DNA of 64,000 nucleotides from Tribonema minus (Eukaryota > Sar > Xanthophyceae > Tribonematales > Tribonemataceae), in assembly GCA_017506865.1 (NCBI GenBank), contig JAFCMP010000135.1:310001-374000 (forward strand). Direction: 5' to 3'. Position numbers and translations under genes: made by a program. Below the pieces are notes generated by a model that was not told the origin of the DNA, did no database searches, and worked only from the letters and a program-made list of their open reading frames with translations. Shown in pieces: positions 1 to 64,000 of this stretch (within the stretch, counting starts at the first letter, position 1; every line of letters begins with the position of its first letter).

Positions 1-424
1 CCATAGAGAAGACGTGACTCTCCACGAGGGCTAGCCCTAACCCTAATCATAAGTTGATGTGTAGCCATCAGCTGTTTGAGAAGACACACAGGCTCAATTA
101 ACGCGGTCACGACACTCATACCTTCTCTCATGGTTCGGAATGCACTGTGACTGATTTCGAAACAAGAACGTACTTCAAGAAGTATATATATTTCCAACAC
201 CATTCTGGCTCCAAATGCATTTCCTCATGGTCCTAGACGTAACCCTAACCCTGAGTTGATGCGGTCATGGCGCTTACATACCTGTACATGTGCTGGTCCG
301 ACATGACATCGCGTATGTAGCCATCCGCCGTTTGGGAAGACACAAGGGCTCAAGTAGCATGGCCACAACGCTCGTGTTTGAGAAGACAGAAGGGCTCAAT
401 TAGCGCAGCCACATCGCTTGTATC

Positions 425-720
425 TGTACGTGTGCTGGTCCGGCGTGTCGCCGCGCCGCTGCGTCTTCTCCAGCAGCGACAGCGCGCCGCTGCGTCTCCT
501 CCAGCAGCGACAGCGCGCGCGCGCCGTGTATAACTCGCCAAATGTCTCGATAGTCAATGCCTCCACCGCACAACACTGAGCAGCTCAGACTTACAGGTTC
601 TCATCTGGGGCTCAGTCAACGCAGTCATGAAGTTCATACCTGTACGTGTGCTGGTCTGGCGTGACGCTGCGCCGCTGCATCTCCCCCAGCAGCGACAGCG
701 CGCGCGCTGCGGTCGCTGCG
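425..720 (-). repeat. Donor-half copies of PPR exon 931-808
   Basis: Two decayed copies, near 425-530 and 640-720, repeat the last part of the exon at 808-931 together with its donor. Both begin on the plus strand with ctgtacgtgtgctgg. They lie downstream of the live exon in the transcribed direction. They no longer keep a clean reading frame, so they are intronic relics or decoy donors. Confidence 0.7.
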
Positions 721-807
721 CGCGCCAACCATGTGCGGCCATCAGCCATTTGAGAAGAGACAAGGGCTCAATTAGCACGACCATGATGCTCATAGAAGTA
801 TACGTAC

Positions 808-3800
808 CTGTACGTGTGCTGGTTCGGCGTGACGCCGCGCCGCTGCATCTCCTCCAGCAGCGACAGCGCGCGCGCGCGGTCGCTGCGCACGGCGCAGGCG
901 CCGATCACGACGTTCCAGGGGGAGGCCTCGCCTTGCACTTCCTGCCGATGCGGGGGGCGAGGGGCAGCAGTTGTACGAAGTTTGGGAGGTTTAGGGCTTT
1001 TATCCAAAACGTTTTGATTACATTTTGAGAGATCACGTCGTTCCACGGTGCGGCGGCGCCTTGACGTTTGCCTGGCGGCTTAGTGTCAGGGATGCACAGG
1101 TATGCATGTAGAGCAGTATTGAAGTTTGGCATGAGCTGCTGAGCCTGAAGTTGTACGGCGCAGAGAGGTTTGGGCTTTTCTTTTGTTCCTTGACATTGTG
1201 AGAAATCACATCGTTCCACAGTGCGGCGTCGCCCTGAAGAAGACTTCCTGGCGGTGCAGGGTCGGGGATGTGCCCATGCATGCATGTAGAGCACTGTTGA
1301 AGGTTTGGTCTGAGTTTGTGCTAGGGCGCGGCTGCGCCTCCGCCTGCTGCAAGCGCTGACAGAACCTAATAAATAATGAATATGCATGGCGCGCTCGCGG
1401 CGGACAGGCCCCCGCACCTCCTCCGCCGCCGCAACAGCAGATTTCACTGGATAACTATTTGATATGGTGGCTGTTGGACCCGTGGCCAATTGTTGCAGCA
1501 GCGGCGACCACGGTGTTTGGTGGAAGGCATGCAATTGGACAGCTAACCACACCTTGTCACCTTGAGCTCTACGATCTTTTGATTCTTTTTCATTGAACTT
1601 CAGCTCTAGCTTCAAATTGAACACTCGTCGAGGCACGATCACGCGCTACTCAGCAGAAGTTGCGCCTCTCGGCGGCAAAGGGGAAAAAGCGCGCACTGTG
1701 CACCAGAATCATCAGGCCTGAATTCGCTACGCTGCGGCGAACGAAGCCTGTCGCCGCCTCAACAGCTGTACGTTGCAAGTGCTGCCTGCTTGCCTGGGGC
1801 GGCGCCTCCAGCAGCAATGCAAACAGCTCCTCATATGCCTCGTCCGACATCTCAGGCGCGGCTGGCGCCGCTGCTGCCGCGCCCATCTCCCTATCCCCTG
1901 CAGCAGCAACGCCCACCGCATCTGCGCCGCTGCTGCCAGCCGCACCCACGCCACCGACGGCGCTGCTGCCCTCAGCTTCGCCGCTGCCGCCGCTGCCGCC
2001 AGCAGCATCATCGCCGCCGCCGCCGCCGCCGCCGTCAGCGCCGCTGCTGCCGCTGCCGCCGTCCCCCGCGCCGCTGCCGCCGCCGCCGCCCCACCGCACG
2101 GCGCTGCGGCGCACCGCCGCGAGCAGCGCGCAGTGCACGGGCGGCGTCGGCGCGACGCCGTTGACGCGCATGCGCGCCAGCAGCGCGCGCGCCTCGCGCC
2201 ACGACGGCAGCGCGCCGGCGGCGGCGCAGTACACAAACGCCGTCGCGCGCAGCGGCGCCGCCGCCGCCGCCGCCGCCTGCGGCGACGCTGCCGCCGCCTC
2301 CGCCGCCGCGGCACGCGCCTCCGCGGCCTCGACCTCGCCCAGGAGCTGCAGCGCGAGGGGCCAGCGCGCCGGGCCTTCGCGCGCGCACGCCGTGAGGCAC
2401 ATGGTGTAGCTCACGGTGCTGGGCTTGAGGCCAGCGGCCTGAGCGCGGGGGGGGGGGGGGGGGGAGAGGGGGGGGGGGAGGGGTGTTGAGCAACGGTGCG
2501 CAGCAGCGCCGGCGGTTTGTGGAAGGGCGACGAGCAATGAGTGGGTCACGGACTATGGTTGCTCAAGCATCTGAGCGCGGGGGAGTTTGAGGGGTGCGCG
2601 GCGTTGCGCGTAGCGCCGCCGCCGACGCTGCAGGCGTGCGGTGTGGGAGGCGTCGGATGGCGTGGAAGGCTCCACTTCAAAATTATTGCATCACACTTGA
2701 AGTTCCTGCCACACACGTCACGGCGGCATGGACGACACCACTCAGACAGGACAACCCCCTTACAGACCACGCCGCCGCCGCCAGCGCCAAACTCCGCCGC
2801 CGCCTGGGCAGCGCAGCCGCCCGCTCCGCCTGCGCTCACGCACTAATCGCGCACTGTTACAAATGCATGTATACATGTATATGTAGCAGAGCATGCCAAC
2901 CGCGACATCACGCGGCAGCGCTCACCTGCGCCTGCCTGAGCAGCGCCACAGCCTGCTCCGCCTGCGCCTCGCGCGCGAGCGCCTCGAGCGCGCAGTTGAA
3001 GACGCGCATCGACGCCGCCGCGCCCGCGCCGCCGCCGCCGCCGCCGCCGCCGCCGAACGCGCCCGCCACCGCCGCCGCCAGCACCTCCACCGCCGCCGCC
3101 GCGCCGCGCAGCCGCCCGACCTGCGGGGCGCGGAGTGTCACCGCGGCACGAACAGGGGTCATTTGCGGTGAGCGGCAGACGCGTGTTTGAGCAGGAAGAG
3201 GGGTGCAGCGCACAGGAGACCGCGAGAGGACCGGGGTCACTAGAGAGAGAGACCACTGGGCAGTAGCAGGGCGAGGCACCCCGCGATACCGTGGCCCGTC
3301 ATTAAATGTTTATATGGTATATATAGGTTTTACTACCAGCCTTTGTTTTTATCTTTAAATCGAATTCTAGACGTCTAACAAGATTTAAACAAAGATAAGA
3401 ATTAAAAAAAAACAGGGGTATGAAGGCATTTAAGACTTGCAAACTTGTAGTCTTTTAATACAAGCGTTACTAAATAAAAATTAAATTATTTAAGAATTTC
3501 AGCCTTTGCAAACAAACTAATTACGGGGTTGAAGTTTGGTCGTCGTTCAAAAGAGCTGCAGGTTCTTCGCCCGATGATTGTTTGAATTTTTTCTTTATGT
3601 TTAAACGTTTTTACACGCGATCTAGTGAGTCCTGTGCGACTCTTGAGCCGCGGCGCCGCCGTGCGCAACGGCACCGACAGCGCGTGAGCACGGGTGCTTC
3701 GCGATGAGCAACGGGTGCGGGTACAGGAGGAAGGACCAAAGGCGGCGCGCACGAGGCCACAAAAGTGGGGCCGCGCAGTACGAAACTATTGCGCTGTGAC

Positions 3801-4773
3801 AGCGAGATTGACGGTCGCCGAGCCGCGGCGCGCCGCTGCACCGCAAAGCGCCGCCGCAGCTGCCGCATGCGGCGCGCGACGCCTCCTCTGACCCTGACCG
3901 CGACCCTCGGAAGCATTGCGGTGGCGCTCCGCGCGGCGCCTGAGACGATGCGAAACACCTCTGACGGATTGTGAAACCTACATACCCTACATTGCATGTG
4001 CCTACGTACCTGCACAGGTTCTCACCACAAGTGGAGTTACTCATGTTGGTCCCACCATGGACTGGGCCAGCACCAGTTCAGTACTGTTCCGACCGTGCGT
4101 CAGTACTGTTGCTCCACTTGCACAAGCATCTACACATTAATCACTTCTTTGCAATACCAGCCTGCCCTGGTCTAGTGCTGTTCTGCACTTTGCATTGGGT
4201 CCACCTTGGGTGTCCTACTCTGCCACGGTGTTTAGTTTCGTCAACCTCGTTGTGACGCGCGAACATCTGCACGCATGCACTGACGCCGACAGTGCTGCGA
4301 ACCACGCTGAGGCGCGCGCGTCCCCCGCTGCGTGTGCCACACGGCACTTGCACGCCTCTGAGCTGCGTCTTACGCGAACGCTACTTGACCACGAAGCTGC
4401 GCACCGGAGGAACACCGGACTGCGCCGGCAGGACGCATGCCGAAACCTGCCGCTGCGCACTACATACATACCCCTCCGCCCCGCGACCGCGCACCTCATT
4501 GATCACGAACGAGTACGAGTACGGGTCGGGCGTGAGCCCCGCAGCGACCATCTCGCGCAGCAGCGCCGGCGTCCGCGGCTCCGGCAGCGCCGCCGTTGCC
4601 GCCGCCGCCGCCGCCGCTGCTGCCGCCGCTGCTGCTGCCGCCGCCGGCACGCTGCCGGGAGTGCTGTCTGCCGCCAGCGCGGCAGTCGCCGCGGATGCGC
4701 CCGCCGCCTGCGCCTGCGACTCCACGCGCGCAGCCGCCGCGGCCGCCGCCGCCGCGCAGGCGTTCTGCGGCGC

Positions 4774-4811
<38 letters not shown>

Positions 4812-4998
4812 TGCGCGAGTCAGTGTTTGGTATGCCCGCCGCCGTTGCCGCGCTAGAGCGCTGAGAGGAGGCGCAGCGGCAGCAGCGATGGCATCAGTGT
4901 TCAGCACAAGTGCTGCCGGCGCCGCCGCCACCGCCAGTGCGCAGGCGTATTGCAGTGCGCCGCTGTCGCCGCCGCCGCAGCAGCAGCAGCAGCAGCGA

Positions 4999-5029
<31 letters not shown>

Positions 5030-8000
5030 AGCGATCATGCTAGCGCTGAGTACTATAGATGGAATATTCCCCGCCCCTTGCTTGCCAGCACATCGCGTGC
5101 CCTGCATCTATCTGCCGCCTCACGGAAGAGGCGCTCGACATGATGCGCGCGCCGTTCGTCAACATCAAAAATTCGGTCTGCAACATCTAAAGTAAAGCCG
5201 TTGTTCAGCATTGGAAGACCGTCACTGACGGTCGTGCACCGGGCGCGCTGCGGAGACGCAATGTCAGCGCTCGGCGCGCAGTGCAGCAGCGCGCGCGTGA
5301 TGCGTGTTGCATAGATGCAGCTGGCAACTTCAGCACCCCAGCAGCAGTGCCTACAGCGGTAGCCTACCCCTAGCTCTGGCTGACACAAAATACCAAGCGC
5401 CGATGTTACGCTATGCGCCCGCGAGTCGCTGCAGCAGCATGCTCGCTGTGAGCGTTTGAGCGGCCGCGAGCATGCGGCGGGGCGCATGCACAATGGCGAA
5501 CCACTACGCGATGGCACACTGGCCTCACGTGCACGCGACAGCTGTGCGCAGAAGTCTTTGACATGAGCAGCATAGGCAGTCAGGTATGCCCCCCCCCCCC
5601 CCCCCCCTATCACCCTGGCACTGAGTGCGGGGCGCGCGCTTTGCATGCGTGTGCGTGTGGACGGTGGGTGCATAAGCCGCATTGCAGCGCATGACGGCGT
5701 CAACATCAACACACCACAAAAGCAAATACTCGCGAAGCAGACGTCTATGCATCTGCGACATGTGGAGTGTGCCGCATCACCTGCAAGGCACGCGTAAGCT
5801 CAAACGGGGCGTGTGCCGCACTGACGTCGCGCAGATGACAGTTTCAGCAGCGGCAAACATAGAACGCGCGATGCTCACGCAGCAAGACGTGGCACGTGAA
5901 CTGCCAGTGCCAGATGCGGCATGTGAGACGCCATTGCATTTGAGTAGTGCTGTGGCCAGGGTTCGCAGTCACCCTAGCCCTTACCCGCTACACCAGCAGC
6001 GCTAGACGCCAAACCTTCCGCAATGCCCGCGCCAGACCAGGTGAGCATGGCACCAGCCTGAAGAATGCATGGCGGGTTGTCCGCGTTTTCAGTTGGTGCA
6101 CATTAGACGCGCCGCATTGACCAGAGACGCGGACTGACACTCGTGATCAAGCACACAAACATGTGGCACCGTGCTGGTGTGCACGCCATGTATTGGGACA
6201 TGCAGGTCGGCCTGCATTCATTGTGCTCGTGCTGGAATCCCGCTACGCGCGCGCGCGCACGCGCACTCACCAGCGCCTTCGAGTAGTGCTGTGGCCAGGG
6301 GTTCGGAGTCACCCTAGCCCCTATCCGCCACATCAGCAGTGCTCAACCCCAGAATTTCCGCGATGCTTGCGCCAGGCTACCTACTGCTTCTTTTCATTGC
6401 ATCGGCCTGAAGAACGCGTTGTGCTCATGCTGCTGAGCTGTGCGCAAGGACTCCCGCTCTGCGTGAGCGCGCATGCGCACTCACCACTGACGTTGTTGTA
6501 CGCGTGCACTCACCATGACGTTGTTGTACGCCTGCGTGTCGGGGCGGAGGCCGAGGGCCTGCATGCGCCGCAGCAGCTCCAGCGCCTGCACGCGGCGGGA
6601 GACACGGCACGAGGGGGGGGTTGGGAGGTGTCGGGTAAGGGCCAAGAGGGTACCAAGGGGGTGGGGGGTTAGGGACAGAAGGGTGCAGGGGAGGGGGGGG
6701 GGGGGGGGGCGGGCGCAGGCGTGTTATTGCTCGCACCCGGCGTGTGCTGATGTAATCACGCTTAGAGCCCCTCTTGTAGCTTACCATGCGCGATGGATAC
6801 TACTTGATCAGTGATAGGACATGCTCACAAAGCTTCAACAAAAACGTTCGACATTTTGGATACTCTCGGCTCTCTTTGCTCGTGGAAGTCGTTGACCGCT
6901 CGAGTACCCGTCAAATGCTCGAGTACAGTGCTTGTACTCTTGAAGTTATCAACATTGAAGAGTAGTACTCCAGTACTCGTGTTCATTCTTGATTTGCCGG
7001 GAGAAGTCACCCAAACTTACCATAAGAAGTATTTCGGGGTACTTGTGGCATTTGCCCAGATTTACCTGTAAAAGTTATTGAGTACTCGCTACTTGCACTC
7101 ATCTCATTTGTGAGCAATAGCCTACATAAACAATAATGGCACGCAACACAATTTGTCACCTTAGGACCGATCAGTGCAAATGGAAGTTTCGTTCTACTCT
7201 TTGAGAAGTGCGTATGGCAAAAGAATGCTGCAGCGTACCGCTGTCAACATAAGCCTTGCCGCGCGTGACGGCCCGAACGCTGCCGACACGCGCATGCGGA
7301 ACAGCAGACGTACGGTACGCACCTTGGTGGCGTTGGCGGCCCTCACGCACGACGTGATGGCCGTGTTGAAGCTGGTCACGTTGGGCGCGACGCCCTCTGT
7401 GGCCATCCTGTCAAGCAGCGCCTCCACCGTCTGACAACGCGCCAACATTAGGTTAGGGTTGGGAATTAGAATACACATAAAAATGATTTTGGCAATCAGT
7501 TAACAGGTTTTGATTTACCAATAACCTACATGGTGGCCCTACTGCAGTGCAGCCCGTACCTCGCCTCTACCGTCTGACGAAGCGTCCGGACGAGGACTAG
7601 GGTTGGGTTGAGTGATTGAAATCGAAGTAATAAATTAATGAATGGAGCAACAACTACATGCAGTGCAGCCCCTGCCTCGCCTCTGTCGCGCCTCTACCGT
7701 CTGAGAACACGTCAGGATGAGAAACAGGGTTTGGGGTCGAGTGAATGAAGAGGCCAAGAAACTGTATTCGGCGATGACCTACACGGTGGCACTACTGCAG
7801 TGCGGCCCCTACTGTCTGACAACGCGTCGGGATGAGGGTTAAGGCGGTGAGGGTCAGGGTTGAGGAGAGGTAGATAGTAGCAGGGGGCCCAGCGCAGCCG
7901 TGGCAACGCGTGAGGATGATTATCAGGGTCGAGGCGAGGTAGGGGGTGACACTAGGGGTAGGGACAGGTGCCCAGCGCAGCCGTGGCCTCCACTGTCTGA

Positions 8001-11000
8001 AAACGTGTCAGGATGAAAGCTAGGATTGGGGCGATTGAATGAAAACATAAATAAAATCTGTTTGGCGGTGACCTACACCGTGCCATTAATGCAGTGCAGC
8101 CCTCGACTCATATGGTTGACAGAAGCAGATGACGTCAGAATATCCTGTGTGTGAACCAGCTTATGGAACACGCAAGCAAATGAATTGCCCTCGGTTATTA
8201 TCAAATTGGGGTCAAGGCTAGATTTAGGGTTAGAGCTAGGGTTACGCACCTGGCCCCCGGGGTAGTGTGTATGATGCGCTGCTCTTGGAGATTGGAATGG
8301 ATTCAGGACTAGGGTTAGGGTTAGGGCTAGGGTTACGCACCTGCACCGCTTCTCTACCCCCCTGCACCCCCTTGACGCCCACAGGGTAGTGTTCGCTGTT
8401 CAGTGCGTGTTTGATGTCGAATGCGCTGCCCCTTGCAAACTGGATCAGGGCAGGGCTAGGGTTAGGGCTAGGACTGGGGTTACGCACGTGCATCGCCTCG
8501 CCGAAGCCCGCACCCTCCTTGATGCAAGCGGGTCAGTGCATGCTGTATGCGCTGTTTCCCCTTGGAGATTGGAGTAGGGTCAGGGCTAGGGCCAGGGCTG
8601 GGGTGACGCACCTGGCCCGGGGGGTAGTGTATGATGTTGAACGCACTGCCCCTCCTTGAGTAGTAACTTTGGATCAAAGCTAGGACTAGGGCTGCCCCCT
8701 GTCAAAGCTAGGGCTAGGGCTAGGGTTATGCACCTGCATCGCCTCGCCGACGCCGGCGCCCTTGGCCACGGCGTCGATGGCGGCCGAGTAGTGGATGACG
8801 TTGGGGTCGACGCCGCGCTGCCGCATCGTGTCCAGGATGTCCAGCGCCTGCTGCCACCTGGCGCGATAGAAGGGGAAGTGCGTCAGCTTCCACGTGTGTG
8901 CGTCAGCTTCCACGTGAATTCAGGGCGCCTGAATTCAGTGCAGCTGATGCTCTTGCCTCCCCGCTACCGCTGTGCAGGCTGCAATGCGAGTGTGTCAGCT
9001 GCACCATGAGCTTGTTCCATTGAATGGGGGGGTGCATCATCGTCCGCTGCAACGCGCTTCCGCTGCAATGCACATGCAGGCTTGTAGGGAGCAAAAGCTG
9101 CCAAGAAGATGAGGTCCTGTACAGCATCAATGGCAGAGACCCACTCGCAGGCACTTCCGCTGCAACGCACACGCAGCCATCAGGCTCATAGGGAGCAGAA
9201 GCTGCTAAGAAGATGGGGTCCTGAACAGCATCAACTGCGGAGTAATCGTGTTTGCATTTTAACCATATTAGGTCATGACAACAATTGGATTGACAAGATA
9301 AAAATAATGGTAGAAAGTAAATTTTTAAACTATGCCATAATTGGTAGGAAAACTAGTGAGACAGGTTACAAGCAGCTTCAATGTTATTTTCAAACATGAA
9401 AACAGGCAACCTTTGGAAAGATGAAAAAATGTTTCTTTCAATTCACTTAAGTCCAGTTAGAGGAACTGTAGAAGAGATTCTCGTTTACAACTTAATACAG
9501 GATAAACCCGCTCCGTGGGCACTTCGACTGCAACGCGCATGGCAGGCTTCAGACTTGTGGTGAGCGCAGCTGCTCAAAAGGAAAACGCCATGTACAGCAT
9601 GAACAGCGCAAACCCACTCGCAGGCGTCGAGGTCATACGGAGCCTGAGCTACTCAACCTCTGGCCGTGATGCATTGTCCTACGAGCGCTCATCGGTGCGG
9701 CGCGTCTAACCCTAACCCTAACCCTAACATCAGGTGCGCCACATTTGACGGCAAATGTCCCACGACCCCATGCGCGTGCAGCGCTGCGCGGCGTCCGCGC
9801 CTGCTGAGCCACGCGGGACGCGGCGACGGCGCAGCGCGGCGTTCGCCGTGAACACGCCCTCCTTCATTCATCAGTGCTTTGTAGATGCTCACATTGAAAT
9901 CATGACTGAAGTCTTGGTTGTGCAGCAGTAACCTGACTTGCGATTCCAATTTGGCGGTGCTTTTTTAGCAACACGTTACACACCGCACGACCTAGCGCCG
10001 ACCGCCCAACGTACGAGGCAGCGTGCGCGCGCTGTCGCGAGGCACATGTGATGCCATTGATTCGGCCCGACCACCGACTAACGCAGTCCGCATGCAATGA
10101 CCTGGGTCATTCAGCACAACTGTGCAAACGCTGTACCAGGGTGACCCCAGTGATTTCTCCTGTGTAACATACTTCAGGAAGTACAAGTCTCTGGCTTCCT
10201 TCCCGTCAAGCCTTCATGACAAGCGCGCTCGCACCTGTTGAGGCGCGTCGACGCCGTAATGGCGCAGCCATACACGATGGGGTCGGGTACGAAGCGCGCC
10301 TCCGCGTCCATGCGCACTGGGTCATTCAGCACAACTGCGTGAACGCGACACCGAGGTGATCCCGCTGACGTCTCCCATACCATATACACACGTTCTCTGG
10401 CTCCCTGTCTATTGAACTTCTACAGCAAGCGCACCTGTTGAGACGCGTCGACGCCGTAATGGCGCAGCCATACACGATGGGGTCGGGTACGAAGCGCGCC
10501 TCCGCGTCCATGCGCACTGGGTCATTCAGCACAACTGCGTGAACGCGACACCGAGGTGATCCCGCTGACGTCTCCCATACCATATACACACGTTCTCTGG
10601 CTCCCTGTCTATTGAACTTCTACAGCAAGCGCACCTGTTGAGACGCGTCGACGCCGTGATGGCGCAGCCGTACACAATGGGGTCGGGTACGAAGCGCGCC
10701 TCCGCCTCCATGTCCCGTATAGCATACTTTGACGTACAACTTTCTGCTTTTGTACCACCCCAAAACGTTAGTAATCAGCAAGCGACGTCCGCACCTGTTG
10801 AGCCGCGTCGACGCTGTGATGGCGCAGCCGTACACGATAGTAATTGCATTGATTCCTCCTGAAAAACATGCTTCAAGAGGCACACGTTTCTGGCTTCCTT
10901 TCCGTTGAACCTTCACAACACGCGCAGCGCCCGCACCTCTCTGGCTATTTTACTGTTGATTCCTTACAACAAACGCGGCGTACGCACCTGTTGAGGCGCG

Positions 11001-14000
11001 TCGACGCCGTGATGGCGCAGCCATATACAATAGGGTCAGGCACAAAGCGCGCCTCCGCCTCCATGCGCGCGAGCAGCTCCAGCACGCGCGCGTTGCGGCC
11101 CGCTTTCAGAGCGGCGCCGATCGCGCAGCCGAAGGAGAACTGCGAGGGGCCGCCCGCGGTGGCGGCGTCGATGAGGTCGAACCACTTGAGCGCCATCTGC
11201 AGCAGCGCAGGACGGCGTAGTGGGGGCGTTCCGGGTAAAGTTTGAAGTGCAAGGTCGACTGCCAACGAGGAGAATCGGTGCGACTTTCCAGGTCCAAGCA
11301 GGTCCTACTTTGGCGTGCAGGCATTTAAGTTCAACTATGAAGTTGCTGCCGGAATTGAGCGCTGCGCCTATCGCGCAGCCGAAGGAGAACTGCGAGGGTC
11401 CGCCTGCTGTGGCGGCGTCGATGAGGTCAAACCACGTCAGCGCCATCTGCGACGCGGAGCGGGGCGCTGCACGTCAAGTTTGAACTACATGGTCGGCTGC
11501 AAGCTATGTACACAGGTGCAAGAATTGTGCATACTTTGAGTATATAATATATATATAGTTGGTACATCAGTGATGCATTTCCATCACTTGAGTGCCGCCG
11601 GTATACCATGTTGCACAATTGAATTTTGTTGTTGAAACGCTTGACGCCACCACACCACGCCAGCAGTTCTGATTTCTCGCAGCACTTAGTTGTATGTGCT
11701 ACATCAATGTCGCATCAGCTGCGCACTGGGCTCACCTGAAGGCGCCGTAGGTCAGGGTCACTAGGGACTTGATCAAAGGGTGCAGAGTTTTCGGACATCA
11801 CGGACCGTATGAGGCAGTTAAGAAAGATAGAGGTGCTTGCACAGCAGTGCGCAGCCTGCTGTTGCCATGTCCACAGGATGGACCTTTTGAGCGTCACGCA
11901 ACAATGAATACTGAGGTTCAATCTACTGGTGCACCACTCAATGCCGCACCTAGCAAATAATTAGTTCATATACAAATGGTTATTTTTATAGGCTCAGGCA
12001 AAACTGTGACTTCAGTATGAGATAACTTATGCTGCAACCATAGTACGCTCCAGCACTGCACAGCCAGGCATCGCCTGAGAGCCTTTGGAGGCGGCCAAAA
12101 GAGCTTCAGCATGTACATGTCTATGTACATCATATATAAGTCAATCTCGTGGATACATACCTCGGAGTACGCGGCTGGGAGATTTTTGAGGGCAATTGAA
12201 CCTAAGCTTAAACTTCAAGTCACTGAGCATTGTAAGCACAACAGACGCGTGAAAGCTGTCGGCGGTGTTGATTCTGCGAGTGCGCCAAGAACCCGCGCGG
12301 GCCGTGACCTCCTACCCCCAATTCTGCGCTCCAGCGCAACAGAGCGGCTACTTTGCAGGTATACACATGCAGTACACATGCAGTACACATCAGAACCCCC
12401 ACTCACCTCATAGTGCCCCACCTTCGACGCAGCGCTCATGGCCTGGTTGCACACGCACACGGCGTCCGCAACCGTGGGCCAGGAGTACACATGTAGTACA
12501 CATCAGTACATATCAGAAACCCCCCCACACTCACCTCATAGTGCCCCGCCTTCGAAGCAGCCCCCATGGCCTGGTTGCACACGTACACGGCGTCCGCGAC
12601 CGTGGGCCACGCACCACCGCCACCAGCACCCCCCCGCGCCCCCCCTGCCCCCGACTTCCCATGTTCAAGTGCAACCGCGCCCTTGCCGCCGCCACCGCCG
12701 CCGAGCGCGCTGCCCCCTTGAATGCCGAGATCGCCGCCGCCGCCAGCGCCGCTGCCAGGACTGCTGCTGCTGCTGCTGCCGTTGGCGCCCGTGCTGTCTG
12801 CATCGCTGCCGCGCGCCGCAGCATCGGCAGCGGGGCTGCTGCTGCTGCCGCCATTGCTGCTGGCGCGATGGGCGTCGGCGCGCGATGCGCCATCGCCAGC
12901 GCCACCGACGACACCGCCGCTCCTCTGTACAGAATCAGTTGCAGCAACGCGACCACCGCTGCCGCCGCCACTGCCGCCGCCGCTGCTGCCATTCACATGA
13001 CCGCCGTCCGCGCCCTCCGCAGCAGCGTGCTCTACGACGCCACCGGCAGCAGCGCCACTGCCGCCGCCGCTGCCGCCACTGCTGCCGCCGCTGCTGCCGC
13101 CGCCGCCGCCGCCCCGCTCCGGCGCCGCCGCCTGCGCACAGATGTCGCGCAGCAGCGCCTCCGCGTCCTCCCAGCGCTGCCCGAGCGCGTACGCGCGCGC
13201 GGCGGCGCTGTAGTGCGCCGTGAGCTCCGCCGCGTTGCGCGTGCGCGACCGCTCCAGCAGCGCCGGTATGCGCTCCCACCGGCCGTGCTTGCCCGCAATG
13301 TGTATGCCACTGACGAAGGCGCCGCCGGGGTGCGGGGGGCGGCCGCTGCCGCCGCTGCCGTTGCGGTTGCCCCTGCCCCCTGCGATGATGGCAGGCAGGG
13401 TCTGAATTTCTGGTTGTCACGGGTGACGTGAGAAAGAGGGGCGTTGCGCAGCAGAGCGTAAGCTCTACACGTGGAGGCCTGAATACATAGCAGCGAATTT
13501 CACCGCTTGTATGATTGGCACACCGGCACCACTGCGCATACGTTAGGCTGCAGCACAGCGCTGGCTGGTAGTCAACAACAAAGGATGCCATCCGCACGTC
13601 AGTCAGGAGCACTGTGCGTGCATCACAATTTTCGACATCTGGACCAGTGCAAATCGCAGCATGCTCACACAGTTATGAGCAGACTCAAGGCTGCCCACAC
13701 AACTGCGCCTTTCTCGTCAGGTGTATGTAGCTAGATCGTTAAGGGTCCCATCCGAGTGCGCATGTCCTTCCCGCAGAATTGCCAATCCACAGGCAGCCAA
13801 TTCCATTGCTTGTATAAGATCCTCGCTACATGTTGCTGTTAGAAAGAGACCTGCAGCTGAGCCTCATGCACCGGCGCCATTCGCGTTGATCACAGTGCTT
13901 CAGCTACTGAAGCATGAGGACCATGTTCGACGACGCATGGTGTATGCGCGGCAGTATGTCAACTCATTGGATAGAACACAAAGATAAGAAAGACTGGTGA

Positions 14001-14174
14001 GAGCATGTTGGTGTCTGACAGGGTAGATAATCATGCACGCGATGCGTCATGGCGCCAAGTACCCTCACCTCTGCCACCTCTCCCACCGCCTCTCGGCGCC
14101 CCTCTCATTGCATCCTGCGTGAGAGACAATGCACTCCGTCTACCGAATGCGTCTTTGCGCCGCAGAGGTGTCAT
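808..14174 (-). CDS. Pentatricopeptide repeat (PPR) protein, partial at 3' end
   Basis: Spliced minus-strand gene. Exons in transcription order: 14174-14069, 13379-12535, 11196-10988, 8857-8734, 7430-7323, 6585-6514, 4764-4495, 3120-2926, 2438-1772 and 931-808. All have GT...AG borders and compatible phase, giving about 906 residues before the model leaves the window in phase 2. The protein is a run of about ten PPR helix-turn-helix units, for example TMRQRGVDPNVIHYSAAIDA, RMATEGVAPNVTSFNTAITS, MQALGLRPDTQAYNNVMNAC and EEMQRRGVTPNQHTYR. PPR proteins bind organellar RNA and act in its processing, so a plastid or mitochondrial location is expected. Long Gly/Ser/Ala spacers interrupt the repeats, mainly at 12.6-13.1 kb, 4.55-4.75 kb and 1.9-2.3 kb. 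The first listed exon ends in an Arg/Gly-rich stretch that continues across the splice. The ATG at 14174 is tentative, because the frame stays open upstream. No editing (DYW) domain is visible. The 667-base exon uses a GTACAG donor; without that splice it would stop at 1650. Confidence 0.85.
1020..1250 (-). repeat. Acceptor-half copies of PPR exon 931-808
   Basis: Copies near 1020-1075 and 1196-1250 repeat the start of the exon at 931, the part that encodes a Pro/Leu-Trp-Asn motif opening a PPR. They lie upstream of the live exon in the transcribed direction. Together with the donor-half copies on the other side they bracket the exon. Confidence 0.65.
1461..1600 (-). repeat. Dispersed repeat family R1, copy 1
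   Basis: About 140 bp with a central stretch like gtggccaattgttgcagcag and ending near gagctctacgatcttttgat. The same sequence recurs at 18.7, 21.7, 22.8, 26.8, 48.5 and 60.6 kb, in both orientations. I see no tRNA-like box B and no clear terminal repeats, so the class is unknown (SINE- or MITE-like). Confidence 0.65.
2448..2482. repeat. G/C homopolymer tract at a PPR acceptor
   Basis: A 35-bp run of G broken by a single A, T-free on the plus strand. On the transcribed minus strand it is a C-tract immediately upstream of the acceptor of exon 2438-1772, where it serves as the polypyrimidine tract. Confidence 0.7.
3290..3630. other. AT-rich patch of unknown origin
   Basis: About 340 bp of strongly AT-rich sequence between two GC-rich PPR exons. 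It has sharp edges and a composition unlike its surroundings. On the minus strand a short lysine-rich frame ends with a stop near 3492. I do not recognise the protein and see no terminal repeats. It could be an old insertion of foreign or organellar DNA. Confidence 0.4.
4778..5040 (-). repeat. CAG/CTG microsatellite and acceptor-half copy of PPR exon 4764-4495
   Basis: A run of CAG triplets (about 4778-4811) lies just outside the exon start at 4764, so on the minus strand a (CTG)n tract precedes the acceptor. Near 4934-5040 the same arrangement recurs: a caggcgtattgc-like exon start followed by CAG repeats. This is an acceptor-side duplication. Confidence 0.55.
6880..7100. repeat. GAGTAC-rich intronic patch
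   Basis: Several copies of ctcgagtac, gagtact or gtactc in both orientations lie within about 220 bp in a PPR intron. Such short inverted motifs can be subterminal repeats of a decayed DNA transposon, but I found no termini or target duplication. Confidence 0.3.
7540..8015 (-). repeat. Acceptor-half copies of PPR exon 7430-7323
   Basis: Four decayed copies near 7550, 7690, 7805 and 7990 share a core like cctctaccgtctga. That core matches the exon start and acceptor at 7421-7436 (cctccaccgtctgacaac). They extend upstream from the live acceptor in the transcribed direction and are each followed by similar intron sequence. Confidence 0.6.
8220..8733 (-). repeat. Donor-half tandem array of PPR exon 8857-8734, with TTAGGG-like units
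   Basis: Donor-like acgcac/atgcac sequences recur near 8244, 8335, 8482, 8607 and 8728 (the live donor). Each is preceded on the plus strand by a degenerate run of agggttagggctaggg and followed by a decayed piece of exon end. The unit is 90-150 bp. The telomere-like motif is part of the duplicated unit. Confidence 0.65.
9236..9512 (+). pseudogene. Fossil Rep gene of a CRESS-DNA (circo/nanovirus-like) virus
   Basis: An AT-rich island of about 275 bp sits in a GC-rich PPR intron. Its plus-strand frames resemble the N-terminal rolling-circle (HUH) endonuclease region of Rep from circular ssDNA viruses. An opening motif, a middle segment with the usual Gln-rich motif and a following Arg-Gly-Thr segment appear in the expected order. 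It is broken and incomplete: the helicase half and capsid gene are absent, with about one or two breaks in what remains. Its base composition has not yet matched the host, so it may be only moderately old. The family call rests on motif order and composition. Confidence 0.6.
9706..9728. repeat. Interstitial telomere-like repeat (CCCTAA)n
   Basis: Nearly four units of CCCTAA lie inside a PPR intron, just after the Rep fossil. Coding exons continue on both sides, so this is not a chromosome end. Confidence 0.8.
10224..10850 (-). repeat. Donor-half array of PPR exon 11196-10988, 200-bp period
   Basis: The exon end and its donor (gcacctgttgag on the plus strand) recur near 10232, 10432, 10632 and 10793. 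Bases 10261-10460 match 10461-10660 with a single difference that I can see, and the next unit begins exactly 200 bp later. The outer copies are more diverged and shorter. All lie downstream of the live donor at 10987 in the transcribed direction. Confidence 0.8.
11340..11465 (-). repeat. Acceptor-half copy of PPR exon 11196-10988
   Basis: This segment repeats the first half of the exon (MALTWFDLIDAATAGG against MALKWFDLIDAATAGG in the live exon) and its acceptor region, upstream of the live acceptor. The copy keeps the reading frame over about 35 codons before diverging, so it is a plausible alternative or decoy exon start. Confidence 0.75.
12405..12482 (-). repeat. Donor-half copy of PPR exon 13379-12535
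   Basis: This repeats the final 25 codons of the large PPR exon (WPTVADAV.VCNQAM.AASK) and its GTGAG donor, about 130 bp downstream of the live donor at 12534. It is a well-preserved duplicate of the splice junction. Confidence 0.75.
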
Positions 14175-14852
14175 GCCGTCTCCTTCGCCGGGGTCAGCCA
14201 GGCATCTGGAGCTCTGCCACTGTTGCATGTTTAAAGTCCACTTGCCATACCTGGGTCGGTCCGCCACCTGGTGCAGACGCGCTCCGCAGGAGCATATGCT
14301 GCAAGTGGCACCGCCCAGGGGTGCTGCGTAAGCCGCCCTCATGGTGCGTGCACAGTCAGCGCGTTTTGCCAACTTCACGTTCTCCAGGTGAAGTTGAACT
14401 TTGTCGGTGGGAACGAACGACACGTAATGATGCGGCGTGCTAGCTCACTTAAGATTTGGGGAGTTGGCGTTGCACTCCGTGATGAGGGTCAGTCTGGGCG
14501 CTGCACCGGCGCGATCTTGACTGTCAAGTGCAATTCAGCGATGAGGACAAGGCACCGATGCAGCAGCAACATACAGGCTGACAACATCAACTGGGTGAAT
14601 TACGCAGTTCTGAAACCATACGACACCAAAAAAAGTGTCACACACCACATTGCTATGGCGGTTTGCCATCATCGTGCGTGTGTGGGGGGGGCAACGGGCT
14701 GACACAAGGGCAGGCTCCCACTGGCAAATGGCGCGCACTTGACAATGCCCACGCAATGGCATACCGAGTGGTATAGGTGTGCATCTGTTCAGCTGCCATC
14801 AACACTGGTTGCTGCCGTTGCAGCAACTACGTATCATGACTCTCATTCTCAG

Positions 14853-14992
14853 TGGCCCCCGTTGCCAGCGCCGGCGCAGTCACCGTCGGCGACTTCAACT
14901 TCCCAGTTGAACTCGCGGGGCAGCAAGTGACGGTCTGCTACTCTCACGGCGCTGGCAGCGAGCTGTACCGAGCGTACGACGTCACACTTGAC
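14853..14992 (+). CDS. Orphan exon, protein not recognised
   Basis: An open segment with acceptor ctcattctcag before it and donor GTGAGT after it. It encodes 46 residues including FPVELAGQQVTVCYSHGAGS, followed by LYRAYDV. It is GC-rich and codon-like, unlike the surrounding intergenic DNA. No partner exons could be found on this strand. A short echo, ctcagttgaactcgcag, lies at about 17420-17436. It may be one exon of a small gene lying between the PPR and CPBP genes, or a stray duplicated exon. Confidence 0.4.
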
Positions 14993-15035
14993 GTGAGTGC
15001 GTTGCGGCACCTTATGTTTTTATACTTCTGCATAA

Positions 15036-15062
15036 ACCTAACCCTAACCCTAACTCTAACCC
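15036..15062. repeat. Interstitial telomere-like repeat (CCCTAA)n
   Basis: About four imperfect CCCTAA units lie just downstream of the orphan exon donor. Like the other tracts in this window, it abuts a splice donor. Confidence 0.7.
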
Positions 15063-16216
15063 GAATGTCCATTTGAGTGTTCAACAACGGCAAGTACTGG
15101 CCCCTTGCACTCATGAAATATGTAGTTCAAGTATGGTCAAAGTATGGTCAAAGCTTTACATGTTATTTCCACGCAAGGGCGTGATCATATCTTGTAATCA
15201 TGTTCATAAATGAATGTATTGCTGTACTGCCATGCATCACACAAGTGGTTGAAATAACCTTGGTGCTCGTGTACTTGCCTTCACAACTTGGACACTGTAG
15301 CCTAGCACTAGGCAGCAGCACACAAGTTATAGCAGTACGAAGGTCCTTTTTTGCGCCCTGTGCGAGAATTAAGAAGAAGGACGAGGGTGTGCATGCTGCC
15401 ATCCATGCATTGTACAGTGGCAGAGAAACGAGGTGCGAGTCTTCTTGAAAGAAATCGGTGTACGAGGATTATCACATGACCAGAATGTTCACATGCTGCA
15501 GCCAACAATCAACATAATAAGCAGGTTTTTGAAAAGCTCTTCATTTGCAATTAAACTGTGGTTTAAAACTGAGCGCTGGAAGCACTAGCATGCATCACAA
15601 AATTACAGTCGTGCACAATTGGCAGCGCAGACGGCATGAGCAGCAGCAGAAGCGGGAGTATCATGTATGTGTGTGATGTATTGGGAGTGGCCACGCTGCC
15701 TCCCAGCATTAGCCGGGGCACATGCTGTAAGCCCAGGCCCGTCTGTATGAAATGCACTGTGCCTCTGATATGAAGTACTGCTGCAGTAGTTGAGTGTATT
15801 GCGCTTTGTATGGACATGTAGCTGCTGGAACTTCATGGAGGATATACTGCTTCATACATAAAATGCACAACTTATGCTGGTGCTGCTGCCTACATACACA
15901 AGGACCGGCACAATAAGCTGCCCTTGCCCGGACTCCCATAAGCGACGCAATATCCCCAGCTGTCAACGGCTGCACGTCTGATACAGCACGCTCCTGAGAA
16001 CTTGCACATTACAGGTGACTCTCACGCTACAATCAGAGCTCACGAAACCCACCCCCCCCCCCGCGACTGCCTTTCAGCATGCCTGTCTTTGCCGCGCAAC
16101 GTAGCCGTGCGCGCCAACGGAATAACATCCTCCAGAACAACAACAGCCTCCCACCACGACTGTGTGCCTTTGCAGCATTTTCAGAATAAACCCTCCCGAA
16201 CTTTCTGAAACTGTGT
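15063..16216. other. Intergenic stretch, nothing recognised
   Basis: Between the orphan exon and the end of the CPBP-EF gene I see no spliced exon with consistent phase, RNA gene or complete repeat. Short chance open frames occur on both strands. Confidence 0.5.
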
Positions 16217-19200
16217 TTACTTCCGCTCTGCTGCCAGGCGCTGCTGTTGGAGAACCGCGTCCGTCAGCAGCTTGAGGAACTCATCAAACGAAATTTCGCC
16301 ATCCTGGTTCAGGTCGGCGCGCTTGTAGATGGCGTCGAGCTGCGCGGGGCCCGTGCACAACGTAGTTTGAAGTGGGAGCGTCACAGGCAGCAGCCACGGG
16401 CGGGGGGGACGGGGAAAAAACGCAATGAGCACCAGCATCAACAGCACGTCCCACTTACAGCCATTTGAATCTAGTTTGGCAGCAGACTGAGTCGCCCCCT
16501 GCAGAGGCACCCGTTTGAGAGCATCCCTGCGCTCAGTGTGACAATCAGCGGGCGCTCAAGAGCACCTGCTAGCAGCAGGTTCTGCAATGAACACTAGACT
16601 ACGAAGTCAAGAGCAGATTGCTGGTCACGCTCATCTCAAACTCCAGAGCATCATCACCAGGCCACTAGTGGTTTCCGTATGTCGAGGCCGCTCGCAGAGT
16701 AGGGTAAGGTCGTGGCCGCCATTATCCATTTTGTCGTGAGGGTCAAGGTTATAGCCGCCATCATTCTTTCTGCACCTCATCCCAAGGTCACGATTATAAG
16801 CCTCCAGAAAATGAGTGACTTGAGCTGTCCCAAGGTAACGGTGATAAGCCTCGAGAAACTCAGTGACTTGAGCGGGCATCGTACGTACCTGCTCGTCATT
16901 GGTGAACCGGCCAAAGGTGCGGACGCCGAGCTGCAGCTCGCGCCTGTCCAGGGTGCCGTTCTTGTCGAGGTCGAGCATGCCAAACACGCCGATCGCCTGG
17001 GGTGCGCGGTGCAACGTGCAGCGAAGCAGGGGGGCGCTGACGCGGTCAGATATGCGCATGAGCATCGCCGCGCGTGCCCACGCAGGCCCCGTATGTGTGT
17101 CTGTGTGAGTGTGGGCAAACAGTGATTGAGTATAACTTGTCTGTCGGTTCAGTATCATCAGAGCGCTGCGGCCAGTCAAGACAGTGCCAATGCTTCAAAA
17201 CGCTTCTTCTGCACACACACATGGCACTGCGTGTCTGACGTGTTTTGGACCATCACTTCAACTGGCGGCATGCATGGCGCCGACCCTAACATGGGCGCAG
17301 GCGGGCCGCTGCGGACATCAACGCGGACAATGAGCACACCGCGCGCACTGCGCAGAGCACAGCGCGCGCGCTGTAATGAGCCCAAGTACAGCATTCGAAT
17401 GAGCAGTTCTCTCCACTTCTCAGTTGAACTCGCAGGTAAATAGTGGCATGCCGGAGACTTGCCACACTTTCGCGGCAACACGATAAAGGCGCTTTTTTAA
17501 CAGGTGTGTTTGTCCACGCATCAAGTCCTCCCTGGACTCTGCAGACTCCACGCGAGTCTGCACCACTCCCCGCATGCAAGAGGCAGAACGAGGGGATGGA
17601 CTTATGCACAAGTGTGCTGCGAGTTCCTCACATTCTTGACGAACGGCGCTGGCAGACCATAGCGCTTGATGACGTCCTGAACGCGCTTGTCTTGCAGCAC
17701 GCGCGCAGCCATGCCGCTGGCCTGCGAGGCGGCTGCGGGCTGCGGCGGCACGCCGGCCGCCGCGACGCCGATGCGCGAGGTCGCGCGGAAGTGAACCTGC
17801 GCGACGCGCACATAGGGTTAGCCCTAGCCCTACTTAGCAATAAGGGCATGTAAATGGCATACGCTACAGCGACACGCCAAGCGCGTCACAGTACGAGACG
17901 TTTGTCAACGCAATGTACTGGACATTAAACTACAACACTGCCCAGCTCGAACTGTATACTACTTCAAAGTACAAGATTGCACAGCCGAAATTCAATGAAA
18001 TATGTATGGGACACGCCATAGCATCTTGGTGGTCCTACTGACTTGACACTGACAAGTGGCGCAACGTGCATATGGTAACCCTGGGATCAGGGCAGGGTCC
18101 CATATAAGAGGTGTCTGCTGGCGCATTCTTGCGTGTTCTCTCAGCAGATCTGGTGCTTTGCGCTGTAGGAAAGCTGAAATTTTCTGGGTAAGAGCAATTC
18201 TGGCAGCTGCCGCGCAATGCCAGCCTGACAAGAGTCTCCTGAAATTGCCTTGGCTCAAAGTGGATTTCCGACTTCAACTTCATTTCTTCGATTGGCATCA
18301 CGGCGCTGGGCTCTTCCACAGTGGCCGTGGATATGTGCCACAGCCACTGGCAGACGCTTCTAAGGGTTGCAAAGGGGTGCAGACGAGGGCAAGCGCGGCG
18401 CGGCGTTCCGCAATGCCGTGAAGGGCAGGCGAGAGTCTGCTTTGTGTCCCACATGTAAGCGCTGGTACGTGAGCACACGCCAGTACTGCAAAGACACTGT
18501 CAACAAATACACATACGGTGAAGTGTGTGAGCCCTGGCGTGTTCCCCTTCACAGTGCTGGCGATATCAGACGCTGCAAAGCTGCGCGTGCAGCTGCGGCG
18601 CAGAGCACTGACCGCACCCACTACTACTGCGTTGAAAGGGGTGAGGTTTGACAAATAAGCCTATGCCTCTCCTGCCTGCAAAGTGCACCTAGCTTGCAGG
18701 CCGCACAAGCGCATGCAGCCACAGGGCAAAGCCGGCATTTAGACGCTAAAAGCTTGCACACAGAAGTCTTTTTGACTACTGTGGATATGGTGGTACTGTT
18801 TAACTTGGGGCCAATTGCCGCAGCAGCGGCGACCCACGGTTTTTGGTGGAAGGCACTCGCGGCTAGTCGTCCCTTGTCACCTACAGCTCTACGATCTGTT
18901 GATTTGTTTTCATTCATGGCTGTTGCCGCAGACTCACCTCAACAAAGGTGGCGAGGTCGTACAGGAAGTGGGACAGTATCGGCGCAAACAGGTTGCCGCC
19001 GGTGGCAATGTAGAGCGAGCCAAACGTGAAGCCGTAGATGGCCTCGACCAGAGAGCTCGCACCTGCGGGCATTGAGCATGACGCAACAGCTGGTTGCGTG
19101 AGCTATCCTGTGCCGTGATGTAGTATGGTGGGAGTTGTACCCTCAGACTGTGCAGAACGGTGATACAGCGTTGGGGGTGGGACTGCCGTAAGAAAACACC

Positions 19201-22200
19201 ATCTGATGCACCTGCTTGAATGTACTCACTTGGGACGGTACTGCAAAGCGCACATGAAGTGAAATGTTGCAGTCCTGATGTTTTGAACAGGACACAAGTA
19301 GAACACCCTTGAACTAAGAAAATCAGGTGTGAACCTGCAAGGGGTGTCTGCATTGGTGCCTCTGCACATGCTTAGCATGCGTGACACAGCACACATTTGA
19401 GGGACTTCATGAGTCAACGAATGACCTTCACCTTTGCCTCATGATGGACGTCCCTGCTGCTGGGGCGTTACACTTGTTTACATATGTATTTGCTGGATGT
19501 CGCTTGATGTCAGACTATCAGTCGCTAGTATAACGGCAGGAGTACACCTTTGTCTGACGCCCTTGGGCAAAAACAGCATGGCCCAGTACTCTTCTCCCAC
19601 AAGTTTCCGTGCAGATGTTCGCGCTGGCATGATTGGGAGGTGTGCAGTTTGTGCTGTGCCCGCGAGACAGTGGCATCAAATTACACTGGGTGATCTCTTC
19701 AAGTGAATTGTGACGCTGAAACACTCTGCAATACCACATCGTATCACTTCGTCGTCATTTACAGGAAACAAATAAAGTGAAATCGAAGTGGAAGCGGTGC
19801 CGCTGTTAGTGATGCACCACACCAGTGCGTACGTGCTGGCGCGAGATTTGCGCAACTAGGAGTGCACCTTGGCCAATCAGAACCCTGACCTAACCCTACC
19901 GCTAGCCCTCAGCATTCTACATTAAAACTCCAGCTGAAGTATTGTACGTCAAAGTAGGTTATGATGTGCTTCAAGAAACATCATTTTAACAACCTAAAAG
20001 GACTCAGCTTAACCTGATGGCACGCTAGAACCGGATTCACGCATGTATGAATGCATGACACCAACACGTGGCACCGACTTCTGTACATTTGGTACTGCAG
20101 AAATCGTGTGTGCTGTATGTAGCGTAGGGAAGACGCAGAGTGTCGCACTACGTGTGTACATACGCAAGCCCATGACATTGAGCCCACGCACTGCAAATGC
20201 CGCAGCATGTACTTAGGTAATTGTTCGCGCCGCAAATTTTGACAGCCCAGCTCAGCTGTGACATTTATGTATGTTTTCTGTCGTATTTTTACAGAGGTCA
20301 TACTATTGGAAGCAGCTGTTACGGTTATCCGTACCGACCGACAAGTTTGCATGGCATATGTTTCTCATCCTCCATCAATCAAGATGTGAAATATGCACAA
20401 CTACTGCAATAGCTTGAGTACAGAACATGTGTTGGCACTGCCCATGAGGTACACAGGTCAACTGAACCTTGTCACGGTCTGTGCATGCGCACGCGCATGA
20501 GCTGTGGTTTTGGTAGTGCATAATCAGGCCTTGACGAGTGCAGCGCAACTTCACTGCATCTCTTATCGCAACGACGCCTCAGGCGACACCAGCTCTGCCA
20601 ACGTTCCCTGCGTTCGGTGTTCTCGGGAACGGTCTCGGGGAGCGTTCCCTGATGGCCACTTCCATGCACCACCAGCTGCAGAACTGGTGGAAGCAAGAGG
20701 AGTTAATCAATGACATCTATTCTGCGCCAAAGCTGCAGCTGCCTTGGTAAACCCTGTGCCAGGTGCGTCCGTGGTTGAAGTATCGTATGGACGTTGTCTG
20801 TGATTTCTTCGGGGATGTGATCGCCCAATGCTCAGGTATAAGCAATACTTAACTATGGTGGCAACACCCAGCCACTCAAGTTCCACGAGAGCAAGCGTCA
20901 CGCCGCTCGGGTCTGGTGCGACACATCCATGAAGTGCTCGCAAACAACCGTGGACACACTGTCCACTTCACCCACAGACGCACCGCTTGAACGCTTCAAG
21001 TTGCCACCGCATGCGGCCAGCACCCCGAAAACAGCCGCCACGACAGCTGCAGCTTTGACGCAGTGTAAGTGTCATTGAGCGACTCTTCCCGCTTCCACCA
21101 GTGCTGCAGCTGGTTCGGCGTGGAAGTGGCCATTAGGGAACGCTTCCCAAGAATGTTCCCAGAGAACCGAATGCAGAAACGTTGCGCAGAGCTGGCGTTG
21201 CCACAGATGGGCAACAGAGGTGGACTAACTATATGTAGAGGCCAAAACGAAAGAGAGCATCGGCAGCAGATTACATGAGTACTGGCGCTGCAAACATGTG
21301 CGGGAGTGTCAGCAGACAAGGCGGGGTCGATGTACTGCTATTCATGTGTTGTACTCCAAGGAATTTACTCGTTTACAGTAGTTGAGTCAAAACAGTTACC
21401 TGGAACAGGGTTGTGGGCAAGCCCAAACAGCAGAGAGGCCACCAGCAGCGCAGGAACATCTCCAATATAATTAGACAGGCCATTCTGGATGATGCCCCTG
21501 AACAGAATCTGCAGACAGTGCAGGAGACATCAGTCAGCAGCATTCAGGTGCCCATGCGTTTTTGCTTTTCCCGTGTACAGACCGCAGCGATGTATCTAAC
21601 GGAAACGAGTCAAACGTTGGTAGAGCTCGAGGTGACGAGGTGTGGATACCCGCTGCAGGTGGGGCATATACCTACATACCTTACCATATATGCGTCCAGC
21701 GTCATGTGCCTGGCAGGTTGGGGCATGTACGTAAATGAAAACGAATCAAAAGATCGTAGAGCTCTATGTAGGTGACAAGGGATGGTTAGCGGCAAGTGTC
21801 TTCCACCAATGACCGTGGTCGCCGCTGCTGCGACAATTGACCACGAGTCAAACAGTGCCACCATTCATAGTACACCTATTGTATGAGCTGCCACCAACAA
21901 GTAGAAGTGAAGGTGATCCTCACGCAATGGGCCTCTTACTCTGAACGAATACATCGACAGATGGCGAGCCTCAAGTGCTCTTCCGTGGGCAGTGAAGAAG
22001 GCAGCATGGACAGTTGCAGCAGTGGACCCCCTTTTTCTAAAATATCTTGTAATCTTGTAAGGAAGGCACAATGAGGATGACAGCGAAAAACAGTGTGCAG
22101 GCAATGCGAGACACAAGGTTTGCAGTTGACTGGAATGGCGTGTGCAGGCATGAAAAAGTAACACTGGGCAGATGCCGGCAGTGTGCCGAAATTGCCACCT

Positions 22201-25200
22201 GCTTGCGGCATTTTTGCAGGATGCTACAAAGAGGGATGTGCACAGACTGCAATTTATACGCATGAGGCATGGTGTCACATCCTCTAGATGCTTGAACAAA
22301 ATCAAAAGCTGTTCTCAGCCAGATTCTTGCATCATGCTTGCAGTTGCCAGTAGTTTCTATAAGTGTTGTTGCAACCTGAGAACTAAATCTGGGGTAACAA
22401 CACACTGAAATTATTGCTTTCAGTAGATGACCATATTACCTCCAGGCGTAATTTGAGTTGTTGTGGATATTGCAAACTCCAAAAGCACGACATAAAACAA
22501 TTAGTAAGCCCACTTTCCGGTTCGTCAAATGGCCCCACAAAAAACCCACACCCCAACTTTGGGGTACTACGTTTGCTGCTGCTGGCCGGGATGTATTGAC
22601 GACGCAGTCTGTGCATGAAATTACTTCCAGCGCGAGTCAAAAATAAACATCTAATAATACTGAGAGTCTACACATGTAAACAGAATGCAGTCCCGGGAAA
22701 AAAATAGCCTTCTGCACCTATTACCAACAACAAAGTGAGGCGCGGTGCTGGCGTACAACACGTTATACTTTGCAGCATATATATGGAAACGATTTCAACC
22801 GTAGAGCTGCAGGTGACAAGGAGTGGTTAGCCGCAAGTGCCTTCCACCGATAACCGTCGTCGCCGCTGTTGCAGTCATTGGCCATGAGTCAAGCGGTGCC
22901 ATCTTGTCCACAGTAGTCAAAAGACTTCTGTGTGCAAGCTTTTTAGCATTTGAGGCATGGGTGTTCGGTATATATATTCTGGGGTGCACGTCATTACACG
23001 TCAAAACACACCTGCTGGCGTACAACATGTTACATATACTTCCAAAGTATATAGAAGTAAATACTTCAAAGTTACATATTTTTCCAAAGTATATAGAAGT
23101 AAAAACTTCAAAAGTACATAGAAGTATGTGTATATATTCATCTGGTCATTACTTGTATGCACCACGCACCTCTTCCGCGATGCCGGCCGACGCCGCCATA
23201 ATGGCTGCCGCGGGCAGGATATTGCTGAGGCTGCGCTTGGCACCAAAGATCTGGACCACAAACAGCTGCGTATCGCGGTCGATTTCCTGCAGAAGTGGGG
23301 CGATACACAGGTTTCGGCTTACGTCAGTCAAGCGCGCGGGGACGTGCAGCGACGATACCGGAATTCACTCATCGTGTGCTCTTGAGTGCAAACAGCTGCG
23401 TGTCGCAGTCGATTTCCTGGCGCAGCGAGGCAGCACACGGAAGTCGGTACGCTTCAGGCGTGCGGTGGGTGAGACACATCCTGCCTCCTACCTCAGCGGC
23501 TCTGTACCATGGGTTTCACCAATTCATGATTGCACTCAACAACACTAGGCTGCGGCAGCAGCACTGCTTTCGGGGCAGCTTTCAAGCGCTGATGCAGCCC
23601 TGACACCTTTACCTCCTTTTGCTTACAAACTTATTCGGCAATTTGTAGATGAAACTTTACACCATGAGATGAGCACAGTTTTCCCCCCCAAAATAACAGG
23701 TGCACCTGATGTAGCTTTCCCGCAAATCAACAATATCTCTTTCTGGCTACATATTCCCACCTTTTTTTATTGGCTCTGAGCGTCGGCATTAGTTAAAGCT
23801 GGCTGGTGCAGGTACCGGGATGGCCCAGTGCAGGGTGCTTCACCTTTCAAAAACTTTGCTCTCCAGCACGACAGAGCCCCAGATATGGGTACGGCATAAG
23901 CAACGATATTCACTTTACCTGATTGCATTCACCAACTACCAACTGCTGCAAGAGCGCTGCTTCTTTAACAGGCATTGAGCGCTGATGCGGCCTGCATGCC
24001 GAGTACTGAGCGCGAGCTGAGCACGAGATGCGTCACCTTAAAGAGCTTGATGTTGCTGCGCTCCAGCACGACCGAGCCCACGAATATGGGTATGGCGTAG
24101 GCGATGGCGCTGCTAATGCCCTCCAGCGACGGTGCAAACCCCGCGACTGGGTTGATGTTGAGGAAGGTAGCGATGACTGCCGCGACCGCAAGCACCGCCA
24201 CCTGCGCATCAGGAGACACGTACAGGGGGTATGTTGGTACGGTGGGGGTGATGATGAAGAGGTTGGTGGGGTTGATGTTGAAGAAGGAAGCGATAACTGC
24301 CGCGACCACGAGCACCGTCACTTGCGCATTGTATGACACGTACGGGGTATGTTGGTATGGTGGCGAATAACTGCCGCGACCACGAGCACCATCACTTGCG
24401 CATTGCATGACACGTACAGGGTATGTTGGTACAGTGGGGTTGGTGTTGAAGGAGGCGATAACTGCCAGACCGCGATAACTGCCACCTGCGCATCGGATCA
24501 CACGTACAGGGTATGTTGGTATGGTGGGGTGGTGGATGTTGAAGACTGAGGTTGAGCGCTGATGCGCCTGCGGGCACTGCAACCTGCATACACAAGAGTT
24601 AGGTAGGCAGGTACAATTGGGTTTATGTTGAAGTTGATGTGGAAAATCGAGACGAGCATTGCCGCGACCATGAGCACTGCCACCTGCGCAGGCGGATGCC
24701 GCGTACGGGGTATGTTGGTATGGTGGGGGCGATGTTGAAGAAGGAAGTGATGACTGCCGCGACCGCGAGCACCGCCACCTGCGCAATAAATGACACGTAC
24801 GGTATAGCGTGGGGGTGATGGTGAAGAAGGAAGGGATGACAGCCGCGACTGCGAGCACCACAACCTGCGTATCAGATGACATACGGGGTATCTTGGTGTG
24901 GTGGGGTTGATGTTGAACTGAGGTTGAGCGCTGACGCGGCCGCGAGAACTGCAACCTGTGTATACTTCAAGTAGGACAGGGTGAGGGCTGGGGAGGTGGG
25001 TATGGTGGGCATAAACTTCAATTTGCACATAAAGTGCCTTGAACGTGTGCATTGCAGCGCTTACCTCACCCTGCCCAGGCGTCCTGACCAGGTTGTTGTT
25101 GACACCGCTCAGGGCCATCGTCCACGGGCATGAACTTCAACTTGAACCTGAAAAAACTTTGGAGGGGTGCACTGCAGCGCTCACCTCCCCTACCATGAGC

Positions 25201-27222
25201 ATCCGCACCGGGTGTTTTTAACACCGCTTGCGCCATTGTCAATGGACGTTAACTCCAACTTCGACTTACAGAAGGTGTGCGTTGCAGCGCTCACCTCGCC
25301 TTGCACGTGCGTCCTGACCAGACCGTTGTTGACGCCGCTCAGCGCCATCGTCCGCAGTTGTCAACTTCAACCTGAACAAACAGCATATAAAGTGTGCGTA
25401 GCAGTGCTCACCTCGCCCTGCACGTGCGTCCTGACCAGACCGTTGTTGACGCCGCTCAGCGCCATCGTCCGCAGGTGTAAACTTCAACTTGAACAAACAG
25501 CATTGAAAGTGTGCGTGGCAGTGCTCACCTCGCCCTGCACGAGCGTCCTGACCAGACCGTTGTTGACGCCGCTGAGCGCCATTGTCCGCGGGTCCGGTGC
25601 GCCGCCGTGGTCGTCTGTCATGTCGCGCAGAAATGCAACAGCGGTCATCGCGGGCGACGCACCCGTACGGAAACTAGCAGGCTTGGCACCTGAAGGTATT
25701 ACCTCATATTATAGTGTTTGAGGGTGGTTCAGCGTGGCACTTGAAGGTGTTACTTCGTATCATAGCATTTGAGGGTGGTTCAGCGTATCGCGTGCGATGC
25801 AACAGCGTTTAATTTGATAAAAACGAGGTATTTTCAATATATCCTGACACTCTGTTGGAAAAAAGAACGTATTCTAAAGCAATAACGGGAAACACTACTT
25901 GTGAGTAGCTCAGCAATGGGTCGTCGCGGGTGACCTGTGGGCCCTAGCGGGCCTGGCACCTGAAGGTGGTTGAGTGTTATCCAATGCATCGCGCGCAATA
26001 AAGTCAGCGGACGCTCTGGAGCACGTCGCGTCGTTGTTGTGCGCCGCGGGCCCCAGCATGCGCCAAACGACCCCCTTGACCCCCCGTGTACTCCTGTTGG
26101 GCCTCAGCCAGAATGTGCATGCAGCTTCTTTTGTCAAATTCCAAAGTAACACGTGAAGTACTGTTAGCTGCCTTTGTAATCATTTGAGCCTCTCGATGGA
26201 GCTCCCGCACAGACAGCAACGGTTGCGTCACGTTGAGGACGCAGCACCCGGAGGCGGCACGTCATGCGGCTCAGCATGTGATCTAGCCCAAATACATGTG
26301 ATATAGGTAACTGTGCACTGACGTTCGCCTTGAGTACTTCAACTTTGATAAGGGTATACATCTTTAGAAAAGTTGTGCTGTTGTTACGAGTTTGCTTCAA
26401 GTGCTTCAACTTTGACAGGGGCATGTCATCTTTGTTGAAAACATTGTAAACTTTGATGTTGCTGTTATTTGCTACAGTCTAATACTCTTCGAAACGTATT
26501 TTGATGTGACATTGACATCAGCAGAGCGGAAGCTAAGCACAACTCACCAGGTCCTGTCAAACCTCGCAAGCTCATTGCGTTGAGCAACTCTGAGCAGCAC
26601 CAGTCAGAAGCATATGGACATCAGCCACAACAATGCACGCACGGACCATGCGGCCGTCCGGAATCAACAATCCAATGCAAAACAGACGGTCAGCGGGACG
26701 CACCGCGCTTCGGTTGCGCCGCCATTATGCACCGCGCCGCCCGCGCCCTCGCGCCGCCTGCGCGCACGACAGCAGTCACATGGAAACGAACCAAAAGATC
26801 GTAGAGCTCTAGGTGACAAAGGATGGTTAGCCGCAAGTGCCTTCCACCAATAACCAAGGTCGCGCTGCTGCAGTCACTGGCCACGAGTCAAACAGTGCCA
26901 TCATATCCACACGTCAAAAGACTTCTGTGTGCGAGCTCTTTAGCGACCGAGGGCATGGGTGTTCAGTATGGAAAGGTCTCACGTATTCGGTGGCCAGCTC
27001 ATACTGATCCTTGAAGAAGTGAGACATGGCAGCGGCGCGTGCGTTGCCGCGGCGTCAACAAGCGGTCTACTTACGAATAAAATGTGCATTATTGGGTTGT
27101 TGAGGGTGACGCAGCGCAATGTCACACGCCGTTGCCGCCTCGGTCATCACCACGACGTGTGGTGACGTTGAGGTCAGCCGTTTGATTGCGCATGTTGGAG
27201 TGCCGCAGGCGGCCGTGCGCAT
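16217..27222 (-). CDS. CPBP (CAAX/Abi-type) intramembrane metalloprotease with C-terminal EF-hands
   Basis: Exons: 27222-27075, 26093-26025, 25689-25529, 24201-24037, 23286-23170, 21508-21400, 19062-18938, 17796-17632, 16996-16889 and 16339-16217 (TAA). They total 1290 bases, 429 residues, and phase closes at every junction. Residues 1 to about 100 are Arg/Ser/Thr/Ala-rich, like a plastid transit peptide; the first two exons are the least certain. Hydrophobic segments follow (VAVLAVAAVIATFLNI; SAIAYAIPIFVGSVVL). The family's catalytic motifs are complete: EEILFRG at 219-225, split by an intron between the second E and I; LFGLAH with His252; and SHFLYD with His288 and Asp292. Two perfect EF-hand loops end the protein: DLDKNGTLDRRE (362-373) and DLNQDGEISFDE (398-409). 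CPBP enzymes cleave within membranes, some of them in thylakoids. The EF pair suggests calcium control of this one, which is inference. I do not recall a characterised member with this architecture. Confidence 0.85.
16700..16880. repeat. Short tandem repeats beside an EF-hand exon donor
   Basis: Four units of about 40-46 bp begin with aaggt and end with a variant of gtcaagg or gagtgacttgagc. The last two (aaggtcacgattataagcc... and aaggtaacggtgataagcc...) are the most alike. The array abuts the donor of exon 16996-16889. Confidence 0.55.
18745..18920 (-). repeat. Dispersed repeat family R1, copy 2
   Basis: A nearly full-length copy, about 175 bp, from aagcttgcacacagaagtc to agctctacgatctgttgatt. 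It lies just downstream of the CPBP exon 19062-18938 donor, in the same orientation as copy 1. Confidence 0.7.
20575..21190. repeat. Inverted repeat with conserved coding sense
   Basis: The left arm (about 20575-20752, plus) and right arm (about 21045-21190, minus) are roughly 80% identical by eye as reverse complements, separated by about 290 bp. Both read the same peptide outward: SLMATSMHHQLQNWWKQEE on the left and SLMATSTPNQLQHWWKREE on the right. The pair lies in one CPBP intron. It could be a fold-back element or two inverted copies of a gene fragment; I do not recognise the peptide. Confidence 0.6.
21732..21873 (+). repeat. Dispersed repeat family R1, copy 3
   Basis: A copy in the opposite orientation to copies 1 and 2. 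It starts near gaatcaaaagatcgtagagc and ends near cgagtcaaacagtgccacc. It is intronic within the CPBP gene. Confidence 0.7.
22800..22975 (+). repeat. Dispersed repeat family R1, copy 4
   Basis: A copy with the extended tail ccacagtagtcaaaagactt ... gctttttagcatttgaggcatgggtgttc, which is shared with copy 5. The shared tail helps mark the real end of the element. Confidence 0.7.
23385..23440 (-). repeat. Acceptor-half copy of CPBP exon 23286-23170
   Basis: Repeats the exon start (caaacagctgcgtgtcgcag and tcgatttcctg on the plus strand) about 120 bp upstream of the live acceptor. A shorter echo lies between the two. Confidence 0.6.
23845..23910 (-). repeat. Donor-half copy of CPBP exon 24201-24037
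   Basis: The stretch with ctctccagcacgacagagcc and atatgggtacggcataagc repeats the donor half of the transmembrane exon at 24037-24110, downstream of the live donor. Confidence 0.65.
24230..24910 (-). repeat. Acceptor-half array of CPBP transmembrane exon 24201-24037
   Basis: At least six copies of the exon start lie upstream of the live acceptor at 24201. They encode variants of VAVLAVAAVIATFLNINP and keep a recognisable ctgcgca acceptor region. They share gggtatgttggtatggtggg as intron filler. Near copies match well and far ones are shortened. Several keep the frame, so the exon start could be chosen from many acceptors. Confidence 0.8.
25055..25500 (-). repeat. Donor-half array of CPBP exon 25689-25529, 117-bp period
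   Basis: The exon end (MALSGVNNGLVRT, then the GTGAG donor) recurs downstream of the live donor. The shared gtcctgacc sits at 25545 in the live exon, then 25428 and 25311 at exactly 117-bp spacing. Poorer copies follow near 25199 and 25081. Confidence 0.85.
25720..25990 (-). repeat. Acceptor-half copies of CPBP exon 25689-25529
   Basis: The acceptor context ggcacctgaaggt at 25685-25697 recurs at about 25734-25752 (ggcacttgaaggtgtta) and 25958-25975 (ggcacctgaaggtggtt), upstream of the live exon. Both sides of this exon therefore carry junction copies. Confidence 0.65.
26780..26970 (+). repeat. Dispersed repeat family R1, copy 5
   Basis: The longest copy, about 190 bp, from gaaccaaaagatcgtagagc to gagggcatgggtgttcagt. 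It lies in the intron between the first two predicted CPBP exons. Confidence 0.7.
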
Positions 27223-27229
27223 TGTTCTG

Positions 27230-28616
27230 AGCGGCAACAACTCCTCACGACGCAATGACCGCCAGCAGACTTAACTTCAGTCATCAGCATAGATGACCCC
27301 CCCCCCCCCCCCCCCACACACACAAATTGTCTCGATAGGCGGAAACCGATCCAAAACAACTGATTGCACGTAGCACATGCGTGCACACCCACCACATGCA
27401 TCCACTCTTGCGCTCTCCAAAACTCATTGTATGCAAACACTGCAAAGTACACACGCGGGCAGATGAGTGTTTTGAGGTTTATGTAGATACTTCCAAGTTA
27501 TTGACACACTAGCAGCACACAAAAAAAAACTGCATGCGCATTGGGTGCTTACCCCTTGAAGCTGCCCATGCTGGCTTCGGTGGGTTCAGCTGGGCCACAG
27601 TTTGCCTTGAGCCTGTGAGAGGGGAAGCAAACTTTCATACTCGTTCATTCGCACGGAGGGGGAGACTGCACAAGTGACGCTAAAATGAGCCAGGCAGTCT
27701 TGTGCTCTGGAGGTAGTTGTCCAGCTACATTCTGACAGGTATTTCTTCTGCAGTACTTCACTGTCGGTGGCTAACAGCTGGAGCTACACATCAGACGCTT
27801 CACAGCAATGAGCTGAGGCCCCCAACATCCTTGTGCTCAGCGTCTGCACTGCTCGTGCACTTCAGCTCCCACCAAGCGCACTTCAGCTCCCACCCAGCTT
27901 TTGCGGGCGCAGTGCACAGATGTCAACTTCAACCGAAGATTTTACAGCACACCAAATGGCACAGTTGGCTGTAGGCAGGGACCAGTGGCATCTTAGAGCT
28001 GAAAGCAGCGAGGCTGTGGGCAAAATGCTGCGAAGTGTGCGCTAAGCGCGCAGGTTGCAAAATTATTTTCCGGAGCACCGCAAAGAAAAGCAGTTCCACA
28101 TGATGCTGCTGCATACTCGCGATCTGCACACGAGACTAGTCTGTTCTGGGATTCAGGCTTCGGCAAGGCTTGCGCAGGGCCTGTGACATCATCTGAAAAT
28201 CTCTGTAAACGCAGAATACTCATCCTACGCAAGAGGTCCACACGAGCTGCCACTGTAGTCAAGTAGACGCTTTCGTGGCGTGAATGCAGGCAGAAATCAT
28301 CGCATGGTATCGCCATCGTGCTGTATGGTGGGCGTGAGCAGGTGCCTGTGGGCAGCAACAAGCAAATTTTAGAACATGACTTGCCTGTGACGAACGAGCT
28401 CGATACTGGGCTGGAAACGTAAGCTAGCGCCAAAGACTGCTGCACGGCGCCTGTGCACAGCATGCTCGCGGGGCTAGAGACCAGCATCGCCGCCAGTGTT
28501 CGCGTCGTCAAGAGGGAGAGTGATTGTTCTCGAATGATGAACCAACTTCAAGCTTCACTTCAACTTCTGTTCTCAACTGCCATCATCGAGTATTGCGCAA
28601 CCGAGAAGCAGGCACC
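27230..28616. other. Divergent intergenic region between the CPBP and MYND genes
   Basis: This stretch separates the start of the minus-strand CPBP gene from the plus-strand MYND gene, so it should hold both promoters. I see a C-run at about 27297-27314 followed by CA repeats, and no confident TATA or other box. No exon with consistent phase was found. Confidence 0.4.
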
Positions 28617-31007
28617 ATGGAGGAGCTGGCCGTGATTCGACGATGTGCGAAGACCTTCTTTGAGGCTGTGGATGAGGACATGTTTGCGGATATCCACGTG
28701 AGTTGAGTTGGCGCACGGTGATGTTACCATTGTCAAGCACACGCGAGGCTGGTGCAGCTCTTCTGAGCGTGGGGCTCTCGACTAGTGATCGATCACAATC
28801 GAGATGAGAAAAAAAATTTGTTTTCCGCAGCCCAGCGATTGCGGCAAATGCCTGACGACTCACATGGCTCTGTTCTTTCATGTGCCACCTGCACCTGGAT
28901 TCAAGAAGATACGTCCGTGTGCATTTCAACAGTAAGGCGACACGACCGAGTCAATGAGAATACCAAGCATTGCCTGTTCTAGGTGCTGTAATGGACCATC
29001 TCCTACTGCCGTGGATGACAGCTGCTTCGTGGACGACAGCTGCTTCATTCACATCAAGGAGCGGGGGGCTCTGCAGAGTCTGTTGCTCGCATTCCCCTGC
29101 CAGCACAGCAGTATAGTCTTGCCCCTGCACATGTCTACTCTGCACTGTGCCCGTGCAGCCATGCATTAGCTTAGCCGTGGACTCCCTACTCTTGCGCGGC
29201 CACACGCTTGGAATTTACCTGTACATCATATCGAAGGGTACCTTGGTGTGCTGCCGCCGCCATTCCGCGGCCGCCAGTGAGGCGCCACGCAGCCCTCACG
29301 GCGCACCAGCGCGCGCGCACTCATGCCACAGCCTCACCTGAGTAGCGTCACTTCTCCTTGACAATGCGTGGCGTCATTCCGCTCTTTCCCTGACACATAA
29401 CAACGCTCCGCATCGCTTCATGCGCGCGCAGGTCTCGCGCGTGATGGAAACGGAGGGCCCCATGGGCCAGAAAGGCCTCGTTTTGTAACCATGAGTAATG
29501 CCCTTCACAGCCCTCACCGCGCACAGCGCGCACTCACCTCCGCCTCACCCGATGAGCGTCACTTTTCCCTGACAATGCTTAGCATCGCTCCGCGCGCAGG
29601 TCTCGCGCGTGATGGGAACGGAGGGCCCCATGGGCCAGAAGGTCCTCGGTGCGTGAATCACGCTCGGCAACCACCTGCGCGTGAGCATGACCATGGCGGA
29701 GCACGCGCTGCTGCGCGGAGCGCTGCCGCAGCAGGCGGGCAGCAGCAGCAGCGCTCAGGCGGGCGAGTGCGCCAGCCTCGCGGGCACGTACGAGCTGTGG
29801 CTGCGCATGCTGCCGCCGTCGCAGCACAGCATGTACAGCGCGGACATCATCGAGGCCGGGTTTGGGACGCTCAGGTGCTGTTGACGGCGGCGGCGCTCAA
29901 GATAGGATCCGTCACCGTAAGTCATGTGTGGCCATGTCATGCCAGACCTGCTACGGTACATATGGGAGCATGCACAGGCACACCCCAACCGGCACATTGT
30001 ACTTGCAAAGCTTGTTGTTAAGTCATCGTACAGGCATGTGCTAGTGTCGCTGCAAGACACGCTACTGGGGTACCGCTTTTGCGAGTACGTCGTGGTAGAC
30101 GCACGCTTGCAGTTCGGTTGGGCGGCTAGCCTGATAGCGCATGCACATTTCGTTGACCGCGCGATGGCCTGTACAGTGCGGACATCATCGAGGCCGCGTT
30201 TGGGACGCTCAGGTGCTCTTGAAGATGACGGCGCTGCACTATCAAGTACTTCTGAGTATGGTAGCGCATGCACATTTCGTTGACCGCATGATGGGTTGTG
30301 TGCGGCATGCTGCAACGCGACACCGGAGGCAGGATTCGGCGAACGGCGTGGAACGATGTGAGGGGGTGAAGGGGGGGGGAGGGGGTACACTCCACATCGC
30401 ACGGTTCAGTCAACAGCGCAAGACCCCCGCTTCGCCACAGAACGAGTGTGACGCTCCTCACTGCAAGCGTCGAGCCCTCATTGCAACGGCTTCGCCTCAT
30501 CGATAACTCGCTCCGCTAGCCCACACCTGCCCCGCTCCATCCCACTCCCAATGCTCACGCCGCGGTCATCCGCTGCGCGCATTGCCAGGGTCGACCCGCT
30601 GCCGCCGATGCCCCGCCTCCGCAACACCGCGGCGCAGCTGCCGCCGCCCCTCGTCCCCCTCGGCGACGACCGCCACGCGCCGCGCAACGCCGCCATCGCG
30701 CGCTGCGCCGAGGACTTCACCGCGGTGCTCAACACCATGGCGCTGCGGCGCCGCGACGCCGTCGACGCCGAGTTCATGGCGGCGCTCACCGAGGGCGCGG
30801 GGCCGGTCTTCGGCATCGGGCCGCGCGGCGCGGCAGCGGCGGCGGCGCGCGCGCCCTGCGCGTCGCTCGCCGCGATGCCGCCCGCGGAGCTCATGGCGCG
30901 TGCGTAGTGGACGCTGATGGCGCTGCGGCGCATGAGCCGCACGGAGCTCGAGTGCGCGCTCGCGGAGGACTACGACAGCTGCGGCGGCGGTGGCGGCGGC
31001 GGCGGCG

Positions 31008-31039
<32 letters not shown>

Positions 31040-31507
31040 GGCGACAGCGTCGGCGGCGGCAGCAGCGGCGGCGGCCCGAACGCAGTCGCGCGCTTCTTCC
31101 AGTCCGCGGTCACCGCCGCGATCGCGCCGGCGCCGCTCGGCGGGCCGCGCTACAAGGCGAGCAAGCAGTGCGACCACGAGCTGCTGGAGTACGTGGAGCG
31201 GCGCGGCGTGGGGGGGATCGCGTGGGCCCCCATCCGGGAGTGGGCGGTCATGGACGAGGACAGCGGCGGCGGCGGCGGCGCGCGGAACACGCAGTGCGAC
31301 TACTGCGACGAGGAGGGCGCGCCGCACCGCTGTGGCCGCTGCCGCGTCAGCATGTACTGCGGCGCACAGTGCCAGCGCGGAGACTGGCGGCGGCACAGCG
31401 CGCTCTGCCGCCGTTACGTGGCGGCGGCGGCGGCGGCGGCGGGGGCGGGGGCGGCGGCAGCAGCGCCTGGCGCAGCGACGGCCGCGGCTGCACTCGCGGA
31501 CGCGTGA
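28617..31507 (+). CDS. MYND-type zinc finger protein, with two in-frame stops
   Basis: Exons 28617-28697, 29600-29874 and 30589-31507, with phase closing at both introns. The ATG at 28617 starts MEELAVIRRCAKTFFEAV. The second acceptor is supported by a tandem copy upstream. Near the C-terminus is a clear MYND finger: CDYC, CGRC, MYC and CQ, then W, H and C in the usual spacing (about 31296-31416). MYND fingers mediate protein contacts, often in transcription or chromatin regulators. A glycine run precedes the finger and alanine runs flank it. The same frame is broken by TGA at 29654-29656 and TAG at 30905-30907, with coding-like sequence of the same style on both sides. I found no small intron that removes either stop in phase. 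The gene may be decaying, may be read through, or may contain sequence errors. Confidence 0.65.
29290..29599 (+). repeat. Acceptor-half copies of MYND exon 2
   Basis: A unit of about 170 bp recurs upstream of the live acceptor at 29599. Near 29430-29490 the acceptor cgcgcgcag and the exon start gtctcgcgcgtgatgg are copied, followed by about 40 more exon-like bases. The intervening cagccctcac...gacaatgc stretch is also duplicated. Confidence 0.7.
30165..30230 (+). repeat. Donor-half copy of MYND exon 2
   Basis: tacagtgcggacatcatcga and the following gcgtttgggacgctcag with its GTGCTC donor repeat the end of exon 29600-29874 about 350 bp downstream. The sense codons are preserved almost intact. 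Confidence 0.75.
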
Positions 31508-32610
31508 GCGCTGGTCCGGTGTATGTGTGTATGTAAGTTGTTGTGATTCGTGTGTCGTGTCAAAATCTCTTGAGAGTGTTTTCATAAAGGTAAAGCGCGC
31601 GAGGGCGCTTGCGTCGGCTGCTGCTGGCCACAGCAGCAATGACGGCGTTGGCGGCGGCTGCAGCCACCGATCTGCCGGCAGCTGCCTGCAGCGCCCGATG
31701 GTCTTATGCGGCTGCTGACGGATCGGACGCCGCAGCATCAGCGATGACAGCAGTAGCAGCGGCACAAGTTGCCCAGGTGGTTGCTGCGCTTGCTGACGAG
31801 GTGATCACAGCGACACACATCGTATGCTGTCGGTAGCAAACGCGCTGCTGTTGCGTCATTGCATTCATCTGGCTTCTATTCTGCAGCCCTGGTGATTGTT
31901 GCGGCCATTAGTGTCATGTGGCGTGCCATTAGCATCTGTATACGCTCACGGGACAGCAGCGACAGTGTAATGGGATGCTTTGTGACTGAGCATGGCTGCG
32001 CTAGGCAGGCTGCTGGAGGTGGCCACACAGTGCATACTTGCCCTATCCGCATGAAACAACCGCAGTCCTTTCTGTGTTCTGCACGTTGCCATGTAAGGGA
32101 CGAGCTTGAGCGGCTGCCATGGGGGCGCGCTGGAGGCGCAGCGTGCTGCACGCAGGCGTTGTTGAACATGCAGCGCAGTTTTTGTGGCGCATTGCTGAGT
32201 GTGCATATGCGATGCATTGCTTGTTTTTGTCTGTTGCTTTTTCAAATTTCATCTGGCGGTAATTGCAGGCTCTGCAGCCGCCGCACATGGGTGTCAGTGC
32301 CGCCCTCGCTACTAAGTAAATGCAACGCATTCTTGTTCTTCTTTCAATCCGTTTTATCAAACTTTTATGCTTCTCGCCGTCTTCGTGCTGTGATCTGGTG
32401 ATCATGTACCATATTTTGCAGAAGTTCATTTGGCCAGCTTATGTTGCCACAGTATGATATCTGCATCTGTTTACGTATGACACGGTGAGTGTGTGCTGTA
32501 AGCGCTCAAACGTTGGCTTTTTGAGCAGCGCTGTTTGCAACTCTGACCCAGAGTGATTATGCCGCTGTCCATTGCAATGTGACCCAATTGCACGCTTTCA
32601 AAAGTATCAT
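31508..32610. other. Intergenic stretch, nothing recognised
   Basis: This follows the MYND gene. It opens with alanine-codon-rich sequence to about 31830 and then becomes average composition. I found no phase-consistent exon, RNA gene or element end. Confidence 0.4.
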
Positions 32611-32613
32611 TTT

Positions 32614-32769
32614 GTCCACCACCGTCAGCTCTTCCAGAACCTCTGTGGCAGGCTGATTGTTCCACTGCCTATGAACTTTCAACAGCTCTGTGTCCACCAC
32701 CGTCGGCTCTTTTACAACATGTAGGGCAGGCTGGTCGGCCCACTGCATATACATTCTCAACGGCAGCGA
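32614..32769 (-). repeat. 78-bp tandem repeat, two units
   Basis: Units start at 32614 and 32692 with gtccaccaccgtc. On the minus strand both stay open and read variants of a 26-residue repeat (QWADQPALHVVKEPTVVDTE and QWNNQPATEVLEELTVVDKM). The divergence looks protein-like. It may be an exon of an unrecognised repeat protein or a relic of one. Confidence 0.5.
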
Positions 32770-32886
32770 ATGCGCTACATTCTCGACATGAAGAGCAAAA
32801 AAATGTCCTGTCCTAGTGGCTATGTGATGTGATTGTTATTTGTGATGAATTGGCTACGTACACCCTCACCAAACATCAGCAGTACC

Positions 32887-33612
32887 CAGGGTTGGCAAGT
32901 CGTAATTAGGGGCACCCCTAATTAGGCCCCTAATTGTAATTTAGTAATTAGGGGCTGGCGATTTGCCCCTAATTGCCCCTAATTGCCCTGAATTGCTTTT
33001 CAGCTCCCGGAGCCTCAGAGCCCCGGGGCTCAGCCCCCCCTCGGCGACTGCTGAGCATGCATGATGACGTCATTGCGCGTCGACGAAGCAGCAGCACTCA
33101 CGCAGAGCAGCAGCAGCAGCAGTGTAGCAAGGTTCAATGGCTGACGATGAGGCAGACGGTGATGATGTGGAAGTGGTTGGGGCAGCAGGCGGATCTGCGA
33201 GCCGCAAGGGCTTGAAGCCCAAGTTGGGCTTGTGGCAGCTTTTTCGCGATGGTGGCATGAAAAACAAAAGCCATCATAGGGCATTCTGCCTTGCCCATGA
33301 CCGCGCCGGCGCAGCAGCAGAGGTAACAGGCGTAAAAACCAGCATGGCAGCACACTTGAAGTCGTGTGTGCACTTGTAGCTGACGAGGGGGGTGTTTGAG
33401 CAGAGTTGCCAGTGCTAATATGACATCGTCACTGAAAAAATACATGCAAATTCAAGCTTTCATGGTCAGTTTTGTTTCAAGTGTCATGCCCTGCATCTTT
33501 GCTAGTTTTTGCTCAGCAGCCCCTAATTAGGCCTAATGAAATGACCCCTAATTAGGTGCTTAAGGCTAATTAGGGGTCAGCAACCCCGCTAGGCCCTAGC
33601 GTGCCAACCCTG
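32887..33612. mobile_element. Non-autonomous hAT DNA transposon
   Basis: A 726-bp element bounded by the perfect 11-bp terminal inverted repeat CAGGGTTGGCA and flanked by an exact 8-bp target duplication gcagtacc (32879-32886 and 33613-33620). Both ends carry subterminal copies of cccctaattagg in both orientations. The terminus, the 8-bp duplication and the BED-like frame inside are all typical of hAT. The catalytic part of the transposase is absent, so it would need a transposase made elsewhere. Perfect duplications suggest a fairly recent insertion. Confidence 0.9.
33137..33379 (+). CDS. BED-finger N-terminal fragment of a hAT transposase
   Basis: An 80-residue frame inside the hAT element starts at ATG 33137 (MADDEADGDDVEVVG). 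It contains LWQLFRDGG, AFCLAH, and VKTSMAAHLKSC, the pattern of the DNA-binding BED-type finger that opens hAT transposases; the second cysteine of the usual CxxC is a histidine here. It stops before any catalytic domain. It is either a first exon left after internal deletion, or a captured or retained DNA-binding module. Confidence 0.6.
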   Translation: MADDEADGDDVEVVGAAGGSASRKGLKPKLGLWQLFRDGGMKNKSHHRAFCLAHDRAGAAAEVTGVKTSMAAHLKSCVHL

Positions 33613-34145
33613 GCAGTACCCAAGGTGGGAGGTTGCGAACCAATGGTGCAGACATTCGAGCGCCCTGACATGCTGTCCTACTGGGCAGGTGAGAGCACAA
33701 GCAGGAGTCAGCGAGCCTGAGGCACTGGCAGCAAAGTGCATTGACAGCAAAAGGCCAGCTGTCGATCTTTGTTGTGAACGTTGTCTCAGCTATTCACGTG
33801 GTATGAATTTGTGTGTACAATTGTAGATCTGGCAGCTATCCCGCATAGAACTTGTCTGTCCTCGACATTTGTGTTTTATTTGTGCTGCAGGCTTTGACAA
33901 CATTTTGAAGTGCAACTGCAGGGCAGGAAGGAAACTCGGGTGTGTGTGAATGACACAAGGCGTTGGCTGTGCAGCAGAAATGAATGAGGGCCAGTCAGCA
34001 ACTTTCACTGACCAGCTCTAAGAATGATATCACATCTGACTGAACCTTTGTTGGTCAACTTCTCTACTTCAACAAGTTTTCAGCTTTGAAGTTAAGTTCG
34101 ATAACACACGAGCTTTGCTGTTCTTCGCCTTGTGGCAAGCGGTCG

Positions 34146-36595
34146 ATGGAGGAGACAGATGCCCTGTCAAGCGTTTTCCTGGCTTACAACAAAGCAACTG
34201 TCGAGTACATTTCAGCGTTCGCAGCTGCGACAGGGTTGTCACCGACTGCAGTAGAAGAATCTTTCAAAGCTGCAGCAGCATGTGCAGCGGCTTCTGATGC
34301 TGCGACAGCGGAGGACGATAAGCAGCCTGACGGGGATGGAATGGGGGAAGCTGAGGGGAAGAAGCGGAGGCGGAAGAGAGATACTAGGAAGCATCCCGCT
34401 GCCCCTGTGCAGTGCCGCAGCGCCTACGGTGGGTGTCAAGGGAGACAGGGAAGCCGTATGACCCATGCTTAATTCGACGTTATGCAGTGTAAGGTTTGAC
34501 GAAAGTCAACTATCTGTTGGTGTGTTTCTTGCTTACATAGTGGCAAGTAACTAGTCATTGCTCCTGCTCCCCAAGCAGGCATGCTGGCATGTACGCTATC
34601 ATCGAGCAAAAGCTTGTTCCGCTCAGATGCTAGCCGGTAGCAGTGCAGTGATGTGGCGCCATCGCATCAGCTATATGGGAATCTCTGCGCTACACATTGG
34701 TGGGTTAGTCGCCTGCATTTCGTGCGTCAAGCACTCCAATCACATAGTCGCTTCGAGGCCACTTGCTTTTACACGCCGTGCCGATATGCATGTTGGGTCT
34801 TGCTGCAAAACTGCCTCTTCAAAAACGACGGACCTTTTTAGAGTGTAAGCCCTACCATACCACCACAGCTGCAAGTCTTTGAAGGCGTCATGCACAGCGG
34901 CTTACAGCAGCGAAAGCCTGCGATTTCCGGACGGCTACTGTCAGAACCGCATCGCGCGGTGGACATGGAGCGCGCCTGAGCATGGCAACGTCCATTTCAA
35001 TCAAACTATTTGCATTGGCATGCAGTTTATCACTTCTATAAGCGTCAGCGGAGCATAGTCACACAATGCAACTGGACTGCTGTGCACACGTGGCAGGCGG
35101 TGACTGCCGCAGGGTTGAGTTGGGGGTGGATGTCGCGCTGTCGTTGTGAGCCGCAGATCCTGGTGCACAGGTCTTGCATGGAGTGCATTGCTCGTTTGCG
35201 TCATTTGCAATCCATGGCAAATAGGAGCGATTGCGAGAGGTCGGCGTTGCGCTGCTGGCGCTGGCTCTTCTAGATTACTAGCCTGCACAGTCCACAGCTG
35301 AACTGCTCAGTTCACATTGAACCTTGTTTGGCTGGACAGCGTGGGTGCCCCGTTGCCAAAATCCATATCTGATTCATATTATGTAGCTATTCACTGGTGC
35401 TTGTTGTCATCATCATTGTAGGCTGACGGTTACAGTAGCTCAGGTTTTAGCACGCTCGCTTGCTGCCACTGAAGCTATTCTGGAGGCGCTTTCAAATGCA
35501 GCATACTGTCGCATTCAACACTTGCTTCTGTCTTGGCACCTTATAGCAACTCGGCATGTTGGTGACTGCTGCCGCCGTCCGGCGTCTGTTGCGCTGCCGC
35601 AGTGCTTTTCTCCATACACCGACGGCAGGAGCTGAAGGAGCAGAGACCTGATGTCAAGGTGAGCTTGGGCTTCCTTGCGCCCATCATGAATAGATCACTA
35701 CGGGCAAGAATACCACCTTTTCCATTCACTGTGTTCAGTGCTCAACAAGTGGTGTTGGACAAATTCATCACGACCTTTGTGTGGTAAAACAAAAATCCTG
35801 CAGCCTCCACGCGCACCGCACCTGGCCGAATGTCGTCAGCAGTGCACTCCCGCCCTCTGTCCATGCTCTATGGGTAAGTGCTGCGTGGTCAGATGGACGC
35901 GATTTCTCAATGGCGGAGGAACTGCGCGCTGCTCGCTCAGTATGGCTTGGACCCCTGACCTCCAGGCGCGCCCAAAGTGACGTGCACCGCCACACCTTGA
36001 TGTGACCTGTATCACTGTGCCAAATACTTCCAACACCGGCGCGCTGTGCCTCCTCCTCTGCGTGCCGCCGCCGGACGCGCGACCTCATGGGCATCATCGC
36101 TCAGGTGTGGCGCGCGCTAGAGCGTGGTGGTGGGTATACGGCACCCGCACCAACTTCAACTGTGACCTGTGTCACCGCACCCAATAATTCATCACCGCGG
36201 CGCTGTGCCTGCCCCTGCTCTGCGCGCCGCCGCCAGACGCGCGACCTCATGGGTATCATCGCTCAGGAGTGGCGCGCGCTCGAGACATGTACATGTATAT
36301 CATAAAGAATGTATGACTCACCGGCGCGACATGCCTCCTCCTCCTCTGCGCGCGCGCGCCGGCGCCGCCAGACGCGCGACCTCATGGGCATCATCGCTCA
36401 GGAGTGGCGCGCGCTAGAGCGCGGCGCGCGTGAGCGCTGGCAGGCGCGCGCCGCCGCCGATCGCGCGCGCTACCAGGCGGAGAAGGCCGCGTACGCGGGG
36501 CCGCTGCGCGTACCATCGCGGCGGCGCTGGGTCAGCGCTCACCCCGACGCGCCCAAGAAGGCGTCCAACGCATACCTCGAGGTGTGTGTGTGTGC

Positions 36596-36632
<37 letters not shown>

Positions 36633-37981
36633 TGGGTGTGTGTGGGTGGGTGGGTGTTTGGGTGCGTGTGGATTGTGTGTGTGTGTGTGCTTGTGTGTGT
36701 CTGTGTGTGTGTGTGCGTGCGTGTGTGTGTGCTTGTGCGTAGGTGTGCTCGCGAGCGCTGCGGGCTGCGCACGCCCGTTTTCCGTCCGCCGTACATACGT
36801 GGTGGTGTGCCGTGGCGCGTGCAGTGTTTGCCGCCAACAGGACGTACGGACAGAGAAGGCACACAAACTATGGTCTACTCGCCGTGTGCATGGCTGCGCG
36901 TCCGCTGACAACGGTCTCCACCCAGCAACGTGCCTCTCTCGCTGACGCAACGGCGCCGCCGCTGCCGCCGCTGCCCCAGTCTTGAAGTCAGTACTTGGAG
37001 CGCATGGCCTGTTAAGTTGGTACTCATGCGCGCATTGCAGTCGATGTAGCAGCGCCGACACGCCATCGGCTGTGACCAGCTGGTGCTCATCCGCTGCTGC
37101 GCGCCGCATCGGCTGGCGATGGCCTCCAGTCGACTCTCAGCCCAGCGACACGCCTCTCACTGACGCAACGCCGCTGCCTGCCCCGCTGCCGCCGCGCCGC
37201 CGCTGCCGCGCAGTTCTGCCGCGCGCGCCGCCCCGCGCTGCAGGCGCACTACCCACACGTCGCGTCGGCAGCGCTCAGCAAGATGCTCGCGGAGGCGTGG
37301 GCGCGCCTGAGCGCTGAGGAGCGCGCGCCGTTCGTCGCCTGCGCGCTCGTCGACAAGGCGCGCTACCGCAGCGACATGGCGGCGTTCACCGCGGCGGCGG
37401 CGGCGGCCGCGGCGGCACCGTCGCCGGGCGCGCTGCAGCAGTTCAGCGACGCCGAGGGCGCCGCAGGCGGCGGCGGTGGCGGTGGCAGTTGTGGCGGCGG
37501 CGGCGACGGCGGTGGATGCGTCAACAGCAGCGGAAGCGGCGGGGATGGCGGCGGCGGCGGTAGCGGCGGCGCCAACACCGGCGGCGTTGGTGTCAGGGGC
37601 ATTGGTGGCTGGTGCAGCAGCGGCAGCGGCGGCGGCTGCTGCAGCGGCGGCGGCGACGGCGGCGGCAGTATAGGCGGTTTTGGTAGCAGCGGCGGCGCCG
37701 GCAGCGGAGGTGATTGTGAGTTCGGCCATCGAGCGAACGATATGGTCAACGAGCGGTTGGGTGCTACATCGGCGTCAGCAGCAGAACAAGGCTATGATCT
37801 GTTGATGAGTCCTGGCTGCGATTCGCTGCAAGATGGCTTCGACAGTCTCAAAGCGGGCGGCTGCAACAGCGCTGACGACGGGGCCGGCATGCACGACGGC
37901 TTTGCAGGAGACGGCGACTGGCTGGCAGCAGGCGATGGCGATGATGATGAGCTGCAGCTTTGCGGCCTGCAAGATCCATAG
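34146..37981 (+). CDS. HMGB-like protein with two HMG boxes
   Basis: Exons 34146-34428, 35603-35658, 36372-36581 and 37214-37981 total 1317 bases, giving 438 residues, and phase closes exactly. The start is ATG 34146; an in-frame ATG at 34086 is an alternative. A basic stretch (KKRRRKR) precedes box 1 at about residues 85-158, which includes [16 protein letters not shown], then [16 protein letters not shown]. Box 2 (about 170-241) runs from [10 protein letters not shown] to [10 protein letters not shown] and [12 protein letters not shown]. An alanine run, a long Gly/Ser-rich linker and a short acidic tail (GDGDDDE) follow. HMG boxes bind and bend DNA in chromatin, and the two-box-plus-acidic-tail layout is that of HMGB proteins. 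The exon 3 donor lies inside a (GT)n tract and its acceptor side is duplicated upstream. Confidence 0.9.
36040..36371 (+). repeat. Acceptor-half copies of HMG exon 3
   Basis: Two copies of the acceptor and the first 40 or so bases of exon 3 (gcgcgacctcatggg) lie upstream of the live one at 36372. Exon-equivalent starts fall at about 36075 and 36237, so spacing is 162 and 135 bp. The middle copy keeps a usable ccag acceptor and the outer one has ccgg in its place. Confidence 0.85.
36582..36751 (+). repeat. (GT)n microsatellite containing the HMG exon 3 donor
   Basis: About 170 bp of mostly GT dinucleotides begin exactly at the exon boundary (ctcgag|gtgtgt). The splice donor is therefore the first unit of the microsatellite, and many neighbouring GT pairs could serve as donors. 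Confidence 0.85.
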
Positions 37982-38007
37982 CGCTACGCCACTGCGCCAT
38001 GTAAATA

Positions 38008-38034
38008 CCCCCCCCCCCCCCCCCCCCCCCCCCC
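38008..38034. repeat. Poly-C run after the HMG gene
   Basis: 27 consecutive C residues 26 bp past the stop codon, probably within the 3' untranslated region. Long homopolymers of this sort also occur near 5590, 27300 and 50460. Confidence 0.8.
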
Positions 38035-38988
38035 GTGCGGTGCAGCTTACGGCGGTAAATGCTGCTGAGGTCAGCAGAATAGTTCTGTTTGAAGAAGTAG
38101 CTAACGTGGTGATTGGCGGAAAGTATCACTGTGCCGCCAGGACTAGTTGTCCCAATTATTATCAACACATGCAGGCATCGTGATACTGGATAGCTCTCCT
38201 TCAAATGAGCACCATCCTTGCAGCAATCTTCCTCGCTCTTCTGTGTTTTGAATGTGTGTGTGTGTGGTGTGTGTGTGCGTGTTTTTGCGTTTATTGTAAG
38301 GTACAAGCCAGCCACTGTGTCTGTCATTTTTTGCTTCTACTGTAAGATAAAAGCCATTGCGGTGTTTACATACCTGCATGCCCGCCGCTTGCCTTGCTCT
38401 GAAGGTCATGGTCACACTGCAATTGCCCATTCAGCAACATATTTTAGACCAATACCCTAGTCTAGATCTGTCATGTATCGCGCCCTGCCTTCACCTTTTG
38501 CAAGCTTAAGCCCTGCGACTCAAGCTTTCATGCTGCAGTGATATTTTGACGCTACCTTGCGAGTGACTCACCTCCAGTCTTTTTTCCGAGTCACTTGGAA
38601 GGGGAAATTTCCGAGTCACTTGGGAAGGAAAGGGGAAGACGTAACGACTTCACATCGATCAGTTTTTTTCTGGCATCGCTAACTTCACTGAGTTGCACAC
38701 ACAGGGGTTCCTGTTGTACTGGCTAGAAGGGGCATCTGTTCAGCGCGTGCCGAGCCCAGCAATCCACAGGTGTTGGCGTGAGCCGCAGGACTGGAAGCAC
38801 CGCTCTGCACGGATTGCAGTTTTCAGCTGTTTCCAATTTCTTCAACTACCGCGAGGCGCGGTGGCGATCGCCATATGGACGGCAGCCTATCGTGTGGTAA
38901 CGTGTGAGCAGCGATTGCACTGCTGCAGTGGGGCAGACAGCAAAGGCGTGGGTAAGGACACTGGTTGCTGGTTTGGCGTTTAATAAGG

Positions 38989-41900
38989 ATGCCCACGGAT
39001 ACGGAGCTGCACAAGGCGGCGCATAACGGCGACCTGGCGAAGTGCAAGGAGGTGAGCTTGCTAGATCGCTCTTCTTGTTTTGTGAATCATGAATTCTTGC
39101 TTATACTTATACATGGTCAGCTCTACCATACCATTCTTGTGAGGTGGATGGATGTGTTTTTTTGAACTTCTAGCAGCAGTGAGGAAGATAGTATATCATT
39201 TTGCAGCCTTGCAATATGCAAGGGATGTGCAAACACAATGATTCGGCCTGTAAGCGGTGAGCCCATTGACTCTGAAGAATGGTGTATTTGCTCAACCATG
39301 ACATGCTCCCTTCAATTTCAACTTGAACCTGAGCTCGTTCAGCCCGGGCCACCTACCCAAAGAAGCAGTGCCCGGCAATCTGCGGCAGTTGACACCTGTC
39401 TGCAATGCAATGGCAACACTCTTGCGGTGCTACTTGCACTATCTGCACACTGCATGTAGATAATTGGTCTACCGCAGCTGAAGGGCACAATAGTATTTGG
39501 CTGGATACCATCTGAACAAGGACCCCGCACCTGCTGCAACAACAGCAACAACAACAGAGTAAATCTAAGCTGCCGATCGAACGCGGGACGCATGCGGTTG
39601 GCAATACAAGTAGAACACTGCGCCGTCGCAGCACCCATCCTCACCATACCAAAAAACAGGAGACTGCTGCTGTTGTAAGTCATGCGCTGCTGCTACACCT
39701 ACGTGGGGCTGCTATCGCATGGCACGCTTGACGTAGGTGGCGCTTGCTTTCAGCGCTGTGAGCACACGCACTGCACCAGCATAAGAGCTGAATTTTCTGC
39801 ATGTCTTATATAACATTTTTTACCCCTCAAGCGGCGGAAAATAAAGCACATTTGAGCGCACTCATGCAGAGGGAGAAGAGCAGAGAAATGCAGCATGAGG
39901 CAGCGGATGTGCCCCTGCACTCACTCAGCTCTGTGCAGCTATGCCTACCCTGTATATACACCTGTACCCCGCACTGGCAGATTTTGAAAGCGGAGACATG
40001 CGCATACGTGCTGCACGCATGAGTTTTGTTTTTTGGTGCTTCCGCGTAGGCACTACGTGATGCAGACACAACACCCTGGCACTGACCAATAATGACTTGT
40101 CAACAGCTTATTCATCGGAATAGTGATTAAACCTGAAGGCCACATGTGACTCTCAATGCGCGCGTGGCCATTTGGTGACTGCACAGTGCCGGAACCACGC
40201 GCAGCTACTGAAATATGCACACAACACATTAGCACACGAGACCAGTCGGTAGCCGCGCCAAACGCCCCTCTGTTGTATGTCCCCGTGCGCACGTACGCGC
40301 CTTGATACAGTGCGCAAGTGCAAGCGCGAGCTGGCGTGCGCGCTGCAAATGCGAATATTTTGTACTTGTGATATGATAAATAGTATATTTGCAATCGATG
40401 ATACTTCCGAAATATGCATTTTTGTCTTGCTGGAGTTTCAAATGAATCATTGACCAGAATTAATCAGCAAACTTCAACTTAATTTGCTGTTCAGGGCAAG
40501 GTACATCAGGACTGGACTGACAGGATGTCTACACGTGAGATTTCATACGCTGCCAGCACCACAACTGAAGTGTACTGTTATCCATCCGTTACATGCTGCC
40601 GAAATCTCCATTTACTTTGGTGTTCTGCTCTGCGCTGCACGCCGTGTGCACCATGCGATGCGCGCAGTTGATAGAGGCAGACGTTGCACACTAGCAAGAT
40701 ACTAGTAGTCTATACTTTGTATTTACGCACTGTCCTGCCAAACTCACACCTACACCGCATTTTACTCCAATTGTCACACGCTGCTGAAGTAACAAATTAC
40801 ACAAATTGTACCGCACCCAACTGTGCGCACGCTGCACCTGATGGAAGCGGGCGGCGCCGACTAACATACTTTCATCTTCAATACTTCGTATACATACACC
40901 GCCCTGCTTCACAACTACAGCGTACTGTCGTCCGATCATTACGCGCCGCTGAAGTGACAACCACACAGTTTTTCGAACCGCAACGCCCTTTGCTGCGCGC
41001 CGCGTGTGCGGTGGATGCGCTGCTGCTGATAGAGGGGGGCGGCGCGGACATACACTGTCCTGCTAGATTTGCAATCACATCATCTTGTCATACGATCGTC
41101 ACACGCCGCTGAATCGACAAGTACGTGAATCAAAGCGCTCTCTACGGTGTGCCATGTGCGCCCTGCAGCTAACAGAGGCAGGCGGTGTCGACGTGAACGA
41201 GCCTGGCGCAGCAGACCGGCGCGCGCTGCACAGGTACGTAGTTGATCATGGTGATGCTCAACTGTTGCTCAGATCGTAGTGGCTACTGCAGGCAGTCGCG
41301 TCTGCTGACACGCGTGTTGCGCAGGTGTGTGAAGACATTCGCTTACAGGCGCGCGGCGCGTTTGAGCGCACACAACGGTGTTGCTCAACTGATGCTCAGA
41401 CACTAATGGCTACTGAAGACGATCGCATCTGCTGCCACGCGGGTTGGGCACGTGTGTAAGGTCATTCGCTTGCGGTGTGTGCGATGCAGACACGCGCTGC
41501 GCAGGTGCCGCGGCGGCGATGATGATGCTCAGCGGTGACGGCTGAGCGCTGTCGCGTCTTCGCGTCTGGCTTCCTCTTTGTGTACGTGTTGTGCAATGGT
41601 GTTACAGTGGTCGCGCTGGGCGTGACCAATGCACGCGCCATGCGATGGCGCGTTGCAAAACTGTTCCGGGCGCGCGCTGCGCCGGTGCACGGCGCGCACG
41701 AGCAGATGATGGTGATGCTCAGACTGCACGGCCGTCAAACTACAGGCGCGCGCTGCGAACCGGTGCGGTAAGAGCAATGCACGCGCCACACGGTGGCGTG
41801 CGTCGCGAACCGGTTTGGTCGAGCGCTGTACGGGTGCGCGGCGCTCACAAATGGTGATGCTCAGACTGCGGCGGCTCTGTGATCACACGTCATCACCGGG

Positions 41901-44900
41901 TGCTGGGCGCGCTTGTAGTCGTGGTGTGCGTTGTCGTTAATGCTCATGACCTCTTTTTTTCTGCAGGATGCGTGAGTAGCGCCACCACCGTGCCAGAGGC
42001 GGACAACCCATCAGCCAAGCATACACACCTCTCGAGAGATTGTGTTGCCAACCTAAGAAGTGAACTAGGCACACGATTTGCACCTGTCTGAGGTGGCACG
42101 TCAGTGTGCACCCGAGGACCCAACCTCAACATGCGCTGAACTCTGCGCGGTCATTGCGTGATGACGATGCGCGTTCCGTACTGGTGTTAAGGAAGGCGGA
42201 CTGCTGCAAGAGCATGCACTTGAAAAGTAATTCGACTGCATCATAACCCCTACTTCTTCACCAAGCACCTTTGTGAGCATATCATATGTGTATACTCTTG
42301 ACGTGCAATTTTGGGCAGTGGAGGGGGTAAGGGCTAGGGTTAGGATTACGGTCAGGTCTTAAGCACACGCTTGCACGCCACTCAAAAGCCTTTGTCCCCC
42401 CCTCCTCTCCCCCATGTTGCGCGCGGCGTGTCAGAGCTGCGGGCGGGAATCACACGGGCGTGATAGAGTATCTGCTGTCGAAGGGCGCCCCTGTAGATCA
42501 GGCGGACAAGTCGGGACGGACAGCGCTGCACTGGGCGGCTATAAGCGGGCACTTAGAAGCCACACAGGTGATTGGTTCCTGAATTTTCTCAAAATTGCAC
42601 CACGGGGTGCGACAACGATTGTGCCCTAGGGTAGGGCTTACTGAGCAGTGCTGTGCTGACTGCCCCGGCTGCACTGGGCGGCTATAAGCAGGCACTTAGA
42701 AGCCACGCAGGTATCTCCCCGCTGTCACAACTTTTGCCGGCATAATTCTGCGCATCCTTGTCCCAGCCTTTGCTCAGTAGCAAGCAAAATGAAACTCAGC
42801 GAGCAGCCGTCTAGATGCCCCATACCCCCCCCCCCCTCTCCCGCCCCTGAACGATCTCAGTCATGAAGTTTGAGGTATGGCAGCAGAAGCGTGCTGCCCT
42901 AGGGCTAGGGCCTGCTGAGCAGGGCTGTGCTACTGCCCCAAGCATGAGCAGTGCTGTGCGGACTGCCCCGACTCAGAAGCCCCGCAGGTATCCCCCCCTG
43001 AAGTTCTCAATCGTGAAGTGTGACGTACGGCACTAGCATTGCTCATGTGCCCTAAGGCTAGGGCTTGCTCAGCAGGGCTGTGCCGACTGCCCCCACGCAT
43101 GGAGCCGCTCTCGCACGGCCCCAGCGGTGCGCGGCGCGCTGCAGATGGCGCTGCAGCGCAGTCTTTCCCCCTAAGAGGGGCCGCGATCCTGCATAGTGCT
43201 CCAATGGGTTGATTTCTCACACGAGGCATCAACTGCGAGGGGTAGGTACACATGTGCGTGGAGCGCTGACGCTCACCAGTGGTGATGCTCCGCACATGTA
43301 TACATACCCATGGCGAGCCTGGATGCGTGCAGCGCCGTGCGCCTGCGGCCTGCGATGACAGTTGGCGCCGCGCTGCCGTCGCCAACTCCTGCGTGCCGGC
43401 GCTCGCGCGTGTGTAGATCTTGCGCCAGTGCAGATGTAGTGATAGACCATGACGTTGACCATGCAAACACCAGGGAGCTGATATGGCGCGCTTGCGGCCA
43501 GAGGGAGACGCCCGCCGCGCACATGCGTGCAGGTGTCACTCACGGCCATTCATGCTGCGCAAAGGCCGCCGCAGCCGCCGCAGCGTGCGCCTTGCAGTGG
43601 CGGCAGCGGCGCATTTGCTGGTTTGTTTTGGAGTCATGCAGCTGACCGAGCGGTCGCCGCTCCTGCCCCCGCATGCGCGCGCGCATGCGCCCACGCGAGC
43701 TCAGCACATCAAAAACGCCTGATCAGTTCAGAAGTAAATTTCAACTCCATGTTGAACAAGAACCTCAGTGTTGATGTTGTCTAACTTCATATCTGCCGCA
43801 GATGCTGCTGAAGAAATAAACTTCAACTCCATGTTGAACTCAAACCTCAATTTTGACATTGCTGAACTTCATATATCTGCCGCAGATGCTGCTGGACAAG
43901 GGCAGCGCGCTGATGAGCAAGACGGGCAGCGGCTCCACGGCGTCAGGAAATAAACTTCAATTCCATGTTGAACAAGAACCTCAATGTTGATGTTGTACAA
44001 CTTCGTACATCTTTATCGCAGATGCTGCTGGAAAAGGGCAGCGCGCTGATGAGCAAGACGGGCAGCGGCTCCACGGAGTCCAAAAATAAACTTCAATTCC
44101 ATGATGAACCAGAACCTCAAATGTTGATGTTGTTCAACTTTACACACTTTATCGCAGATGCTGCTGGACAAGGGCAGCGCGCTGATGAGCAAGACGGGCA
44201 GCGGCTCCACGGAGTCCAAAAATAAACTTCAACTCCATGATGAACCAGAACCTCAAAGTTGATGTTGTTCAACTTTATACATCTTCATCGCAGATGCTGC
44301 TGGACAAGGGCAGCGCGCTCATGAGCAAGACGGGCAGCGGCTCCACGGCGTTCAGCCTCGCGGCGGAGGGCGGGCGCGTGGAGGTAGTGCGGCTGTTCAT
44401 GGAGAGGGCCACGGCGGCGGCGACGCTGGAGGCCATGTGCAATGAAAAAGTGAGGATGAAGTGCCATACATCTTAATTCTGTACATTTATCAAACTTCAA
44501 ATTATAACGGCGGAGGGCGGACGCGCGGAGGTAGTGCGGCTGTTCATGTAGAGGGCCACGGCGGCGGCGACGCTGGAGGCCATGTGCGACGAAAAAGTGA
44601 GGACGAAAGTGCTACACAACTTCATCATTGAAATTGAACTAGGTCAAACATCAAGGGGGACACGAGGTAGCCATGAAAATCCAGTGCACTTCAGCAGCAG
44701 TGGCTGTTCATGGAGAGGGCCACGGCGGCGGCGACGCTGGAGGCCATGTGCAATGAAAAAGTGAGGACGAATGGAGTTGCGCAATTTCATTGTTGAAGTT
44801 TTCATCGCTGGATTCATAGAGGGACTGCAGTAGTAGCATTCAACATTTCAGCAGCGGCGGCTGGAGCGGGCCACGACGGCGATGCTGGAGCCATGTGCAA

Positions 44901-46141
44901 CGAAAAAGTGAGGATGAGAGGGGGGCATCTTCATTGTTGAAGTTATCACCGGGACCTTGTGTTTGAAGTTTTCAGTAGGATCATGTAGTAGCAGTGAACT
45001 TCCTGTGCACTTCAGCAGCGGCGGCTGTTCAAAGAGAGGGTGACACCGGCGGCGCTACAGGCAATGTGCAAAGAAACTAACAATAATAAAACAGGGAGGA
45101 CGACGAGGACACCGCTGCTTGCGCAAGTTGTTGATTTAATGTTTGGATTGCTGATAGGGCAGCCAATTGTGACATACATGTCAGCAGCAGTTTGAGGTAT
45201 GCTTGCAGTTCGCGGCCCATGAGCCGATTCTTCTAACGACAGTATTGCTCAGATTTCCTTCGTCTGCAAGCATGAGGTATGCGACACAAAACGAGGGGGC
45301 AAGTAGAACCTGCATTGTATGCAACCGTAAGACGACCAATTCCGTCTCTTCTAAACCCTGACTCTGAACCCTCACTCTCACCCTGCAATCAGTCATTCAT
45401 AGCCCCCGCAGCTGCTGGCGCCGGCTGATACCCTGTTGTCTACTTATTGCGCGTGATGCAGGACTCGAACGAAAAGACCGCGTTTGATCTGGCAGCGGAG
45501 GGCAAACATCAAGCCGTCTGTAAACTGCTCAAAGGTGAGCGGTGCTGTACACACTCGTGGCGTTTACCTACCTCTAACCCTAGGTGAAGCCGTACTGCTA
45601 GGGTTAGATTTTTAGTTTACACCAACCTGGTAGGATGAACCCCAACCTAAGGTGTACTCATGGATTTCTACTTTGTGCATCAATTATTTGGAGTATATAT
45701 GGACGTGTACCCGTAGAGTTATCATGTTCATTGTCCGAAGAAAAGTACCTCAACGTATTCAATTTTAATACTTCCAATAAATAAACAATAGCACCACTTC
45801 ATGTGCTGCTTCCAGAAAGAAAGAGGCACCTGATTTGCCTGAGGTGTTGTTGATTTGCTTGGTCACACTTTAGCGTTGAGCTGTGGAGATGCTCATGTAT
45901 GTGTAATGCACATCACAGCATACAGCTACTGGTTCCTTGCAACAGTTGTCTTACGCGCCTTGCCGCATTGCTCTGCACAACAATGAACTGCACCAATTGA
46001 ATGCGATAACCCCAAGTTGTGCCCACCACAGCACATCGCGCTCCATTTAACCCACGCATGTCGCCCCGCCCTGCGCCTCTGTGTCCCCCGGCAGAGATGG
46101 GGGATCCAAACGCCCAATCAGCAGCATGCACCATCAGCTAG
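38989..46141 (+). CDS. Ankyrin repeat protein, 178 residues
   Basis: Exons 38989-39051, 41169-41233, 42435-42567, 44294-44449, 45462-45534 and 46095-46141 total 537 bases with phase closing at all five introns, in a gene 7.1 kb long. The start MPTDTELHKAAHNGDLAKCK opens repeat 1. Later repeats carry RALHRAAGGNHTGVIEYLL, GRTALHWAAISGHLEATQML, FSLAAEGGRVEVVRLF and EKTAFDLAAEGKHQAV, making five ankyrin repeats and almost nothing else. Ankyrin repeats are protein-binding scaffolds; no enzyme domain is present, so the partner cannot be named. Repeat 4 has an Ala-rich insertion (ERATAAATLEA). Every internal exon from 2 to 4 is flanked by tandem copies of its own edges, which account for most intron length. 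Confidence 0.9.
40570..41168 (+). repeat. Acceptor-half copies of ankyrin exon 2
   Basis: Three decayed units near 40575, 40775 and 40930 and the live unit at about 41095 share cacacgccgctgaa-like filler, then an exon start like ctgatagaggcaggcg. Units are about 150-200 bp. The copy nearest the exon is the best preserved. Confidence 0.7.
41255..41865 (+). repeat. Donor-half copies of ankyrin exon 2
   Basis: Units downstream of the live donor repeat gcgcgctgc(g)cag-type exon ends with donor remnants, followed by atggtgatgctcagactg-like intron sequence, near 41320, 41395, 41500, 41680, 41750 and 41840. They decay with distance. Confidence 0.6.
42640..42990 (+). repeat. Donor-half copies of ankyrin exon 3
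   Basis: gcactgggcggctataagc and gaagccacgcag plus a GTATCT donor (42668-42717), then a shorter copy gaagccccgcag with GTATCC (42976-42992), repeat the end of exon 42435-42567. The first copy differs from the exon at only a few positions. Confidence 0.8.
43790..44293 (+). repeat. Acceptor-half array of ankyrin exon 4, 136-bp period
   Basis: The exon start atgctgctg recurs at 43802, 43886, 44022 and 44158 before the live exon at 44294; the last three spacings are exactly 136 bp. Each unit holds about 70 bp of intron, a ccgcag or tcgcag acceptor and the first 66 or so bases of the exon, then breaks to [20 protein letters not shown] sequence at the same point. The outermost copy is truncated. 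Confidence 0.9.
44495..45085 (+). repeat. Donor-half array of ankyrin exon 4
   Basis: Four units downstream of the live donor, near 44500, 44697, 44855 and 45015, repeat the last 60-100 bases of exon 4 (acgctggaggccatgtgc), the gaaaaa end and the GTGAGG donor. Similarity falls with distance: the first is nearly identical apart from a stop, and the last is heavily diverged. Confidence 0.85.
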
Positions 46142-47902
46142 TACGGAGGAAGCGCGCTGCTGAGTGGGGGGGTCACGGCTGCCTCTGCAGAGAACGTTCC
46201 GCAGGCACTTTTCTGCGGCGCTCGCTTTGCGGGGATGGTTCCGCGCGTCTCACGCGGCGTGCGAGCGGCGGCACTAGTAAATCACAGTTGTTATTTTCTC
46301 CATCGATGGGGGGGGTCATGTGCTGGCTCCTCTGGCCGCTGCTGCTGTCGCACTGCTCGCTGCTGCCTGGCGTCAGCACATCCGGTGCGAGGTGATGTCT
46401 TGATTTTGCCTTCGCAGCACTGCTCAGTAGTGGCTCTGAGCACTGCTGCAACACTGTGTCTCACGGACCTGGAGCGTCGCCCTTTGAGGACACTGCTTGC
46501 TGCTGCCTGGCGTCACATCCGTTGTGAGCTGTTTCCACCTTTGCAGCACTGTAGTGGCTCTGAGCGCTGCTGCAATTCCCGCCACAGTGACTGGCAAAGT
46601 GACTCACGGAATCGGAGCGTCGCCCTGTTTATTTTGTTTGCTGTCCATCACTGAGAACGGCTGCATGCATCAGCGGGCAACGAGCGTGCATGCACCTCTG
46701 CCTTTCAAGTTTGCCTCGTCAGGTGGCTGCGCTGCATCGCTGCAAGGCTGTCCTGACGACAGCGGCGCATTTTCCTAATCAAGCCATCCGAGTACTTGAA
46801 AAGTATCGCAGGATGCATGTTGAGGCCAGCACAGCTCACTCCTTCATCAGTCTGGTGTGTTGCAGACGACACAACAAATCTAAGGCGCTCCGCACCATAC
46901 GCAACAGATAGAGGTGCGCTACGCGTAATCCAGTGCCATGGCGCGCATCTTTAATTCGATCCTGAGAATTTCGGCTGTTTTTCAGCAAGCATTGGTCCTT
47001 GCCTGGTATGCGGCACCTCAGGGAAGTGGGAAACGACCAGAGCACGGATTGCATCCATAGGTCAAAACATCAACTTCTCCTATCGGACGAAAATTCTCAG
47101 AGATCACTGCCCAACACCTCATTGAACTCGATACACATGTGAGCCACAACGGCGTGCGAGGTGCACAGTGGCCTGCAGCATGCGGCAATGAGGTTAGCGC
47201 GCGACCACAGCATGATCTGCATCAACTCCAACCCCCAGGAGATCCCTGCTCTGAGCCTTGTCCGTACTTGGTGCAAGGTACAGTCTGGTTGCATGCAGCG
47301 TGTGGGAGGTGAGCACTGTCTTGTAGATCGTACGTCTTGTCGCCAGCGCTCAACACTACCTGCGTCACACAACAGAGCAAACACCTGTGCCACATGCATA
47401 GCAAACACCGGACAGTCGGCCAAAGTGTGAGCAGGCAGTCGGCTCACAGAGTGCCATTGGGCAGTGTCATTACAAGCAGAGGCCCCAAAAGAAAACACCA
47501 TGTCTGCACGGCGCGCGCTTTGGCGTACGCACGTGCGCACTCTACGGTCACTTCAACACCTACTTCACAATGTGACTTGCCCCCCCTGCGCATTGGCATC
47601 CGCTTCGTAACAGAGCGCTGAGCGGCACGAAAACCGTGCAGCCCTGTGCGCCCCAGGTACTACCCGTCGCCCCGCTTGCAGTATGTTGCAACAGACACAC
47701 ACAACTACATACATGACGTGCAACAGACGAAACCGCTGAGCTCCCGCATGTGCTGTGGCGGCCCCGCTCGAGTTCGCCTCCTCTGATGCCGCCCATGCCC
47801 CTGGCACCTCTCAGGCTGACTCGGAGGCGTGGCGGGCTGATACAATTCCTTGGCCACCTTTTTGGCAGGGTAGGTATGTACACTGGTCGAGGGGTACACG
47901 GC
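46142..47902. other. Region between convergent genes, mostly empty
   Basis: This lies between the 3' ends of the ankyrin gene (plus) and the 208-residue gene (minus). It contains one tandem duplication (46355-46630). Otherwise I see no exon with consistent phase and no RNA gene. Confidence 0.45.
46355..46630. repeat. Tandem duplication, about 138-bp unit
   Basis: gctgctgcctggcgtcacat and the following ggtggctctgagcgctgctgcaa-type sequence occur in two consecutive diverged units (46355-46490 and 46495-46630), each ending near ggagcgtcgccct. I see no associated splice junction. Confidence 0.6.
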
Positions 47903-49868
47903 TCAGCAGATGACGCAGGGGTCGCCGCCCGCCACAAGCGCGCGCACCGGCAGTTCCCTTCCATCCATGACGTCGTTGTCCGCAACGATCATGTAGTCGC
48001 TGTCGTCATCGGCGTCACTCACAGGAAGCAGTTTGGCGGCCTGCAGCGGCGCCAGCGCTACTTCAGATTCCAGCGGCGACGTGCCTGTAGCAGCGTCATC
48101 TGTCGCGACTAGCTGGGCTTTAGGCTGCAGCGGGGTGGGAGGTTCTAGTTGGAGCTGGACGTCCGCTGCGCTGAGCATAAGCGGCGGTGGCGGTGCCGCC
48201 AGAGGGTGACGCGCCACTGGCAGGGGTTGACGCACCACTGGTCGCGCGCGCCTGTGATTTGCGCCCCTGCAGACGGGGGAGGAGGGGGGGGCATTGCATG
48301 AGGGTACGCGCTAAGACTCTGATAAGAGCTTGTTGTAGTTTTGCTTGACCTGCTGATTGGCAATCACATCAGGGGAGCTGTGCACAGCTACTTCAAGTGT
48401 ACGCTATCCAATGGCTGACCCAACTGAGCATCCTTGGCAGTCCCGCCAGTGGAACCTGCTGCGCGCGCGCAGTTGCGCCAGGAATGTGCTTGCGGTATGT
48501 AGCTGGAAGGCTTTCAGTTTGACGGCAAACCACACCTTGTCGCCTAGAGCTATACAATCTTTTGATTCGTTTCCATGCAGGATACGATCTGAGAACAGTG
48601 AAGAGTTGCATTCCAAAGACTTGCACTTCCAGAAAAGGATTTGCAAAGAGGCGCCGTCTCCCTGGCGTACAAATGCAGTCAAAGTGCACGCAAATTGATG
48701 TTCGCAGAGATAGAGATCAACTTATGCTCAGATTTTTGGCCATTCGAATGGAGCCTGCCAGTGACAATGGAAAACTTAGTCCAACTTGATGGTGTTTGCT
48801 GCAGTCATGACAGTGTAGAGAGCTAGTGTCAGTGCTTGCATCAAATAATGCTGCAGTGCAGCTGGCCAACCGCTTGCTGTGCTCACACGGCAGATAGCCA
48901 AAAACTTGGCTCAGCGTCAGTTGCAATCCCTCATCTGCCAGAAAAACAACTTGCAGTGCCTGGCTGCCAAGACTTGTATAGACTGGCACTGAGTGATTCG
49001 ATTCCCCGTAGCATGGTGTGATTCGCATCATCCTGATGGTGTCGCAGCCCTCCGTAAACACCTAGCCGACCTTGCAAACTTCAGAGTAACTTTGATTGCT
49101 TGAGTGAGCAGCATCAGTAGGGGAGATTCTAAGGAATGTGTGAGCGTGAATTGGTGCGACACAGTGGGCCTCTCGGACTTCCTCATGACACTCTGCATGC
49201 TTGCATGCGGGCTTGGCATGCACCCACAATGTAAGTGGGACCTACAATCAGAAGCTGTAGGAATGTGGTTGCACTTGGCTGTGTGATTGAGGTACTTGGG
49301 GCCTACACAACTGCAATTCCAAGAGTGTTTGCATGCAAGAACATGGGAAAATGAGAGCCCGCAAACGACTTACCAGGCTGGGTGCCTTTCTAACACGCGC
49401 TGGGCAAACCTCTGGCCTCCGCAGCAGGCGCTCTCTGGCCGCATGAGTCGCATGCACTCGAGCAGCATGTCGTCCATGCAGCAATGCTCATCGTGCATCG
49501 GAACTGCAGACGCCAGCAGCAACTGCCACAGTGTCTTCTCAGTTGCTAGCCTGTGCAAAAAGACGACGTTCAAAAAAGTCGAATGCTGTTAGCAAAAACG
49601 TTGCGATAGGAGGCTTCACGCTCGACCAGAAGGAGGTTTGGCTATCTCTGCAAATGGTGATTGATGCCTGAACGTGTGCGTCGTTGTGTTTCTGCGATAA
49701 TTGGCAAAAGACACGCTTACCAGATGAGTCTCTGGCCTTGTCGTGTGGGCTCGGGGAAGGCGGGTGGCCACTGTGAGAGCAATGCTTGAAGCCCTGTTGC
49801 TGAAGAATTCGTTGTGTGCTAGCACGTTGGTGGCAGGCGGTGAGAATATACTCACCAGGGTCAAACAT
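47903..49868 (-). CDS. Hypothetical protein, 208 residues, four exons
   Basis: Exons 49868-49856, 49793-49721, 49550-49374 and 48266-47903 (TGA) total 627 bases with phase closing at every junction. The protein starts MFDPGLQALLSQWPP and continues through QGQRLIWLATEKTLWQLLLA and LECMRLMRPESACCGG to a Pro/Ala-rich middle and an acidic patch (SDADDDSDYMIV) before the end GGDPCVIC. The ATG at 49868 is preceded by an in-frame stop, so it is the likely start unless a far exon exists. No signal peptide or membrane segment is seen. I do not recognise the family. The Cys/His-containing helical middle is its only distinctive part. Confidence 0.7.
48506..48580 (-). repeat. Dispersed repeat family R1, copy 6 (partial)
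   Basis: A shortened copy of about 75 bp, from ggcaaaccacaccttgtcgc to caatcttttgattcgtttcc, in an intron of the 208-residue gene and in the same orientation as copy 1. Confidence 0.6.
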
Positions 49869-50456
49869 CCATCAGTTGTGTGTGTCCGTTACGTCGTGGG
49901 CAACCCCCCCCTCCCCTCCTGGAATCATCATCACTTTTCTATTTACACACCCAGACCAACATGAACGCATATGCAAAGCGCCCACTTTCAATTTCCGCGC
50001 CTTTTTTTAGTTAAAACTAGTTCTAGTCTGCGTCAAACATGAGAGCGCAGCGCCGAGTGCTTGTTCAGAGAAGGTACAGAAGCATTTGCAACGTGTCACA
50101 TCCTCAATGCTCTGAGCATGGCCTGCCCCAAACATTTGCAGCGTACACTGTTGCATACACATGTGACATGGGGGTAGGACTGTGTAGCAATGGCGGGGTT
50201 TGAGCGGTTGTGGCATATGGCTTGTGCATTGACTGCCGGTGCCAGACAAACAGACAACACTCGCACAAGGGCGCAAGAAAGCCCACATGTCTGGAGTTTG
50301 TGACACTGAGAATACTTTAAGGCACAATCCAAAGCAAAAACAAGCCCAGGCCCAGAGCACTCCTGGGAAGAACAGCCACCAACTTCACATCCAAATGCTG
50401 TTTCATTGAGCACGCTTGCAAGAGTTTACGGCCATGTGCTTGCGGGCTGCACTGCC

Positions 50457-50514
50457 CCTCCCCCCCCCCCCCCCCCTCCCACTCCTGAAGCAGAGGCCCC
50501 CCCCCCCCCCCCCG
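50457..50514. repeat. Poly-C tracts
   Basis: Two C-runs of 15-18 bp separated by a short mixed stretch, upstream of the 208-residue gene. No function is inferred. Confidence 0.7.
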
Positions 50515-50954
50515 CCTTGCCGCCCCCTCCAATGAAGAAACCGTGAGTGTAGAAGCAGCCGTCTACATGTCACTGGCTACCCACTGCCCTGCGCAACCGC
50601 GGCAGAGACAGCGTACACTGCCCACAGAGCACCTCCTGCAAAGTCAGCGGAGAGGTGCCGCTGGCCAGGGCAATGAGGCCCCTGCTTCCAAGAAACTGCA
50701 ATCTGTGACGAACAAGAAGGCAGCAGCATGCAGCAGGCGTTGGCAAGCCTCTGGCGTTGAGATTGTGACTGTCACAGTGGTGCGTGTGGATTGCTGTTGT
50801 CCTTGCAATTGCGTAAGCGGACAACAGCCGCTGAGAGCTGAGGGCCGTCTGAAGGGCGTTCGTCAGTTATACTTTTTTAGTTTTGCTTCAGGGGCAAAAA
50901 CTCAGCATCAAGAGCCCTGCCAATTGCACTAGCTACTGTGTGCATGACGCTGAC

Positions 50955-53900
50955 CTGCAAGCATGCGTAGTAGACTATGTCCCCCACGGATTGAGGGGCG
51001 CTCACAGGCATGCCCAATATGCAAAAGCACGTCACGTCGATGTTCTTGCCCGCAATCAGCCCAGCAACACACCGGATTGCAATGCACGGAAAGCAACACC
51101 TAGCAGGCAGTGCACCTGAAAGACACATCAGCGATGGCTTGACGCGACGAACAAGGCACGTACACCGACCACGTGCCCGAAACTGAAGCGCCCAGTGTCA
51201 GGGCACTGAGATAAATGTTGTGCATGTGTGCGCACGTGTGTGTGGGGAGGGGGAATGGGGGGGGGAGGGGCAATGTGGGGGGAGGGGCGCAATCCAGCAA
51301 GGCAGTACATACCTGCACCAGGTGTGCGCCTTTAGAGGCGCAGTTGCGCCAGGCAACAGGGCCGCCGTGGAACCCTTACCCCCGGGTCGGCTATTTTTCG
51401 TAATTGGGGAATTGACATGTTGCGCGTGTGCGCATGAGTTGGTTGCCATTCCATGATGAGCACTGAGCTTTTCAAGCTTCAAGTTGGAGTTGAACTTCTG
51501 TACTTAAGCCTAAGTTCATGGGCAGCTGACCTGGTGAGCATGCGCAGGAACCGCCTGCAGTCTAGCGTGCCGCCCGGCGCCCCGTCGGCGCTGCAGCACG
51601 CGCACAGTGCAAGAATATCCTTGCGTCGCAGGTGCAGGCCGAAGACCTCTCGCAGCGCGCACCTCGCGGCTGCGGTTCAACAGCAGCAGTCCATGAAGGT
51701 ACAACAGTGTCAGGGGGGGCAGATGGACGAGCACTTCGAGGGGGCGGGAGATGCCATTTGGCGATGTCGTTCAGAAGCGATCGGCAGTGCGCACTGAGAC
51801 TCTTTCAAGGTGTTCACAGGTCGCATGCAGATTATGGTTGCAGTATGGACATCCACCACCTTCTTTTTTTTTCTCGCTCCCTAAGCGAGAATGAGTAAGA
51901 AGTACTTCAGTATTCTGAGTGGGCAGTGTGCCGCCGCAGCATGTTTTGTTCAAACTGAACGCCTGGAAGTATTTGTGGTGCCACCAGCTCAATGACATAA
52001 CAGCCAATCAAGCCATTTATGGAGTGTGCTATCCACTTCAAAAAGTTGCAGCCATCTCTGGTCTTCAGTTAAACGCTGCTGCCAGTACAAGATCATCAAT
52101 GACTCATCATAGACTGTTTTTCCGAGTCTGACAAACCTGCGCAGCGCTCGGTCAACGCGTCACAGTGCTTGCATTTCAAGAAAATGCACCACAGCGGTCA
52201 CAGCATGCCCTTAGTCTCGTGAAAATGCGCAGGACAGATATAATATCGCAGAAGTTGGCGTAGCTCTCCCAGAATGCTGCAGCTTTGCCCTCGCATACAC
52301 CACGACACATTTAAAATTTAATAGCAGCCAGTCTGCCAGCGGCAAGCTGGCGTAGCCATTTGTGCATGCTTGGCCCTCCACCTATGAGTAAGCACAATCA
52401 GTGATGGCATTGAACTCATTATATCGGCAAGGTGAGTCTGCACGGCACTGAAGGTCACAACGGCAGTAATGACTTGGTAACGCACACATTTTCATGCGAG
52501 CGGCAGCAATAACTTCGAGAGCGCGCACCTTTGCATGTGAGCGCATCACTGGCCTTGAATGGAGACAGCGGCGGCCGCGCCTTGCCCCCATCGTAATACC
52601 TCTTTACAGCAACCGCGAGCTTTGTCAGTACCGCATCCTGTGGCAGCCGGGAAGTGAGGGAGTTCACTCTCATGACAGGGAGATCGACTGAGCGTGGAGC
52701 GTGAGGTACAGTTTTGCTGTGCTAATGGTTTTGAAAAAACGCATTGTCATTTTTTGTACATGCATTTTGAAACATCAGTGTATTTTTAGAAGCTGAAAAT
52801 CATGACATTTGCAATCCGATAATGTTCATGCCAGCACACGGTGCTACAGATAGGACCTGTTTAAGTACGTGAGTCGGCGACAAGCACGTATATACAACAC
52901 AATTGGCGTGAGAACGCTTGACATGGCAAGCCCAGTGGCTTGCAAGTTGCGACATGCGTGGATGGGGGCTGCGGCTTATCTTACCATGACGCTGTACTTC
53001 AGCAGCGTGATGCACGCCAATTCTTGTCAAGATGAATTCTGTGCTTACTTGCATGGCCTGTCATTGATGTTACAGGACAGTTGAGAGTGAAATCCGCCAT
53101 GTACGCTGCCCCAGATAGTCAAGGAGCTGATGGAGCACTTTCCAATTTATAGTTGTTGCTCAAAGACGGTTAAGTGAGGTTACATGATTTGAAGTATGCT
53201 TTTATCATTTTCGCTGAGGGTGCAAAGCGACGCTGTGCTGCAAAGGATGTCGGAAAGGTAAACCAGGTCATTACTTACACTCTGTGGGCACGACTGATGC
53301 ACACATGCATACATACATGCGCGTGCACACATACTATAGTAAGGTGTCCATGCCTCCACGCAAATGTTCACATGCGCTACAGTCAGAACTCGACATCAGA
53401 TCACACTGTACTTTCAATGTGTAGCCTCAGCAATGTTCATTGTGGCAGCACAAAAATGCTTGTGGTGCTCAGATGATAGCGTAGTGCAGAGATTGGGCTT
53501 TGTTATCCGGAGCATCTCAGTCCAGGTTTGACGGTTGAGTTTACAAATTTGCAGCTTGTCCATTGCACAGTCTCTCAAGGCAGCAAGTTCAAAGCTGACC
53601 TTCTGCATCTCTGTTGGCAGGGCATCGATGACCGCTGCAGATCCCAAATGGTCCACAGTCTGCCGTCGTTCAGAGGGCTCGCCACGCTCATCAATACAAA
53701 CATCCTCTACTGTTGAGCAATGCTGTCTTCGCTGAGGAGATTGGCGGCCGCAATGCCCCCTGGGTCGCCAGCGGGGATCGCTTGACCACTGCTGCTGGGG
53801 CGCATCCAGCAGCTCGTCCTGCATAGTTGTGCAAAGGATTGGCGGTGTCTCTTAGTGACTGGGCAGGGATGTAAGTTCAAGTGGCGGTTGCGATGTCACA

Positions 53901-56331
53901 CTGGCTCATCTGGCACTTGTGGCAAGGCCCTTTCAGTGCGCTGTTTTAGTTAGTGCTCAGGGCTCGCCTGAACGTATAGCACAAGTGTACTGGAGCTCCA
54001 GTGTCGCGGATCCTCATTGCCCTGCATACCTCGATGTATGGCGCTTCCACATTTTGCAATGCTTCATAGAAGTACATGCTGCCTTGCAGGTAAATGTTAT
54101 ACACAAGTTCTGCCGTCAACTGCTGTATTGAGGATCATCCGCATCATGTCGACGCCTTAAAATGTTCGCATTGGCAGTCAGCCTTGGCAATGGCTCAGGC
54201 CGCCAACACGAGGTAGGCCCGCCTGAAGCTGAACGCCAAGCGATGCTCGCCTTACACCACAGACTTGATTTGACCAACGTGCTGTAAAGTAGGCCGTACA
54301 ATTGGGCCGTCTGACTTTGGCGTCATCCCGCCAGGTCTAGGGGTTGCGGAGGTTTGACGCATACTGAGGTGCAATCAACATGTTGTAGCTTACTGGTGAT
54401 GTGGAAGGGCACTGAAATGCAACAGTCATCTAATGGCTGTCAACATGCTACAGCAGACCTGGAAATATGATTTTTGAACTTTGCCGTCATACTTTGAAGT
54501 TTTTTTTCCAATTTGGTGTCATTTGAAGTATGTAGAGCTTCAAGCCTCAAGACTCGAAATTTACATTTCAGAAGCATTGTATGAATACCCAGTAGTTGTA
54601 CAATACCAAAGACCCAGCAGCATCACGTGATCATCGTGTGCTGACTTAGTGCTTTAAGAATTTTTGATGTAGGGCCACTTGCTGCTTCTTGAAGCGTCCA
54701 TGGGCCTAACCAAGGAGCCTAGTTGATTGGTGATGAATTGCTGCAAAAATGCAACTGCAGCCATGCGTACCTCATTTGATCCTGCTGACAATATTCCGCG
54801 CAATGGTCGCGCGCTGTCCCCCTGGCAAGGTGTTGCCCCCTGCCAAACTGTCGATTGCGGTTGCAATAATGCGTCTGTTGGACTTGAAGTAAGGTCTGGT
54901 GGACTTGAAACAAGGTCTGGCTCGTGAATGCTGGGCTCCTGTGACGCCGCACACTAGCAAGCAATGAGGGCAGATGAGATCAAAGGGTGGCAGGTAAGGA
55001 CATGATTTGCAACATTCACGTTGTGCTGCGCCACCCTGCTAGGTCAAAGACAACGATTTGGTACAACAGTGCTCATCCTAGCTCACTACGATGCAGTACC
55101 TTGAAGTATCTACTGAAGTCTTATGGGCGATGGCCTGTGAGAATGCTGTATGTTCTGGTCATATTCACTTTGAAAAATGAATATTTAAGGACAATATTCC
55201 TAGTAGTGCTCCAGAGAATATACACTCTGCTTTGGAATGCGTACTTGTGGCAGAGCCATTGTGTGCATGAGCTACAAGTTGAACGTACATAATCTGCACG
55301 GAAGCAACCTCCGGATGTGACGCTTCAACCCTAACCCTAACCCTAACCCTAACCCTAACCCTGCAATCCCTATCATCAAGAGTCAAACGCCTACTGACCT
55401 GCAGCAGCAGCTGCTTGCGCCGCTCGCGCCTGCGCGCGCGGCGCTGCTGCCTGAGCTGCTCCTCGGCGCACAGCTGCCGGAACATGTCCACGAGGTCGTG
55501 CCCGTCGACGCCGGCTTGTCTGCAGAGGCCAAGGCAGCGAGCATCACTGAGGGAGAATTTCAGGGCATACCTGCGCCAGCTGCCATGTTACAAGGGCCTT
55601 ACAAGGGCCAGTTCAGCTGATGGCCTCTGATTCTAAATCGTCCTCTTAGTATAGGAGGCCTGGCATGTGCCTCTCGGCCAGCGCACCGTAGCCCGTGGAT
55701 GCAGCTTTGGGCATGGTCCCGCTGGCTGGCACACTAAGTAGGCGCGGTGACGATGCACAACCCGACACGCTGCTGTCTTCCTACGTGTCACCGCAGGGGC
55801 GGCGACGCATGCACGTCTCAGTGGCGCACGCAGCGTCTCAGTGACGCACGCAACATCGAGCGGAGCACGCACAGCCGACGCTGCAGCGCGCCGCACACCG
55901 CATGGTCAATGTGCCAGCCCTCCGTGCATGGGTCACCACGCGGCGCTGATCAGCAGCGCTACACATGGCAGCGCTCACCTGTCCCGCGCCAGCGCGTCGG
56001 GCGCCGCGCGCCCCTCCGCACGGTGTGCTATCGTTGCCGCTCTCAGACCACGACATTGCTCACAGCACGCAGCAGCTATTGGCAGCTCTCACAGTGGAGC
56101 GTGGCAGCGCTCACCTGTCCCGCGCCAGCGCTTCGTGCACAGCGCACGCCTCCGCGCGCGACACCGCAACGCGCGCAACGTCGCGCACGAGCGCGCGCAG
56201 CCGCTCTGCACCGTACGGCCCATTGGCGCGCACGCCTTCGAACACGGCGCCGCGCACGCCGCCGCGCACGTAGAGCGCTGCCGCGAGGCGCCGCCACAGG
56301 CGCGGCAGCGTCGCGGCCACCGGCGGCGGCA

Positions 56332-56368
<37 letters not shown>

Positions 56369-59300
56369 TGCGGTCTGCGGGGAGTCGGGCGCAGCGCTCG
56401 GGCGGCCGAGGTCCAGTGTGTCTTCCGTGGTGGCGCTGCTCAGGAATGGAGGAGATGTGGCCAGGGTGACATCATGGACGCGTTTCAGCGGATCGGTGGT
56501 GAGCGCTCTGCGTGGCGTCAATGGTAACGACAGGACCAGGCCCAGGGTGCGGTACAAGAAGCAGCAGGCCAAGTGGAGGAGCATGTACCGATGGGGGCAC
56601 TGGCGGACAGCAGCAGCGGCAGCGGCAGCAGCGGCACCCCAGCGGGCAGCATGATGCAGATACCACATCTGCAGTGATGGCGCTGTTCATGATGGCAGAC
56701 CTGAAGGATCCGGTTGGCGGGCTACACCTCATTAAGCCCGGAATCTTGATTGCGTTACTCAAATGGGGAACCGTAACCAATACAAGATTTTGCTCCCCCT
56801 TCACAGTTTGAAGACCCCTTACCTATGCGACATGGGGGATGTGTGAGGCCCCCCCACTGTTGAAGTAGGTGCTGCATCGTCATCATCGCTGTCCCCCAAT
56901 AGCAGGTCCTTGTCCAGCAGAGCCGCATCTGCGCGAGAGACAAATACAGACAGCCTCGGGGTTGAAATGGGGCTGAGTCGCCAATCCTTCTTGTTTTTCA
57001 GAGTAAGTATCAAAAAACGCAAATGAACATCACTCACTGGAATCAGCACTGCTACCTTCCATCCCGGCGTTGTGAAATGTTTAGCTCTCCGGTGCCTCAA
57101 ACAGCACAGATGTGTAGAGGATTGATCATGTATCGTTCATATGCAAAGTTATTCTGCTGAAACCATGCAGTACAGTTGTACATGTAGTGTGTCAGATGAA
57201 CTGTGGTACTTCTGGAAATAGTTTTCTTGATTCACGATGCGTTTGCTTGACACCAGCTGAGGCACATTACGATGTGGGGCAGCTCTGCCGTCTCCACACA
57301 CACATATGTGCAACAAGCTATTCACATTTCCAACGCTCAGGCGCACCAATCAAGACTCATGGTCGAGAGGAGCCTTTGTGAGAATGGGCGGTTATGGTTC
57401 CCATGGTCTTGCAGACTAGTCTTGAAGGCACTCAGTGTCGGCAACTGAGTGCTGCCTAAACGCAAGGAGAGTAGGTGGCGTTTACATAACAGTGAAGTCG
57501 ATGTTAGGATTTGGATTAGGGTAGACCAGGGGTGTGCTGCACCATCTGCCTTGATGTTGTGCCGTATACACATCAAATGATGACAGCTGAAATCGCACAT
57601 CCTCTCAGAAGCTCATGACAAACCGCCAGCATCTCTGAGAACCACAGAGAGGCAACTAATGGATTATTGCTTGCTGCGCTTGCAGTCCATTTTGAATGCA
57701 TCACTTATTTCAAACAGCATCAGAGTCGAGGTGAACATCGTGCTCGCGGCATGGAGGTTTGATAGCGGCAACAACCCTAGGCACTTGTTTGTTTCATGGC
57801 CTGCGCGAAGTCACAACAGCTGCCATGTGGGTAGCACAGGCAGGAGCTGACAAAGAAAGTGTGGGCATGTGATGAGCCGTTTTTCAACAGCAAAAGAAAC
57901 AGCGCTCATTAACAAGGACAAGGTCAAAACTGCGCTGAGTTGCAAGGGGGAGTGCGCCGTACCTATGATGTTGTGCTCCTTCATGTATCTGCGGCGGTAA
58001 GCCGCCATGCGCTGCGCCCTCAGACCGTCGATGCGCAGCTCATCTGTCACCTGTGACGCTCCACATTGGCGTTGAAGTTGGGGTTAGGGACTGTAAAAAG
58101 TGGCGCACACAGTGCTCTGCACGACTGATGCCAGCGCATGCACTGCGGCACCACTCCTCATCTCTGGCGCTTTCCAGGCTCTGATTTGCAAGGACAGGAG
58201 AGACGCCGCCTGCCACGCACGAGCTTACAGCGACGTACGTGCGCACAGGTCATTGACACGGGCCAGTTGCACCAGGCACCCCAGCACATGGGGCGTCTGC
58301 CATAGCGAAATGCGGGAGCAGGCGATATGCGACAATACGTCACTCCAAGACTGCTGACTCAAAGAAATTGCAGGCAGAGCAGAGGGTACGCGGCGCCAAC
58401 CAAAGTGCCACAACCAGTGCTCAACAAAGGAGGTGCCTGTCGTCCAAGCGGCGAGCCCGTGATCATCAGCCGATAGTGCTGCGCAGTGGCGACTAGAAGC
58501 CTTTTTCCAGTGTATGACGCATATATTTGCAGCGGTGACGACAAGTATGGTTTGAGAGAATGCCATTGCCAAAAGCTGGTGTACACCAGGGGCTGCAGGT
58601 CACGTTCTGCACGCAAACGCACGCCTGGATTCTCATTCTTGCACACGCGGTTTTCTGCATGAGGTTGACCCAACAGTGTAGACCTCCTCATGCCCAAGGT
58701 CCGACTGTCTTTCAAACCATCACAACATGTAAAGTGAGTTGACGCAGACACACATCGATATCACATATGCATACACCCTTCATAGCACCAGCGAAAGGTA
58801 AAGACTGACGCGTTGTCTCACCTTGAAGAAGAGTGACAGGAACTCTGCGCCGTCGACAGTGCCGCTGCCGTCGGCGTCGAAGAGCTCAAACAGCGCCGCC
58901 AGCTCGCGCGGAGGCAGCTTCACGCCAAGCGAACGCATAAAAAGTGCAAGGTCTGGTGGCAGCAGCAGCGCATCCTTAAGCGCCTGCACTTGCGGCGCCT
59001 AGATTGCAATGTCGGTGAGGTTTGGGGGGGGGAGGGGGGGGGCACAGACGTTAGATGCAGCTTCTGGTGCTCACCTGTGCAGGATGCAGAGAAGAAAAGA
59101 AGCGTCGGGCAATAGCGTATAATTCTCGTCAAATGCTTAAGTCTGTAATGTAAGCTCAAGGCGCAATTCGGCGGCAGGGTTGGCTGAGCTTTGCAGTACC
59201 TGCAGATTTTGCTAAAGCCACCCATGCAAGCATGCAAACAGAGCTACTGCAGTGAAGCAATGAAGGCTTGCGCATGTCTGCCATAGTTCTGTATGGTGCT

Positions 59301-62300
59301 CTACACTTACAGCGGCAGCGCCCCTATCCGTGTATGCGGAGGCGGCCTTGCGCAATTTTGCCATCGCTCGGAGCCTGTCTTGAGCAGCGCGCTGACACAT
59401 TGGGAAAGAGGGAGCAAGCGGCGAGCAGTATTGGTGCGTCAAGTCTGACAGGCTTGATTGTTTTTGTTATGCTAGCCTCGGATCCAATACAAGGCACACC
59501 GCCTGCTCCTGCTACGCAGCCAATTGCTATCTGATGGGACTGGTGCCAATGTGAAGCACTCAGCAGTAGGTTGGTGAGCACTGCTGGCATGAAGAAAGCT
59601 CACATGGGCAGTGTGGTTGGTGATTCAACAATGGTGGTGAGGCTAGGTCTACAGTATTGGATACTGCTTTCCTTCTTGGTCATTGTAGATGGCCGATGCA
59701 GGCGTGGCCTCGCAGTATCAACAAGCTTCCAAGAGCAGCCGACTGACCACGTGCGCAATCAGCGTTAGCCGTGGGTAGCCACTGAAGCCAATGCGCTCCA
59801 TCCCGTTTATTTTCGATCAATGCTCCTGTGCACACCCCAGTTCGCCCCATGCCGCATTGTACAAGCTGTCGTGTACCAACTGCTCAAATACACCATGTTG
59901 AGATGGTGCCTGTCGCATAAGGATGGCGGTGATGCTCCCGTCGCGCTGGCAGTGCATCATGGCATCACTTCGTAACTTTCTCTAGCACTACCAGTAGGCG
60001 CCCAGCATAGAAGTCGCCATGCCGTGTACTTGCACATAGTGCTCCGATGGACGCCATGGCCCGTGCTTTACACAGTTGTTTGAAGGTGCGCCAAAATATC
60101 TGTGGCGCTGCTGACGCCACCAACGCACCTTTGCAGCAGCTGTTTCCGCACCAGGGGCGGACCCGACGGTGTCCTGAGCCTGTGGCGTGCAGTGCGTAGG
60201 TAGGTGTTGAGTACTTTGAGTATAGACTTGGGGAGGAGTGGCATATGCTTTCAGCATCTAAGCTTAGTAGATTAGGTGGTTCAGCTGGTGCGTGGAACTC
60301 TGTATGCTCAAGCTGGCTCGGCGGCTTAGCAGTGGACAAATGTGATTGACCAGCCCTTGAGTGAATGTACACGTGCACAAATCTGTCAGCACTCATGACA
60401 ATGCTCAGCGTCAACGGATGCGCAAATTAGTGCGTCAGTTCTGAACTTACAGACTTCAGGCAAGTTTTGCACCTGCAACAGAAAGTATGCCTAGCATAGA
60501 AAGGTGCTTTCGAGTAGCTCAAAGTTGCCCAGAACGGACAACATATTAACCATGTTTGAACAGAGGTATGAAAAGAAGGAATGCACTTTCAGTTTGCAGC
60601 TGATGGGGTTGTCCTGGTCATCGACCAACCGTACAATATTATGAGCTCTACGATCTTTTGATTTGTTTCCGATATGCTTAGCTGGCTCCTGAGCGTCTAC
60701 TCTTATTGCCTCGCGCCAGCTGCTGCGTGACGCTACATGCTGTGCGTGTTCTGGCCACCATCAATCAGAAATGGGGCACAGTGCTCAGTAGGTTTGAAAT
60801 AGGATTTCTGTATTTCGCAAGTATCAGTAAGCACAGGCAATATTGTTCAAGGCTTCCGAACTTGGAGTCGGTTGCCTCCAGTTGAAGCTTTAGGGCCGGC
60901 ATTAGAAACAAGTGCACTAACCGCCGAGGTTTTGGCGAGAGGCACCCAAGTGCTATGAGCGCGGACTTCCTGCTCCCAACCCACTGCCTGGCACACTACA
61001 CCATAGCATTTGCAGAGTCCCTCAATGAAGGTTAGACTCGTCAGATAAGAACGCTGCACAAAGTGCAGCTGAGCACTGCAAGTCTGTGCCGCCGGCCTCA
61101 ATCACACAACAGCTCCCGACAAGCATTGGTGTTGGCATTCTTTTTCCCAATTGGCTGTGGCGGGCTGTCAGCTAGGCTTGTGAAGTTACATCACTGCAGC
61201 GGAGCCACACTGTATTACCTCGCGTGTGGGAGGCTCAGCGCTTTTGGCATGCGATGCCCGCATGCCGCACGTGCTGCGCGTGGAGCAGCCGCTGCCGACC
61301 GACCGTCTGGCACACCGCTCAGCAGCGTCCGCGGCCTGCAGCAGCTTCAGCAGCACGCCCTTGCCCGCGAGCTTGGTGCCGTACACGTGCTGCAGCGCGT
61401 CTGCCTCCTCTTTGGACATCTGCGACGCGCGGCGCGAATGCGGGCGTTGGAGGCATTGCTCGCGCTATTTTCATGTCTGACCCTCGCGATGCGGGTAGGG
61501 GGGGCGAGGGATAGTGCAGACTGAACATGACCAGCACTTGGGTAGAGGGACTGTTTGCAGCGTATGAGTGGCAATGCGGGTAACGGGGCGAGTCACAGTG
61601 GAGGTTGGCGCCGTACGCATACTGCAGCACGTCCGCCTCCTCTTCGGACATCTGCGACGCGCGGCGCGAGTGCGGGCGTTTGAGGCAGTGCTCGCGCTGT
61701 TCAGGTCTCCCTCGCGATGCGGGTAGGGGGCGAGTGATAGTGCAGACTGAACATGACCAGCACTTGGGTAGAGGGACTGTTTGTAGCGTATGAGTGGCAA
61801 TGTGGGTAATGGGCGAGGCACAGTGGAGGCTGGACATGATCAGCGCGTAGCCAGGGGGGCTGTTTGCAGCGTATGCCTGGGGCAAGACAGCGCCTGCCCT
61901 GCTGAAGAAGTGCAGAAGGAGCGACCTGGAAAGTGAGCAACTTGACAATGCTGATGTGCATAGCTCCAGCATGCATCAGCGGAAAGAATATGTTGGAGAT
62001 GCAGGGTGTGTGTGGGTTGCGTTTGAAGCCGTTTCAGTGGGGAGAGTCGCAACGGAGACAGAACATGCCAGCACTCAGCCACAGGGGCAGTTCGCAGCGC
62101 GTGGTCAGTATAGTGCTGATCCATAGCTTGGCATCATGGGTCCCTTCAGGTATATGCTGCCACACATCAGGCGCAAAGCCCGCAGCTGCGGGTGCTAGTC
62201 AATGCAGGTGCTGCACGCAAAAGTGCCGCTCAGCAACGGCACGTGCGTACTGCAGCAGCTTCGGTAGTGTACTGTTGCCCGCTAGCTTGTGCCTCAACGC

Positions 62301-63272
62301 ACCCCCTCCCTCCTCAGTCATTGGCCTCAGACGCTGCGCGCAGCGTACGCAAATTTGCGTGCCTTGTCGATGACACTGTAGGCTTTTGCCGCATATGATG
62401 GGGATGCCGGCGGTCTCAACAGTGTGATGAATGGGGAGCGGCAATGCATTGTGCAGATGACAGCCTGGAAATACTATTGGAGTGGCAAGCCCCCATCTCC
62501 TTGAGCTCATGTGGATCACACGTGCTTCACAGAGCACGTCATTGTGTCACATACAGGAGGCTAGCAAGCATCTGGGACGTGAAGCGAGACCAGTTTTTTT
62601 TTTTGTTGTTGTAATGAAAGGCGGTAACTTGAGCAGGTTCGGAGTCCCTGCCTGCTCGCTGGCGCTAAGCGCTGGCCTGTGTTGGGCTCTCAAGTTAACA
62701 ACTGATATGTCCGCTGGTGTCTACATGTTGCGTTAGGCCTAGGGTTACAAACTGAAGGAAGAGACTGGTAGCAGCGCACGTGCTGTAGCATCAAAGATTG
62801 TGCAGCTTTAGCTCTATGCATCTGACTGTAAATTTGGTGGCGCGCTCAGCCATTTGCATCGCACGTGTCATTTGCATCGCACATGTCTGAGGGCAGTACG
62901 TAGAGTTCATCAAGTCTTCATGATGGAGAGGGTCAGCAGCAGCGCTGGTGGCTGCTGCTGACCAATGTGCTGCTGCATGTTCACATGTCAGAAGAAGCAC
63001 CCACATCGCGCCCTTGCTGGTTGGAGTCACTGCAGCGCTACTATTACTAGCAAAAAGTGCCCATTGTTTCCGCAGACGCAGACGACACAAGCAAGCAAAG
63101 ATGTGAAGCGTTGGAAGAAAGCGGTTCAAGAGAGCGATACTTTCTGCCTCATTGAGCTGCTTCTACGCACCTGCACAATGCAAGTGTCATCATCCGATGC
63201 TTGCTTCTTCATGACCACCCCCTTCACCCTCAGCGCCAGCTGCGCAAGAGCAGCGCTTCGGCCATCCCACTC
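50955..63272 (-). CDS. Long EF-hand protein, partial or open at both ends
   Basis: Predicted exons: 63272-63171, 61419-61219, 59391-59311, 58983-58822, 58050-57963, 56928-56823, 56507-56115, 55519-55399, 54839-54771, 52637-52529, 51669-51531 and tentatively 51099-50955. Phase is compatible throughout; those from 59391 to 55399 and at 52.6-51.5 kb are best. The clearest domain is a canonical EF-hand loop, DADGSGTVDGAE, within 58983-58822. Degenerate EF-like units follow or precede it: MSKEEADALQHVYGTKLAG; RQAGVDGHDLVDMFRQL; LSPFKASDALTCK; SADGAPGGTLDCRRFLRML. Basic helices (RAQRMAAYRRRYMKEH; RRARRRERRKQLLLQ), an acidic patch (GDSDDDD) and a proline run lie between them. This resembles large multi-EF-hand calcium-binding proteins. 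Neither the start nor the stop is located, and 54.8 and 51.1 kb are the weakest exons. An open frame at 53818-53414 could be another exon. Confidence 0.6.
55327..55362. repeat. Interstitial telomere-like repeat (CCCTAA)n, longest tract
   Basis: About six perfect CCCTAA units lie just past the donor of exon 55519-55399 in the transcribed direction. This is the longest such tract in the window and is intronic. Confidence 0.85.
55970..56010 (-). repeat. Donor-half copy of EF-hand gene exon 56507-56115
   Basis: gcgctcacctgtcccgcgcc repeats the exon end and GTGAGC donor found at 56108-56127, about 135 bp downstream of it. It is short but nearly exact, with further GC-rich similarity after it. Confidence 0.7.
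60637..60676 (-). repeat. Dispersed repeat family R1, copy 7 (end fragment)
   Basis: Only the terminal part, agctctacgatcttttgatt and tgtttcc, is present. It marks the same end as copies 1, 2 and 6. Confidence 0.5.
61445..62350 (-). repeat. Acceptor-half array of EF-hand gene exon 61419-61219
   Basis: A unit of roughly 200 bp is copied upstream of the live acceptor. The first copy (about 61610-61690) repeats the exon start almost exactly (MSEEEADVLQYAYGA against MSKEEADALQHVYGT). The filler gatagtgcagactgaacatg plus accagcacttgggtagagg occurs at 61511, 61735 and, decayed, 62060. A strongly diverged exon copy lies at about 62235-62345. Confidence 0.75.
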
Positions 63273-64000
63273 CTGCACGAGAGAGCGTGCACCACTCAAT
63301 CAATGTGAGAAGCAGTCATTGGTGCTGTCATTAGAGAAGTATGCACAGCAGCTGCTGATTTGTTTCCAGCACCTGTATCTGCTTGCCTACGCAGATGTCC
63401 CCGCATTGCTGCAGATGTCACCGCTTGCTGCAGATGCCAACAGCATAGAACTGGAAGACTGCTTTGCTGCTGAGATGAACAGCACTGAGAGCACACGCTC
63501 TGGCAGAAGCAAGTAAGTTTCGCCTAATGCATGGTTAGGCAATTACAATCAAGAATGCGATACGCAACAAGCGCAGCTCGTGGATGCAGCGTATTGCGTC
63601 TGAACCAAGTTCATGCAAAACTTGCTGTTTGCAATCCAGCTTGCCTCTGTGGGTGCCAGCCTCCAGGCGCCGATGGCCTGGTCCCAGTGCAGGCCAGAGG
63701 GTTCTGTCATTGCCTCTTAGCCACGATGCTACGGCGCCGAGCGCTGTTTTGAGAAAGCATGAACTTGAAACCCCCCCGCGAACGACAAGTTCAACCCGCG
63801 TGGTCGCGTGAGCTTCGCTCAGTCGGGCCAAGTCAGAGAACAGAGGGAGGGAATGTACGCGCATCCGCGCACACGGTTCTGCAGACTTTGCTGCGCACAA
63901 ATCAACGATCGTACTCGTTGCGTGGCAGTGGCTCTCATCCGATGAGTCATCGCAGCCTGAGAAACTGCACAGTTTGGCTGCAAGATCTCGCTTGCGGCAC
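63273..64000. other. Right edge, nothing firmly assigned
   Basis: This should hold further 5' exons of the EF-hand gene. Open frames exist on both strands, but none has splice borders and phase that I trust. Confidence 0.3.

Follow-up and report, generated by a model that had tools for sequence, protein, structure and literature searches.

Tandem duplications across splice junctions appear to leave spare exon edges in introns of Tribonema minus

Short tandem duplications that straddle splice junctions are common in the genome of Tribonema minus, and splicing would hide their spare copies in introns. In the 64-kb stretch of DNA analysed here (the window), self-BLAST resolved the local duplications into 24 clusters. 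A splice junction was assigned to 14 of them (9 donor-side and 5 acceptor-side) by inspecting motifs and reading frames by hand, and no visible junction is involved in the other 10. The units run head-to-tail, each with a junction, intron filler and an exon edge, and the clearest arrays, with periods of 117, 128, 136, 200 and 232 bp and TRF matches of 88-98%, are beyond chance matching. A preliminary description of this DNA had read the unit as intron filler plus splice site plus exon edge, repeated on either side of exons in several unrelated genes. TRF and self-comparison confirmed the arrays at the locations that it named, and the composition of the unit holds outside the window as well. 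There are also more cases than described, e.g. at 8.3, 11.3, 29.4, 29.8, 42.5 and 56 kb (Table 1).

Table 1. Duplicated splice junctions and associated exons, with positions counted along the window (^ marks the junction)
Feature	Position	Strand	Details
PPR gene donor-side array	423..888	-	junctions 807 (live), 639, 423 (spare); PPR_2 E 7.6e-9
Donor-side copies, ...GCGATGCAG^GTGC(A/G)TAACCC	8249..8886	-	sites 8733, 8611, 8340, 8249; live site uncertain
Donor-side array, 200-bp units (...CAACAG^GTGCG)	10219..11068	-	spare junctions include 10794, 10634, 10434
Live exon of 200-bp donor array	about 10978-11200	-	
Acceptor-side copy GCAG^ATGGCGCTGACG... (11342-11450)	11092..11450	-	upstream of exon GCAG^ATGGCGCTCAAG..., same exon as 200-bp array
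Donor-side pair, unit about 128 bp	12356..12609	-	junctions 12534 (live), 12406
Donor-side array, 117-bp units	25007..25593	-	junctions 25528 (live), 25411, 25294, 25184
Acceptor-side pair, unit 168 bp	29290..29648	+	junctions 29431 (spare), 29599 (live)
Donor-side pair	29829..30235	+	junctions 29874 (live), 30212 (spare)
HMG-box gene acceptor-side copies	36001..36421	+	upstream of live HMG exon (about 36346); HMG_box E 1.1e-6
Donor-side copies, ...GAAGCCAC(A/G)CAG^GT	42525..43105	+	downstream of copy ending at 42567
Ankyrin gene acceptor-side 136-bp units	43725..44355	+	junctions 43801, 43885, 44021, 44157 (spare), 44293 (live)
Live ankyrin exon, arrays on both flanks	44294..44449	+	
Ankyrin gene donor-side copies	44391..45076	+	junctions 44449 (live), 44596, 44760, 44907
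Donor-side pair	55966..56155	-	junctions 56114 (live), 55978
Acceptor-side pair, 232-bp units	61369..61833	-	junctions 61651 (spare), 61419 (live)

Other parts of that description need to be modified. Periods are exact within some arrays, but the ankyrin donor copies are spaced by 147 and then 164 bp, and those at 10-11 kb by 200, 200, 160 and 193 bp. Simple decay of the copies outward is contradicted by the outermost full 200-bp units (10230-10429 and 10430-10629), which are identical. In 14 hand-tabulated arrays, the duplicated exon parts are 24-105 nt long and make up 0.15-0.67 of the unit (P = 0.076 against a uniform spread), thus the exon length is not fixed across arrays. The absence of sequence common to the genes holds only in part: in a genome-wide search the 200-bp unit matched only its own neighbourhood, but 74 bp of ankyrin filler matched three other contigs (C42, C2 and C6), and the filler of the ankyrin acceptor array also has matches on C379, C323 and C5. 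As for the gene labels, 10 window proteins were scanned against Pfam. PPR_2, zf-MYND (E 3.8e-9) and HMG_box pass the cut-offs, whereas ankyrin is weak (E 0.0034) and fails its own, and CPBP has no match among the 10 proteins. The 61-kb stretch tested matches no Pfam family at E up to 1, and therefore the EF-hand label is not confirmed.

Acceptor-side copies lie upstream of their exon and donor-side copies downstream, without exception among the independently supported exons that were read, namely ankyrin (by a paralog on contig C18), PPR and HMG (by Pfam), and kinase and LHC exons elsewhere (by Pfam). Elsewhere in the window the layout itself decided which copy was called live, so the polarity of those arrays provides no independent test. 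The layout can be explained by selection, because only a spare copy in the intron leaves the mRNA unchanged. The two-sided layout would thus be a product of surviving random duplications, with no need for the process acting on exon edges that had been proposed; the polarity is forced by exon integrity.

The placement of the duplications also speaks against such a process. With exon parts masked (the masks were hand-made), the count of junction-straddling duplications is 6 of 16, and random placement with a mean intron of 677 bp and a window assumed to be mostly genic predicts 6.1 (P = 0.63); with 450-bp introns the expectation is 8.0. If half of the window is genic, 3.1 are expected and the result is borderline (P = 0.066), which leaves room for a mild preference for junctions. 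When nothing is masked, 14 of 24 straddle a junction where 677-bp introns would give 9.2 (P = 0.024), an excess that arises because some duplications are recognisable solely through their exon parts. A strong enrichment at junctions, obtained as a rough estimate, vanished once exon parts were masked.

The preservation of the copied exon parts, which are surprisingly intact, is the remaining oddity. Divergence is two- to threefold lower in exon parts than in fillers, spare-spare pairs included, and the exon-part values are lowered somewhat by the junction-finding patterns, which tolerate little or no mismatch over ~8-20 nt at the junction. Between the spares at 43885 and 44157, exon parts differ at 1 of 56 sites versus 15 of 52 in the filler (P = 5e-5). 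The filler is unalignable in the ankyrin donor pair 44449-44760 (1/60 exon differences), in the pair 204-402 on contig C312 (2/50) and in the pair 787-946 on C81, where 32 of 36 exon sites are alike. On the intron side, the within-gene in-register identity is 0.55 at 6-10 nt and less than 0.4 farther away (39 pairs in 18 arrays; junction 42566 was placed one base early, affecting one pair). The 42.5-kb filler comparison was excluded as a one-column alignment. Between two collinear contigs, divergence is 0.068-0.073 at third positions and 0.066-0.089 in noncoding sequence. These values come from a home-made gene finder whose training set was LHC and kinase exons, applied both with and without that contig comparison. 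It drifted into repeats and performed poorly on the window, and its use was limited to codon-position divergence and hints for a few exons.

In several young units the homology crosses the junction into the intron, and their fillers differ at few sites or none (0/53 in 10434-10634, 2/53 in 44157-44293, 2/23 in 12534-12406 and 7/138 in 61651-61419). Such a crossing was not seen in the C312 and C81 pairs. Near-identical exon parts beside unalignable filler, together with the drop in homology, are not given by plain tandem duplication, and therefore a second process appears to be needed. Most likely, the exon parts are kept alike by gene conversion, between copies as well as with the live exon. 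The live ankyrin exon is ~81% identical to its paralog on C18, which also has copies on both sides. Donor-side spares at the two loci start within about 2 nt of the equal exon position, and they are closer to their own live exon than to each other.

Exon-edge copies were also found in 3 of 13 introns outside the window, which had been picked from Pfam hit tables prior to viewing the sequence. A DnaJ locus (L048, on C312) was left out of this tally because its two hits overlap one model region, so that it was in effect chosen as duplicated. Among the duplications found at loci elsewhere, all those with units of at least 100 bp are junction-linked, and the three without a link to a junction (L009, L014 and L059) have shorter units, of 42-69 bp. 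At its breakpoints, the acceptor array of the ankyrin gene has GTTCAG in both the intron (about 43726) and the exon (about 44350); an LHC acceptor array on C1 likewise has CCCC, a weak signal in a C-rich intron. A microhomology-mediated origin is suggested at these two arrays. The best PDB matches of one LHC exon are very long LHCI chains, followed by chains named ACPI, CAC and ACPII, which are cryptophyte names.

Taken together, random local tandem duplication, survival via splicing and later conversion probably explain the arrays, and we favor this account with some reserve. Genes would often acquire ordinary tandem duplications, local and about one hundred to a few hundred bp long, at roughly random positions. 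Those entirely within exons would mostly be purged by selection, and those with one exonic and one adjacent intronic breakpoint would survive, because splicing could still assemble the full exon while the spare edge stays in the intron. Such survivorship of junction-straddling duplications would by itself yield acceptor copies upstream and donor copies downstream. Some arrays (those of 136, 117 and 200 bp) may have grown by further unequal exchange, after which the filler would decay fast and the spare exon parts would stay alike.

Several observations could instead reflect a process directed at exon edges, in which transcription- or splicing-linked events (RNA-templated repair, or breaks linked to R-loops or the spliceosome) copy the edge, as far as the splice site, repeatedly into the intron. 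These are the drop in copy homology close to the splice site (within about 10 nt), the near-identical exon parts whose filler is unrelated at C312 and at the ankyrin donor (with 32/36 on C81), the unmasked excess and the junction linkage of longer units elsewhere. We consider such a process unlikely, since the excess is gone after masking, several young units cross the junction with filler equally alike, and the copies read continue past the junction into filler that carries a splice site, not into the neighbouring exon as a cDNA would. It is just as doubtful that junction-bounded re-copying, through RNA-templated repair or conversion halting at the splice site, repeatedly seeds introns with decoy exon edges and splice sites. 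Slightly less probable still, the spare edges might be functional, as regulatory alternative or decoy splice sites under purifying selection. Exon parts and splice-site consensus are kept as filler decays, as this would predict; however, the ankyrin spare at 44596 has an in-frame TAG, the PPR spare junction at 423 has ATACAA in place of GT and has lost its donor, the C312 DnaJ copy has an extra G, and no exon-edge copies were seen in the C79 LHC paralogs of the C1 gene.

The matches of the ankyrin acceptor filler to other contigs could mean that introner-like mobile elements inserted here and left long target duplications, and introners also resemble the present case in repeated intron content across a protist genome (PMC9860276, PMC7789003). 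We regard this origin as improbable. Introners are dispersed families at new sites, whereas the arrays here are local and gene-specific, and when introns from separate arrays are lined up on their junctions, identity past the consensus is at chance (0.24-0.28). Introner target duplications, where present, are given as 3-9 bp (PMC9860276); none this short was found in the 14 tabulated arrays. Furthermore, in the 800 bp inspected on C2, the filler copy has no recognisable exon edge next to it. Tandem arrays are prone to mis-assembly, but an assembly artefact is very improbable: the layout recurs on several contigs, and the copies carry several to many differences, with more in their fillers, except for the two identical 200-bp units.

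The earlier view that no described system has this layout was too strong, as events in human (PMC2812944) and potato (PMC4974935) genes are of the same kind. In human genes within segmental duplications, internal tandem repeats at exon-intron boundaries account for 27 intron modifications; these minisatellite-like units span the boundaries and alter introns as here, but they average 30 bp and belong to primate-specific duplicated genes, in contrast to units of ~100-230 bp and long-decayed copies in unrelated genes. The segment duplicated in a potato RdRp gene likewise holds intron, splice site and exon edge, although that is a single event, described as giving a new intron and inserted exonic sequence, whereas the spares here appear to remain intronic. 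Splice-donor-bearing minisatellite units are indicated by the title of a paper in the references of PMC2572611, in a single gene only. Intron gain or novel intron positions through tandem duplication were proposed earlier (Rogers 1989, as cited) and surveyed in Drosophila (PMC2891723). In those cases a duplication around splice motifs also leaves one copy hidden by splicing, but the new intron arises from exonic AG/GY motifs, whereas the present duplications copy a junction already in place and enlarge its intron. Rogers-type exonic duplication was rejected for the present arrays, whose units hold intron filler and a pre-existing junction, with no new intron made from AGGT. There are precedents in human, potato and Drosophila genes, and the frequency in this genome is the notable part.

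The arrays also serve as a caution that survival and unequal detectability can mimic targeting of exon edges. Since arrays of differing age occur in one genome, it could be measured what becomes of duplicated junctions and why the copied exon parts are so unusually well preserved. Ordinary duplication together with splicing can make introns longer and supply them with splice sites ready for use, from which alternative splicing and shifts of exon borders could plausibly arise.

Within the window (C135:310001-374000 of a 158-Mb assembly in 554 contigs), Tandem Repeats Finder returned 62 rows, and self-BLAST (at least 30 bp, offset 20-2000, low-complexity matches discarded) gave 24 clusters of local duplication. 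A splice junction was assigned to 14 of the 24, nine donor-side and five acceptor-side, by our reading of junction motifs and open frames, with backing from Pfam for the PPR and HMG genes and from a paralog for the ankyrin gene. No splice junction was seen by eye in the other 10 clusters, for only some of which the sequence was printed. The preliminary description had each unit composed of intron filler, a splice site and an exon edge; this make-up is borne out and is visible when units are printed at their period, and junction-straddling arrays are confirmed as an observation, with further cases elsewhere in the genome. At the ankyrin exon, the acceptor unit, a filler ending in TCGCAG followed across the junction by ATGCTGCTGGACAAGG..., repeats upstream of a single copy running on into the remaining exon, and copies of that exon's donor end (...TGCAATGAAAAA/GTGAGG) follow downstream. 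Across 14 arrays (hand-tabulated), exon sequence makes up 0.15 to 0.67 of the unit.

Other repeats were observed in the window. An irregular array at 24149-24904 (spacings ~74-118 bp) showed no splice junction by eye, and six perfect AACCCT units at 55327-55362 resemble internal telomere-type repeats, as do the CCCTAA-like repeats that occur within fillers around 8.3 kb. The ankyrin acceptor filler (43725-44293; AAACTTCAACTCCATGTTGAAC...) was found again on three other contigs (C2:512015-512072, C42:221008-221065 and C6:57559-57620), and judging from these matches it is possibly a dispersed intron or intergenic element.

Introns elsewhere in the genome were picked from Pfam tables (DnaJ, LHC, kinase) ahead of viewing the sequence. 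Fourteen were fetched, and one (L048), whose two Pfam hits were copies of each other, was left out afterwards. Exon-edge copies are present in three of the remaining 13 and were not detected in the other 10. PF00504 (light-harvesting) has 92 exon-wise matches in the assembly, a wealth of light-harvesting genes that suggests an algal source. Among loci around the best LHC and kinase exons (11 fetched, 10 screened, L010 left out), two carry exon-edge copies, L007 and L013, both on contig C1. The corresponding LHC loci on contig C79 are ~90% identical to those on C1 across aligned exons, and show no exon-edge copies at the threshold used for the C1 loci. On contig C18, the ankyrin-exon paralog is likewise flanked at either end by copies of its own.

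Exon-edge copies in Pfam-chosen introns
Locus	Family	Position of copies
L046	kinase	both sides of intron
L052	LHC	acceptor side
L054	LHC	acceptor side

For one C79 LHC exon (L006), very long LHCI chains of 616-1048 aa head the PDB matches ranked by E-value, and each chain aligns in three or four stretches, a hint of light-harvesting relatives of polyprotein type. Two further stretches, C90:740001-840000 and C179:128001-228000 (L016-L035), are collinear over much of their length with ~94% identity in aligned bases, and their tandem arrays match with offsets of entire units, as would be seen if the assembly retained both haplotypes or both copies of a large duplication. Paired kinase hits of equal or near-equal score in inverted order suggest that C144 and C223 are a second pair of duplicate contigs.

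A tandem duplication running from intron into exon would leave the exon whole only if the spare edge fell on the intron side. Because the exon must stay whole, acceptor-side copies would lie upstream and donor-side copies downstream. Under random placement touching an intron, the expected junction-straddling share is 2(L-1)/(I+L-1), where L is unit length and I is intron length, and this share is large for L = 100-200 bp. With I = 677 bp, a rough mean gap between Pfam hits in the 14 fetched introns, 14 of 24 clusters straddle a junction against 9.2 expected (P = 0.024), an expectation that is too low since such gaps overstate intron length; 12.1 are expected at 450 bp (P = 0.26) and 15.3 at 300 bp. 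Detection also favours straddling duplications, as their exon parts remain similar. When exon parts were masked by hand, 16 clusters were left, of which six straddle a junction against 6.1 expected at 677 bp (P = 0.63) and 8.0 at 450 bp (P = 0.92), or 3.1 at 677 bp if half of the window is genic (P = 0.066). With masked counts near expectation, there is no clear sign of junction targeting; the layout does not require the process acting on exon edges that had been proposed, and the data do not demonstrate one. A mild preference for junctions may nevertheless exist. In the loci taken from elsewhere in the genome, every duplication found with a unit of at least 100 bp is junction-linked, and the three with no apparent junction (L059, L014, L009) have units of 42-69 bp.

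At the ankyrin acceptor array, GTTCAG is common to the intron (...CAGTTCAG/AAGTAAATTTC, ~43726) and the exon (...GGCGTTCAG/CCTCGC, ~44350), and the outermost long unit has the joint GGCGTCAG/GAAATAAAC. The joint of the C1 LHC acceptor array lies in CCCC, and in its C79 paralog the matching intron end and exon are present in unduplicated form. At these two arrays the joints are candidate microhomology joints, though matches this short may arise by chance, and CCCC is weak as the intron is C-rich.

Within units, exon parts are more alike than fillers, including between spare copies, those lying within the intron. Ankyrin acceptor copies 43885 and 44157 differ at 1/56 exon and 15/52 filler positions (P = 5e-5), and copies 25411 and 25294 of the 25-kb array at 1/60 and 9/38 (P = 7e-4). 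Summed by hand over 18 spare-spare pairs, which come from ten arrays and are not independent, 100/904 exon positions (11%) differ versus 128/583 filler positions (22%), about twofold; without the four pairs involving the most decayed copies (25184, 44907), the counts are 49/682 (7%) and 91/448 (20%), nearly threefold. These counts understate filler divergence, as fillers hold many more gaps. Several pairs run counter to the trend: 10634-10434 (exon 3/45, filler 0/53), 61651-61419 (8/50, 7/138), 12534-12406 (10/80, 2/23) and pairs involving 25184 (e.g., 19/58, 11/40). In-register identity, taken over 39 pairs that represent 18 arrays, is 0.83-0.96 for 40 nt on the exon side; on the intron side it is 0.91 at 1-5 nt, drops to 0.55 at 6-10 nt and lies at 0.29-0.38 farther out, a fall exaggerated by the numerous filler indels, against 0.24-0.28 past 5 nt in unrelated introns.

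Coding selection on spare copies could keep exon parts alike, but does not explain them well, as single spare copies carry an in-frame TAG, a lost donor GT or an extra G. We prefer gene conversion, which fits the ankyrin paralogs. Ankyrin donor-side spares are 94% identical to their own live exon in the window and 90% on C18, and those of the two loci are 82% identical to each other, below the identity to their own live exon. Yet their starting points in the exon agree to within ~2 nt, and the spares of both loci have GCGCGG at a place where the two live exons read GCGTGG. An old duplication, partly homogenised later, would give the shared start and GCGCGG. This interpretation draws on a small number of sites, and two independent duplications at one place are also conceivable.

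A 1995 paper reportedly, per its title, concerns a human minisatellite with multiple splice donors. In the parts of the literature consulted, tandem repeats at exon-intron boundaries alter introns in human genes (PMC2812944), an intron-exon segment is duplicated in potato (PMC4974935), novel intron positions arise from tandem duplication in Drosophila (PMC2891723), and a chlorarachniophyte genome is intron-rich (PMC12730881). No title among the matches listed from openly licensed literature concerned an algal genome-wide layout of this kind. The most fitting reading of the arrays is tandem duplication that happens often and is filtered by splicing, a kind of event already known; what is new here would be the frequency of junction duplications and the long preservation of their exon parts.
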